Of a stretch of DNA of 64,000 nucleotides, positions 1 through 64,000 are shown piece after piece. The DNA is taken from contig NC_080422.1 in the NCBI RefSeq assembly GCF_029873635.1, forward strand, positions 1,716,001 to 1,780,000, written 5' to 3'. Source of the stretch: Malania oleifera (lineage: Eukaryota; Streptophyta; Magnoliopsida; Santalales; Ximeniaceae). Within the stretch, counting starts at the first letter, position 1. Every line of letters begins with the position of its first letter. The notes beneath the pieces were generated by a model. That model was given only the letters and a program-made list of their open reading frames with translations, had not been told where the DNA came from and searched no databases. The translations under genes and the position numbers were made by a program.

Positions 1-245
1 GTCTATTAATTTTTGTAGGACGGTGTTTGGAGTTTTTTCCTGGATTAACTTGTTTTACTAAAAATAATACCCTATTCTGAGAAATATTTCCTAAAATGAC
101 TCTGACGAAATATCTTGCTGGACCAAGTAGCGATGTTTCGTTAGAGTTATTTTAGGAAATATTTCTTAGAATAGGGTATTATTTTTAGCAAAAAAAGTTA
201 ATTTAGGAAAAAACTCCAAACACCGTCCTACAAAAATTAAAAGAC
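1..245. repeat. Long foldback hairpin, MITE-like
   Basis: The first 245 bases fold onto themselves almost end to end. Base 1 pairs with base 245, the arms are about 115 bp with only scattered mismatches, and the turn lies near 119-127 (GGACCAAG). The outermost bases still pair at position 1, so the structure may continue left of the window. No ORF or transposase is visible. A related half-arm with the same core (GACCAAGTAG, then TATTTCTTAGAATAGG) occurs at 29867-29965, which suggests a dispersed foldback family rather than a unique locus. Alternatives are a MITE or an inverted-repeat small-RNA locus. Confidence 0.7.
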
Positions 246-292
246 CTCAACAAGGTCGAATTAGATAAAACTCTGGGACTGTGCATGAATGA

Positions 293-422
293 TGCTGGTG
301 TAGACGTGTGGCAAATCTCGCTGGTTCATCCAGTGAGATTTGTTTGGGAACACTAATCGATGAACCATCCGGCACTGGACGCGTAGCAAATCTCGCTGGT
401 TCGTCCAACGAGATTTGCTTCA
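293..422. repeat. Two tandem palindromic units (AAATCTCGCTGG type)
   Basis: Two units of roughly 75-80 bp each contain the palindrome CAAATCTCGCTGG, a 5-base spacer and its complement (about 311-341 and 388-418). The segment before each palindrome is also shared (ACTAATCG, CATCCGGC, GGAC.CGT). A third unit with the same order lies at 16083-16160. It was contiguous with these two before copia LTR C1 inserted at 423. Confidence 0.65.
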
Positions 423-904
423 TGTTGACTTTTTGAATTTGATCCCTATTTTGATGCTGACAAAGCACAAGTATTTCATATGTGCATTTAGTGTTTTTGA
501 ACAGGTTTATGATTCAGCACACACATAAGGTAAAGGACATGGAAGCTTAGAGGAACATAAAAATCATATTTTCCGGCGTATTCCATGAAGACTAAAGAGC
601 AAAAGACGAAGACGTTCATTTTAATTTGTATATGCATTTAATTTTTATCTTTAGTCTGTAATAATACATGCATCTGCATGATATGTTTTAAATGCTCAGA
701 TGACCATAGACTGACCATAAGGGGCCACAGAACCTTAGAGATCACCCTTCGACTAGCTGACGCCAGATTTTTTAGGTGTCCTAAAGAAGACCTAAACTGA
801 CCTTAGGACTTCCTATAATTTATAAAAATATGTCGTATAGTCTTAAACATTAATCATTATATGAATAGAGTTAATATACAAAGGGATTAGAACCGAAATG
901 CATT

Positions 905-1320
905 AAAAATGCGTGTTCGGTCGACCGAACTTTCCTAGTATAAATCACTTGGTCGATCGAACAGATCAGCGGTCAACAATTTGATCATGGCTTGGTTGAC
1001 AGAACCAGACTAGTTCAATTATGTTGGTCGACTGAACTTCCCCTGGTCAACACTTTAACCTTTTAGTTGACCGACAAGGAAAGTACTTCAACGTCCTGGT
1101 CGACTGAAGTTCCTCAGGTGATGTCCCAACTACCTGGTCGACCGAACTTCATAGTTCAAAGTGTCCCGATCGACCGAACCACGCTAAATTGGAAAATCAC
1201 TTTCAAATCTTCTGAGACGGTTGACCAACAACTAAGTACATTTTCTCCGCGGTCGACTGAACTTGGACACTTGGTCAACCGAACCTTAAGTTCGGTCGAT
1301 CAGTGCTCTCAGGTTGGCGA
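905..1320. promoter_or_regulatory. Palindrome array in U3 of C1
   Basis: About a dozen copies of a GGTCGACCGAAC-type motif occupy this stretch. The best is the exact 16-bp palindrome GTTCGGTCGACCGAAC at 915-930, with others near 950, 1028, 1100, 1135, 1166, 1250, 1273 and 1293. The array ends about 100 bp before the TATAAAT at 1422. An 86-residue ORF across it is a by-product of the repeats. The regulatory role is inferred from position and repetition only. Confidence 0.55.
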
Positions 1321-1737
1321 GAATTAACAAGGTTAAAACACAGTTAAAATTTTATTAACCTTATTTAAACTTTTCCAAAAATCTCTAATATGTCCCTAAT
1401 GGTCAGATTTTCTAAAAATTCTATAAATGCCCCCTCATAACTCCAGATTAAAAATTTTGATTAACTCTAAATTTCTCTCTAATCCTTTGTTAATAAAAGT
1501 TCCTCCAACCCATTTTTATTGCAAAAATTTCTTCTTTGGGGCAAAATTTTTCAAACTAAACTCTCCAACTCTCTTTCCATCCATTCATTTCAAAATCATT
1601 TTGTAAAGAGAATGTATTTATTTTGGGCATTTATTTTCGTATTCACATGCTATACTCTCACATACTATATAAGAACCCGAACCGTGATATATGGGTTTAA
1701 ATAATTAAGAGAGGGTAAAATTAGAATTTCAATAAGC

Positions 1738-1930
1738 TTCGTCGACGAAGCCAAAGTTCGTCGATGAAGGCCTTGTATTTCTTGTTGATGAAGTTCAGAG
1801 GCTCGTTAACGAGGAGAAGCCGAGAGATTTTGGGAAACCGAGAATCTCAGACTCGTCGGTGAGGTCACCGTTTCGTCGACAAGTTGTCTATATGACCTTG
1901 TCGACGAGGACACCATTTTGTCGATGAGGA
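1738..1930. promoter_or_regulatory. TCGTCGACGA palindrome array, E1 5' LTR
   Basis: Copies of the self-complementary 10-mer TCGTCGACGA, or versions one or two bases away, start near 1739, 1758, 1778, 1802, 1852, 1872, 1897 and 1917, spaced 20-50 bp. The array stops about 20 bp before TATAAAT. The same arrangement recurs in E1 3' LTR (10852-11045), S1, S2, E2, S4, E3, E4 and E5. The function is unknown; a dimeric DNA-binding protein site is one possibility. Confidence 0.6.
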
Positions 1931-1989
1931 TGGCCGAGTCAAAGGGCTATAAATATCCTTTCTCTTTACTTCCAGGCTAAGAAAACTAG

Positions 1990-1991
<2 letters not shown>

Positions 1992-2048
<57 letters not shown>
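1992..2048 (+). repeat. CT microsatellite in E1 5' LTR
   Basis: An almost pure CT dinucleotide run lies about 40 bp downstream of the LTR TATA box. The matching run in the 3' LTR is longer (11106-11187), so the tract has changed length since insertion. Confidence 0.95.
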
Positions 2049-2049
<1 letters not shown>

Positions 2050-3564
2050 GAACTCTTCCTACTCTCCATCTCTCTAGATTTCTTCGTCGTTCGTCGCGAG
2101 AATCATTAATCCAAAGTTACCACGAGGATCGTGGAAGGATTCTCTACAAAACCTACGGATCGGAATCCCATTTTAGAGATTTTTGGGTTTTGGCTTAAAA
2201 TCGAGGTAAGGCTCGGTTTACTTTTCTGATCCGATAGTTTGGTAGAGGATGAAGTTATGAGTATATTCTATATTGTGATTTGTAGGTTTTGAGAACTCAG
2301 TTCACTCTTTAGGAGCCTTAGAGTTCGAGATCTATCATCTGGGAGAAAGGTAAGGGAATACAGTTTATATTAGTTATTTTTGAAATCGGACTCGGTGGAA
2401 CTATGGTCTACAATCTTGTGTGTGTTTTGACTACTCATTTAGGGGAGATCTAACGGGTAAAACTATGGGTTTTTCATGATTACAGTTTTGGGAAAAGGGG
2501 GCGACGGGCTGCATCCTTGGTTTTGTTGGAAATCGTGTGTATATGATGATTTATACTGTGATATAAGGATGGTCGTGCCTTGACTTGTTTTAAACTGTAT
2601 GTGTTTGGAAAACCATGATTTTAGATTACCAAATAGGATTCGTTTGTTTGGTTATATGAGCATGCATGTTTGTGTTTTGGTTGAAATGTAGTAGGAACTG
2701 GGTTCCAAATTGTTCCAGGTACGAAAGAGTATTCGGCTCTATATCCGAGGGCATGTGTTTATCGCCTGCCATGTAGGCAAGAGTGTCCGACTCTATATCC
2801 TAGGGTGTGAGCCTATACCTGCTGATCACCGAAGGGTGTGGATCCACCAATTAGCGCCGGTACGATGCCATGGTAGTCTAGGACTAGCCATGTGCCGATG
2901 GCGCCGCGTATCGCGGGGTGGCTACGAGCTAACGCTGGATATCCTAGACCGGCTTCGGGCCGAGGGGTGTGCGACACCGAGTTGATCATGGGTGTGCGTA
3001 TGCGTGTGTGTGTGTGTGTGTGTGTATGTACTGTACTGGAACTGCATTGTGAAAACAGTGGAAATGCTTTTAACTGTGTATATATTTGCTGTCATGATAA
3101 CACTCAAATGTCATACACTAGTGTAACCTGTATTTGCCTTATTGAGATGTGTCTTACCCCTACTGTACGTACATTTTTACAAGTCCTTCGAGTAACCGAG
3201 ACTAGCGTCCTTGGGTTAGGAGCGTAGTGGCCGATGTACTACGGGTAGCGCTTGGGTAGGTGTTAGGACTTGTGTTTTGTGGGTTGCCATTTTGAGATGT
3301 GTTGGGCACCCGTTTGTACATTTTTTATGGAACCTTGTTCCTACTCTTATATAGACTCTGGTATGGTACCATGCTTATGTAGAAAGACATATTTTCGCTG
3401 CATATATTCTGTTGTGTTTGGATGTGTATAGGGTGCCTAGGAACCCCACGAGGTTGGACCCTGATCCTTTGTACTGTATTTTTGGATGGTTTGTATGATA
3501 CAGGGACAGGTTAGATTACATTTTCACCCCTAGATCCCATTTTCGAGTTCGGGGCATGATAGCA

Positions 3565-3576
3565 TGATATCAGAGC
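3565..3576 (+). other. E1 primer-binding site (initiator tRNA-Met type)
   Basis: The 12 bases starting 4 nt after the 5' LTR match the plant initiator-tRNA-Met primer site TGGTATCAGAGC closely. The same site follows the LTRs of E2, E3, E5 and C3. Confidence 0.8.
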
Positions 3577-3887
3577 TAACCAGATTGTCAAGTCTTGTAG
3601 ACTTGGTTAGGCTTAGCAGTGAGTACACACCAGAGTATAGGATGTTGGATGTGGGTAGTGTCGGTTGAGGGTTATTCTATTGCTAGACCGGGATTTGTTG
3701 GCGGTATTTCGTGCTTTTCCTGGGATGACGATTCTAGTAAAGGCAGGGCAGACCATTGATGACTTTCGTGTCGGTGTGGTAGGACAGACCTGAACCTGGC
3801 AGGGAGTAGTTAACACAATTAGTTATAGATCATTTTGTTAACTATATGCATTGTAGGGATGATGATAGATTCCTATTGTGTTTCAGA

Positions 3888-4870
3888 ATGGAGCCCAAGG
3901 ATAATGACTTGAGAAGTAGCTTCGAGGAGACTGCGAATGACGAGTCTCCTTCTGTGCCTCGAGGTTTGACGAGGTAGGTTTTGCAAGAGATCGGGCGGAG
4001 TATGAGGAGACGCGAACGCTCTCTTATTGCAGTGGGGTGCACCATTGAGAGGTTCACACGCATGTATCCTCCGACGTTCTCTGGGGGACATGACCCAATG
4101 ATAGTAGAGGACTGGGTGGAAAAGACTTAGAGGATCTTAGAGGTCCTGCACTGCACGGATAGGCAGCGAGTAATCTATGCTACCTTCCAGCTATCTGGGG
4201 AGGTGGGTTGATGGTGGACTACAGTGAATCTGCTGGAGAAGCAGAGGGGTGGTCCTTAGGAGATGTCATGCAGCCGTTTCAAGGAGGTGTTCTTTGACAG
4301 ATACTTCCCGGCTTCAGTGCGTGATGCGAAGGCGGATGAGTTTTCTGCTATGACTTAGGGGAGTATGACGGTACAGCGGTATGCAGCTCGGTACATAGAG
4401 TTGTCCCGATTTGTGCCGTGTTTGATCTCGAACGAGTATGAGAAGACTTAGAGATTTGAGAAAGGCTTGAGGAAGAATATTCGCAGACTAGTGGGTATGC
4501 TTTAGATCCGCGAGTTCTCGGTGTTGGTGGATAAAGCCAGGGTGATTAAGATCGGTATCTGAGAGGATGAGGTGGATCAGGAATCAAGGAAGAGGACAGT
4601 ACCTTCTGATTCTCTATCAAGATCTCGTCAAGGATCATAGAAGAAGAGGAACAAGGGCTCGGGTTACTGTTAGAATACCGAGCGCCAGAGTTCTTAGGGG
4701 AGCCAGGCCAGTGATCGTTGTACCAGGTGTCTCAAACGACACGAGGGTGAGTGCTAGTCTTTTAAGGGCAACTTCTATAACTATGGTTGGCCAGGCCACA
4801 TGGCTTGCGATTGTCATACTTCGAAGAAAGATATGCCTGCATCTAGTGTGAACCGAGGGAGCAACCAGAT
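3888..4870 (+). pseudogene. E1 gag region
   Basis: The start ATGGAGCCCAAG directly follows an acceptor-like TTTCAG. Gag-family segments resembling the better preserved copy in E3 follow, including VEDWVEKT, then a zinc-knuckle region near 4715-4830 (CTRCLKRHEGEC followed by a second knuckle-like stretch). It supplied the capsid and nucleocapsid of the particle. Fossil, broken in several places. Confidence 0.75.
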
Positions 4871-4899
4871 ACCTCGGGGAACCATTCAGGCGAATACTG

Positions 4900-6534
4900 C
4901 TCCGACCAGAGTATACTCTCTTACTTCAGCGGATGCTGAACATGTAGGGAACATAGTGACAGGTACCTTATTATTGCTTTTGAATAAAGCTTCTGTTTTG
5001 TTTGATTTGGGTGCGACCCATTTTTTTGTATCTATGAGTTTTGTTAAACTGTGTGGGGTTGAGACCCAAATCATGAACGAGGTACTGTTTGTTACTATAC
5101 CATCTAGGAGTATATCATTTTATAGGAAAATGTTAGAAGACTGCCCAGTGGTAATTCAGGGGAAGCTGCTACCGGCGAACCTGGTAGTATACGACATGTC
5201 AGGGTTCGATGTCATTCTGAGGATGGATTGGTTGTTCTCCAGTTATGCTGTGATTGACTGTCGGAGGAAGGTAGTAGTTTTCAGACCTCTTAGGAAGCAG
5301 GAGTATGAGTTTGTAGGTTCATGTGTGCGTTCGACACCACAGGTTCTGTCAGCATTGTAGGTGAGGAGGTTACTCTTAGACGGTTGTCAGGGGTACCTAG
5401 CTTGTGTAAAGGAACCGTCGCGGGATGAGTTGAGACTTGAGGACATTCAGGTAGTCAGTGAGTTCCCGGATGTGTTTCCAGATGATTTACCAGGTTTATC
5501 TCCGGATCGTGAGGTGGAGTTTGCAATAGAATTGCTACCTGGTAAGGCGCTAATCTATAAAGCTCCATACTGGATGGCTTTAACAGAACTTCAAGAGTTG
5601 AAGGAGCAGTTGCAGGAATTACTGGACAGGGGATTCATTCGACCTATTGTTTCGCCCTAGGGAGCTCCAGTATTGTTTGTGAAGAAGAAGGATGGGTCGA
5701 TGTGGATGTGCATTGATTACCGTGAGATTAATAAGGTAACTGTGAAGAATCGTTATCCTTTACCTCGTATAGATTATCTCTTTGACCAGTTGCAGGGGAC
5801 GCGGGTCTTTTCAAAGATCAACTTGCGGTTAGGATATCATCAGGTGAGGATCAGATCTGAGGATGTTGCGAAGACAGCTTTTCGAACCAGATATGGCCAT
5901 TACGAGTTCTCAGTCATGCCTTTTGGGTTGGCGAATGCTCTGGTAGTATTTATGGATCTTATGAACAAGGTTTTCCATGAGTACTTGGCTCGGTTCGTGG
6001 TGGTATTCATTGACAATATTTTGGTATACTCGAGGAGTACGAAAGAGCATAAGGACCATCTGAGGTTGGTATTACAAATTTTGTGGGAGAAGAAGTTGTT
6101 TTCTAAACTGAAGAAGTATGAATTCTAGTTGGATCAGGTGGCATTCTTAGGCCATGTGGTGACTGGTGATGGTATCTCAGTTGATCCTAGCAAGATCGAA
6201 GCTGTGGTCGACTGGGTTAGGCCGAAGAATGTGCAAGAATTTTGGAGTTTTCTAGGACTAGCAGGTTACTATCGTCAATTCATGGAAGGTTTCTCTAAAT
6301 TGTCTGGGCCTTTGACTCGATTGACCAAGAAGGGAGTGTGGTTTGAATGGACCAGTGATTGCAAGCAGTGCTTTCAAAAGTTGAAGCACCGGCTGGTTAC
6401 TGCTTTGGTTTTGACCATTTCTTCAAGGGATGGTGGGTTTGTGATTTATAGCGATGTGTCTCTGAAAGGTCTGGGATATGTGCTTATGCAGCAGGGGTAA
6501 GGTAGTAGTGTATGCTTCTCGACAACTGAAAGAT
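4900..6534 (+). pseudogene. E1 protease, reverse transcriptase and start of RNase H
   Basis: The aspartic-protease region is recognisable around 4990-5260 (SVLFDLGATHFF, then VVYDMSGFDVIL). The reverse-transcriptase region spans about 5430-6260, with [20 protein letters not shown] and the polymerase core near 6010. The connection and RNase H start about 6290-6534 ([20 protein letters not shown], then a [12 protein letters not shown]-type segment). The region stops at solo LTR S1 and resumes at 8709. Fossil with several breaks. Confidence 0.85.
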
Positions 6535-8703
6535 TGTGACAACCCGAATAATAATGGAATTTAAATAATAAAGAGAGAGGGAAATAGAAATAGAAATAGA
6601 AATAGAAGGAGGCTGTAGACTGTGTCGACGAACGCGGACGTGTTCATCGACGACATTGCATTTCAGAAGGAAAGACAAAAAGGGGAGTTTCAGGGCTTCG
6701 TCAACGAATCCCCTGTATTCGTTGATGAAGGCTTAAGAAAATTCGTCGACGAAGACTGAATTTCATCGACAAAGAAATTCCGAGAGGGGTTCTGGAGCCG
6801 ATTGAATTTTGTCTACGAAATTAGTGAGAATTCGTCAACGAAGGTCGGCTCATCGACGAATTCCACCGTCTATAAATATGAAAAATCCGATTTTTAACTT
6901 TCAAAGGAAGCCAACTCTTCTCCCTCTCTCTCCTCTTCGGCTCTCTTCCTCTCCCTCTTCGATTTTGGCCCCACCAGTCCCCAGATCGAAGATCTGAGGC
7001 TACCATGACGCTCCTAGCGATGTTCCCTACAAGTTTGCCGGAGCGGATCGTTGGGAAAACGAAGTTGGAAATCATCCCTGGGTTGAGGTAAGGCTTTTTA
7101 AGCCAAATTTGGTCTTGTGGTAGTTATAGAAATTGATGTACGCATGAAAATACTGATGTTTAATACTGAGAGTTTTGAGTTTCAGGGTATTGATCAGGAA
7201 GTCATACGGGGGTTAGGCTAGAATATTCTAAGGGCTTTCTCAGTAGTCAGGTAAGGGAATAAACTAAAGCAGTTATTTTTCACGCAATTTATTATTAATT
7301 ATGAGTAAATTTATTTTCAGAAAAGCAAATGTTATACTGGTATATTATAGATGAAATGTACGTTTGGGAGATACTGCTATTATGATGAAACATATATGTA
7401 TGTATAAGTTGCCAGAGAATTACGATTTTAGAATAAGAAGTACGATTTTATACAGTGCACGTGTGGCATGAATATTATTTTATGTGAACATATTATGATA
7501 TGAAAGATTTTATGAACAAAGTTTGATTTCAGAATATATGTTATGAAAAGATATGTTATGTTACGATCATTTTGACGAATATATAATGAATGAATTATTT
7601 TCAGAATATATATATACCTAAAACAATGTTGGTGCGAGGCCATGTATTTTATGTTATCGACACAAGGCCGTATTTATGTTTTGGCGCGAGGCCATATTTA
7701 TGTTATCGGCACGAGGCCGTATTTACATTATCGGCACAAGGCCGTACTTACGTTTTTGGCGCTAGGCCATGTATTTATGATTTCGGCACGAGGTCATATT
7801 TATGTTTCGGCATGAGGCCGTGATGATGTTATGTATGTTCATGTATTATATGTTAATACAACCAGGATGTAAGTCTAGTTTAGTTCAGGGCTCAGTACCG
7901 TAGCTATATGTGTAGATCAAATATCTACGTCAGATTAGTGCTAACCATCCCATGAGGGGATGGGAGATGGATAGTCGATGTGGCTTTCAATAGAGTGTGG
8001 ACGTCCACCTAGCAATTCGGACCAGAGTGTGGCGGGCTCATCGTACTTACAGACATATTTGATTCGACAGTGGTCGGCCAGCCATTGTCGGGTCCCACCT
8101 TCAGGTTGCACAACCCGTCATGGGGGTAATACATGACACCAGCTAGCTATTCATCCTAAGTATATTTTTAGTATTACAGTTATAACAGATGCTTATGTAT
8201 GACATCCTTTATTAACAAATATGAAAGTACATGATTATCCAGTATGATATTATGATTATTTCCAGAGTTATGAAATGTACTGTATATGTATAAGCACTTT
8301 AAATGTTCATGTTGCCACACAGTTGTATTTAGTTTATTTTCTCTTACTGAGAAGTGTCTCACCCCCAACATTAAATGATTTTTCAGGAAACCCAGAGAAA
8401 CCGGCGAGTCAAGGCCGCCGTTGAGTGAGTGGAGCTTCCCTACTAGAAGGGTAAGCGTTGAACTAGGATTAGGAAATTTTTGTTGTATGGTCCCAGTGTT
8501 GTTTTTGACTTTTGGAAATTGTACATATAAATAGTATATTAATGATGTAGTAAACTCTGGTATTATGTTTTATGATTGGATGTTGAGATTTTATGTTTAC
8601 TGCTGCTAGATTTTCCGCTGTGTTTGACAGATATCCCCGTTACCCTCAAGTTCGGGTTGACCATTTTTATTTATTATGTTATATTTTATTGAGGGTTGTT
8701 ACA
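6535..8703 (+). mobile_element. S1: gypsy solo LTR inside E1 RNase H
   Basis: A 2.17-kb solo LTR runs from TGTGACAACCCG to TTGTTACA, flanked by AAGAT (6530-6534) and AAAAT (8704-8708), a 5-bp duplication with one difference. E1 RNase H homology continues on both sides. Parts: TCGTCGACGA-like array (6624-6860), TATAAAT at 6871, CT-rich leader, two GTAAG donor-like sites (near 7088 and 7252), a tandem array of about 25-bp units (7631-7822), the conserved block CTTACTGAGA...TCTCACCCC (8343-8364), and an acceptor-like TTTTCAG ending at 8386. It is younger than E1. Confidence 0.88.
7631..7822 (+). repeat. Tandem array of ~25-bp GGCACGAGGCCG units
   Basis: Seven or eight degenerate copies of a 24-28-bp unit with consensus around TCGGCACGAGGCCGTATTTA lie head to tail inside solo LTR S1. 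Local open frames here arise from the repeat and are not treated as genes. Confidence 0.85.
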
Positions 8704-8708
8704 AAAAT

Positions 8709-10515
8709 TGTGAGAAGAATTACCCTATGCATGATCTGGAGTTGGCTTCCGTTGTATATACACTGAAGATCTTGCAACACTATCTATATGGTGTGCAGTG
8801 TGAGATCTTCACTGACCACAAAAGTCTCAGGTATTTCTTCACGCAGAAGGAGTTGAATATAAGACAGATACGGTGGCTTGAGTTGATCAAGGACTAAGAT
8901 TGCACTATCAGTTATCACCCGGGAAGAGCTAATGTGGTAGCCAATGCATTGAGTCCGAAGTCAGAACCTACGGTTGTATCTGTAGTTGTAGCTCAGCGTC
9001 ACATCAGACAGGATCTGGAGAGCTCAGGTATAGAGTTGGTGTGTGGTGATCATCAGGCTTTCCTTGCTAGTTTGGTGGTCCAGCCGACTTTGTTTGAGCG
9101 TATAAAGGTCACGCAAGCTAGTGATGCGAAGTTGACAGAGGTTATAGAAAAGGTACAACAGGGACTGACTACAGAGTTTAACATCTCTGAGGGAGGTGTA
9201 TTGAGGTTTGGGATCAGGCTATGTGTTCCGAACGAGGATGAGATCAGAAGGACAATTCTGGAGAAAGCGCATTGTTCCTTGTATACGGTACATCCTGGTA
9301 GTACAAAGATGTATCGTGATTTGCACGAGACCTTCTGGTGGTCTGGTATGAAGAGGCAGATTGTTCAGTTCATGGAGTAGTGTCTGACGTGTCAGCAGGT
9401 GAAAGCTGAACATTAGAGGCTGGTAGGGCCGTTGCAGCCTTTGCCTATTCCAATGTGGAAATTGGAGCATATTTCCATGGATTTTGTGACCAGATTGCCA
9501 CTAGCACTTCACGGGCAAAATGCTATCTAGGTGATCGTGAATAGATTGACGAAATCTGCTTATTTCATATTGATGAAGGTTAGCTATCCTTTGAGTAGGC
9601 TAGCATTTATGTATGTGCATGATATTGTTAGAATGCATGGGGTACTGGTGTCCATCGTGTCAAATCGAGACCCAAGGTTTACTTCTCGATTCTGGACAAG
9701 CTTGCAGGAGGCACTGGGGACGAAGCTTACTTTCAGTACAGCATTCCACCCCCAGACTGATAGACAGTCAGAGAGGACGATACAGATCTTGGAAGATATG
9801 TTGCGAGCTTGTGTGTTAGACTTTGGTGGTAGCTGGATCCAGTTTATGCCACTAGTAGAGTTCGCTTATAATAACAGCTTCCAATCTAGTATCGGGATGG
9901 CACCGTTCGAGGCTTTGTATTGTCGGAGGTGTTGATCTCCTATATGTTAGGATGAGGTTGTTGAACATTAAGTGTTAGGACCTGAACTTGTGCATCAAGC
10001 ATCTAAGAAAGTGGGTTTAATCCGGGAAAGGATTAAATCAGCTTAGAGTCGGCAGAAGAGTTACACAAATGTTCACCGCCGTGAGTTAGAGTTCGAGGTG
10101 GAGGGTAAGGTATTTCTACGTATCGCTCCGATGAAAGGGGTAATGAGATTTGGGAGGAAGGGCAAACTGAGCCTGAGGTACATCGGACCATTCGAGGTTA
10201 TTGAGCGAGTGGGTCCGGTAGCCTACAGGATTGCACTACCCCCAGCACTCTCGAGGGTCCACAATGTGTTTCACGTATCCATGTTGAGAAGGTACGTGTT
10301 GGATCCATCACATGTTATCAGTTATGATGAGTTGGAAATTGGGGATACTTTAGCGTATGAGGAGATACCTGTTCAGGCTCTGGACCATAAAGTTCATAAG
10401 CTTTGTACTAAAGAGATACCGTTAGCGAAGGTATTGTGACGAAACCACGAGGTTGAGGAAGCTTCTTGGGAACTAGAAATGGAAATACATCGAAAGTATC
10501 CACAGTTGTTTTGAG
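8709..10515 (+). pseudogene. E1 RNase H remainder, integrase and chromodomain-like tail
   Basis: After S1 the RNase H region resumes ([28 protein letters not shown]). The integrase follows: zinc-binding N-terminal part about 9200-9420 (CSLYTVHPGSTKMYRDLH), and catalytic core about 9480-9935 (STAFHPQTDRQSERTIQIL, LVEFAYNNSFQSSIG). The C-terminal part at 10098-10515 carries [20 protein letters not shown] and [13 protein letters not shown], then a chromodomain-like end (EEASWELEMEIHRKYPQLF). Chromodomain tails are known to direct chromoviruses to heterochromatin. Fossil with several breaks. Confidence 0.85.
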
Positions 10516-10780
10516 TACTTGTACGTTATCCTACTTTGGGTTGGGATAGGTGGTTAGTCGTCAGGAGTGTGTATATTGTGAACTCCTGAGACGGGTGTAT
10601 ATGTAACCACAGTATTCCTCCACCATAAGTGAGGGTGTGTAAGAATGTGTATGATGGGATTACACTGTAGTAGTCACCAGTTTTTCTTTAGAGTTGCGTT
10701 TATGTATTTAGTTGTATGTTTGAGTTTACAAACGAGAGATGGCAAATTTCGAGGACGAAATTTTTGTCAGGAGGGGAGAC

Positions 10781-11104
10781 TGTAAGAACCTGAACCGTGA
10801 TATATGGGTTTAAATAATTAAGAGAGGGGTAAAATTGGAATTTGAATAAGCTTCGTCAACGAAGTTAGAGTTCATCGACGAAGGCTTTGTATTTCTTGTC
10901 GATAAAGTTCAGAGGCTTGTCGACGAGGAGAAGCCGACAGAGTTTAGGAAAGTGAGAATCTCAGACTCGTTGACAAGGTCACCGTTTCATCGACGAGCTG
11001 TCTACATGACCTCGTCGATGAGTACACCATTTCATCGACGAGGACGGCCGAGTCAAAGGGCTATAAATATCCTTTCTCTTTACTTCCATGCTAAGAAAAC
11101 TAGA

Positions 11105-11190
<86 letters not shown>

Positions 11191-12648
11191 CTAGAACTCT
11201 TCCTACTCTCCATCTCTCTAGATTTCTTCGTTGTTCGTTGCGAGAATCGTTAATCTGAAGTTACCACGAGGATCGTGGAAGGATTCTCTACAAAACCTAC
11301 AGATCGGAATCCCGTTTCAGAGATTTTTGGGTTTCGGCTTAAAATCGAGGTAAGGCTCGGTTTACTTTTCTGATACGATAGTTTGGTAGAGGACGGAGTT
11401 GTGAGTATATTTTGTACTATGATTTGTAGGTTTTTAGAACTCGGTTCACTGTTTAGGTTTATATTAGTTATTTTTGAAATCGGACTCGGTAGAACTATCG
11501 TCCACGGTCTTGTGTGTGTTTTAACTACTCATTTGTGGGGGATCTAACGGGTAAAACTATGGATTTTTCATGATTACAATTTTGGGAAAAGGGGGCGATC
11601 GGCTACATCCTTGGTTTTGTTGAAAACTTTGTGTGTATAATGATTTATACTGTGATATAAGGATGGTCGTGCCTTGACTTGTTTTAAACTGTATGTGTTT
11701 AGAAAATCATGATTTTAGATTACCAAATGGGTGTGGTTTGTTTGGTTATATGAGCATGCATGTTTGTGTTTTGGTTGAAATGCAGTAAGAACTGGGTTCC
11801 AAATTGTTCTAGGTACGAAAGAGTGTCCGGCTCTATATCTGAAGGCATGTGTTTATCACCTGCCAAGTAGGCAAGAGTGCCCGACTCTATATCCGAGGGC
11901 GTGAGCCTATATCAGCTGATCACCGAAGGGTGTGGATCCACCAGTTAGCACCGGTACGATGCCATGGTAGTCTAGGACTAGCTATGTGCCGGTGGCGCCG
12001 TGTATTGCGGGTTGGCTACGGGCTAACGCCGGATATCAAAGACCAACTTTGGGCCAAGGGGTGTGACGACACCGAGTTGATCATGAGTGTGCGTATGCGT
12101 GTGTGTGCGTGTATGCACTGTACTGGAACTGCATTGTGAAAACATTGGAAATGCTTTTAACTGTGTATATATTTGCTGTCATGATAACACTCAAATGCCA
12201 CACACTAGTGTAACCTGTATTTGCCTTACTGAGATGTGTCTCACCCCTACTGTACGTACATTTTTACAGGTCCTTCGAGTAATCGAGACTAGCGTCCTTA
12301 GGTTAAAAGCATAGTGGCCGATGTACTACAGGTAGCGCTTGGGTAAGTGCTAGGACTTATGTTTTGTGGGTTGCCATTTTGAGATGTGTTGGGCACTCAT
12401 TTGTACGTTTTTAATGGAACCTTGTTCCTGCTCTTGTATAGACTCTGGTATAGTACAATGCTTGTGGAAAAAGACATATTTCTACTACATATATTTTGTT
12501 GTGTTTGGATATGTATAGGGTGCCTAGGAACCCCACGGGGTCGGACCCTCATCCTTTGTATTGTATCTGTGGATAGTTTATATGATACAGGGACAAGTTA
12601 GATTACATTTTCACCCCTGGGTCCCATTTCCGGGTTCGGGGCGTGACA
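10781..12648 (+). repeat. E1 3' LTR
   Basis: Begins TGTAAGAACC directly after the polypurine tract GGAGGGGAGAC and ends GCGTGACA before TACTA. Palindrome array 10852-11045; TATAAAT at 11062; CT run 11106-11187; conserved block CTTACTGAGATGTGTCTCA from about 12226; acceptor-like TTTTTACAG ending at 12269. It matches the 5' LTR along its length. Confidence 0.9.
11106..11187 (+). repeat. CT microsatellite in E1 3' LTR
   Basis: About 80 bp of CT dinucleotides with rare interruptions, 40 bp downstream of the LTR TATA box. Confidence 0.95.
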
Positions 12649-12826
12649 TACTAGTTATTTTTTAAAATCATTTTGAGAATATAGTTTGGTTTTCTCCTGA
12701 ATTATTTCTTTGATATATATCTTTTGGGAGAAAATTATTTATTGCACAAATACTTCCTTGAACATAAACTCCAGATTCCCCAAATCCTTTTATTTGCAAA
12801 AATCTTTGTTGGAGAATATATTTCTC

Positions 12827-12862
<36 letters not shown>

Positions 12863-13360
12863 TCATATATATTATTTGTGCAAAAAAATATTGAAAGAGC
12901 AAAACCCTAGGTTCTCCTATATTATTATTGAAATATCCTTTTGGAGAAAATTTTTTATTAGGGTTTAAATATATTTAAGCACCTTTATTCTACTGAGCAT
13001 AAATCATATCATATTGGAGTGCATGTATTTAGTGTTTAAAATGTGTACATTTCTGCTTACATTTTTCAGAAGCATTTTCATGTACAAAAATGTTTTTCAT
13101 GTACTGGTTGGGTTCAGCCCGTTAATTGAACTGCGGAGTCTTAACCCCATAAGTGAGATCAGTTCGGTTCAGTCCGAAAATTAAACTGGAGAGTCTCAGC
13201 CTCGTAAGTGAGATTAGTTCGGCTCAGCCTAGTAATTGAGTTGGGGTTTTCCTCACCCCGTAAGGAGAGGATGTAAAAGGCTTTTGCTCCTCCCGTTTAA
13301 GTGAGCAGTGTTAGTGTAATCCTTGGGGGGTATGCCCAAGGCAGGGACGTAGGCTAGTTT

Positions 13361-15781
13361 TGTAACGCCCCGAACCTTTAAACCCGGGTTCGGTGTGTTA
13401 TACTTGATAAAATCCTGATAATCCATAATTCAATACATACGCAGCGGAAAACATAAACATAATCTCCATAAACATAGTTCTACAATACCAACATTCCATA
13501 ATACCAGAGTTTGTTATATCCTAACTAGAAATCCATAAAATTTATCCATCACCTGAATTTCCACATATACATATCCCCTAAAACATTGCAGTATTTTCAC
13601 AATTATTCATCCCTCAACATCTTTAAAACATAACAACATAAAACATAAACATATACATCCCCAAAATATGCTCAACATATACCTTTTCTTTTATAGTCCT
13701 AAAAAATGTTAAAATACCCTCGAGCTCCTAAGCCTGACTTCCTAAAAAAGAAACATTCATATTCGGATGAGACACATCTCAGTAAGAGAAGAAACATACA
13801 TATTAAAACAGCGTGTGGCCAACATGAGGTAAATAGATATCATTTTAATTACATTTGCAAATCATTACGTAACATTGAAATCGTATTCTGAACCCACACA
13901 ATCACATGCAAATATTTAATCCACGAGATTACCCAAGGATAACGGCGATTACCCGCCCATACAAGTAGCAACCCTCTACTCTGATACTTAGGCAACCCTA
14001 AGGTCACAACTAAAGCATACCAGGGCACTTACCTTACTCAGTAAGCCCTCAAGTGTTAGATTAATCTCGTACTCACACAGTTCAACAATAGCTTACCGGC
14101 AAAGGCCCTAAGGATAGGGAAATTTACCCGCCCATACAAATAGGTTCCCTTTGCCCTAGTACGTTATGCAGCTACTGCCACATCTGAAGCTACTAGTGCA
14201 CTTACCTTTCTTAGCAAGTTCTCAGGAGAAGAGTACACCTCGCCCAATCGTAACATGTTCCACGTACATACATACATCTAATATCATAATTCGTTACTCT
14301 TTCTATCATTATTCAATCATTCACATCCATTCATGTTCATAGGTTAACATTGCATTGCATTTCACTTTAAGTGACTCTTTCCCATTTGTATCGTTCACGT
14401 TTCACATTTCATTTCATTGCATTCTCATTCCATTGTCATTTCATTGCATAACATTTTCATTTAATTCCTTTGTACTATAGCTGGTCTTTAGCCATCATCA
14501 GTTAGTCCATATAGAAATGCGCTAGAATCTGCTAATAGTTAGTCCACATAAAAATGCACTAGAATCTTCTAACAGTTAGTCCACATAGAAATGCGCTAGA
14601 ATCTTCTAATAGTTAGTCAACATATAAATGCGCTAGAATCTGCTAACATGGCTGTCTTTCAGCTATTTACATTTGCATGGTTACATTTAACATACACAAG
14701 CAACATTGTCCATATCATACTTTATTCTCAATACTTTACTTATTTAGCCTGCATCTCATACATTTAACATATATTTGGACAAAATCTCATGCCACACAAT
14801 TTAACAATAAAATTCATATGCATTCCTTACAAAATAAGCCAACTCATAATTAACATTTATACGATGTAAATACATTTCATTTCTTATTTAATTCCTTAGA
14901 AAATTCCTTTCACTTTCATCCGTTTAGTTTCACATATACATAATTATATCGACAATCCTAGGCTCAAAAAACATAAATTTCATGGCTGGCATTTTAAACC
15001 CATATAAAAACATATATACATAAATAACACATAATCCTTTTTAATTTATAAAAACCTGATTTAATACATAAATTTCCTCCTTACCTGACTTTCAAATTAT
15101 GCTAGCAGGATCCCCGAACCGATACCCACAATGTTTACTTGGACCTTGAATCCAAAAATCCTATTTAATTAAATAAATTTCAATTAACTCAATTCTTAAG
15201 AAAAACACCTATTTACTACTTCTTAGGCTCCAAATAACATTATGCCTTAATAAAATCCCAAAATAACTTACTTACCATACTTTTGGGATGTTTTCCAAAC
15301 CTCTCAATCCAACGATCAGCTCCTACAGCTTTGCAGAGAACGATCCTACGAACCTCGTAGTGGTTCCAAATTGTCAAATCGGGTGGAAACTGGCCCAAAA
15401 TCGAAGAGAGAAGGTAGGAAAACCATTTTTAGAGAGAGAGAGTGAAGAAGGTTCGTGAATTATGCTGGAAAATGAAGAACGGCCTATTTATAGACAAGGC
15501 TTCGTCGACGAGGCACTGTAGAGACTTCGTCAACGAGAAGATACCTTCGTCGCCGAAATTCAGAGCTTCAAAATATACTCTCTCAAGATTCCTTCGTCGA
15601 CGAGAAACTAGATTCGTCGACGAGCTTCAGAAGGACACTCGTCGATGAGGACAGGACATTCGTCGACGAGGCCTGTTGTTCCTCTTCTAATTTCTTTCCC
15701 TTTTCCTTATTACCCATTAATCCATTTCATTTATTGTATTTCCTAATTATTTTAATCATTTTAATTTTTTGGGTCTTTACA
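13361..15781 (-). mobile_element. S2: gypsy solo LTR inside copia LTR C1
   Basis: A 2.42-kb LTR in minus orientation: its start is the complement of GGGTCTTTACA (15771-15781) and its end the complement of TGTAACGCCCCG (13361). The flanks are AGTTT (13356-13360) and GGTTT (15782-15786), one difference. Copia LTR sequence continues across the gap (GACGTAGGCTA, then GGCTGAACCTCG). It holds a TCGTCGACGA-like array (15500-15670), TATAAAT on the minus strand at 15486-15492, the conserved hairpin block (13765-13787), an acceptor-like site (13742) and a 37-bp tandem array (14501-14647). It is related to S3, which lacks the palindrome array. Confidence 0.88.
14501..14647 (-). repeat. Tandem array, four ~37-bp units
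   Basis: Four head-to-tail copies of a unit around GTTAGTCCACATAGAAATGC plus GCTAGAATCTGCTAA, inside S2. Two related units in opposite orientation occur in S3 near 22045-22140, so the array belongs to this LTR family and differs in copy number between members. Confidence 0.85.
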
Positions 15782-16082
15782 GGTTTGGCTGAACCTCGAT
15801 AACAAATGTCATGTGTCACTTTCTCCCTATCTCATTTAAATTACTGCACTTTAATTTCCACATGTGTATACTTTCATTTGTCATTATAATTATTTGCATG
15901 CTCACCTCTATTTTAAATGGGATATGTTTCACATGTATGTCTGCTTTTATTGTTTTTTTAATTTACTTACACACGTGAAAATATGATATGATATGTTGTG
16001 AATGGGCGAAACATTTAAATTAGACGAAAAGTTTTAAAACCCAATTCACCCCCGCCCTCTTGGGATTGCACCAAAGCTAACA

Positions 16083-16714
16083 CTTCGACATACTAATTGC
16101 CCATCCATCCGGCGATGGACACGTGGAAAATCTCGCTAGTTCATCCAGCAAGATTTGCTTCATCCCTTACAGACCCCTTCCTCGTTCCATTTTGCAAGCA
16201 AACAGAGAGCACGATCCTCCTATGCAGGCTTTGCAGAGAGACCTGGAGGCAAAGTAGGTGACCGTTGCTGAGGCCGAACATGTTGCAGGTTTCAGGTGAC
16301 CGTTGCTCGTCGGGAGGCTTCCTATCCATTGAGGAGTAGGTATATAAACTCGAGGAGATGGGGTAAGATGATTTCCACCATTTGCTTTGTTGATAAATTT
16401 GAAATTAATTTTTTTGATCGAAGAGTTTGTTTGATTGATAAAAGAGTTTAGTGTGCCTTTCAATTTGTTGTTTGAAGGCTTCGTTTGGAAACACCCAAGT
16501 TTAAGGTTAGGATTTTTTTGTGTTTGAAATTTATTTCTTATGATGCAGTATGTATGCCCTAACAAAAACGAGATGCATGATTTAAATTTTTTTATTTGGA
16601 TTATATTATCATTTTTTATGTCAATGTTCTTTAGCATATTTATATAATCATCTTTCTCTTGTTTGATATATTTGCATTTTTATTTCTAAATGCATGTTTC
16701 AATTCTACTCCCAT
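16083..16714. other. Host segment: third palindromic unit, then unassigned DNA
   Basis: The third unit of the 293-422 palindromic tandem (CATCCGGCGATGGACACGTGG, then the AAATCTCGCTAG palindrome at about 16128-16158) is followed by about 550 bp that I cannot assign. Within it, AGGTGACCGTTGCT occurs twice (near 16255 and 16295), and a TATATAAA at 16341 is followed by a GGGTAAG donor-like site near 16360. That combination would fit an orphaned promoter and leader. Open frames here are short and unconvincing. E2 inserted at the right end of this segment. Confidence 0.4.
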
Positions 16715-18462
16715 TGTAACGACCTAGCCTTTTTATACGGACCAGTACCATTAACACAAATATAGAATACCTGTACCTGCTAAACATACATAGAATAGCC
16801 GCCCTAAACAGGGACATATGAGTATAAATCATACATAATTATAATGTAAATGTTGCGGAAAAACATAAACATTCATTGGGATTTCTGCTAGACTTATACC
16901 AGAGCTTACTATTATATCCTCAAATGCATATATATATATCCAAACATAGAACATAACTTGTTATTACAACCCTCCAAAAAAGAACTCCAACCAAGTCCAA
17001 TACATTATCAGAACACTTACGTGGACTAAACCAAAAACAACCTCCTGAGTCCCTCTAGCTACTAGGACCAACGTCCTGATGGACCTGAAAACAAAGGTTA
17101 AATGTGGGGTGAGACACTTCTCAGTAAGGTGGAAAGTATTACAACAATGTGTGACTGCATATGCCCATTTTAATCAAATTCAATACATACAACGACCATT
17201 TTTCAATATGGTGGTGCAACAGGTATAATAACGTAAATACGATATATTTCTTCCATAAAAGTCTTTAAATCATGTATATGAATATTAGAACAATGACCAC
17301 CTTGGTATGACATAATTACGCCTATTTACCTTGTGGCACAGGTTGTGCACTGATGACTCTAACATGCCTTGTTTGTGCAGACATTGCTGAGCATCTATTC
17401 TATAGTCCAACTGCCTCCCCTGGTCTATTATTTCACCAGTGATTACAAACTCCTGCAAGCCGACTATCTGATGTACCCACACTGATTCACATGTGTGGTT
17501 GCACTATACTTACCAGCTACGGAATTGAACCTTTTATTTCCTGAGTGTCTTTCAACCCCTGTAGACTGAAGTATATTTCAACTCCATCTTCTAAAGTATA
17601 TTTCAACTCCTTTGGTAGCAAGTTGTGTTTCCATTTATCATATATACAATTCATAATGAAAATATAATAACCTATGCAATTCAAGTATTTTCACAAACTC
17701 ATTCAATCACTTTGGGTATAAACCAGCACACACTCTCTCGGTTTACCCTTTTTAGGTATAAAGCACGGTATATAACCGGCACCTGTTTTCCACATTTCAG
17801 TATAGCAAAATGGAACTCTAGTTGCCATAATTCATACAAATATTATAAAAGATTCACACGTTCTATTTCAGTACACAAATCACACTAGTTTGAATGAAAA
17901 CTCGCTATATCATATAAACATTCCATAACATCATTTAAATGGAAAAAATAAAGGATTCAAGCATATCCTACTACAGTATTAACGTAATAAAGTGGTTTTG
18001 TAAAGTTTGGAGATCATACGCCAAAATTCTTGTTTTACCCAAAAATCGTAAAATAGTAAAACTGGCATTTCTACCTGGTGGAATTTAGCAAATAAGCAGT
18101 TAAATCATATATATAAGCATAAATTAACTTTTTAGCAGTTTAGTTTTTATAAAAATACTATTGTAAACAAATTCCCCTTACCTTAAACCCGAATATGGAA
18201 ATACAAATGAAACGGTCCAAACCAACAACCCGGGATCCTCGAAACCTAAAAACCACAGAACATTACCTTACTACAATTTTGACTACTATCCAACTTTCTA
18301 TTCGAAAACCATATCAGATCCTTACCTCGATTTTTGGGACAACCCAAAAATCTTCTAAATGACGATCTGATCTGCTATATTTGTAGAGTTTCCTCCTCTG
18401 ATCCACGCAGGAACCTTTGTTTGCGGAAGCGGATGACGAACGGCGAAGGATCGTAGAGAGAG

Positions 18463-18517
<55 letters not shown>

Positions 18518-18859
18518 CCGCTGGTTCTAGAGAGAGAGGGAGAGCTTTTGGGAGAAACTTAGCCCTTAAGCAACCAAAATGGATATTTATAGGGCCCTTG
18601 ACCGAGTCCAACTCATCGACGAGGTGGCTCATCGATACAGCTCGACAACGAAGCCATTCCTTCGTCAACAAACCTCATTCGGATATTTTCTCTGACCCGC
18701 TCGGTATTTCCTTGTTGACGACGCTCTGAATTTCGTCGACGAGGCTCTAAAGGGACTTTGTCGACGAACTTGCTGCCCTTGTTGACAAACCCTGCTGTAT
18801 AACTCCCCTTTATTCTATTTCTTATGTATTTTCCTTATTTACAGGTTCGAGTCTCAACA
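16715..18859 (-). repeat. E2 3' LTR
   Basis: 2.1-kb LTR. On the minus strand: palindrome array 18795-18600, TATAAAT at 18591-18585, CT run (GA on plus strand) 18512-18455, GTAAGG donor-like site near 18328, conserved block 17129-17106, and acceptor-like TTTTCAG ending at about 17085. The plus-strand polypyrimidine stretch TCTCCCCTCCTT after 18859 is the polypurine tract of the element. Confidence 0.88.
18455..18512. repeat. GA microsatellite in E2 3' LTR
   Basis: GA run on the plus strand, CT in the sense of the LTR, about 70 bp downstream of its TATA box. The counterpart in the 5' LTR is at 28281-28324 and is shorter. Confidence 0.95.
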
Positions 18860-19129
18860 ATCTCCCCTCCTTATAAGAATTTCGTCCCCGAAATTCATTT
18901 AATCGCTGCTATGCATAATATTATCTTATAGTTTCTTTCTATCGAAGAGTCGGCAGCCACCTACAAAGAGACTTTGGCCCGAATTCATTACATACCCTCA
19001 CATATTGCGGAGGAATACCATGGTTACAAAAAGATAATCCGGAAGATTACATACACACACAAAACTCTCCTGAAGATCATGCCATTTAATCTAAACCATC
19101 TATACTACTACACATACTTACGTACTACC

Positions 19130-20698
19130 AAATAACGGCGGGTACTTCTGATGTATTTCAGATTCTAATTCCCATGAAGCTTCTTCCACTACATGGTTAC
19201 ACCATAATATATTTACTAACGGTATTTCCTTAGTCCATAACTGCTAAACCTTACGATCCAATACTTGTACTAGTACCTCCTCATATGATAAAGCATCACT
19301 GATCTTTAGAGGTTCGTAACTCAGTACGTATGATGGATCTGGTACGTACTTCCTCAGTACAAACACGTGAAATACATCATGAACTCTGGATAGTGCTGGG
19401 GGTAATGCCACTCGATAAGCGATTGAACCTATCCTTTTAAGGATCTCGAAAGGCCCGATGTACCGAGGACTTAGCTTCCTCTTCTTTCCGAATCTTATCA
19501 CCCCTTTCATTGGAGCGATCCTCAAAAACACCATGTCTCCTACCTCAAATTCCAACTCCCATCGATAAGTATCAGCATAACTCTTCTGTCGCTGCTTTGA
19601 TTCTTTCCCTGATCAACTCGACCTTTGCAGAGGCCTGTTGAACTAGTTCTGGACCCAATAACTGCGGCTCACGTACCTAATCCCAGAACAATGGAGATCG
19701 ACACCGACGACCAAACAGCGCCTCATAAGATGCCATCTCAATGCTAGCCTGGTAACTGTTGTTATACGCAAACTCAACAAGCGGTAGATACCATATCCAA
19801 CTATCACTAAAATCCAATACACAAGCCTGCAACATATCTTCTAATGTTTGAATAGTCCTCTCCAATTGTCCATCCATCTGTGGGTGAAAATACGTACTGA
19901 ACATCAATCATGATCCCAAGGCATCCTGTAGACTCTTCTAGAAATGAGATGTAAAATGCGGATCTCGATCTGAAACAATAGAAAAACAGGAACACCATGA
20001 AGTCATACCACCTCTTGCACATAAAGTTCTACCAACTTATTCAGAGAGTAACTGACTCTGATTGGAATGAAATGTGCAGTCTTCTTCAGTCGATCCACTA
20101 TAACCTATATAGCATTCTGCCCATGCATCGCCGCAGGTAAGCCCATCAGAAAATCCATCGTGATGTGCTCCCATTTCCACTCAGGAATACCAAGTGGCTG
20201 AAGGGGTCCTGCAGGCCTCTGATGCTCTGCTTTGATCCGCTAACATGTCAGGCACTGCTCTACAAAATAGGCAATCTCCCTTTTCATGTTGGAACACTAG
20301 AAAGATTCCCTCAAATTTCGGTACATCTTTGTACTACCAAGATGTACGGTGTAGAGTGAACGGTGTGCATCCTCTAGAATGACTTGCTTAATCTCGGCAT
20401 CATTCGGTACACAAACTCTACTGGGAAATCTCAATATCCCATCACCAGAGATACTGAAATCCGAGTTCAATCCCTTTGAACTCCTTCCATAACCTCAACT
20501 AACTCTGGATCCCCCCCCCCTCTGCATTACACGGATCCTCTCCTGCAAAGTTGGCTGCACCACCAAACTGGCAAGAATGGCCTAATGATTTCCTTCCACC
20601 ACCTCTAAGCCCAACCGTTCAAGGTCCATACAGATCCGATGCTGTACTTTCATTGCCGAGACTGACGCATCAACAAACTCCCGACTCAGGGCATCGGC
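19130..20698 (-). pseudogene. E2 integrase and chromodomain-like tail
   Basis: Minus-strand integrase signals: the core near 19680-19900 (QTLEDMLQACVLDF, LVEFAYNNSYQASIE), and the upstream zinc-binding part around 20260-20400. The C-terminal segment 19555-19244 has RYIGPFEILKRIGSIAYRVA and ALSRVHDVFHVFVLRKYV, followed by a chromodomain-like end. RNase H homology begins again at 20698, where S3 separates it from the rest of pol. Fossil, several breaks. Confidence 0.85.
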
Positions 20699-20932
20699 TG
20701 TAAAGACCCGAAAATTTAAAAGGACTAAAATAATTTGAAAAAAAAAAATAAATAAAATAACAGATAAATAAATAAAAGGAATGGCGTGGGAAAAAGAAAA
20801 AAAAATTAAAAAAATTAATTAAGAAAAAAAATTAAATTAAATTAAGATAAATTAAATAATTAAATAATTAATTATTAAATTAAACATTTTTACATTGATT
20901 TAAAAAAAAACAAACTAATTGAAATAAGAGAA

Positions 20933-20964
<32 letters not shown>

Positions 20965-23269
20965 TATATTAACTTACTAATATATATATATAAAGTGTAA
21001 GAAGAAAGTTTAATACATAAATATATAAAGTAACTGACCGAAGAAGAAGAAAGAAGAAGCTGGAGTGCCTGCCCCCCCCCCCTCTGCAAAACTTTTTGCA
21101 TGCCGCGCCCCTCCGTCTCTGTCTCTCTCCTTCTCTCAATTTCTTGATGAGTTTGCGACGGATCGGAAATGGAAGGTGCCATTGGAATCCTGGTTCCGCT
21201 GCAGACATTTCTACTGGAGTAGATTTTTCATGGGAACGACTTAGGCACTGTTCTTAGGAAAAGGTAATTTTTTCCCATTTTCTCAATTTCGTTGTTAATA
21301 TGTGGTTAAATCGAAGAACAAATACCACCATGGGGACCTAGTCGTCGTCGTCATCATTTTGGCGTAGGTAATTTTCCAATTTGAGTTTTCTAGGCCCTAC
21401 TCCAAAGCGAGAGTGGGATTTGGGAAATTTGACAATTTGGCTAAATTTAAGGGTATTATTATTTATTTAGGAATTATGACCCTAGGAAATATTTAAATAA
21501 TATTTTATTCAAGAATAATTTATTGGAACTAGGAATTTAATTTCAGGGTTCGGGTGAGCACCGCAAATATTTTTCAAAGTCCCTGTTGGCGTAGTTTGAG
21601 AAATCAGGTAAGGGAAAAAATATATATTAAATCATAATTTTTATGAATTTAATAGAAAAATAAATTGTGTTATATATACGTGTATATATTTCGATATGGG
21701 TAAAATGCCAACTGTTTAAATTATATTTTTTCGAGTTTAGGACTGTTTATTAGATATGTATATACGAAAATGAACGGATTAAAGTGGAAAAATATTTTCG
21801 GGATAATTATGTAAGAAATGAAAGGTATTTTCAGTATATAAATGTTAAATGTTAGTTGGCTTATTTTACAGGCAATGTATGAATTTTACTATTAAATTGT
21901 GTGGCATGAGAATCTGTGCAAATATATATTAAATGTATGAGATGCAGGCTAAGTAAGTAAAGCAATGAGAATAAAATATGATATGGACAATGTTGTCTGT
22001 GTATGTTAAATGTAGCCATGTAAAGGTACGACAGCTGAAAGCAGGGTTAGTAGATTCTAACTCATTTCTATGTAGACTAAGTTATGACAGCTAAAAGGAG
22101 CTGTGTTAGATTCTAGCGCATTTCTATGTGGACTAACAAATGACGGCTAAAGAGCGGTTGTAGTATAAAGGAATGAAATGAAAATGTTATGAAATAAAAT
22201 GACAAGGAATGACAATGCAATGAAATGAAATGTGAAATGTGAATGATACAAATGGGAAAGAGTCACTTAAAGTGAAATACAAGGAAATATTAAGTTATAA
22301 ACATGAAAGAATGTGAATGATTGAATAACGATGGAAAGAATGATGTATTATGATATTAGAAGTACCTATGTACGTAGAACATGTTACAATTGGGCGAGGC
22401 GTACCTTTCGCCTGAGGGCTTGCTGAGTAAGGCGAGTGCACTAGTAACTACAGATGTGGCAGTAGCCGCATAACGTACTAGGGCAAAGGGAACCTACTTG
22501 TATGGGCGGATAGATTTCTCTATCCTTAGGGCCTTCACCGATAAACTTTTGTATGAACTATGTGAGTACGAGATCAATTTAACACTTGAGGGCTAACTGA
22601 GTAAGTTAAGTGCCCTGGTATGCTTAAATTGTGACCTTCGGGTTGCTAAATGTATCAGAGCAGAGGGGTGCTACTTGTATGGGCGGGTAATCACCCCTAT
22701 CCTTGGGAAATCTCGTGGGTTAAACATTTGCATGTGTTTGAATAGGATCAGAGAATGATTTTAAAGATTGTGTTAACGATTTTTAAATGTTAAATATTAT
22801 GTTGATTATAAACTCATGTTGGTCACACACTATTTTAATATATTGTTTCTTCCCTTACTGAGATGTGTCTCACCCGAATATGAATTTTTTTTTTTCAGCA
22901 TTTCCTCGAGATCAAGCTTTGAGAGCTCGAGGTTTTTATAGCATTATTGGGAAATAGAAAAATAAAATGGTATAATTCTATGTTAATTTTGGGATGCAAA
23001 TATTTATGTTTTACATCCTTATATTTTAAGTCTGTGGAGAAAAGAAAGTTTGTGAACATACTGAAATATTTTGGAGATAAATGTAATTATGGAAATGCAG
23101 GTGTTGGATAATTTATTATAAATTATAGTTAGAATTAGTAAACTCTGGTATTATGTTATATGGAGATTATGATTATGTTTTCCACTGCGTATGTTATGGA
23201 TTATGATTTATTAGGGATTTTATCAGGTTTAACGCGCCGGACCCGGGTTTTAGGGTTCGGGGTGTTACA
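20699..23269 (+). mobile_element. S3: gypsy solo LTR inside E2, without palindrome array
   Basis: A 2.57-kb LTR, TGTAAAGACCCG to GGGGTGTTACA, lies between identical TCGGC duplications (20694-20698 and 23270-23274). It belongs to the same family as S2, but its first 500 bp are AT-rich with an AT microsatellite (20935-20957) and a C tract (21072-21081) in place of TCGTCGACGA repeats. It keeps the conserved block CTTACTGAGATGTGTCTCA from about 22854 and an acceptor-like TTTTTCAG ending at 22898. It also carries a GAGGGCTTGCTGAGTAAGG block (22415) shared with S5 and E5. It is inserted in the RNase H region of E2, antisense to it. Confidence 0.9.
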
Positions 23270-23274
23270 TCGGC

Positions 23275-25125
23275 TACCACATTAGCCTTTCCAGGGTGAT
23301 AGCTAATAATACAGTCATAGTCTTTTATCAACTCAAGTCATTTGCGCTATCTCATGTTCAACTCTTTCTGAGTGAAAAAGTATTTAAGACTTTTATGATC
23401 GGTAAAAATCTCACACCTTTCACAATATAGGTAGTACCTCCAAATTTTCAATGCAAACACCACCGCTGCTAATTCCATATCATGTGTCAGGTAGTTCTTC
23501 TCGTATTCTTTGAGTTGACGAGAAGCATAGGCAACTAATCTGCCTTGCTGCATTAGAACATAGCCAAGACCCTTTTTAGAGGCACTGTAAATAACAAAGC
23601 TACCAACATCGGATGGAATAGTCAGAACTGGAGCAGTAACCAGTCGCCATTTCAGCTCCTGGAAACTCAGCTCACATTCACCAGTCCAATCGTACCTCAC
23701 GTTCTTCCTTGTGAGTCGCATCAAAGGACCTGCTAAATTGGAGAACCCTTCTATGAATCGACGGTAGTAACCTGCAAGACCCAGAAAACTTCTAACTTCC
23801 TGAACATTTTTTGGTCTTGCCTAGTCCACTACTGCTTCTATCTTAATCAGGTCCACTAATACCCCTTCTTTAGACACCACGTGCCCTAGAAATGCAATCT
23901 GTTCAAGATAGAACTCGCACTTCTTCAGTTTAGCATACAACCTCTTATCCCTAAACATTTGCAATACCAGTCTCAAATGAACTTCATGCTCTGCAATACT
24001 CCTAGAATACACTAGGATATCATCGATAAATACCAAAACAAACCGGTCTAAATATTCATGAAAGACCATGTTCAGTAGATCCATAAATGTTGCAGGTGCA
24101 TTAGTCAAACCAAAACGCATAACCATAAATTTGTAATGGTCATACCGAGTTCAAAATGATGTCTTCGGGACGTCCTCCGCTTTCACCTTTAGTTGGTGAT
24201 ACCCAGATCTTAGATCAATCTTAGAGAAGATCTGCATGCCCTGAAGCTGATCGAATAAATCATCGATACTGGGTAGCGGGTATTTATTCTTTACCATCAC
24301 CTTGTTAAGCTCTCTATAGGTGATGCATATTCTCATCGACCCATCCTTATTCTTCACAAATAACACCTGTGCTCCCCAAGGAGAAACACTTGGTCAAATG
24401 TACCCCTTGTCAAGCAGCTCTTGAAGCTGTTCTTTCAACACTTTCAGTTCGGCTGAAGTCATACGATAAGGAGCTTTCGATATTGGTGTCATACCTAGAG
24501 TTAACTCTATAGAAAATTCCACTTCACAGTCTAAAGGTAATCCTGGCAAGTCCTCTGGAAACACGTCAAGGAACTCGCGCACTACCGCAGTCATCTCTAG
24601 TTTACTTTTTGCTATCGATGCGTTTTTCAACAACGCCAGATACCCTTGGCATCCCTTCATGAGTAACTTCTTAGCCTGCAAAGTTGAAAGGATCCGTGGT
24701 TCGGAACGCACACACGACCCTAGGAATTTAAATTCATGCTCCCCTGGCGGTGTGAACAACACCTCCCTCCTGTGGAAATCAATACTGGCATAACTGGCTG
24801 ATAACCAGTCCATCCCCAAGATGATATCAAAGTCATACATGTCGTACACCACAAGGTCAAATGGCAGCACCCTCCCCATAATTTCAACTAGGAAGTCACG
24901 GACTACAATGTTACACCCAACTGCAGACCCAGACTGCATAGCCTCTACCAGTTCATAATTTAATATTTGCACCTCAAGACCACACAGTTTAACAAACCCA
25001 CGGGAAACAAAAGAATGTGTTGCCTCGGAATCAAATAATGCAATAGCTTTATGAGAAAGCATGTAAATGATACCTGTGACTACATCACCAGCATTCTCCG
25101 CATCAACAAGAGTCAGAGAATACAC
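23275..25125 (-). pseudogene. E2 protease, reverse transcriptase and RNase H
   Basis: Minus strand. The protease region is about 25070-24750 (KAIALFDSEATHSFVSRGF, LVVYDMYDFDIILGMDWL). Reverse transcriptase is about 24620-23820, with [39 protein letters not shown] and [10 protein letters not shown]. RNase H runs 23724-23275 ([47 protein letters not shown]). This is the best preserved pol of the three long elements, yet it is still broken several times. Confidence 0.88.
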
Positions 25126-25199
25126 CCTAGCCTAGGTTGTACCCCTTTACTGACCACCATGTTGTGCTTGAGCATTTCCCCTGTATGGTTGCTGCGAGG

Positions 25200-26132
25200 T
25201 TCCACTGCTCCCCTGCATACGACAGTCTCTCGCCTGATGTTTTTGCCTACCACACCGCATACAAGCCCCAGTAGACAACCAACACTGCCCTGCGTGCTTC
25301 TTGCCACACAAAGAGCAACCATGATAAGATGTTGTATTCTCAGACGTACCACCATTGTTCTTCTTCTAATTACCCTGTCTCACCCTAGACGAAGAACTGG
25401 GAGGCGCTGGCCTCTTCTTCAGGACCTGAACCTCTGCGTCCTTCAGCAAACTCTCTTCTACCACAGTGACTTTGTCGAATAGTATAGCAAAGTCTTGCAA
25501 CTACAAGATTGTCATCTACCTACGGATATCCTTCCTCAAACCCCTTTGAAACTTTCAAGCCTTCTTTACTTCATCCGGTATCACGAATGGAGCGATTGGG
25601 ACAGCTCCTAGAATTTGGCAGCATACTACCGCACCATCAGCGACTCCTGCGTCAAGTTCATGAATTCCTCCATCTTCACATTTATGACCGTGGAGAAAAA
25701 ATACCAATCAAAGAATAACTCTTTGAACCGAGCCCACATCAACGCTACTAGTATTGGTCGGTGCTCCTCCATCTTCTTCAATGACACCCACCATCTCTCC
25801 GCCTCTCCTGACTACTTAAATGTCGCAAAAGCTACATTCTTCTTCTTAGTGTAGTTTAAAACATTCAGGATCTTTTCGATCTCCTGGACCCAATTCTCAA
25901 CACGATCTAGATCTGCACTTCCTACGAAAATCGAAGGCTTCAACCTAGTGAACTGTTCAATAGAGTAGCCCATCTCAGTCGTAGAATGATCCTGCCCTCT
26001 ATTCATTCGCACCACCTCAACCATAAGTTGTGCAAAATCCCGCAATACACTAGTGGAGTCACTACCAGCCTCATGGTTGGCACCCTCACTACTACTGCCT
26101 CCCACGTTGGCAGTAATGTCCCTGGATTCCAT
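25200..26132 (-). pseudogene. E2 gag region
   Basis: The minus-strand ATG at 26132 follows an acceptor-like TTTTCAG by one base. Recognisable segments are YSIEQFTRLKPSIFVGSADL and VENWVQEIEKILNVLNYT (26060-25830), and a CCHC zinc knuckle near 25250 (CMRCGRQKHQARDC). It is closer in sequence to the gag of E5 ([13 protein letters not shown]) than to those of E1 and E3. Fossil with a few breaks. Confidence 0.8.
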
Positions 26133-26525
26133 CCTGAAAAGCAATTACGAGAATCCATTAGAAGAATAATAGCCTAAACATCGGCTAATACTATCATAGT
26201 TTAGACTCATTCCCCTAAATTCACCTCCTTAATATCAACATACTCCATTAGTTGCCATCATCATTCTAATTCAAGTTCCGCCCTTCCACTTGGAAACAAA
26301 ACCGTCAATGGATTGTCATGATTTTTTGAACCTTTCGATTGATCCAGAAAAACACAGAAGTCTATCAATGGATTTACGTCTCCAGGTATACAAAGCAAAA
26401 ACCCAAGGTCTTATCCATGTCTATACTCTGGTATATTCTAGACTGCTGGAACTAATAAATCCTAAGTTATGCACATATCCCTAACTAGGCAGCATGAATC
26501 AAATCATACTTCCGACTGGTTAAGG

Positions 26526-26537
26526 GCTCTGATACCA
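26526..26537 (-). other. E2 primer-binding site (tRNA-Met type)
   Basis: The complement of GCTCTGATACCA, i.e. TGGTATCAGAGC, lies 3 nt inside the 5' LTR. Exact match to the plant initiator-tRNA-Met primer site. Confidence 0.9.
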
Positions 26538-26540
26538 ACT

Positions 26541-28278
26541 TGTAATAACCCAACCTTTTTATACGGACCAGTACCGTTAACACAAATACATAATACTTGT
26601 ACCTACTAAACATACATAGACAACCCGCACTAAACAAGGACATACAGGTATAAATCATACATAATTATAATGTAAATGTTGCAGAAAAACATAAACATTC
26701 ATTGGGATTTCTGCTAGACTTATACCAGAGCTTACTATTATATCCTCAAATGCATATATATATATATCGATACATAGAACATAACCTGTTATTACAACCC
26801 TCCAAAAAGGAACTTCAACTAAGTTCAATACATTATCAGAACACTTACGTGGACTAAACCAAAAACAACCACTTGAGTCCCTCTAGTTACTAGGACCGAC
26901 ATCCTAATGGATCTGAAAACAAAGGTTAGATGCGGGGTGAGACACTTCTTAGTAAGGTGAAAAGTATTACAACAGTGTGTGACTGCATATGCTCATTTTA
27001 ATCAAATTCAATACATACAATGACCATTTTTCAATATGGTGGTGCAACAGGTATAGTAACGTAAATATGATATATTTCTTTCGTAAAAACCTTTAAATCA
27101 TGTATATGAATATTAGAACCACGACCAACTTGGTATGACATAATTACGCCTATTTACCCCATGGCACGGGTTGTGCACTGATGACTCTAACATGCCCTGT
27201 TTGTGCAGACATTGTCGAGCATCTATTCTATAGTCCGACTGCCTCTCCTGGTCTATTATTTCACCAATGATTACAAACTCCTGCAAGCCGACTATCTTAT
27301 GTACCCACACTGATTCACATGTGTGGTTGCACTGTACTTACCAACTACGGAACAGAGCCTTTTATTTCCAAAGTGTTTTTCAACCCCTATAGACTGAAGT
27401 ATATTTCAACTCCATCTTCTGAAGTATATTTCAACTCCCTTGGTAGCAAGTTGTGTTTCCATTTATCATATATACAATTTATAATGAAAACATAATAACC
27501 TGTGCAATTCCAGTATTTTCACAAACTCATTCAATCACTTCGGGTATAAACCGGCACACACTCTCTCAGTTTACCCTTTTTAGGTATAAAGCACGGTATA
27601 TAACCGACACCTGTTTTCCACATTTCAGTATAGCAAAATGGAACTCCAGTTGCCATAATTCATAAAAATATTATAAAAGATTCACATGTTCCATTTCAGT
27701 ACACAGATGACACTAGTTTGAATGAAAACCCTATATCATATAAAAATTCCATAACATCATTTAAATGGAAAAAATAAAGGATTCAAGCATCTCCTACTAC
27801 AGTATTAACGTAATAAAGTGGTTTTGTAAAGTTTGGAGATCATACGCCAAAATTCTCATTTTTACCAAAAACTATAAAATCATAAAACCGACATTTCTAC
27901 CTAGTGGAATTTAGCAAATAAGCAGTTAAATCATACATATAAGCATAAATTAGCTTTTTAGTGGTTTAGTTTTTACAAAAATACTGTTGTAAACAAATTC
28001 CCCTTACCTTAAACCCAAATATGGAAATACGAACGAAACGGTCCAAACCAACAACCCGGGATTCTCGAAACCTAAAAACCACAGAACATTACCTTACTAC
28101 AATTTTGACTACTATCCAACTATCTATTCGAAAACGAGATCAGATCCTTACCTCCATTTTTGGGACAACCCAAAAATCTTCAAAACGAAGATCTGATCTA
28201 CTGTATTTGTAGAGTTTCCTCCTCTAATCCACGCAGGAACCTTCATTTGCAGAAATGGACGACGAACGGCGAAGGATC

Positions 28279-28328
<50 letters not shown>

Positions 28329-28657
28329 CTTATGGGAGAAACTTAGCCTTTAAGCAACCAAAATGGATATTTATAAGGTCCTTGATCGAGTCAAACCCGT
28401 TAACAAGGCGGCGTCTTTGTCGACGAGCCAGCCAAACAGCTCATCGACGAAGTCATTCCTTCGTCGATGAACCTCATTCGGATAGTTTCTCTAACTCGCT
28501 CGGTATTTCCTCATTGACGACGCTCTGAATTTTGTTGACGAGGCATTGAAGGGACTTCGTTGACGAACTTGCTGCCTCGTCAACGAACCCTATTGTATAA
28601 CTCCCCTTTATTCTGTTTCTTACGTATTTTTCTTATATACGAGTTTGGGTCTCTACA
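26541..28657 (-). repeat. E2 5' LTR
   Basis: 2.1-kb LTR matching 16715-18859 throughout. Palindrome array 28600-28385; TATAAAT on the minus strand at 28375-28369; CT tract (GA on plus) 28324-28281; conserved hairpin block near 26957-26934. It ends beside the CCCAT duplication. Confidence 0.9.
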
Positions 28658-28662
28658 CCCAT

Positions 28663-29341
28663 AAATTTTATTTGTATTGTTTTGTTTTGCCATGTGATTG
28701 ATGATTGGAAACCTTAAGTTCCATCATTTAGAATTTCAAGTGTAAATCAGCATCACTGCAGCTAATAGAGCTACCTATTCCATACCTCACTCAAGTCTAC
28801 GTACCTTGGAGTAAGGCTCATTTAATTAATATGATGTGTATGAGTGCCCTTATATTGGCTATAAGTTTAATCTCATGCTTAACAAAAACATCCTTATTTT
28901 CTTAACTTTATTTCTAATAAAATATTCTTCCATAACTACTTCTAAGTATAGTATTGTACTTAATTTTGTTTCACTAACTGGATTAAATTAATACATGGTT
29001 TTGTTAATGAGTATATATATTCTCTCCAGCAATGACTTTTTCTCCATCTCATCCTCTTCATTTGACATATATTATTGGTTTGGTGCATACATGTGTGCAT
29101 GCAAGTTGTAGTTATCTAAATAACATTTTTGTTGGGGTTGATACATCACATGCGTGCAAAATATTTCGATTGAGGTTGGTACACTTCGATTGAGGTCGAT
29201 GCATCACATGCGTGCAATCAGCACCTCGACTTCATTTTAAATTAAGAATAATAATAAAAATAATGAACAATTATACTATGATTATATCATAATATTTACT
29301 AGTAAAACATATGTGAGGAAGAGTGAGTTAGTTATTATTTT
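28663..29341. other. Intergenic host DNA, nothing recognised
   Basis: AT-rich sequence with no convincing ORF or repeat end. One small repeat is visible: CACATGCGTGCAA occurs twice (near 29146 and 29206) with similar GATTGAGGT flanks. It directly continues the host segment 16083-16714, from which E2 separates it. Confidence 0.5.
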
Positions 29342-29510
29342 TGTTATTAAAAGGGATGTGGGTAGACTTAAAATAACTTAGAATGAGATAACGATAAAGG
29401 ATTTAATAGAAAAAAAAAATTCGATCGGATAAATTGATGAAAAATGATTTATATAGTTGACCTTATCTAGTCGGATTTAAGGCTTTCTATTGTTATTACA
29501 TTATGAAATT
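29342..29510 (+). mobile_element. LINE 3' fragment, RTE-like
   Basis: AAGGGATGTGGGTAGACTT and the codons after it match the common 3' coding end of plant RTE-type LINEs (GR.KITxNE..xKDLI). The typical tail (ATATAGTTGACCTTATCTAG, then TCGG..TAAGGCTTT and a TTG/TTA-rich end) follows. Only about 170 bp of an element normally several kb long is present, in keeping with the 5' truncation usual for LINEs. The in-frame stop in place of tryptophan shows it is decayed. Recognised from memory of the family. Confidence 0.5.
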
Positions 29511-29744
29511 AACGTTATAATTTAATAGTATTTCTTAATTAAATTAAGTTTTGTGTAAGTTAAAAAATATTTTTTTTAAAAATACTACATTTACAAAATA
29601 TAATTTATTTTATGTGAAAATTTAAATTAATAAATGATACTTCTCTCCAATTATTTAATTAATCAATATTATAATAAATAAATAAATAAAGGAGAACAAA
29701 AAAATTTCCCATATGCACAGCGGTGTAGCGAGATTTAAATAGCA
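29511..29744. other. AT-rich intergenic DNA, nothing recognised
   Basis: Homopolymeric and AT-rich stretches, including a short AATA run near 29670. No gene or element ends are visible. Confidence 0.5.
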
Positions 29745-30010
29745 GCCCAATCTAGTCTAAATGCGTGTCAAGACAAATCTTGCTAGACCAAGTAGCGAGA
29801 TTTGTCTATTAACATCTTGGGCATGACACATGACAAATCTCGCTACTTGGTCCAGCAAGATTTGTTTAAATCTCGCTAGACCAAGTAGAGAGATTATTTC
29901 AGAGTCATTCTGGAAAATATTTCTTAGAATAGGATATTATTTTATATATATATTTAAAAAAAAAGTTAAATGGGGAAAAAACTCACGATTTTTGGGTTGT
30001 CACTTTTTCA
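29745..30010. repeat. Palindromic units and half-arm of the foldback family
   Basis: Three palindromes occur in a row: GACAAATCTTGCTA with its complement about 7 bases away (29773-29807), CAAATCTCGCTACTTGGTCC with a partial complement (29834-29864), and AAATCTCGCTAGACCAAG at 29869. Then comes a sequence matching the right arm of the 1-245 hairpin (TATTTCTTAGAATAGGATAT, AAAAAGTTAA, GGGAAAAAACTC). The cluster is thus a relative of the left-end structure, with a different outer end. Confidence 0.6.
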
Positions 30011-30529
30011 AAAAAAACAAATACTTATGTTGCATTTAAAGGAATAAATTTCAAATTTTAAATTTGAATTTGGATAAATTTAAACAAAATTTAATATAAT
30101 TTTATATTACATCTTATCAAAATCTAATATAAATCCAAATTTAAAGTTGGTTAAAATTTATTTTTGTTAATTATTTCAAAATTAATATATAGAGTATGAG
30201 ATGAGAAATGTGTGACCCCCTATTTAATTGAGGTCTAATGGGTGTCATATGAATAAAAAAAAAATTATCGTAATAGGCACATGCAACTCATGTATTATAA
30301 CTTTCATGAATCTTAATTATATATTTGAAAAAAAAAAAAAATCTCATACAAACTTTTCGAAGTTCAATTTATGACTATGGAACATGGAAATAATGGTAGG
30401 ATTGGGCAAATCTACAAAAGATAGTATAGCCCAATATTTTATTTCTTAATGTATCTTAACATAAATGTTGGATGGAATATAAAAAATATTATATAATTTG
30501 TAATTAATTAGAACGAGCACACGAATATG
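30011..30529. other. AT-rich intergenic DNA, nothing recognised
   Basis: No ORF, repeat ends or promoter-like structure that I can support. Confidence 0.4.
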
Positions 30530-31415
30530 TTACAACTAACTAATAACTCATTTCTTAATTACAATTCATTTTGTATTATCTATTTTTAAAATCTATTAAC
30601 TATTTCATATATAAAATGAATTTCCTTACCCTCTATTTTGAAAAGATAGATTTCAATTCTTATATTTGGTTTTGTGAAGATTTAAACAATGCACAAAATA
30701 TAAAATCGAACTAAATTTATACCAAATTTGTACAAATTTAAATTCAAAGAGCAAAACTCATGTTCCAAATACTTTCTTCAAAAAATGCGTACCGATTGTG
30801 TGTGTGTGTGTGTGTATATAGCTTTTTTTTTTTATAAAAAAAAAAATTAGTGATTGATATTTGAGAGAGTGTGTATCTTTTTGAAACATAAGGATTACTC
30901 CTTCTAACTGCTAATTCTTTTTATGACTTTCTTTGAATTGAACTAATTTAACAGTTTGACTTAGCTTGATTCTATTTAAATTTTACTTAATTTAAAACTA
31001 TTTTTATAACTTGTTCACTTGAGTTCAAGTTTCATAATATTTCTCTTAAATTTAATTAATTTTAATAGTCATCTCCCAATCCTTAACCAACTAAGACATT
31101 TCTTAATAGTTTTCCTCACACCTTCTCCCCCACCCCCACATCACTTCACTTCAAGGCAAAGCTAACCCTTATTCTACTATTCTCTAAAAACCCTTCTATT
31201 TTTTTATCAAGCATGGAGAGCTACATGCAATAACAAGGCATTAGGTCTCAATCAAATAGATGTGGGATCAAAAAACTTTTCTTATTTTATCATTATTTTT
31301 ATTATATATGTTATATACATATTATTATTTCAAAATCAAATAAAAATTAATCAATTTAAGTTAAAATTTTAAGAACATGCAGTCAAATGGAAAAGTTTAA
31401 GCTAAGGCCAAATTT
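30530..31415 (+). pseudogene. Duplicate copy A of a secreted-peptide-like gene start
   Basis: This copy matches 36386-37370 along nearly its whole length (TTACAACTAAC at the left, GTTTAAGC.AA.GCCA at the right). The peptide start seen in copy A' is degraded here: the position of its ATG reads AAG (ACTTCAAGGCAAAG), and the following frame is shifted and soon closed. It also lacks the 57-bp-arm hairpin of A', keeping only a shorter single-copy version (AAAACTCATGTTCCAAATAC). Upstream there is a TG repeat (about 30799-30814). It is interpreted as a decayed host-gene fragment. Confidence 0.55.
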
Positions 31416-32475
31416 GTTATATATGAACAGTATTATATGGTATAAGAACCCTGATGAACCAATTGTGTTTAGAGTACGGTACCATTGCTAATATGATATA
31501 GTTAGTGCCACCACACTATTCAGAAAGTGTTGGTGAATGGATAGTCAATTGAGCCAGTAAAGAGTAAAGTATCCCCCTGACAGTCTGGACCAGGTTGGGT
31601 AGCTAATTGTACTTACAAATGCGTTATGTTTGGCTTAGCGTGGTAGGTCAGTCATTATTAAGTCCCACCTACGGGCCGCACAACCTGATCATGTGGGGTT
31701 ATTACATGATATTATATGATTGTCCATTTAGAGGAAAATTCTTTTATGTATAGATAGAACAGATGATTTAGATATACAGAGTAACTTATTACCATATAGT
31801 ATACTTATGTTGAAAAGTAAGTATTTTTCAAACATATATATATAAGAGTATAGATTTACATTATTTATTAGTTAAAGTTGATTATTTACAGGATATGTTT
31901 ATGATACATTAAAACTCATGTTGCCACTCACTAACGATAATCTATTATGTCTTACTGAGTCTCACTCCAATAACTCTATCATTTCAAGAAATCCAAGAAA
32001 TCAAGCCTAGAGAGCTCTAGGGCAGGGCTTAAATATTATAGTTCAGAGTAAGTATTGGTAAGACATGATATGTTTTGTGTATCTGGGATGTATTATGGAT
32101 TTTTGGGGATTTATGTATGTAATTATGGTGACTTTATAACTCTAGTATTGTATTTGGGGTTTATATATATATATGCATGCTTCCTGTTGACCTGATAGGT
32201 TATGCCCAATTTTGATAATGACAAATACTCTTGGTATTTGATGACTTTCAAGTTTGTGTGGAGGTATATAATTAGCAAATCAACTAATGGCATATGAAGA
32301 CTCAAAGTCTAAAGACCCCGAAGACTCCTTGGGTTGTATTTTTTTCATTCAGTTGGGTCTATAATAGTAATTAGGATATCAGTCTGTAATAATCTCCGCA
32401 TGTCATGTATGTAAGTTTTGTAAGCTCAAAATGACCGTAGAATGACCATAGGGGCTGAATGACTTTAGGGTTCGG

Positions 32476-33000
32476 TCAACCAATGCCGAATTTTTGGAAT
32501 TATCTCAAAATGGCCCTTGAAAAGACCCTAGTATGACTCTAGGTCCGAACACTCACACATATATCATATAATATATATAGGAGTGTTAAATATGTGCCTT
32601 AAATTGAACAATTATCAATAATTTGAGAGAGTTCGTGCGACCGAACCCCTGGAGTTCAAAACTCTTCAAGGGCCCAAACTATTGATGAGTCAACAGTTGA
32701 CCTGGGCTCTCGGGCGATCGACCAATAATGTACATATCTTCCATGGGCGCCCAAACCCTTCAAAAGGGACATCCCACCAACTTGGGCGACAGATCGTTTT
32801 AATTCAAAAAGAACCCCGGACAACTGAACACATGGATTCGGGCCACCGAATATAGGACCAGATGCACGAAGTTACGAAGCAATGCTACTAACTTTGATTC
32901 GGGCTACCGAAGCATGACACAGGTGACCGAACTTATTTAAATAACTTTTAAAGTTGTGTCTGTTTGGGCAACCGAACCACGATTCAGCCACTTGAACCTC
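32476..33000. promoter_or_regulatory. Degenerate palindrome array in U3 of C2
   Basis: Repeated motifs of the type TTCGGGC(C/T)ACCGAA occur between GGTTCGGTCAACC (about 32479) and TTTGGGCAACCGAACC (about 32962), including GTTCGTGCGACCGAAC near 32630 and GATTCGGGCTACCGAAG near 32896. The array ends about 125 bp before TATAAAT (33125). It is homologous in position to the C1 and C3 arrays. Confidence 0.5.
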
Positions 33001-34068
33001 GGCGGGTTAAAATTGTTTTAATTGCTGTAAAATTGGGTTAAGTTGGGTTAAGTGAGTTTAAACATTTTGAATCTTTTCTAATAGTTTCCAACGAGTCCCA
33101 AACGGTTATAATTTTACCCCTGCCTATAAATATGAGTTCACTTGTGAGGATTAGTGAGAGATTAGCCAAAATAATTAGTCAAAAATCATCTCTTTTGAAG
33201 ATACTCTTTTTGCCCAAAATACTCTCGAATATTCATTCCCTTTATACATCTTGATATTGTGAGAGTTTATTGAGTGGTCTTATGTTTATTAGATAGTGCT
33301 AATACTCCTATTTGTGTGTTTGATTGTGAGATTATTTTTGGGGAGTTTAGCTTAGGTTTATCCCACAGATTTTAATATTATAAATCTTGTGTTGGGATAA
33401 ACTAGTAAGCTTAGGATATTTGCATTGTTGTTGCAAGTGTCCAATAGCTTTGATTTTTGTTGTGTAAAAATATTTTCAACAAGTAAAAATATTTTCTCAA
33501 ACTAGTGGTATGTTTATTTCATTGAAGAAAATCTTCTTGAACTAATTTGAATATCTGATTCATATTTTTGGAATATTGATTTGCTACTGAACTGTGCTTT
33601 GCTTAGATTCCAAGATATTGCTTGTATTAAACACTTTTGAGCATCTTACTGATTATACCATATTGAGTGTTGTTAGCACAACTATTTGCATCACTGAGCT
33701 TACATTACCTATATTGTTGATATGTATGTGATTGTGGTTATATTGGGTACATATCTGCTTTACATGAAAGCATAATCAATGTACCAGCTTGATTGTGAAA
33801 AATACTGTTGTATTTTCAGGTGTGACTTGAGGGGGTTTGATCTAACCTGGAAAGATCAGGTTGGGCTTAGCCCTGTGAATTTGACCTAGAGCCTTTTCCG
33901 CTCCACAAGGAGAATTTGTAAAGGTTGAGGTCAATCCTATGCTAATTGACCTAGTTGTATTAGGTGTCGCTCCACTCATTAAGTGAGCTATTAGTGGAAT
34001 TTTCGGGCTTACGAGCTAAAGGCAGGGACATAGGCACAGTTGGCTTAACTCCGATAACATATCGTGTG

Positions 34069-36024
34069 TGAAACAACCTGCAAATAAAAATAAAATATTT
34101 TCACCTATTTTAATACCAAACATTAATCTAAACAGCGGAAAGCCACATTTATAAACATAACCACATAAATTACAATATCAGAGCGTCTAAATATCTCATA
34201 AATTATACATATATCACTGTTCTCCTTAAAGCTGCTCCTTATTGAAGTCAGGTCATACAAAAATACTACCCAAAAATACTACTCACCCTTAACAGGGCAG
34301 ACTAACAGCCCCTTTACCTACAAGCCTAATCCGCTCGCCTAACTGGTTCACCTGAAAAATAATTCAACACTGGGGGTGAGACGACGCTCAGTAAGACGAA
34401 ACATGTTATTACTAGTGTGTGGCTACTGAGTTATATTTCTGTATAAATAATCTGATTTAAAACAAATATCATGGATAACTGAAACTGTAAATGTTGGTAT
34501 AAATATCATATATTAAAACTATATAAACTGACTTTTCATAATACTACTACTATTTCTGGAAATCTACTTATACTTATAATATCTAAGAAAATTTTCTTGG
34601 ACGGCCGTATGTCATGATTTAACTCCTCATGACAGGGTTATGTGGCCCGAAGGCGGGACCTATCCTGGTTGACCGATCAGGGTAAGTCAACTGAATTTCA
34701 ACAGTCTGATCGGCCCCCTCAATCCATATTTGATGGAGAGCCTGTCCCGACATGGGCACGATCAACCTCATACCACTTACTATCTGAGTAAAGTGGTTGC
34801 ACTCTGAACTGAATATCTGTAGTTATGGTACCTTGCTTTGCTGTCTGATCCATCAGGGTCTAATACTATATAGGTAACTAATATCTGTAATATACTATTT
34901 TTATTGTGGTTTCTAAAATAACCATAACCCTATAAAATTTATCTAAAATTCTAAATAAACTGACTAAAAATCTGATTTCTGTATAACTGAATTGCTGTAT
35001 GAATATCTATGTATTGGGGCATTATGGTACTAATAAACACGTTATGCTAAAATTACTGAAAATGCATATTTCTGAGTATACTGTACACTGAAAAATTCGT
35101 CATTTTATAACTTGCAAATATCATAGTATTTCTCTTAATAACTATAAACATGGTATTCACAAATTCTGTAAATATAATACTGTTTAGTTATCAACTCAGC
35201 CACACAAATAAATATTAATATTATCAAGTTCTAGAAACTGTATATATATAATGTGAATAATAATTTGATAAAAACATATAGTTCATACTGAAATCGTAAA
35301 ATGGTTTCCTAGTATAACATATTTCTCTTACCTAACTACTGGAAAGCCCCTATGATATATTGGTTCAACACCCGCAGGGCTTCCTACTCAGCACCTTGGA
35401 AACAACATTCACCAGAACAGAATATCATTATTTCTTTGTCTACTTCATTTCCTACAACTGCCAGAAGGTTAAAATCTGAATAAAAGGTCTTATCCTGATT
35501 CTGGGAAGAAATTCAACTCGATTCCATCGACGATCTGTCCCGGTAAACTTGGAGTAAACTTCACCAGGAGCGTCGTGGTTGCTTCAGATGGTCGATCCGA
35601 TGACTAACGGGGCCGAAATTGAAAAAAGAAGAGGGAAGGACCGTAGAGGAGAGAGAGGAGAGAGGATTTCGCTGAAAAATTATGCATTTAACCCGGATTT
35701 AGGCTATTTATACTGTGGGATTCATCGACGAGTCACGTCACCTCGTTGACGAGTCCTGTAGAAAGTTCGTCGACGAATCTGCACCCTCGTCAACGAATTT
35801 CAGTTTTCCCAAAAATCCTCTCTCGGTATCTTCTCGTTGACAATACGGGACCTCGTCGACGAGATCCCGAAGAACCTTCATTGACAAAACCCTTGTGTTC
35901 GTCGACGAGACTTGGAAAATTTTTTGGGTTATTAAATATCATTAAATATTGCCTCCTTCTGTTTCTGTTTCCGATTTACCCTTTTCTTTATTATTTAAAT
36001 ATCATTATTCTTCAAGTCGTTACA
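34069..36024 (-). mobile_element. S4: gypsy solo LTR inside copia LTR C2
   Basis: A 1.96-kb minus-strand LTR. Its start is the complement of AAGTCGTTACA (to 36024) and its end the complement of TGAAACAACC (34069). Flanks are identical GTGTG duplications (34064-34068 and 36025-36029). Palindrome array 35910-35720, TATAAAT on the minus strand at 35712-35706, hairpin block near 34395-34375 and acceptor-like TTTTTCAG ending at about 34352. Related to S1 and F1 through the CCCACCTTCGGGCC-type block (34640-34660). Confidence 0.9.
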
Positions 36025-36587
36025 GTGTGTGCATTTAATTTTTTCATAATTTATTTATCGCACGTGTATGTTATATTGTGAATGCCGCGCATGATTTAAA
36101 TTTTCTCATGTTATATTTATATGCACGTTTGGAACTGCATAGACATACCCTAGGTTGTAAATACACTATTGTTAGATAAGCTAAACTTAGGAATAAATTT
36201 TAAAATTTCAATTCACCCCCCCTCTTGGGAATACACTAAAGCTAACACTTCCGTCATGTGGTTTAATATGAGTTATGGACAGGTGTCCCGATACCCCACT
36301 TTGGGTACGGGTTGGTATAGTTATGGTATCAGAGATTATGTATGGAGAATAGCACTCCGAGCCTCATCGGGTTCAGGGCGCTACATTACAACTAACAAAT
36401 AACTCATTTCTTAATTACAATTCATTTTATATTACCCTTTTTTTAAATCTACTAACTATTTCATATATAAAATGAATTTCCTTACTCTCCATTTTGAAAG
36501 CATGGATTTCAAAATTTATATTTGGTTTTGTGAAGATTTAAACAATAAATAATATAAAATTACACTAAATTTGTACTGAATCCGTAC

Positions 36588-36718
36588 AAAAAACTCATAC
36601 TCCAAATACTATCAATCTTGATGTCCACTTTTCATTTTCAAAAACTCATAGTCTATACGCATTTTTGAAGATGAAAAGTGGACATTAAGATTGATAGTAT
36701 TTGGAGTATGAGTTTTTT
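36588..36718. repeat. Near-perfect inverted repeat, 57-bp arms, 17-bp loop
   Basis: The left arm 36588-36644 (AAAAAACTCATACTCCAAAT...) and the right arm 36662-36718 are complementary at all but about two positions around the loop 36645-36661. As RNA this would form a long stable hairpin. The near identity of the arms points to a recent origin. A and A' differ here, so the fold arose in A' after the duplication or was lost from A. Confidence 0.85.
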
Positions 36719-37106
36719 TTGTGTGTATATATATAACACGTTTGTATTTTTAGAATTGCAGCTAGTCAAGTTACTTGGATGAAGTTAAGTCTCAAGATCA
36801 TTTTTTTTTTTATATAAAAATAGTGATTGACATTTGAGAAAGTATGTATTTTTTTTTTTTTGAAATATAAGGGATCTTCTAACATTCCTTTTATGACTTT
36901 CTTTAAATTTAATTAATTTTAACAGTTTGATTTAGCTCGATTCTATTTAAATTTTACTCAATTTGAAGTTAATTTTTAACTTGTTCACTTGACTTCTAGT
37001 TTCATAATATTTCTCTCAAAGTTTAATTAAATTTAATAGTTTTCTTCACACATTTCCCCCACACACCCCCCCCCCCCCCCCCCCCAACATCACTTCACTT
37101 CACTTC

Positions 37107-37319
37107 ATGGCAAAGCTAACCCTTATTCTACTATTCTCTCTAAAAAGCCTTCTATTTTTTTATCAAGCATGTAGAGCTGCAAGCAATAACAAGGCATCAG
37201 GTCTCAACCAAAGAGATGTGGGATCAAAAAACTTTTCTTGTTTTATTATTATTTTTATTATATATATATATACATATTTTTATTTCAAAATCAAATCAAA
37301 ATTAATCAATTTAAGTTAA
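37107..37319 (+). pseudogene. Secreted-peptide-like gene start (first-exon remnant?)
   Basis: A 70-codon ORF begins MAKLTLILLFSLKSLLFF, a lysine followed by a strongly hydrophobic stretch ending near ACRA (residues 21-24). This looks like a signal peptide. A polar segment (ASNNKASGLNQRDVGSKNFS, residues 25-44) follows. After about residue 44 the frame runs into AT-rich sequence coding only Ile, Tyr, Phe and Lys, so the natural exon probably ended there. The ACATCACTTCACTTC leader looks like a plant 5' UTR. I do not recognise the family, and no downstream exon was found before the CIPK gene. It could be a live small gene, but a duplicated and truncated first exon is more likely. Confidence 0.35.
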
Positions 37320-37370
37320 GATTTTAAGAACATGCACTCAAATGAAAAAGTTTAAGCCAATGCCAAGCAA

Positions 37371-37844
37371 GATTTAATTTTATTTTTTGACAAAAGATAT
37401 TAATCTGTCTTAAGATTTTAAAGATTTCAAGAACCCTCCAAATTTCAAAAATTTCAAAAACCTCACAAGCTCTTGTATTTTATAAAAAGATAAATGTTTT
37501 TTAAGAAAAGTTCTGTACTTTTTTGACAAATGTAATGAGAGATTTGTATCTTTTTAATAAACCCAAGGAGAGATTTGTGATATTTTTAAAACTTAAGCAA
37601 AAGTCTATGACATTTTTGAAACTTCAGGTGGGTATTTTTTATTTTTTATTCTTAAAAAAAAAAATTTCTTGTTTTTGTGTTTTTTGTTTTTTTGTTTTAT
37701 AATTGTTGTTTTTGTTTTTGCTGTTTTGGTTTTTGTGTTTATTTATTTTTGTGGTTGCCGGATAGGCGTGTTAATAACCTAACAGTTAACACCGACAGAC
37801 ACGCGCGTCCTCTTTATACGTGTCTCCAAATTCTGGATTTGTAC
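37371..37844 (+). promoter_or_regulatory. CIPK upstream region with CGCG and ABRE-like motifs
   Basis: AT- and T-rich DNA, then a GC-richer stretch close to the inferred leader. ACGCGC (37801) fits the CGCG box bound by CAMTA Ca2+/calmodulin-linked factors, ACGTGTC (37818) fits an ABA-response element core, AACAGTTA (37781) resembles a MYB site, and TTTATAC (37813) could be the TATA box. Such motifs are short and common, so the assignment is tentative. Confidence 0.35.
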
Positions 37845-37995
37845 TTTCAACTAATTTTGTAATCGTGGAAGCTGAGAGAGCATTCAAAAGCAAAAGCGTT
37901 CCGCAAATTCTTCATCTGTGGATATATTTGTAGATAGACACATGCAGTAAGAGATTTCTCGGTGCTTCTTTTTGTTGTTTCTTGCTCGGCGGAAG
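37845..37995 (+). other. CIPK non-coding first exon (5' UTR), predicted
   Basis: The leader is inferred from a good donor, CGGCGGAAG followed by GTAATT (GT at 37996), the TATA-like motif upstream, and purine-rich sequence free of repeats. The transcription start is not determined; 37845 is an estimate. Confidence 0.45.
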
Positions 37996-39946
37996 GTAAT
38001 TCTACCTCAATCTGCAAATTTTTCGTCATAAATTAGGTCTATTGTGGTGGGATTTGGCTTTGGGTTGAGTTTGATTTCAGATTTCTCAGTTTTAACTTTC
38101 TTTATGGTAATCCGAGCTGGGTGTTTGGCTTATTTGTCTGCTGATCTGATTACTTTTCGTTATCCGTGTTTAATTATTTATCTTGATGCGCTGGTTTATG
38201 AGATCTATGGAATATAGGGATCCTTGTTGAGTTATTGAGGGTTTCTGAAGATAATCGCCCGTTGCTCATGGGATGTTAAGAAAGTGCATTGAATTTAAAT
38301 TATTTTATGTGTAAATTTATAGTTATTATCTGGATTTGATCATCTGCATGCTCAAAAAACAAAATTCCCTCTTTTTTCCCAGTTTGATTTCTTTTCATCC
38401 AAAAAGATTCGTCTTTTCTTTGAACTAAAAGTTTTATCGTTTATCAGTAATTTGTTGAATATCTTGTATCTCCCTCCCTTGGGTGAATTTGAAATTGGGA
38501 GAATTTGAAGAAATTTCAATACAGAGTCGTATGAAAATTTAATTTCACACTCATGGCCTTAAATTCATATTCACAAACTCAACCTATATCTTCTTACTTT
38601 TAGATGAATTTTCTGTAAACCCCCTCTCCTCCCCCACCCCCCCCCCCCCCCCTTTTCGGAAGTTTGGAGGCGTCTAATCTCTACCTTCACAGTTCACACT
38701 GAGTTCTCACATATATTTTTTTTCTTTATTTTTTGAATTAACTGCTGGAGTGTTACAATTAGTATTTTAGACAATAATATGAAATTGTCCTTGGGCATAT
38801 TGGACTTAGTGAAATGGATAGTTGCAGGCTTGGCCATTTCATAGTCTCATTTTCTGCTGAGGAATAAAAGCAGGGGTTCATTTGGTGTTAGCAGAAAGTA
38901 TATAACATCGTTGGCTTTGTGTTCTCAGCTTAAGAATGTTGGGATTTTCAAAATTACGAGTAATATTTATATACTTTACCCACCTCTGTGATCGGAATTT
39001 AGCTTTCTTCTTTTATTTAGTAGTGATGTTCCACTCTATTGTTTTAGAGGGGTAGCCTTGACCCAATGGTAAGGGTGTTATTCCCAAGCGTCAAGTTCAC
39101 TTGGTTAAGTTGAGGACATGACCTCTCTAAATGGGGAGGTAATGTGGCATACATCATACCTTTCCCCAAACCTCTGACAATGGTTTGGGAGACTTGGTGT
39201 TGCATTTTAGTTTTTAGTTTTCAACAAGGATTTTGAATGTTAAAAGACAGTTGTTCCTCACATGTTTTTTCTCTTCTTTTTCTAATTATATTTTCTTTCC
39301 ATGATACAGTGTGCATTCTTCTTTATTTATTTCTCCACTTACCTATGGTTCTATAGTTTAGGACAGACAGCCTTATTTTTCTACATCATTATATTTTGTA
39401 ATTGAGGCTCATTGCTATGCAAGAAGTTGGCTACATGTTGGCAAATTTAGCGTGTAGATGATAACTTCTCTACTACTTTTTCTCCTTATTTTCTTATGAT
39501 CATAAGCATCGTCCTTTCTATGTGTCCAGGTTCTAATTCTGTGGGTATCATCAAAGTAAATTCTTGGCTGTATGGGGAGTCCTTCGGTTGTTTTCCTGTA
39601 GTTTCTTCTGCATACCTCTGTTGATATTTGAAAGAGAAAATCCAGGGAATGCTGAAAGATGTGCCATAGCATTCATAGTTCTTCCTTAGAACTCCATGAT
39701 GATGTTGCATTCCTTGAGTTGCCCATTTTCATCCTAGATGAGATTGGAAATATAAATCACAGCTCATTCACTCTCTGCTTTCAAAAGCATAATGGGCCAA
39801 CAGAGTATATAATGCCTGTTGTGTTAGTACAGGACCTTTGTGAAGATGGTTGAGTAGCTTCTACTTTGCAAAACTCCTAGACTGTAAGTAGCGTGTATTA
39901 TATTAACAGAGAAGAGTTGTATTGTGTTATGCATTTGGATTTGTAG
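37996..39946 (+). other. CIPK leader intron (~1.95 kb), predicted
   Basis: From the donor GTAATT (37996) to the acceptor TTTGTAG (AG at 39945-39946), which lies 6 nt before the kinase ATG. The interior is T-rich, holds a C tract near 38632-38652, a SINE (39048-39204), and a 64-codon ORF at 39659-39853 without family features. Introns just before the ATG are common in plant signalling genes and often raise expression. Confidence 0.5.
39048..39204 (+). mobile_element. tRNA-derived SINE (Au-SINE-like), decayed
   Basis: GGGGTAGCCTTGACCCAATGG followed by TAAGGG matches the 5' end of the widespread plant tRNA-related SINE, whose A box lies in TAGC..., and a weaker B-box region follows near 39110. 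The element ends around GACTTGGTGTTGCA and is flanked by TTTTAG on both sides (39042-39047 and 39205-39210), a likely target duplication. It sits in the leader intron of the CIPK gene in the sense orientation. Confidence 0.55.
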
Positions 39947-39952
39947 CTCAAA

Positions 39953-41401
39953 ATGGAAAATAAAGGAAGTGTGTTGATGCAAAAATATGAATTAGGTAGA
40001 TTGCTGGGTCAAGGTACCTTCGCTAAGGTTTACTATGCAAGGAGTCTCAAAACTAACCAGAGCATGGCCATTAAAGTAATAGATAAAGAAAAGGTTACGA
40101 GGGTTGGGCTTATCAATCAGATCAAGCGAGAAATATCTATTATGAGACTGGTTACACATCCTAATATTGTGCAGTTATATGAGGTCATGGCTACCAAAAG
40201 TAAGATCTACTTTGTGATGGAATATGCTAGAGGCGGGGAGCTCTTTGACAAGGTGGCTAAAGGAAGGCTAAAGGAGGAGGTTGCACGAAAGTATTTTCAA
40301 CAGCTGATCAATGCCGTTGACTTCTGTCATAGCAGGGGTGTTTATCACCGAGATTTGAAACCAGAAAACTTACTGTTAGATGAGAATGAGAATCTGAAGG
40401 TCTCTGATTTTGGGTTAAGTGCCCTTGCTGAATCAAAGCACCAAGATGGGCTACTCCACACCACCTGTGGAACACCTGCTTATGTTGCTCCTGAAGTGAT
40501 TAATAGGAAAGGCTATGATGGGGCAAAAGCTGATATTTGGTCCTGTGGGGTGGTCTTATATGTCTTATTGGCTGGTTATCTCCCATTTCATGACAGTAAT
40601 TTGATAGAAATGTATCGAAAAATTGGCAGAGCAGAGTTCAAATGCCCTAATTGGTTCCCATCTGAAGTTCGCAAGCTGCTGAGAAGGATATTGGATCCGA
40701 ACCCCAATACAAGAATTTCCATTGACAAAATTAAGGAAAATTCCTGGTTCAGAAGGGGATTGAAATCCAAACAGACAAAAACTGAAACTGAAAGCAAGAA
40801 CAGAGCTCCTGAAACTATGGATGGTGGTGACCCCATTGAGAATAGCAGTGTGGCTGCTGAGACAAAACCAGAGGTGGCTAGACCTTCAAACTTGAATGCA
40901 TTTGATATCATCTCCCTTTCAGCTGGGTTTGATTTGTCAGGCTTGTTTGAGGATAATTATCGTAAAAGAGAAGCTAGATTTACATGCAGGAAGTCTGCAT
41001 CAGTCATCATCTCTAAGCTGGAAGAAATCGCTAAGCGGCTTAGGTTTAAAATTGGGAAGAAGGATGCAGGTTTGATGAAATTGGAGGGATTGAAGGAAGG
41101 CAGAAAGGGAAAATTGTCCATTGATGCAGAGATATTTGAGATCACTCCAAGTTTTCATTTGGTGGAGATGAAGAAATCTAGTGGAGATACATTGGAATAC
41201 CAGAAGATAATAAAAGAGGATATAAGGCCTGCTCTCCAAGATATTGTTTGGGATTGGCAAGGTGATCATCAGCAGCAACAGCAAGAGCAACAGGAGTCAC
41301 AGCAGGAGGAGCAACAGCAGCAGCAGCAACAGGAGTTACAGCAGGAGGAGCAGATGCAGCAGCTACAGCAGCAGTTGCAGCACCAGGAACAGTTCTCTTG
41401 A
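39953..41401 (+). CDS. CIPK2-like: CBL-interacting protein kinase, CIPK2/CIPK10-like (SnRK3)
   Basis: An uninterrupted 482-residue Ser/Thr kinase of the SnRK3 family. These kinases are bound and activated by calcineurin-B-like Ca2+ sensors and phosphorylate channels, transporters and other stress-signalling targets, often at the plasma membrane or tonoplast. Kinase domain about residues 12-266: glycine loop [10 protein letters not shown] (17-26), ATP lysine K41, E60, catalytic HRD at 132-134, DFG at 152-154, activation loop to APE at 179-181. The regulatory half has the NAF motif (N315-A316-F317, in NAFDIISLS) that binds CBL and autoinhibits, then a phosphatase-interaction segment (about 337-357). 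The coding part lacks introns, as in the intron-poor CIPK clade. MENKGSVL and [14 protein letters not shown] resemble Arabidopsis CIPK2 from memory; CIPK10 is the other candidate. The C-terminus (about 440-482) is unusually rich in Q and E. Confidence 0.93.
41266..41395 (+). repeat. CAG/CAA/GAG codon repeat, CIPK tail
   Basis: The last 43 or so codons of the CIPK are almost all glutamine or glutamate, built from imperfect CAG, CAA and GAG triplets with a duplicated block (CAGCAGGAGGAGCA twice, near 41298 and 41340). The imperfect pattern suggests replication-slippage growth followed by point changes. Confidence 0.85.
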
Positions 41402-41715
41402 AGATTTTCTCATGGCATTCTATGTTTGTACATTGTTTTATATGTGCCCTTTATTAATATGTTATGCTTGTCCTTATGGGCATGGGATCTCAATTTAAAT
41501 AGCTTCCTTTTTTTTTTTTTCATGTATGAGTGCTTCTTGATTTTATTATGTAAGAGTATGCCATCAAATACAATTTGTCCTTTCGTGATTGTTTTCGTTG
41601 TAACATTTTGACAGCCTTCGTTCTCTCTTTCTTGCTTTCATCGTGACCTTATTATGGCCATGTGTTTCTCTCTTTTACTGTTGCTGATAAATAAACAAAT
41701 TGTCAATGTTTTGTA
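41402..41715 (+). terminator. CIPK 3' UTR and possible poly(A) signal
   Basis: T-rich sequence follows the TGA stop at 41399-41401. An AATAAA lies at 41690-41695 in a TTGCTGATAAATAAACAAAT context, followed by a TTGT-rich stretch. The true cleavage site cannot be fixed from sequence. Confidence 0.4.
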
Positions 41716-43587
41716 GAATTAAATATTACCTAGAACTGTTATAATGCTGAATGCGTGCATGAAAAATTTGGTACCTCATCATATTATTATTAGATAATTA
41801 GGGGCCTTTTCTGATCTTGACTAGAGCAGCAATACTTTCATGTGGATTCTAAGTTTACTGAAAAAAAGAATGTATAGAACAGCTGAATTAGCTGAAGTAT
41901 TCAAAATTATACTAATTCTGGATCCTCAGTGGTTCTTCTTGCCTACACTAAACTGAGACAGCAGTTATGTTATCCTGTGATTGATGGCATTGACCAGCAC
42001 ACTCATTTTGACGCTAATGATATCTCAAGTTGTCTCCCTGCCTTCCCTATTGGATCAAAATAGGGGTTGAAATTTTAGTTTGGATAAAAATAATTTTGAC
42101 TTTTCCCTGCAAATTTTGCTTAAAAGCCTGGAGTTCTGGACATACTATCAGAATTAGGGCATGCCACTTTGTGTACTAGAAAACTTGGATGGTTTCATTT
42201 TGTTTATAGGAGGATGCTTCCTCTGCTGGTCAATGGAAAGCAAGACAATGCCGTAATGAGTTGCGCCAAACCTGCTTAGACACTGCTACGCGTGGCCCAT
42301 TATATGCAATGAGCTTTAAATTTTTTGTTGCTTTATGGAAATTTCCATCCAGTTTTTCTACCTTATCTCGTTTTATGGAAGTTTCTATCCAGTTTCCCAT
42401 GTTTGGAAGCTTAAATTTCAAATCGTGAATTTTGATTTGTAAATTTTTTGTATAAATCAATGCTTCAAACGCTAGGAGGATTGAAGGATTGGTGGGAAAT
42501 ATGAAGGCTTGTGGTGACTATTCTATGTGGGGTTGGTGTGAACATCATCTCTAATATTCTAAAGGGGATTTTCTCTTGTCTCGATGATTATTTTAAAATA
42601 CTTCTTTAATTGTCTACAATTATTTTAAAATACTCTTATAATTATGTTAAATTTATCTCTATAACTACTGATAATTATTTTAAAATATCTCAATAATGAC
42701 TTATAACTATTCCAAAATGTCTTTATATTATTTATTTTTTATTATTTTTTTATCACTTTTAAAAATAAAGAGCTTGGAGCACGCGCATCATGCGTGCGAA
42801 TGGCTAGCTTTTAATTGGTAAATTTCTCAAACCAAAAAAAAAAAAAAGGAGTTTGGCTGGGGAGAAGTGGAACTAGAAAGTGAAAGGAAATGAGTTTCTC
42901 TCCATTTTTCTTGTTTGGATCAAAGAAAATGGAGGGAGTGGTAGAGATAAATGAAAGGGCAAAAAATGTGCAAAATGAAAAAAAAAAAAATTCCTAGATT
43001 GGACGAAGATGGGAGAAATTATTCAAAAAAGATTAAACTCCTCCAGATAATTTTAAAAAATAACACTGGGATTTTTGCTAAGTAATAATTGATTTTTTTT
43101 TCCTCTTACTATGTTTTGATGGAGAAAATCTTGTTTATTTTCTTTTCTTTTACATCATACACATGGAATGGATTGGAGTTTTTTATGGAAATATTTAAAA
43201 TAAAATAATATAAATATAAAAATAGGATAATTGGACCAAAAATTACCAAAATATACTTAATCAACTTTTGAAAAGTCAATTTCAATATATTTAATTAAAG
43301 TTTTAAAATGTCAGGAACCAACTCTTGGAAAATCATTTTCCATATTAGAATAATATAAAAAAAGTTTGATGGTCAAAAGTGACTTTCAAAAGTCGATTTC
43401 AGTAAAATAAAAATATATATAAAAAAGTTAGTTATTATTTAATAATAGAATTTTAGCCGCCAAATATATGACGCAATAAGGCACACGTAATTGAACATTT
43501 AACATCAATAACATATATATTTACATTAGTATGGCATAATAATATTTGTTTTAATAAAATTATGGCATAATAATATGATATTCCTAG
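41716..43587. other. Intergenic DNA downstream of CIPK
   Basis: No convincing gene. At 42530-42730 there is a degenerate AT-rich repetition built on AATTATTTTAAAATA (about four loosely spaced occurrences), and poly(A) tracts lie at 42835-42848 and 42979-42990. Otherwise nothing is recognised. The segment ends where gypsy element E3 begins. Confidence 0.5.
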
Positions 43588-45531
43588 TTTAAGAACCCGA
43601 CCCGAGAATTTTGAATTAAATAAATAAGAAAAGGAAAGAAAATTTAAAAAGGTAAAATCAACGGGGCTCGTCGACGAGGCTCCTTCTCTCGTCGACGAAG
43701 TCCCTTCCACAGCTTGGCGACGAGATTCAGAGGTTCGTCGACGAGTGAGTACCGAGAGATTTTGGGAATTCTGAAATCTCAAGCTCGTCGACGAGGCCAA
43801 CTCTGTTGTCAACGAACTCCCTTCTCATGCTCGTCGACGAGGACGTTGTCTCGTCGACGAGGCTAGTCAGGTCAACCAAGTCATAAATATTCTATTCATT
43901 GCTTAGTTTCTAAGAAAATTAAGATTCTCTCTCTCTCTCAAAGATTCGGGCTATCTGTTACCCAAATCGATGATCCGACGTTGCTATGTGGATCGGGGGA
44001 GGAATCTCTACGTTTATAGTGGATTGGACCTTCGTTCCGAGGATTTTCGGATTTTGTTCCAAAATCAAGGTAAGAATCCGATTTCGTTTTTGGTTCGATT
44101 GATATGTAATAGATAGGATAATATTGAAGTTGTGTTCTTCGATTTTTAAGTTTTGAGAACTCGGTTCGCTATTTTGGAGTTATTTAGTTTGCGTTTTGAT
44201 TTTTGGGAAAAGGTAAGAAATTTCTGTTTATTTCAGTTATTTTGTAATCTGAATCGGTAAAAATGTGATTTATGATTATACGAATGTTTTGACTACTTAT
44301 TTGGGAAAATCTATGAGGTGAAATTACGGGATTTTCGGGTTTACAATTTTGGGAAAAATTGGGAGTTTTGGGTATCATCTCCGTTTCTGTTGGAAAACTA
44401 TATATTTGGTTAAACTTTACTATAGAGATGACCGTACCTTTGATTATTTTAAATTGTATTTTCAGAATATCTAATATAAGATTGTTTGTTTACCCAAATA
44501 AGTGTGGAATGAGCTGATATATATTAAATGATGTGTTTTGTGAAAAAAGTGTGTCAGTTAACTACTGTAGGCTGTGAATGATGTATTTTGTGAAAAAGCG
44601 TGTCGGTTGACTACCGTAGGTTGTGTGTAATTGAAATATGATATAGGAACATGAGTTCCAAATTGTTCCAGGTTTTATGAAAATGCCAAGTCGGGATAAA
44701 ACCAAAGGCCTAGGACAATCGAAGCGTGCTGATTAACAACCAAAGGCTGAGATATGAGGCGTGCCGAAATAATACTGTAGGCGGCCAAGTCGGTTAACTA
44801 CTGTAGGCTTAGAAATTCGGCTTGAGGCCGAGGGTGTGAAATACCAGCTATGATTCTTGTTGGTCACCGAAGGGTATGAGTTTGTACCATGTTTGCACCG
44901 GTTGAACGCTATGGGGCTTTGGCTACGCCAGGTTAGTAAAGGCGCCGTGTCGTGTGGCTGGCTTAGGCCGAAAAGTGTGACGACACTAGACTGGGGTGTT
45001 TTGGTGAGATGTATACTGGAACTGTATTGTGAAAATACTAAAATTGTGAAATGTTTATGTTTTACTGTTGAATTAACACTCATGTGCCACACACTGATAT
45101 AACCTGTTTCTCCCTTACTGAGAGGTGTCTTACCCCAATCATACAAATGTTTTTCAGGTCCTCCGAGTAGCCGACCCTAGCATTCTAGTGTTCCAGGAGC
45201 GTGGGTGTTGGTTAGCACTGTTTAGGTACTGGTGCGAGTACTGAACCATGGTCGGGGTGTCATTTTGGGTTATGTAGATACCCAGGGATTATGTTTTGTA
45301 TTATGGGACTAGATCCTAATGTTGTATAGACTTTGGTATGGTTTTTGAATGTATTAGGTTGAATTTTCCACTGCGTATATGTATTGTGTATGTGATGATG
45401 GATAGGGTATACGTGAACCCTACAGGGTTGGACCCTTATATTATGTAGTATCATGGATGTTGTATGATACAAACACAGGTTAGGTTACTAAATCACATTC
45501 TAGGTCCTATTTTCGGGTTCGGGGTGTGACA
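43588..45531 (+). repeat. E3 5' LTR
   Basis: 1.94-kb LTR related to the E1 LTR. TCGTCGACGA array 43668-43865 with several exact copies; TATA-like ATAAATAT at 43883; CT run at 43924-43940; donor-like GTAAG sites at about 44069 and 44213; three copies of a TAACTACTGTAGGC-type motif (44547-44815); conserved CTTACTGAGAGGTGTC block from 45113; acceptor-like TTTTTCAG ending at 45157; end TTCGGGGTGTGACA. Confidence 0.85.
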
Positions 45532-45534
45532 CCT

Positions 45535-45546
45535 TGGTATTAGAGC
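45535..45546 (+). other. E3 primer-binding site (tRNA-Met type)
   Basis: A close match to TGGTATCAGAGC, 3 nt after the LTR end. Same primer class as the other elements. Confidence 0.85.
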
Positions 45547-45859
45547 TAACTAGGTTGTTAGGTCCTGTAGACTTGGTTAGGCATGGTTTTGTGAACATAT
45601 CAGAGTATAGGATGTAGGAAATGGGTAGAGTAGGTAGAGGGTTGTCTTGTAGCTAGACAGAGACTCATTGATAGTGTTTTGTGTTTTTCCTGGAATGACA
45701 ATTTCAATAAAATCATGGCAAACCATTGATGGTTTCATGTTTGTGTGGTGGGGCAGACCTGGACTTGAGAGTCTAGAAGTTAACATGATTATCCTGCAAT
45801 GATTGTGTTAAATGTGCTATGATATAGGAATGTTAATATATTCCTATACTATTTTCAGA

Positions 45860-46932
45860 ATGGAGCTCAAGGATAGCAACTGGGATAGTAGTTCGGAGGG
45901 GACTGCGAGTGAAGGGTCACCTTCCATGCCTCGGGGTTTGACTAGGCATATTATGCGAGAGATCGGGCGAAGTGTTAGGGGACGGGAATGTCCACGTACA
46001 GTTGCGGGTTGCACCATTGAGAAGTTCACCCGCATGCATCCTTCGAAGTTTACTAAAGGATCCGACCTGATTGTAGCGGAGAACTGGGTGCAAAAGACAG
46101 AAAAGATACTGAAAGTTCTGCATTGCACCGACAAGCAGAAAGTTTTCTATGCTACGTTTCAGTTGGCAAGAGAAGCTGAAAGATGGTGGATGACAGTGGG
46201 TCTACTTGAGGAGCAAATAACTGATTCATCAAGGATGACGTGGGGCCGTTTTAAGGAGGTATTCTTCGAGACATACTTCCCGACTTCCATCCATGACGTA
46301 AAGGCAAACGAGTTCTCGAGTCTGACTCAGGGGACCTTAACAATGCAGAGTTACACAGCTAAATACATCGAGCTGTCTCACTTTGCACCGTGTATGATCT
46401 CAAACGAGTATGAAAAGGCTCGAAGGTTCGAGAAGGGCTAGAGGAAGGACATCCGTAGGCTGGTGGGAATGCTGCAGATTTGGGAGTTTCTTGTTCTGGT
46501 GGATAAAGTCATCGTAGTTGAGGCTGGTCTCTGAGAGGATGAGGTGGCACAGGATTAGAAGAAGAGGCAGGTACCTTCTGGTTCTTAGAATGGTTCTTGT
46601 CAGGGGCGGTGGAAGAAGAGGAACTACGGTTCAGGTGATTGTTAGAGTACGAAACCACAGAGTCCACAAGGGGACCGATTTCACGAGCATTGTATCAGGT
46701 GCCACAAGTGGCATGATGGTGAATGCCAGCTGTTTGGGGGTAACTATTACAACTGTGGCAAAATGGGCCACAAAGCTCGAGACTGTCGTACGCAGATGAC
46801 TGGTACGCCTACATTGAGTCAGAATCGGGGAAATAATCAGGTGCCTTGGGGAAACACAACTCAGGCGAGGGTGTACTCGCTTACTCCAGCCGATGCAGAA
46901 CACGCTAGCAACGTGATGACAGGTACCATGTT
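45860..46932 (+). pseudogene. E3 gag region and start of protease
   Basis: ATGGAGCTC lies one base after an acceptor-like TTTTCAG. The largest preserved stretch covers about 190 residues of the Ty3/gypsy Gag core: TIEKFTRMHPSKFTKGSDLI, ENWVQKTEKILKVLHCT, YATFQLAREAERWW, WGRFKEVFFETYFP. A double zinc-knuckle region follows near 46692-46795 (CHKWHDGEC and YNCGKMGHKARDC). The protease start (VYSLTPADAEH) runs up to the S5 insertion. Fossil with a few breaks. Confidence 0.82.
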
Positions 46933-47063
46933 TGTAGATTAATGGATTGATTCCCAAAAAATAAAATTAATTAATTAATTAATCGGATTAAAAAAGAAAA
47001 AAATAATAATTAAAATTTATTTTTTTATTAATAAAATATATTATTATTAATATAAATTAAATA

Positions 47064-47116
<53 letters not shown>

Positions 47117-47244
47117 TGAAGCCTAGAAGCTTCAGGCTTCTTCTTCTTTTCTTCTTTTCCTTTTTCTTTTCCTTCTTCTTCTTCTTCTTCTTCTTCTTTT
47201 TTTCTTTTCTTTTCTTTCCTTTTTCTTCCCTCCTGCGCAGCTCT

Positions 47245-47341
<97 letters not shown>

Positions 47342-49688
47342 GATTTTGTGGCGGATTTTCGCCCGATCGAAAATCTGAAGATACCACTGGACTCCATTCT
47401 TCGCTGCCGTCATTTCTATTGGAGCAGATCGATGGTAGGAGCAGCGTAGGCGTATTCCCTGGTGTAAGCCATTTTTCCCTTTTTCTTTAATTTCTTGCAA
47501 ATTATAAGCCTAATTGATGAACGAACACCACCACGAGAATCTAAAGATGATTCTCTACAAGTCTAGTAGGATAGAATTCTCGTGGGGGTGTCGGTCCGAA
47601 ACCTCAAATTTGGGGTATGGGAGGTTATTAAGGGGCTTATTTTTAATTAATTAGTATTAATTTAGAAATGTTAAAATATTGAGCATCTGGAGCTGAAGTA
47701 GGATTTTTCGAATTTAGGGCCTAGGTGAGCACCGTGGGTGTAATTTTAGGACCCGTAGGCAAAATTCAGAAAAATTCAGTGGGGGTATTAAATAATAGTT
47801 TAAATATTAATTTGAGGTATATGGAGCCTATGGAAGGCTAGATGAGTACTATTTTGGAGAAATAGATTAATTAACTTGGGGAAAATGCAAATTGCAGGAG
47901 TTGAATTTCGGGCACCAAGGGCATAGGATTTGGGATTCTAGCGAGACTCTCAGTAAGTCAGGTAAGGGGAATAAATTATAACAGTCTTTTTATAAAAATT
48001 ATGGATTGAGAAATATGTGAAAATGGCGTATGTTATTTTACCTAAAATTTGTGTGACATATGATTTATATTGAGAAATGTTTAAATTGAGTTAGATGATT
48101 TACCCTGTGAAATATGTGATACTGAAATGTGTTTTAATATGATAATTGAAATGTGGGAAAATGATGAAAGTGAAATGTGCAAAAAATGTATTCTCTGAGA
48201 AAATGAAGAAAGGTGAAATATGGAAATGTGTTTTGAGAAATATTGAGTAATTTTGAAATAAGATATGTATATGATAGTATAAGATGAGATGAATTATGAA
48301 CTGAGAAAATATCATTTAAATGATGAAATATGTTGAAAATACTGATATTGAAATGTGAATATGTAAAATGAAAATATTGCAATATTAATTCTGCAATATG
48401 AAAATGAGAAATGTGGAAATACGTGAAATATGAATGATAAAATGCCAATACCGTATAATGATTCCGGGTATGTGGTGGTAAACCCTGTTGGATGGTTATG
48501 ATTTTGAGCACGGTACCGTTGCTAGTGGTGTTAGTGCAACCACACGGACTCTTGGAGAGTGTGGTGTGATAGTCGACTGTGCCATTGTGTAGGGTTGTTG
48601 GGCCCCCTAAGTCCCGATCAAGGTCATAGGCCAGCCAGTCGTACTACAAACGCGATATGTGATATGATATTTGATCTAACCGAGTTGGCCAACCGCGGTT
48701 AGATCCAACCTTTGGGCCGCACAACCTTGACCATGGGGGGAAGCATGGCGTGGATAGAAAGATCCTTAGGGTGGCCATGAGTTACAGACACGATGTTGGT
48801 ATTTGATACCAAGGATACTCATGAGCCGGAAAGTAAAATGAAAATGGAAGGTGAAAGAATGATAAAATTGGCTAAAATGAGAAATGAAAGAAAGAATGGA
48901 AATTGAGAAATAAAGAATGGTAAAATTGAGAAATGGAACCGTGTGAGTTGATAATATACATATTTGAGGCGAAGTGAAACTCTTTTCCTGAGGGCTTGCT
49001 GAGTAAGGTGAGTGCCCTGATAGGTATCAGATATGGCCATACGTGGTTGCATAACATGTTAGGGCAGAGGGAAGCTACCTGTATAGGCGAGTAATCTTCC
49101 CTATTCTCAGGAACTTCGTGGTAAATATGTGTTGGAAATTATTGAATTTGAGAAATGATTTTAAAGCTTATAAAAGCTTGTGTTGTATATCTATATGATT
49201 ATGAGAATGTGTATATCAGTATATTTTCTCAGATGAAATGATGATTTGAAAAGTAAAGTGTATTATAATTGAACTCATATGGCCACACATTGTAAATAAT
49301 TTATTCCTTCTTACTGAGATATGTCTCACCTAATTTATCTAAATTTTTTAGGGAACAGAGACCGGCCAGGTGATAAAGCTCCGTGATAGTAGGGAGCTGG
49401 AACCCTGATCTACAGGGTGAGTTTGGATTAGGGTTGGATTGTTTTTGGGTATGAGATAGTATTGTGTATATGTGTATATTGATACTCTGGGTATTGTATT
49501 CTGACTGATATATATATACTGTCTTCTGTTGTTAGGTTGTATAATAAAATACTTTTTACCTAGTACCCAATGCGGGTCGAGTCGTATGAATGATAGTAGG
49601 ATTCTTGACATGACCGATTTGTGGGTGTTGTGGATGACGTGTAATTATTTATTATTGAAAAAAAATGTACGAAAATTGCGGCGTCACA
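46933..49688 (+). mobile_element. S5: gypsy solo LTR inside E3, without palindrome array
   Basis: A 2.76-kb LTR from TGTAGATTAATGG to GCGGCGTCACA, between identical ATGTT duplications (46928-46932 and 49689-49693). Instead of TCGTCGACGA repeats its 5' part has an ATT microsatellite (47067-47115), a CTT-rich stretch and CT runs. It carries two blocks that other families have singly: the GCACGGTACCGTTGCTA plus GGGCCGCACAACC block (48508-48725, as in S1, S4, F1) and the GAGGGCTTGCTGAGTAAGG block (48990, as in S2, S3, E5). The conserved CTTACTGAGATATGTCTCA block is at about 49310 and an acceptor-like TTTTTTAG ends at 49351. Confidence 0.88.
47067..47340. repeat. ATT, CTT and CT microsatellite cluster in S5
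   Basis: An ATT run (47067-47115), a TTC/TTTTC-rich stretch (47140-47228) and two CT runs (47249-47292 and 47303-47338) follow each other. All long open frames on the minus strand here (poly-Lys, Arg-Glu, poly-Asn) are translations of these repeats and not genes. Confidence 0.95.
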
Positions 49689-49693
49689 ATGTT

Positions 49694-51917
49694 ACTGCTT
49701 TCAAATAAATTTGTTGTCTTATTCGGTTCAGGAGCAACCCACTCCTTTATATCTGCAAATTTTGTGAAATTGTATGGGGCTGAAACCCAAGTGATGGATG
49801 AGGGGTTGTCTGTGGCTACACTGTCTGGGAGTGTGTTGATCTGTAGGAAGATGTTAGATAACTGCCCAGTAGTAATTCAGCGAAGGTCGCTACCAGTGAA
49901 TTTGGCAATATACGACATGTAAGGGTTTGATGTTATACTGGGGATGGATTGGTTATCCTCCAGTTTTGCGGGGATTGGCAGTTGTAGGAAAGTGGTGGTG
50001 TTCAAACCTCCTAAGGAGCAGAAATATGAGTTCGTAGGATCGTGTGTGCATTCGACGCCACAGATTCTATTAGCTATACAGGCAAGAAGGTTACTCTTGG
50101 ACGGTTGTCAGGAGCACCTAGCTTGTGTGAAGGAACCACCTCAGGATTATCTGAAACTTGAAGATATCCGAGAGGTTAACAAATTTATGGATGTATTCCC
50201 GAAAGACTTACTCAATTTACCTCCTGATCGAGAGGTGGAGTTTGCTATTGAATTGCTGCCAAGAAAGGCACCGATTTCTAAATCTCCCTATTGAATGGTT
50301 CTAGCTGAACTTAGAGAGTTAAAAGAGTAGTTGCAGGAACTACTGGATAAGGGCTTTATTAGACCTAGTGTTTCGCCCTGGGGAACTCCAGTATTGTTCG
50401 TGAAGAAGAATGATGGGTCAAGAGAATGTGCATTGACTATCGTGAGATTAACAAGGTAATAGTGAAGAAACAATACACGTTACCTCGTATAAATGATTTA
50501 TTTGACCAGCTGCAGAGAACACAGGTCTTTTCAAAGATTAATTTATGAACAGAGTATCATCAAGTGAAAATTAGGACTGAGGATGTTGAGAAGACTGCTT
50601 TCCAAACCAGATATGGTCACTACGAGTTCCTGGTCATGCCATATAGGTTGACTAATGCTCCAGCTGTATTTATGGACCTAATGAACTGAGTTTTCCATGA
50701 ATACCTAGATTAGTTCATAGTGGTATTCATCAAAGATATTCTGGTATATTCTAGGAGTCCAAAAGAGCACGATGACCATCTGAGGTTGGTACTTTAGGTA
50801 CTACGGGAAAAGAAATTGTATGCCAAGCTGAAGATATATGAGTTCTGGTTGAAGCAGGTTACATTTCTTAGCCATGTCATGTCAGTAGGTGGTATCTTAG
50901 TTGATCCAGGTAAGATTGAAGTAGTGGTTGATTGGATGAAACCAAAGAGCGTGCAAGATGTTCGAAGTTTCTTAGGACTGGCTGGGTTGTACCGGCGATT
51001 CGTGGAGCGATTATCTAAGTTATCTGGCCCCTCTGACATGGTTAACGAGTAAGGATGTGAGATTTGATTGGATAGACGAGTACAAGTAGAGTTTCTAGGA
51101 ATTGAAACATCGACTGGTCACTGCTCTGGTTTTAACCATCCCATCTGGGGACAGTGGTTTTATGATTTACAGCGACGCGTCTCTGAAGGGTTTGGGATGT
51201 GTGCTGATGCAACAGGGGAAAGTAATTGCTTATGCTTCTTAGCAACTCAAGGAGTACAAGAAGAATTACCCCACGCATGATATGGAGTTGGCGGCAGTGG
51301 TATTTGCGTTGAAGATCTAGAGACACTACTTGTACAGTGAACAGTGTGAGATCTTCACGGACCACAAGAGCTTCAAATACGTTTTCATGCAAAAGGAGTT
51401 AAACATGAGGTAGAGAAGGTGGCTGGAACTGATCAAGGACTACGATTGCACCATTAGCTATCATTTGGGGAAAGCTAATGTGGTAGTTGTTGCTTAAGAC
51501 GGAAGTCAAAGCATGCGTTAGTATCTGCAGTAGTAGGTCAGCATCATATCAGACGGGATTCAGAGAGTCTTGGCGCAGAATTTGTGAATGGTAATCATCA
51601 GGCTTTCATTGCTAGCTTGATGATCCAACTGACATTATTAGACAGGATTAAAGTCGCGTGGGCTAATGATGAAAAGTTAGTCGAGGTTATAGAAAAGGTG
51701 CAGCAGGGACTGGCTGCAGATTTTAACATCTCTGAGGGACGTATATTGAGTTTTGGAACCAGACTGTGTGTTCCAAATAACGAGGAGATAAGGAGGACGA
51801 TTTTGGATGAGGCGCATCGTTCTTTGTATACTGTACATCTGGGTAGCACGAAGATGTATTGGGATTTGCGCGAATCTATCTGGTGGAGTGGCATAAAAAG
51901 GGAGATTGCTCGATTTC
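49694..51917 (+). pseudogene. E3 protease to integrase N-terminus
   Basis: Protease about 49700-49990 (FGSGATHSFISANFVKLYG). RT from about 50300, with the GDPR-like linker DREVEFAIELLP before it and polymerase segments to 50770. The connection domain is near 50840-51030 ([35 protein letters not shown]), followed by the RNase H region. The integrase zinc-binding part is about 51690-51917 (RTILDEAHRSLYTVHLGST). Fossil with many breaks; ends against E4. Confidence 0.82.
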
Positions 51918-54900
51918 TGATGCCCAAATGCTCCAAATCAAAATTCTAATCCGAAAATATTGTAGAGAATCTTCCCATGAGTAATGTGGCGGCTTCCGAT
52001 CATCAAATCGGTGAGAATCGAAATCGAAAATCTAGAGAGAAGTTAGAAAAACTAAGCTAAAGAGAGAAAATGTGAAAAAAAAATTAACTTTTCCTCGCTG
52101 AATCCCGATTTTGGCCTATATATAGAGTGTTGTCTACGTGGCCTCGTCGACGAGACACGTGGGCTCGTCGACAAACCTAAGAAGGAAGTTCATCAACGAA
52201 GGCTATGAGTTTGTCGACGAGCCCGCATATCCTCAAACCTGCTCTCAGTTTCTCTTTGTCGGCGAGACACGTGTCCTCGTCGACGTTCCCAAGAAAGCCA
52301 CTCTTTAATAAATATTCTGCGTTTGTCAACAAGACCCTGTTGAGCCCCCTTAGAAAAAAAAATTTTCTTTCTTTTCCTTTATTATTTAATTGCTATAATT
52401 CTCTGGGTCTCTACATTCTCCCTTCCTTAAAAAAATTTTGTCCTCGAAATTTGCTATCCATACTATACATCATCCTCTGAGGAAAAATTTGCTACTTATC
52501 TTACTAACTACCCTCACTTATGGCGGAGTAATACCATGGTTACATATACGGTTCTGAGAGATTACAAATAACAGAACAAAATTCTCCCATAACCAACTAA
52601 AATAGAAACTAATACATGTATTGAGTAACCTACAAAAGAAATGTTACTTAGTTACCTGATTTTTCCTGAATACTAATGGTCCTCACTGAATAGGTGCAGG
52701 TATTTCTATCGTATTTGCTCCTCGAGCTCCCATGAAGCTTCTTCCACTGTGTGATTCCTCCACAGGACTTTTACTAATGGAATGTTCTTACTGCACAATT
52801 CCTATTCTTTTCTATCCAGAATCTGCACTAGTGTTTCCTTATATGCCAAAGTATTACTAAGTTCTATCAATACATAGTTGATCACGTGGGGGAGGGGGGA
52901 TCTTCTTAACATGGAAATATGAAATACATCGTGTATTATGGATAAAGTTGGTGGTAAAGCTAACTAATAGGCAACTGACCCCACTCTCTCAAGTATCTTA
53001 AATGGGCTAATAAACCTAGGGCTCAACTTACCTTTCCTTTTAAACTTCATAGCTCCTTTTAGCGGTACTATTTTCAAAAACACATGATCTCCTCTATCAA
53101 ACTCCAATTTCGATGGCGAGTATTAGTGTAACTTTTATGCCGATTATGAGTTGCACTAATTCTATCTTTGATAAGTGGGACTTTATCATATGCCTGCTGC
53201 ACTAACTCTGGTCCCAAAACTCGCCTCTTACCCATCTCATCCTAGTATAATGGAGAATGACACCTCCTACCATATAAAGCCTCATAAGGTGTCATGTCGA
53301 TGCTAGCCTGATAGCTGTTATTATACGCAAACTCAACTAGTGGCATATATTGGGTCCAACTACCCCCGAAGTCTAGCACACATGCACGTAGCATATCCTC
53401 AAGGATATGGATCGTCCTCTTTGTCTGCCCATCAATCTAAGGATGAAATGTCGTGCTAAATGATAATTGAGACCCCAGAGGCTCTTGCAAGCTCTTCCAA
53501 AACCGTGACGTGAAACATGAGTCTCGGTCTGATACTATAGACACTAGCACACCATATGATCGTATTATCTCTTGAATATATAATTCTACCAGCCTGTCCA
53601 AGGAGTAATTGACTTTGATAGGGATAAAGTGGGCAGTCTTTGTCAACTGGTCAACAATCACCCAAAAGACATTTTGTCCACATGGCGCCAATGGTAATCC
53701 TATGAAGAAATCAATGGATATATAGTCCCACTTCCACTTAAGAATATGGAGTGGCTGCAACTGTCCTATCAGCCTCTGGTGCTCAGCCTTCACCTACTGG
53801 CACGTCAAACAATGCTCCACGAATTCGGCTACCTCCCTCTTCATGCCGCTCCACCAAAATGATTCTCGAAGATCGTGATACATTTTAGTGCTGCCAGGAT
53901 GTACTGTGTATAGGGATCTGTGAGCTTCCTCTAGGATCGTTCTTCTGATATCCACATCTGCAAGCACGCACAACCTAATATGGAACCTCAGAGTTCCGTC
54001 ATCTAAAATACTAAATTCCTCTCCCTATCCATCCTACACTTTAGCTATCAACTCCACTAATTCTGCACCATCCCTCTGAGCAGCTTTAATCCTCTCCTGT
54101 AGAGTAGGCTATACCACTAAGTTGGAAATAAAGGCTTGAGGATCACTCTCTACTAGCTCCACATCAAGCCTCTCCAAGTCCATCTGGATCAGGTGCTAAA
54201 TTACTGCTGTTAACTGTGCTGTTCCCCTTGATTTTTGGCTCAGAGCATCAGCTACCACATTTTCCTTCCCTGGGTGGTAATTGATAGTACAATCGTAATC
54301 CTTAATAAGTTCCAACCATCACCTCTGCTTCATATTCAATTCCTTCTAAATGAAGAAGTACTTTAAAATTTTATGGTCTGAAAATATTTCACATCTCTCT
54401 TCGTACAAATAATGCCTCCAAATTTTCAATACATGAACCACTGTAGCCAATTCTAGATCATAGGTAGGATAATTCTTTTCATATTCTTTCAATTGTCTGA
54501 AGGCATGCGCTATAACTCTGCCTTGTTGCATCAATACACATCCGAGCCCTTTCGAGGATGCATCACTGTAGATCACATAACCATCACCTCTTGATCGAAT
54601 GGTCAATACAGGTGCAGTAACGAGCCTCTGCTTCAATTCCTAGAAGCTCTGCTCACAAATGCCATTCCATTCAAACCTAACATTCTTCCTGGTTAGTGGC
54701 TTCAAAGGCCTTAACAATCCTGAGAATCCCTCTACAAACCGACGGTAATATCCCGCCAGTCCCAAGAAACTTCTAATTTCTTGAATGTTCCTCAGCCTAA
54801 CCCAATTCACCACTGCCTTTATCTTCCTAGGATCTACTGAGATTCCATCTCCTGATATAACATGCCCCAATAACGTAACTTTCTCTAACTAGAATTCACA

Positions 54901-55025
54901 TTTACTAAACTTGGCATACGATTCCTTTTCCCTAAACGTCTGAAGTACTAGCCTTAAGTGCGTCTCATGCTCCTTAAAACTCCTCGAGTAGACCAGCATG
55001 TCATCAATGAAAACCACAATGAACT
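51918..55025 (-). mobile_element. E4: Ty3/gypsy chromovirus, partial, minus strand, broken
   Basis: Minus-strand element represented by part of its 3' LTR (52415-51918), polypurine tract (52428-52416), chromodomain-like tail and integrase (about 53110-52690 and 54060-53130), RNase H (54636-54230) and the C-terminal part of RT (to 55020). At 55026 gypsy element E5 is inserted; the rest of E4 would be expected beyond E5 and C3, outside the window. The LTR part has a TCGTCGACGA-like array (52330-52130) and a TATA-like CTATATATAG (52117). Integrase segments such as FSTTFHP and [20 protein letters not shown], and RNase H segments such as [19 protein letters not shown], identify it. Many breaks. 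Confidence 0.82.
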
Positions 55026-57339
55026 TGTAACGACCCAAAAAATTTTGACTATTTAAAATAATAAGAAAGATAATAAAAGGGAAAAAAAAAAAAGAAAAAT
55101 AGGAGAAAAGGGAAAAGAAATTGGAAAAGGAAATAAGCAGGCACTCGTCAACGGGTTGAATTTTCTCGTCGATGAGTAGTCTTCAAAGCCTCGTCATCAA
55201 GTATGCATGTCTCGTCGATGAGAGTTTATCGAGAGAGGGTTTTGAATACCTGAATTTTGTCGACGAGCTTTCGGGCTCGTCCACGAGTGGTGTTCTTAGG
55301 TTCGTCGACGAGTCTAGACGTCTCGTGGACGAGGCCACGTGACAAGTTGCTTATAAATAGGAAAAATCAGATTTCAGTGAAGGAAATTTGTTTCTTTTCA
55401 CTTTCTCTCTCTAAGCCACGACTCCTCTGCCTTCTTTCTTCGATTTTGGGCCGGATTTAGTTCGGTTCAACGATCGGAAGCTACGACGAGACTCCTGGGA
55501 AGATTCTCTCCATCATAGGCGGAGCGGATTTTCGATTTGAGAAGTTTAGGAAACATCCTAAAACTAGGGTAAGTGAAATAATTTAAGGTATTAATATTAT
55601 TTTGCTGTATTTGGAGCTTAGGAAGTATTATAAGGGTGTTTTACTAAGATTTGAGGAATTTAGAATTTTTGGAATATAGGGTCTTGTTTTGTCGATTTTA
55701 GGCAAGAATTCTGAGGAGCAGGTAAGGGGAAATATTTTATAATAGCTTTTAAATAATTTTAAAAGACTAATTTCGTGTATAATTTCTACATATTCAGATA
55801 TAGTTTTTCTGAAACATGCTAGTATTGAAAATATTGATTTTATATATATTATATGGGGGGAAATCGGGTGGTTGAAACCATTCTTGTTAATTAAATGATT
55901 GTGAGCATTGTGGAAAGTTGAATCACTGAGATTGCCAATAGTGTTTGGCTGTGATTTCTACCTGGTTGATTTTGCTGGTTAATTTCAGATACTGGACGAT
56001 TATGTATACTGTGGTAATTGTGTGGATGTGATTGATTAGTCAGGTTGTTTATTGATTTGTGTTGTGGTTCATGTAAACTATGATATAATGTTGACAGTGG
56101 TATAAGGAGGTCGTTATATCGTACTTGGTATAACCGTCATATAACATTGGCAGTGGTATGAGGAGGTCATTATATGAGCGTTTATATTGGGAGGTAAACA
56201 TTGGCAGTGGTATGAGGAGGTTGTTTACCTATTTACCATGAACAGAGTGTTTGTTTTGTAACCTATGTGGTTTGATTAGTCCTGGATGGACCAGTCATGT
56301 GTGGATATATATGCTGTGTGATTGATTAGTCCTGTGTGGACATATATGTTGTGTGATTGATTTGTCCTTTGTGGACCAATCCTATATGGACAAGTATGTT
56401 GTAACTGATAGTCCTGTGTGGACGTGTATGATGTGTGTGTTAGTAGTCCTGTGTGGACGATTACATGTTGCGTGGATCTAGTATGATTGAAGACTGTATG
56501 TTTATCTTGTGTGGATTGATTGTGATATGTTTATATGTGTGGAGTTCTCTGAAACGAATATGGTTGTCTACATGTGACCTTAATTAATTAGGTATCTTGG
56601 GTAAAGTAGATTACTCCACCCGAGGGCTTGCTGAGGAAGGCGAGTACTCTAATAATCGTTTGTGGACACCAGAGTAGAGGGAAGCCACATGTATGGGCGG
56701 GTGACTTTCCCTATTCTCGGTAACTTTACCTGGATACATAACCCAAGAGCTTACTAAGGAAGGTGAGTGCTTTGGTGTTAGCACTAGAGTAGAGGGAATC
56801 TAGTTGTATGGTTGGGTAAACTTCCCTATTCTCGGGAATTATGAGTAAAATATAAATGAATGTGGGCACGTGATTGGATATTAAATACATTGATCATGGT
56901 GTGATTATGAGCGTGCTATTTTGGCTACTAGTGGATTGTGAACAGTTGTATGGATATTTTAATTATATATTAAACACTTCAGCCACACAATGTTATAAAC
57001 TATTTCTTCCTTACTGAGAGGTGTCTCACCCCGTCGTTGATTAAATCTTTTCAGGTTATCCAAGCAATTGAGCTTAGATAGCTCCAGGGCGGGGTAGTTT
57101 TGTGAGTGATACCCGAACGGTTATGTTTTAATTTTTATGTTTTATATATTTTATTCAAGTTTCTGTAATATAAAGAATGTGGTTGTAATTATTATGGATT
57201 TGTGTGTGTAAATATAGAACTCTAGTATATTATGTTTGAGGTTATTTTTATTATTTTCGTTACATGAATGGTATAAGAGACGCGTGTTGGTCTCATAGCT
57301 CTCTGGGCCCTACATACATGGCCGGTCCGGGGTGTTACA
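55026..57339 (+). repeat. E5 5' LTR
   Basis: 2.3-kb LTR, TGTAACGACCC to GGGGTGTTACA. Palindrome array 55144-55335; TATAAAT at 55352; donor-like GTAAG sites near 55569 and 55722; three copies of a GGCAGTGGTATGAGGAGGT-type unit (56092-56222); a run of GTCCTGTGTGGAC-type units (56278-56460); the GAGGGCTTGCTGAGGAAGG block (56621); conserved CTTACTGAGAGGTGTCTCA from about 57010; acceptor-like TTTTCAG ending at 57054. Confidence 0.88.
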
Positions 57340-57341
57340 GT

Positions 57342-57353
57342 TGGTATCAGAGC
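57342..57353 (+). other. E5 primer-binding site (tRNA-Met type)
   Basis: Exact TGGTATCAGAGC, 2 nt after the 5' LTR. Confidence 0.9.
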
Positions 57354-57726
57354 ATAACGGTCTAGTGGACTTTAGGAGGATTAATACCTGAGCATAGGTT
57401 TGAGTTGAATAAGGGTAGGAATGGGTAGATTAGGGTGATGACAAGAGTTGAGTTTGTTTTTTAGCTTGGAGGCAAAGATCCCTTGATGGACTTTTGTGAT
57501 TTTCTAAATCAGTCGACGGTTTCAAAAAACCACGGTAAATCCATCGACGGTGATGTTTCCTAGTAGAGGAACTGAAATTTGGAATTTAGATTTGAAGGTT
57601 AATATGATTGTAGATTAGATACTAATGGCGGATATGGATATTGAAATAATTATCTATTATATGATTATGTCAGATATAATAAGATGTAGAGATTCTAAAT
57701 TGCCTCTGTTGTATATTTATATTTAG

Positions 57727-58480
57727 GGATGGATCCTAGAGGCAAAGGCGTGGATGAAGGAGGAGGAAGTGAAATGGGATCTTCCAGCGGGGATGAGATT
57801 GACACCTCTCGACTGTTACAAGGAATAGCTCATCAGGTTAGGGAAGAAATGAGACGGGATTTTGGGGGAACAAGCTATCCACTGGTGCACCAAGGTTGCA
57901 CCATTAATCAATTTACTCATCTGAAACCCTCATCTTTTGAGGGTGGCACTGATCCGATTAAGGCTGAGATGTGGATGCAAGAAATGGAGAAAATACTTGT
58001 TGTGTTGAATTGTACTGAGGAGCAGAAGGTTCTCTTCGCCACCTTCAAATTGGCTGGAGAAGCTAAATGGTGGTGGCATGCAATGAAACTATTGGAGCAG
58101 TGAGCGGTACCTATAGCGATGACCTAGGGTCACTTCAAGCAGGTCTTCTACGACCGATATTTTTCTGCCACCACCAGAAATGCGAAGACGGGGGAATTTT
58201 TTAGCTTGGCTCAGGGACGCCTCACTATTCAGCAATATGCTACTAAATTTCTAGAGCTATCTCGTTTTGCACCTTCTGTGGTTGCAGATGAATATCAGAA
58301 GGCAACGTGGTTTGAAAGGGGTCCGAATCAGAGGATTCACGAGCATATGACATGTTTGTAGATTCAGGATTTCACATAACTGGTGGAGAAAGCTATTGTT
58401 GTAGAGTCAAGTCTACAGAGAGGTATAAAAGCATCAGAACGAATAGGTGATTAGCTTTTTGATTGTAGGAATAGGTGATT
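57727..58480 (+). pseudogene. E5 gag region
   Basis: The ATG lies 2 nt after an acceptor-like TTTAG. The best preserved stretch is about 120 residues: [54 protein letters not shown]. Later Gag segments follow to about 58430. The closest relative in the window is the E2 gag. No zinc knuckle or protease follows before the polypurine tract. Fossil, a few breaks. Confidence 0.8.
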
Positions 58481-58520
58481 AACAAATTTTGAAGATGAAA
58501 TTCTTTTAAGGAGGGGAGAA

Positions 58521-60389
58521 TGTAACGGCCCGGAAAATTTTGACTATTTAAAATAATAAGAAAGATAATAAAAGGTAAAAAAAAAAAAAGGAAAATAGGA
58601 GAAAAAGGAAAAGAAATTAGAAAAGGAAATAAGCAAGCGCCTCGTCGACGGGTTGAATTTTCTCATCAACGAGCAGTCTTCAAAGCCTCGTCGTCGAATA
58701 TGCATATCTCGTACGCGAGGGTTTACCAAGAGAGGGTTTTGAATACCTAAATTTCATCGACGAGCTCCCGTTCTTGTCCATAAGTGGTGTTCTCAGGCTC
58801 GTCGACGAGTCCAGACGTCTCGTCGATGAGGCCACGTGGCAAGTTGCTTATAAATAGGTAAAAATCATATTTCAGCGGAGGAAATTTGTTTCTCTTCACT
58901 TTCTCTCTCTAAGCCGTGACTCCTCTGCCTTCTCTCTTCGATTCCGAGCCGAATTTAGCTCGGTTCGATGATCGGAAGCTACCATGAGACTTCTGGGAAG
59001 ATTCTCTACATTATAAGCAGAGCGGATTTTCGATTTGAGAAATTTGGGAAACATCCCAAAATCAGGGTAAGTGAAATAATTTAAGGTATTATTATTATTA
59101 TTTTGAGGTATTTGGAGCCTAGGAAGTATTATAAGGGTGTTTTACTAAGATTTGAGGAATTTGAAATTTTTGGAATGCAGGGTCTCGTTTTGTCGATTTT
59201 AGGTAGGAATTCAGAGGATTGGGTAAGGGGAAATATTTTATAATAGCTTTTTAATAATTTTAAACGACTAATTTCGTGTATAATTTCTACATATTCAGAT
59301 ATAGTTTTTCTGAAACATGCTAGTATTGAAAATATTGATTTTAAATATATTATATGGGGAAAAATCATGTGGTTGAAACCATTCTTGTTAATTAAATGAT
59401 TGTGGGCATTATGGAAAGTTGAATCATTAAGATTGCGAATAATGTTTGGGTGTGATTTTTGCCTGGTTGATTTTGCTGGTTAATTTCAGATACTGGACGA
59501 TTGTGTATACTGTGGTAATTGTGTGGATGTGATTGATTGGTCAGGTTGGTTATTGATTTGTGTTGTGGTTTATGCAAATTACAATATAACATTGACATTG
59601 GTATGAGGAGGTCGTTATATTGTACCTAGTATATCCATCATATAACGTTGGCAGTGGTATGAGGAGGTCATTATATGAGCTTTTATATTGGGAGGTAAAC
59701 ATTGGCAGTGGTATAAGGAGGTTGTTTACCTATTTACCATGAACGGAGTGTTTGTTTTGTAACTAGTGTGGTTTGATTAGTCTTGCGTGGACCAGTCTTG
59801 TGTGGACATATATGTTGTGTGATTGATTAGTCATGTGTGGACATATATGCAGTGTGATTGGTTTGTCCGTTGTGGACCAGTCCTGTGTGAACAGGTATGT
59901 TGTAACTGATAGTCCTTTGTGGACGTGTATGATGTGTGGGTTAGTAGTCCTATATGGACGATTACATGTTGTGTGGATCTAGACCCTATGTGGATATGAT
60001 TGAAGACTATATGTCTATCATGTGTGGATTGATTGTGATAGGTTTATATGTGTGGAGTTCTGTGAAACGAATATGGTTGGTTGCATATGACTTTAATTAA
60101 TTAGGTATCTTGGGTAAAGTAGATTACTTCACATGAGGGCTTGCTGAGGAAGGTGAGTACTTTGGTAATCATTTGTGGATAGCAGAGTAGAGGGAAGTCA
60201 CTTGTATGGGCGGGTGACCTTCTCTATTCTCAGTGACTTTACCTGGATACATAACCCGAGGGCTTACTAAGGAAGGTGAGTGCCTTGGTGTTAGCACTAG
60301 AGCAGAGGGAATCTACTTGTATGGGCGGGTAGACGTCTCTATTCTCTGGAATTATGAGCAAAATATAAATGAATGTAGGCATGTGATTA
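58521..60389 (+). repeat. E5 3' LTR (to the copia insertion)
   Basis: Matches 55026 onward closely: TGTAACGGCCCGG start, palindrome array 58637-58835, TATAAAT at 58849, repeat units at 59590-59720 and 59780-59960. It stops at 60389, where copia element C3 begins (probable target site GATTA, 60385-60389). The remainder, with the conserved splice-like block, should lie right of the window. Confidence 0.88.
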
Positions 60390-62280
60390 TGTTGACTCTA
60401 CGAGTCCAATCTTATTTTGATAATGACAAATCACTTGATATTTGATCTGTGCATTAAGTTTGTGAACAGGACTTACACTAAGTATGCACGGAAAGTTAAC
60501 AAATCTTGGCAAAGATCCATGGAACTCAAAGAGTACGGGAATCAAAATACAAGCGGCAAAGTTCAAGAATATCTTAGGAAAGGGTATTTAGAACTCATGT
60601 ATTAACATTTTCATATGATTAAATTTGAGGCTCATTATAACTTAGAATGGTTTTAGGATTCATGCATTTCATGTACATCATTAGGAAACTCTCATGGACA
60701 TTGAAATGTTTTCAAAATCATGAAAATTATATTTTATGAAAGACCCAAGAAAAGAAGCCAAGCAGATTTTGTAGTTAGAAATGAAAATTTGAGAGAATGG
60801 GGAGTTTGGTCGCCTGAACTCAAACCTCAGTAACCTGAAGAATTTCTTCAGTTGCCTGAAGATTAAGTTCAGTCGCCTGAAGAATTAAATGGAGAAGACA
60901 GAACCTGGTCGAGGCTCTTCGGTCGCCTGACCTTGGGACCTCAGGCGCCTAAAGTTGATACTTCAGGAGCCTGAAGTCGAGTTTAGTTGCCTGAACTCGC
61001 GGGAAAGCCTAAAAATCAGTTCTTTATTAAAAAGACACGCGAAGTATCTTATTGATCCAATGGCTGAGATTAATTCTAAGGGTAATATAATATATATTAT
61101 GAATATCTAAACCCTAGAGACAAGCGAAGAGATACAACAAGAAAGATATACATCTCATTGCAAGATTTGAACCCTAGAGCCAGTTTTCTGCACTTCAATC
61201 TTCTTCCATCTTCGTTTGGGAAAATCTCTACTGAATTCAAAAGGGCACTCATTCATCCAACTAAACTTTGATCCAGTATTAAGGTTCGATCTGTCAAGTT
61301 ATTATTTTTCAAGAACCTATCATCTCTTTACGTGTTTATCGTTAGAAAGAGGTTTTGATCTTGAGTGTGTATTCACATATAAAAACTGATTTTCGAGAAG
61401 ATCATGTTTTAAGAAAAACTTATTAGCTTGGTTGATTGATTTGAAATTCAAGAAGTACATAAACACATATTCATATATATTGTTCATTGGGTTTCTTATT
61501 GAAAAACCTACTTTGATTAAAATATTGGAACTTGAAGGAAAACTTTGTGATTTTTTATTGAGTTGTATTCAAGTCAAATTCTTGTTAAATAGCTCACTTT
61601 AAATATACTTGAGCATCTTTACAAAGTGAATCAAGTACCCTAGTGGACTCCAAAGCATTCCAAATATATTTTCACTTAGGAGTTTTGATTAAATACAAAT
61701 TTGTGTGTTGACACATATCATACATCAAACGATTGTATCGTTTTTCATACATTCTTGAGCTTCAAGTTATATCATATGTTAATGTAATAGGAAATTGAAT
61801 TGTACTCACAAGCTTTTGTTAGAAGCATTGTTTTGAGTGTTATTTTCAGATTTCATTGTAAACACGGTTCGATTTGTGAACTGGGTGTGAGAAGGAAGCT
61901 GTACCTCTTGTGAGTAGCGGATAAGGAGGGAGTTGTACCTCTTGTAAGCAGCGGTTCATAAGGGAAGTTCCGTCCCACTTTAAGGAGCAGGGTTTTTTAG
62001 TGAATCCTTGAGTGGTTGCTCAAGGCGAGACGTAGGCCAAGTCGGCTGAACCTCGTAAAATCACATTTGTCTTCTCTCTTCCCTTTACTCTTTATTTTTC
62101 GCGTTATATTTAAATTGAGTATATTGCATGCATAGATAGGATTGCCACACTCACACATAATTGAGCAACTAGAAGTAGTTGGTAAACTTATAAGAAGTGT
62201 GTAAAAGAAAATTAAGTGAATTATTTTTTTAATATCCAATTCATCCCCCCCCCCCCTTTGGGATTACACCTTAATCAACA
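60390..62280 (+). repeat. C3 5' LTR
   Basis: 1.89-kb copia LTR. It shares with C1 and C2 the start block (TTTTGATAATGACAAAT), the block CAAGGCGAGACGTAGGCC (62018), and a C-tract terminal region (CCCCCTTTGGGATTACACC). A C run of about a dozen lies at 62245-62256. I see no clear TATAAAT; an AT-rich TATAATATATATTATG lies near 61088. Confidence 0.88.
60808..61005. promoter_or_regulatory. Palindrome array in U3 of C3
   Basis: About ten copies of CTTCAGTCGCCTGAAG-type motifs, many separated by 15-25 bp. Examples are GGTCGCCTGAAC (60809), CTTCAGTTGCCTGAAG (60847), GTTCAGTCGCCTGAAG (60867) and CTTCAGGAGCCTGAAG (60962). It corresponds in position to the C1 and C2 arrays but differs in sequence. Confidence 0.6.
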
Positions 62281-62282
62281 TT

Positions 62283-62294
62283 TGGTATCAGAGC
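62283..62294 (+). other. C3 primer-binding site (tRNA-Met type)
   Basis: Exact TGGTATCAGAGC, 2 nt after the LTR. Confidence 0.92.
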
Positions 62295-62335
62295 GGATTT
62301 ACTTAGACTTGATAGTTAATTTGTAAAACGATCAC

Positions 62336-64000
62336 ATGACACACATTGGTGTAACTCCATTTGGTGAGGGACACTCATCCACTAGACCCCCCATTTTCTG
62401 TGGTGTAAATTACACCTATTGGAAACGTAGGATGAGCATATATCTACTGAATGTAGATTGGAAAGTTTGGAAAATTGTGACTAAGGGAAATCACATTCCC
62501 ATGAAAGTAATTGATAAGATTAATGTACCTAAAACTGAAGATAAATATACTGAAGAAGATTGGAAGTTAGTTCAAAGTAATGCCACAGCCATGAACATAC
62601 TTTTCTGTGCACTAAATGTCAATGAATTTAATAGGATAATGGCATGTAACTCAGCTAAAGAAATTTGGGAAAAGACGTTACATATAAAGGCACTAAGGAA
62701 GTAAAGGATAGAAGGATAGACATGCTCACTAGTGAATATGAGGCATTTAAAATTCTGGTTGATGAATCCATACAATCCATGTACACTAGATTCACACACA
62801 TCATTAACTCTTTAAATGCTCTTGGAAAAACTTACCCTTCTTATGAGTTGATTAGAAAAATACTCAAGGGATTACCTCCAGTGTGGGAAGCTAAAGCTAC
62901 TGTAATAGTAGAAGGGAGAAACCTCAAGGAGATGTTGGTGGACGAACTGATTGGCTCACTTATCACCTATGAGCTGGCGATAAACGAGAGGAAAAATGAA
63001 CAAAGGAAAGCCAAGAAGGTCACTGCACTTAAGGCATCATCAAGCTATTCAAGTGAAGGAAGCGATTCCGAAACGGATGATGACATGGCCTTGCTAACAA
63101 AGAAGTTCGGGAAGTTCTTAAAGAAGAACAAAAAGTTCAACAGAAAATTTCAGAACTCTAAATTAGAAAGAGGAGAGCAAAGCATGAAGAAAAAAAAGAA
63201 GGATCCACCAACATGCTACAATTGCCGAGAAGTTGGACACGTCAAGCCCGAGTGCCCCAAACTCATGAAAGCTTCAAGGAAAAAGAAGAAGGCGTTGAAA
63301 GTCAACTGGGATACACACAGCACTAGCAGTTCAGAATATAAATCCAGCAACGATGAGGTTGCTAATCTGTGTCTAATGGCACATGATGACTTTGAGGTAC
63401 TATCATCTTGTTCATCATCTTCATACTACTCTAGTGAATCTGAAAATGAAAATGATATGATGTCATATGATGAACTGAAACAAGAATACCTATACACTAT
63501 TAAAATACTTGAGAAGAAAACAAAGAAAATTTCTGAGTTAAGAAGCCAAGTCAAAGAACTTTCAAATCTTGTTGAACACCAAAATGAATCTCATGCATCT
63601 TTCATGAAGGATAAAGAGCTTAAAATTGAGGAACTAGAAAAGGACTTGAAAGAAAAATTTGAAATTATTTGTAAATTTACCGAAGGACAAGACAACTTTG
63701 AAAAGCTATTAAGATCTCAAAGAAATTCTCTAGAAAAAGAAGGGCTCAGTTTTAATGGTAAAGAAAATATAAGGAAAAGACAACTTTAGATGGGATATTT
63801 CACAAAAGAATCAAAGTCATTTGTCCCAACTAAGAATCATTATAGATATACTACATGCTTTAAATGTAGAAGGTTGGGTCACATACAATTTGATTGTCCT
63901 TTAAAAAATAAAGATGTAAAAATTAAGAGAGTATGGAAGGTGAAAGGTCAAACTAGCACTAACCCTCCTAGACCCAAGACAATCAGGGTACCAAAGCTAG
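62336..64000 (+). pseudogene. C3 gag region
   Basis: N-terminal copia Gag segment RPPIFCGVNYTYWKRRMSIY and AWNIL-type positions (TAMNILFCALNVNEFNRIMA). Then the UBN2-like region (YTRFTHIINSLNALGKTYPS, LIRKILKGLPPVWEAKATVI), a CCHC zinc knuckle near 63215 (CYNCREVGHVKPEC), an acidic/Ser-rich stretch, a coiled coil about 63450-63690 (LKQEYLYTIKILEKKTKKIS), and a second CCHC knuckle near 63856 (CFKCRRLGHIQFDC). Little damage is visible. Capsid and RNA-binding role. Confidence 0.85.

Follow-up and report, generated by a model that had tools for sequence, protein, structure and literature searches.

RESULTS

Gypsy elements and box arrays in the window

The window, i.e. the whole 64-kb stretch of DNA analysed here, contains long terminal repeats (LTRs) and element interiors of Ty3/gypsy retrotransposons, and the gypsy domains RVT_1, RNaseH, H2C2 and SH3_Tf2-1 were identified in E1 and E2. 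The coding remains of E1 (4800..10436, plus strand) follow the gypsy order, namely protease, RT, RNaseH, the inserted S1 LTR, integrase zinc domain and SH3_Tf2-1, with RT before integrase as in the Del/Tekay chromoviruses; its LTRs measure 1.86-1.89 kb and those of E2 2.12-2.15 kb, the ~2-kb length being that of Del/Tekay elements as well. No Chromo match was found at the integrase C-terminus in the window ORFs scanned, the reading frames of which are broken. The 1.6-kb interior of E5 retains a weak capsid trace only. A match to a plant CIPK-like kinase was also seen. Searches of the window returned no tRNA, and no structured RNA family at the gathering score.

The window contains 19 exact copies of TCGTCGACGA (0.00 expected from 100 dinucleotide shuffles) and 57 sites with at most one mismatch to it (0.45 expected from dinucleotide shuffles). 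When two mismatches were allowed, 11 clusters of 7-10 sites each (overlapping sites counted) were obtained, and five more sites stood singly outside them. All 11 clusters lie in the LTRs to which the original prediction had assigned arrays, so that every predicted array is present. Counted without overlap, an array has 6-9 boxes, and several have slightly fewer than eight owing to box decay.

Seven non-overlapping boxes (≤2 mismatches) lie on the plus strand of each E1 LTR, at 1739..1927 in the 5′ LTR (1670-3559; TATA-like box TATAAATA at 1948-1955) and at 10853..11041 in the 3′ LTR (10783-12646; TATAAATA at 11062-11069), where an eighth 2-mismatch site stands isolated at 10749. The solo LTR S1, which lies inside E1 between the RNaseH and integrase regions and interrupts the E1 homology at ~6533-8703, has nine boxes (6622..6859, plus strand; TATAAATA at 6871-6878). 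On the minus strand, seven boxes were found in S2 (15502..15669; TATAAATA at 15485-15492), six in the E2 3′ LTR (18613..18767; LTR 16714-18859; TATA 21 bp on, at 18584-18591), seven in the E2 5′ LTR (28417..28586; LTR 26540-28657), seven in S4 (35722..35908; TATA at 35705-35712) and six in the E4 LTR (52144..52286; TATATATA at 52117-52124); the TATA-proximal box of the E2 5′ LTR has decayed, and its TATA (28368-28375) lies 41 bp past the last detected box. The best preserved array of the window, with six exact boxes out of eight, is that of the E3 LTR (43668..43860, plus strand; CATAAATA at 43882-43889), in which an interval at 43745..43784 (plus strand) carrying TACCGAGAG 5-6 bp after a box separates two 4-box blocks. 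E5 has seven boxes in its 5′ LTR (55145..55332, plus strand; LTR 55026-56875; TATAAATA at 55352-55359) and six in its 3′ LTR (58642..58829, plus strand; LTR 58521-60388; TATAAATA at 58849-58856).

A TATA-like box thus follows within 50 bp of the last detected box in 11/11 window arrays, being CATAAATA or TATATATA in two of them. The predicted order of array and TATA-like box therefore stands, but the distance is 9-41 bp rather than the 20-100 bp claimed. No array was found in the S3 LTR (~20.6-23.27 kb), which is related to S2 (77% over 1.78 kb), so the earlier wording that ‘most’ gypsy LTR families carry the array holds, whereas ‘all’ would have been incorrect.

Box, register and interval element

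The box is a 12-bp dyad, YTCGTCGACGAR, symmetric in base composition over 179 boxes; every cytosine in it is in CG context, and the CpG-bearing palindrome contains neither CGG nor CCG. Boxes recur in a register of ~21-25-21-(45 to 50)-20-25-21 bp, followed by the TATA, with two 4-box blocks flanking the interval that carries the TACCGAGAG element (statistics over 59 intervals) and with up to 10 boxes in the array LTRs L109 and L137. In 27 arrays from the window and the sample, neighbouring boxes were spaced 19-21 bp (70 times), 24-25 bp (33 times) and 44-50 bp (28 times) apart, and a spacing of 22-23 bp occurred in only 269 of 20,294 exact pairs genome-wide. Where boxes are missing, traces tend to remain at the expected offsets of 20, 21, 24 and 25. 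The boxes of a pair lie 20-21 bp, or some two turns of the helix, from each other, and pairs repeat every 45-46 bp; since 24-25 bp is not a whole number of turns, only pairs are in phase, and helical phasing was rejected as the sole spacing rule. Gaps were about as frequent in the module as downstream of it (3.49 versus 3.74 per 100 bp), so by this measure the register has no more protection from indels than other LTR sequence.

Genome-wide enrichment before the TATA box

Genome-wide counts were made on 1.49 Gb, with the palindrome TCGACGTCGA, identical to the box in dinucleotide content, as control. Exact box pairs 15-30 bp apart numbered 20,294, versus 0 for the control. A box followed 5-35 bp on by TATAAATA was counted 18,117 times (9,697 + 8,420), and the reverse order, TATAAATA and then box, 91 times (50 + 41), which bears out the anticipated positional enrichment relative to the TATA. 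A systematic sample outside the window (20 x 10 kb) gave 31, 43 and 61 sites at 0, 1 and 2 mismatches, versus 0, 1 and 65 for TCGACGTCGA, and yielded 16 arrays. The motif is thus far from equally common in random DNA, and the shuffles together with the dinucleotide-identical control rule out chance or composition as its origin. A TATA-like box was present within 50 bp in 36/52 arrays and absent from that distance in 16/52, a set biased toward box identity as 25 of the 52 came from loci chosen for an exact pair. A coding or phage origin was rejected as well, in that the 100 stretches of viral_contigs that hold two exact boxes were unlike the plant arrays (median GC 0.67, at most five boxes per 250 bp and no TATA context).

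Conservation between families and decay after insertion

By an 80%/200-bp rule, 50 array LTRs fell into 35 clusters, and 46 of the 50 chain through downstream homology, which makes these, judged by that homology, one Ty3/gypsy radiation. The ‘clearly different families’ of the original prediction are therefore borne out by the clustering, but those in the window are mostly relatives. One LTR, L128, has the array without homologous flanks and without a TATA. Between families (194 pairs), only 87/5,225 non-CpG box positions differed (1.7%), versus 6,015/19,879 spacer positions (30%) and 25,550/98,395 positions of the downstream LTR (26%); 18 disjoint pairs gave 16/464, 556/1,817 and 2,492/8,989, respectively. 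The proposal of a module common to these LTRs, placed without exception on the promoter side, is hence supported, the box being strongly conserved between families and the rest of the LTR not, and the divergence of box versus spacer does not fit one family that inherited one array without constraint. CpG is retained in the boxes (observed/expected 1.57 for the module) and scarce in the spacers (0.47), and in 19/48 array LTRs the boxes produce a 200-bp window with GC >0.5 and observed/expected >0.6.

After insertion, box CpGs decay neutrally. Among the 296 substitutions in 369 boxes (defined at ≤2 mismatches), 251 were C>T or G>A, in agreement with the earlier remark on CpG decay. Its companion, that the array nevertheless persists, fails when taken as protection of single insertions: in the LTR pairs of E1, E2 and E5, 40/117 box CpG columns differed versus 111/382 other CpG columns (Fisher p 0.30). 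Non-CpG box columns of these pairs diverged faster than the others (15/103 versus 357/5,181, p 0.006) and are probably CpGs lost in both copies. Because the box is conserved between families and its CpGs decay normally within LTR pairs, selection seems to maintain the array in active lineages but not to protect it once inserted.

Copia carriers

Box, register and interval element were also found in two Ty1/copia families, both with TACCGAG at offset 5 as in gypsy, and their array LTRs lack downstream homology. An element of the L137 type (C9) has RVT_2 (E 3.4e-60, L148) and Retrotran_gag_2 (5.9e-15, L150) between its LTR pair. The PPT octamer AGGGGGAG occurs three times in the L155 linker (at 661, 1008 and 1060), the last directly before the 3′ LTR and followed by AA (AT being usual) and TG, with the LTR start placed by eye; the PBS TATCAGAGC was not found in the five loci searched, none of which covers the junction at the C9 5′ LTR. 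A second array of six boxes (L148:1447-1566) lies ~435 bp ahead of a post-pol ORF, whose sole match, Transposase_32, is below the cut-off and which from its position would be ENV. This family thus bears what by sequence are Sirevirus marks. In the array of L137 itself, inspection by eye showed a 4-box unit duplicated (112 bp), which means that arrays do grow in this way. The second family, of the L116 type, was assigned to copia through L154, with a gag that may resemble the Tnt1/Tork type; the interiors of two further LTR pairs of this type hold an opposite-strand copia RT (L152) and a DUF659 ORF (L153), presumably nested DNA. A 30-bp box-ACACAGGGCT-box string is identical between copia L137 and gypsy-type L138.

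DISCUSSION

A probable promoter-proximal regulatory module

We favour, at a probability of about 0.6, the reading of the array as a regulatory module that transposons carry close to their promoters, of the same kind as the Sirevirus RM boxes but with a box sequence of its own. Most likely, each 12-bp dyad would bind a dimeric protein, probably encoded by the host rather than by the element, and rows of dyad sites would recruit transcription from the LTR, i.e. activate rather than repress it; in silenced copies, CG methylation may shut the module off.

Alternatively, hairpins of RNA or of a single strand might be the functional form and the boxes might feed small-RNA production. Since all boxes can pair with one another, a transcript would fold into strong stems in its 3′ U3; five module stretches were more stable than their shuffles (z -2.5 to -5.3), although repeated palindromes always fold well and such z-scores are unspecific. 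Bousios et al. are said to have described, in 2016, hotspots of small RNAs at the LTR palindromes of maize Sireviruses. The excerpted texts of PMC5311732 and PMC10760457 do name these palindromes as such hotspots. The outer flanks of boxes 19-22 bp apart covary (MI 0.086, 0/2,000 shuffles, kinship ignored), which is what pairing predicts, but the inner flanks of the same pairs are uncorrelated (p 0.71) and bases inside a single box also correlate (p 0.0005, kinship ignored). As RNA pairing would leave both the TATA link and the all-CG cytosines unexplained, we regard this form as unlikely. Still less probable is a landing pad for silencing, in which the CG-dense array would draw methylation or a repressor and be kept as restrained elements outlive others: box CpGs do turn into TpG or CpA as if methylated, but CpGs elsewhere in these LTRs decay to the same extent, so the boxes are not marked as a special target, and selection for an element's own silencing is hard to sustain over many families.

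A comparably slim chance, argued from analogy, is given to the array being the target of an element-coded anti-silencing protein like VANC of VANDAL elements, where, according to the partial text of PMC10398659, short repeated non-coding motifs serve many copies in trans. No candidate protein was found here, gypsy and copia carriers share no known extra gene, E5 carries the array despite an interior reduced to the capsid trace, and the copia post-pol ORF offers only its sub-threshold match. The homology that links 46/50 array LTRs, the growth of arrays by duplication as in L137, and the insertion of S3, which lost its array or never had one, would suit a functionless product of recombination or slippage carried as passive baggage by one successful lineage; however, non-CpG box divergence between families is more than 10-fold below that of the spacers of the same arrays, which largely refutes this, and copia LTRs without downstream homology have the array too, leaving passive carriage highly improbable.

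Beyond the regulatory module itself, a further step can be put forward tentatively, at slightly less than even odds: one promoter module (boxes and interval element in the recurrent register) may have moved between Ty3/gypsy and Ty1/copia and may now drive a large share of the genome's LTR elements via one common trans-factor, as a cis-regulatory cassette spreading among unrelated transposons. The same register, TACCGAG at offset 5 in both superfamilies and the 30-bp identity of L137 and L138 support such a transfer. If the cassette did move, LTR promoters evolve partly via exchanged regulatory parts; should one factor act on both superfamilies, it would offer a single point of control over much of the plant's mobile DNA. 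We know of no binding factor for LTR palindrome rows; since the box has a sharply defined sequence, occurs in very many copies and is common to gypsy and copia, the factor could be searched for with one short oligonucleotide.

Comparison with known systems

Palindrome rows have been known from LTR promoters since 2010 and were held to be confined to Sireviruses, so the original statement that no described system matches is wrong. As far as the excerpted text of Bousios et al. 2010 (PMC2829016) goes, Sirevirus RM boxes are palindromic, contain CpG and cluster, in about eight or more copies, within the LTR's upstream half, a short way before the TATA; they are conserved while their flanks diverge, and extra copies lie ahead of ENV. 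The same text calls them specific to Sireviruses, states that classic elements lack them, and gives a CGG-CCG signature for all but Tnd-1. None of the open-access titles and abstracts listed described the array box or an RM array common to gypsy and copia.

Other systems share single traits. Maize Sirevirus palindromes also cluster in the cis-region of LTRs, but have another sequence (CACCGGAC...GTCCGGTG) and are described for copia only in the portions available of PMC5311732 and PMC10760457. Del (Tekay) elements are likewise Ty3/gypsy with long LTRs; the partial text of Cruz et al. 2014 (PMC4029996) gives no LTR CpG islands for eudicot Del and a poorly conserved 5′ island, and mentions neither palindromes nor tandem repeats, whereas the CpG-rich windows of our array LTRs come from the boxes. 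VANC targets are also tandem short motifs in non-coding transposon DNA with action in trans (PMC10398659, PMC5735166, in part), but VANDALs are DNA transposons whose targets diverge fast and whose protein is encoded by the element (PMC10398659, in part), unlike the box conserved across families.

The likeness to RM boxes is the closest: clustered CpG palindromes (6-9 copies in the window) that end shortly before the TATA, a conserved box amid diverging flanks and, in the copia element, a second array ahead of the post-pol ORF, all as in the available part of PMC2829016. The Vitis RM given there, CGGTCGACCG, has the GTCGAC core in common with the array box, and 676 exact pairs of it were counted in the genome studied, mostly 21 or 24 bp apart among the matches listed. 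Unlike RM boxes, the array box lacks CGG-CCG, its carriers are mostly Ty3/gypsy, and its copies follow a recurrent register that includes an interval element. Since their carriers are gypsy elements, the window arrays would work like RM boxes but are not classed as members; RM-type arrays in gypsy LTRs, with a different box, are new and widen a feature that the excerpted text of PMC2829016 describes as Sirevirus-specific.

Arrays of a palindromic box recur across the genome

The palindromic 10-mer TCGTCGACGA, hereafter the box, occurred 19 times exactly in the window versus 0.00 in shuffles, and 57 times at ≤1 mismatch versus 0.45. At ≤2 mismatches its sites formed 11 clusters, all lying in the LTRs to which the original prediction had assigned such arrays, with 6–9 non-overlapping boxes in each array; five further sites at this threshold were isolated and fell outside the clusters. 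A systematic genome sample (20 stretches of 10 kb) yielded 31, 43 and 61 box sites at 0, 1 and 2 mismatches, respectively, versus 0, 1 and 65 for the control TCGACGTCGA, likewise a palindrome, with dinucleotides identical to those of the box and the same three CpGs. Sixteen arrays were found in this sample, which roughly extrapolates to ∼10^5 arrays genome-wide. Counting over the whole assembly (1.494 Gb, 510 contigs) gave 20,294 exact box pairs with 5–20 bp between them, and none for either the reversed pattern or the control palindrome.

Boxes follow a common register ahead of TATA

The motif YTCGTCGACGAR was derived from 179 boxes in the 27 window and sample arrays; its T/A positions were 97–98% constant and its C/G positions 79–89%, with changes nearly all to T or A, and the 10-mer was flanked by one pyrimidine and one purine. 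Start-to-start spacings in these arrays fell mainly at 19–21 bp (n = 70), 24–25 bp (n = 33) and 44–50 bp (n = 28), and although a 22–23-bp spacing corresponds to 2 of the 16 permitted gap lengths, only 269 of the 20,294 exact pairs genome-wide had it. Alignment of the 27 modules displayed a plan of boxes at about 0, 21, 46 and 67, a longer interval, boxes at 112, 132, 157 and 178, and then TATA. For boxes spaced 44–46 bp, remnants of a missing box lay mostly at offsets 20, 21, 24 and 25. In the long intervals, TACCGAGAG was detected at ≤2 mismatches in 36 of 59, 34 of them sharing one offset (shuffles, 4.3%).

The side of TATA on which boxes lie is fixed: a box followed 5–35 bp on by TATAAATA was counted 18,117 times genome-wide, versus 6 for the backwards pattern and 91 for TATAAATA preceding the box. 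The arrays considered numbered 52: the 11 of the window, the 16 of the sample and 25 from the first 3 Mb of C1, the last chosen for containing an exact box pair. In 36 of the 52, a TATA-like box followed the final detected box within 50 bp. TATA gave the orientation of 35 arrays and LTR homology that of the other 17; for pairs among the 35 TATA-oriented ones, homology disagreed in 17 of 207.

The dyad is constrained between families

Between families, 194 LTR pairs with <80% downstream identity were compared, taking boxes as detected in one member. Box positions 1, 4, 7 and 10 differed at only 87 of 5,225 sites, versus 1,697 of 7,824 at box CpG positions, 6,015 of 19,879 at spacer non-CpG sites and 25,550 of 98,395 at downstream non-CpG sites. 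The 18 pairs with no member in common gave 16/464, 156/694, 556/1,817 and 2,492/8,989, respectively. The gap rate in the module was not below that elsewhere in this comparison. Within the LTR pairs of elements E1, E2 and E5, box CpG columns differed much as other CpGs did (40/117 versus 111/382, p = 0.30), and non-CpG box columns differed in 15 of 103 versus 357 of 5,181 elsewhere (p = 0.006), an excess that we provisionally attribute to CpGs lost in both copies. The comparisons between families and within LTR pairs are most simply read as selection acting on active elements, with unconstrained decay once activity has ended. The CpG observed/expected ratio of modules was 1.57, compared with 0.81 for downstream sequence and 0.47 for spacers.

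With dyads in phase pairs, a fixed side of and short distance to TATA, and a constrained dyad amid free spacers, the array looks like a series of sites at which a dimeric protein would bind, probably one per dyad. Five module stretches also fold with z of −2.5 to −5.3, as a hairpin or small-RNA role would have it, and correlations between flank bases bear both ways on the hairpin; we consider such a role unlikely beside the protein-site row.

Gypsy and copia elements carry the module

Downstream sequence sufficed for 50 of the 52 arrays, and 46 of these LTRs chained by blastn homology under single linkage; at 80% identity over 200 bp, the 50 fell into 35 clusters. The window carriers possess gypsy domains in gypsy order, and gypsy pol/gag fragments adjoin arrays in the same orientation in eight stretches outside the window (L103, L105, L112, L119, L130, L133, L134 and L143). 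Element E2 (window 16710–28662) is still flanked by an intact target duplication of 5 bp, CCCAT. E5 (55026–60388), with two LTRs around only ∼1.6 kb, a weak Ty3_capsid trace and full arrays, is probably non-autonomous.

Four arrays stood outside the chain: L110_7456 together with L116_9498, L137_899 and L128_1007. The last (L128:1007–1307) is a decayed array of usual spacing, with neither a TATA box nor flank homology to other arrays. The L137 LTR was found at the 40 places scored out of 1,935 candidates, several forming pairs ∼8.4 kb apart; such a pair on C9 has the array in its LTR, followed by copia gag, with copia RT inside and AGGGGGAG three times near the 3′ end. This Sirevirus-like copia element contains a second array (L148:1447–1566, within C9:63749900–63752300) of six boxes spaced 21-24-21-23-21 bp, lying after pol and ahead of a post-pol ORF whose matches to Transposase_32 stay below threshold, and no TATAAATA box follows it. 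For the L116 LTR, 40 of 3,128 candidates were scored; gag and Pol_BBD in L154 assign the type to copia, and the array is present in a further copy, L151, as well. In L153 (C13:6028700–6030700), two L116-type LTRs of the same orientation enclose a DUF659 ORF. Counting the gypsy chain and these two copia types, the module is thus present in one gypsy radiation and two copia families at the least.

Sequence comparison makes it plausible that the module passed between the superfamilies, because copia L137 and gypsy-type L138 match exactly over 30 bp (box-ACACAGGGCT-box), and spacers resembling ACACAGGG occur in excess (31/225 versus 1.4% in shuffles); the gypsy and copia modules may instead have been assembled independently from the same sites.

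The array is not universal among LTRs. The LTR S3 (window 20608–23267), nested in E2 and 77% identical to S2, has no array, its upstream part being AT-rich in that place. None was found with the copia genes of sample stretches L121 and L122, whose LTRs possibly lie beyond the stretch, or near the copia gag at the window end (62327–63789), whose LTR may be partly outside. The window, which spans C6:1716001–1780000, also holds an intron-free CIPK-like kinase ORF (39953–41401) that matches Pkinase and NAF and includes a CAG-rich segment (41270–41392); this gene marks the host as a plant.

Relation to Sirevirus RM boxes

Although the original prediction knew of no described system, arrays of this kind are already known from Sireviruses (Ty1/copia): Bousios et al. 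2010 (PMC2829016) describe palindromic, CpG-rich repeated motifs (RMs) that have a CGG-CCG core and stand upstream of TATA in the LTRs as well as before ENV, and term them Sirevirus-specific. The array ahead of the post-pol ORF in L148 is like the RMs ahead of ENV, and the Vitis RM given there, CGGTCGACCG, has GTCGAC in common with the box. Exact CGGTCGACCG pairs 15–30 bp apart numbered 676 in this genome, with spacings similar to those of the box among the matches listed; it forms a second palindrome type (e.g. C1:48954192–48954273), some places being ∼7 kb apart like LTR pairs. Unlike the Sirevirus RMs as described there, the arrays here have their own box sequence, gypsy carriers and a shared register with an interval element.
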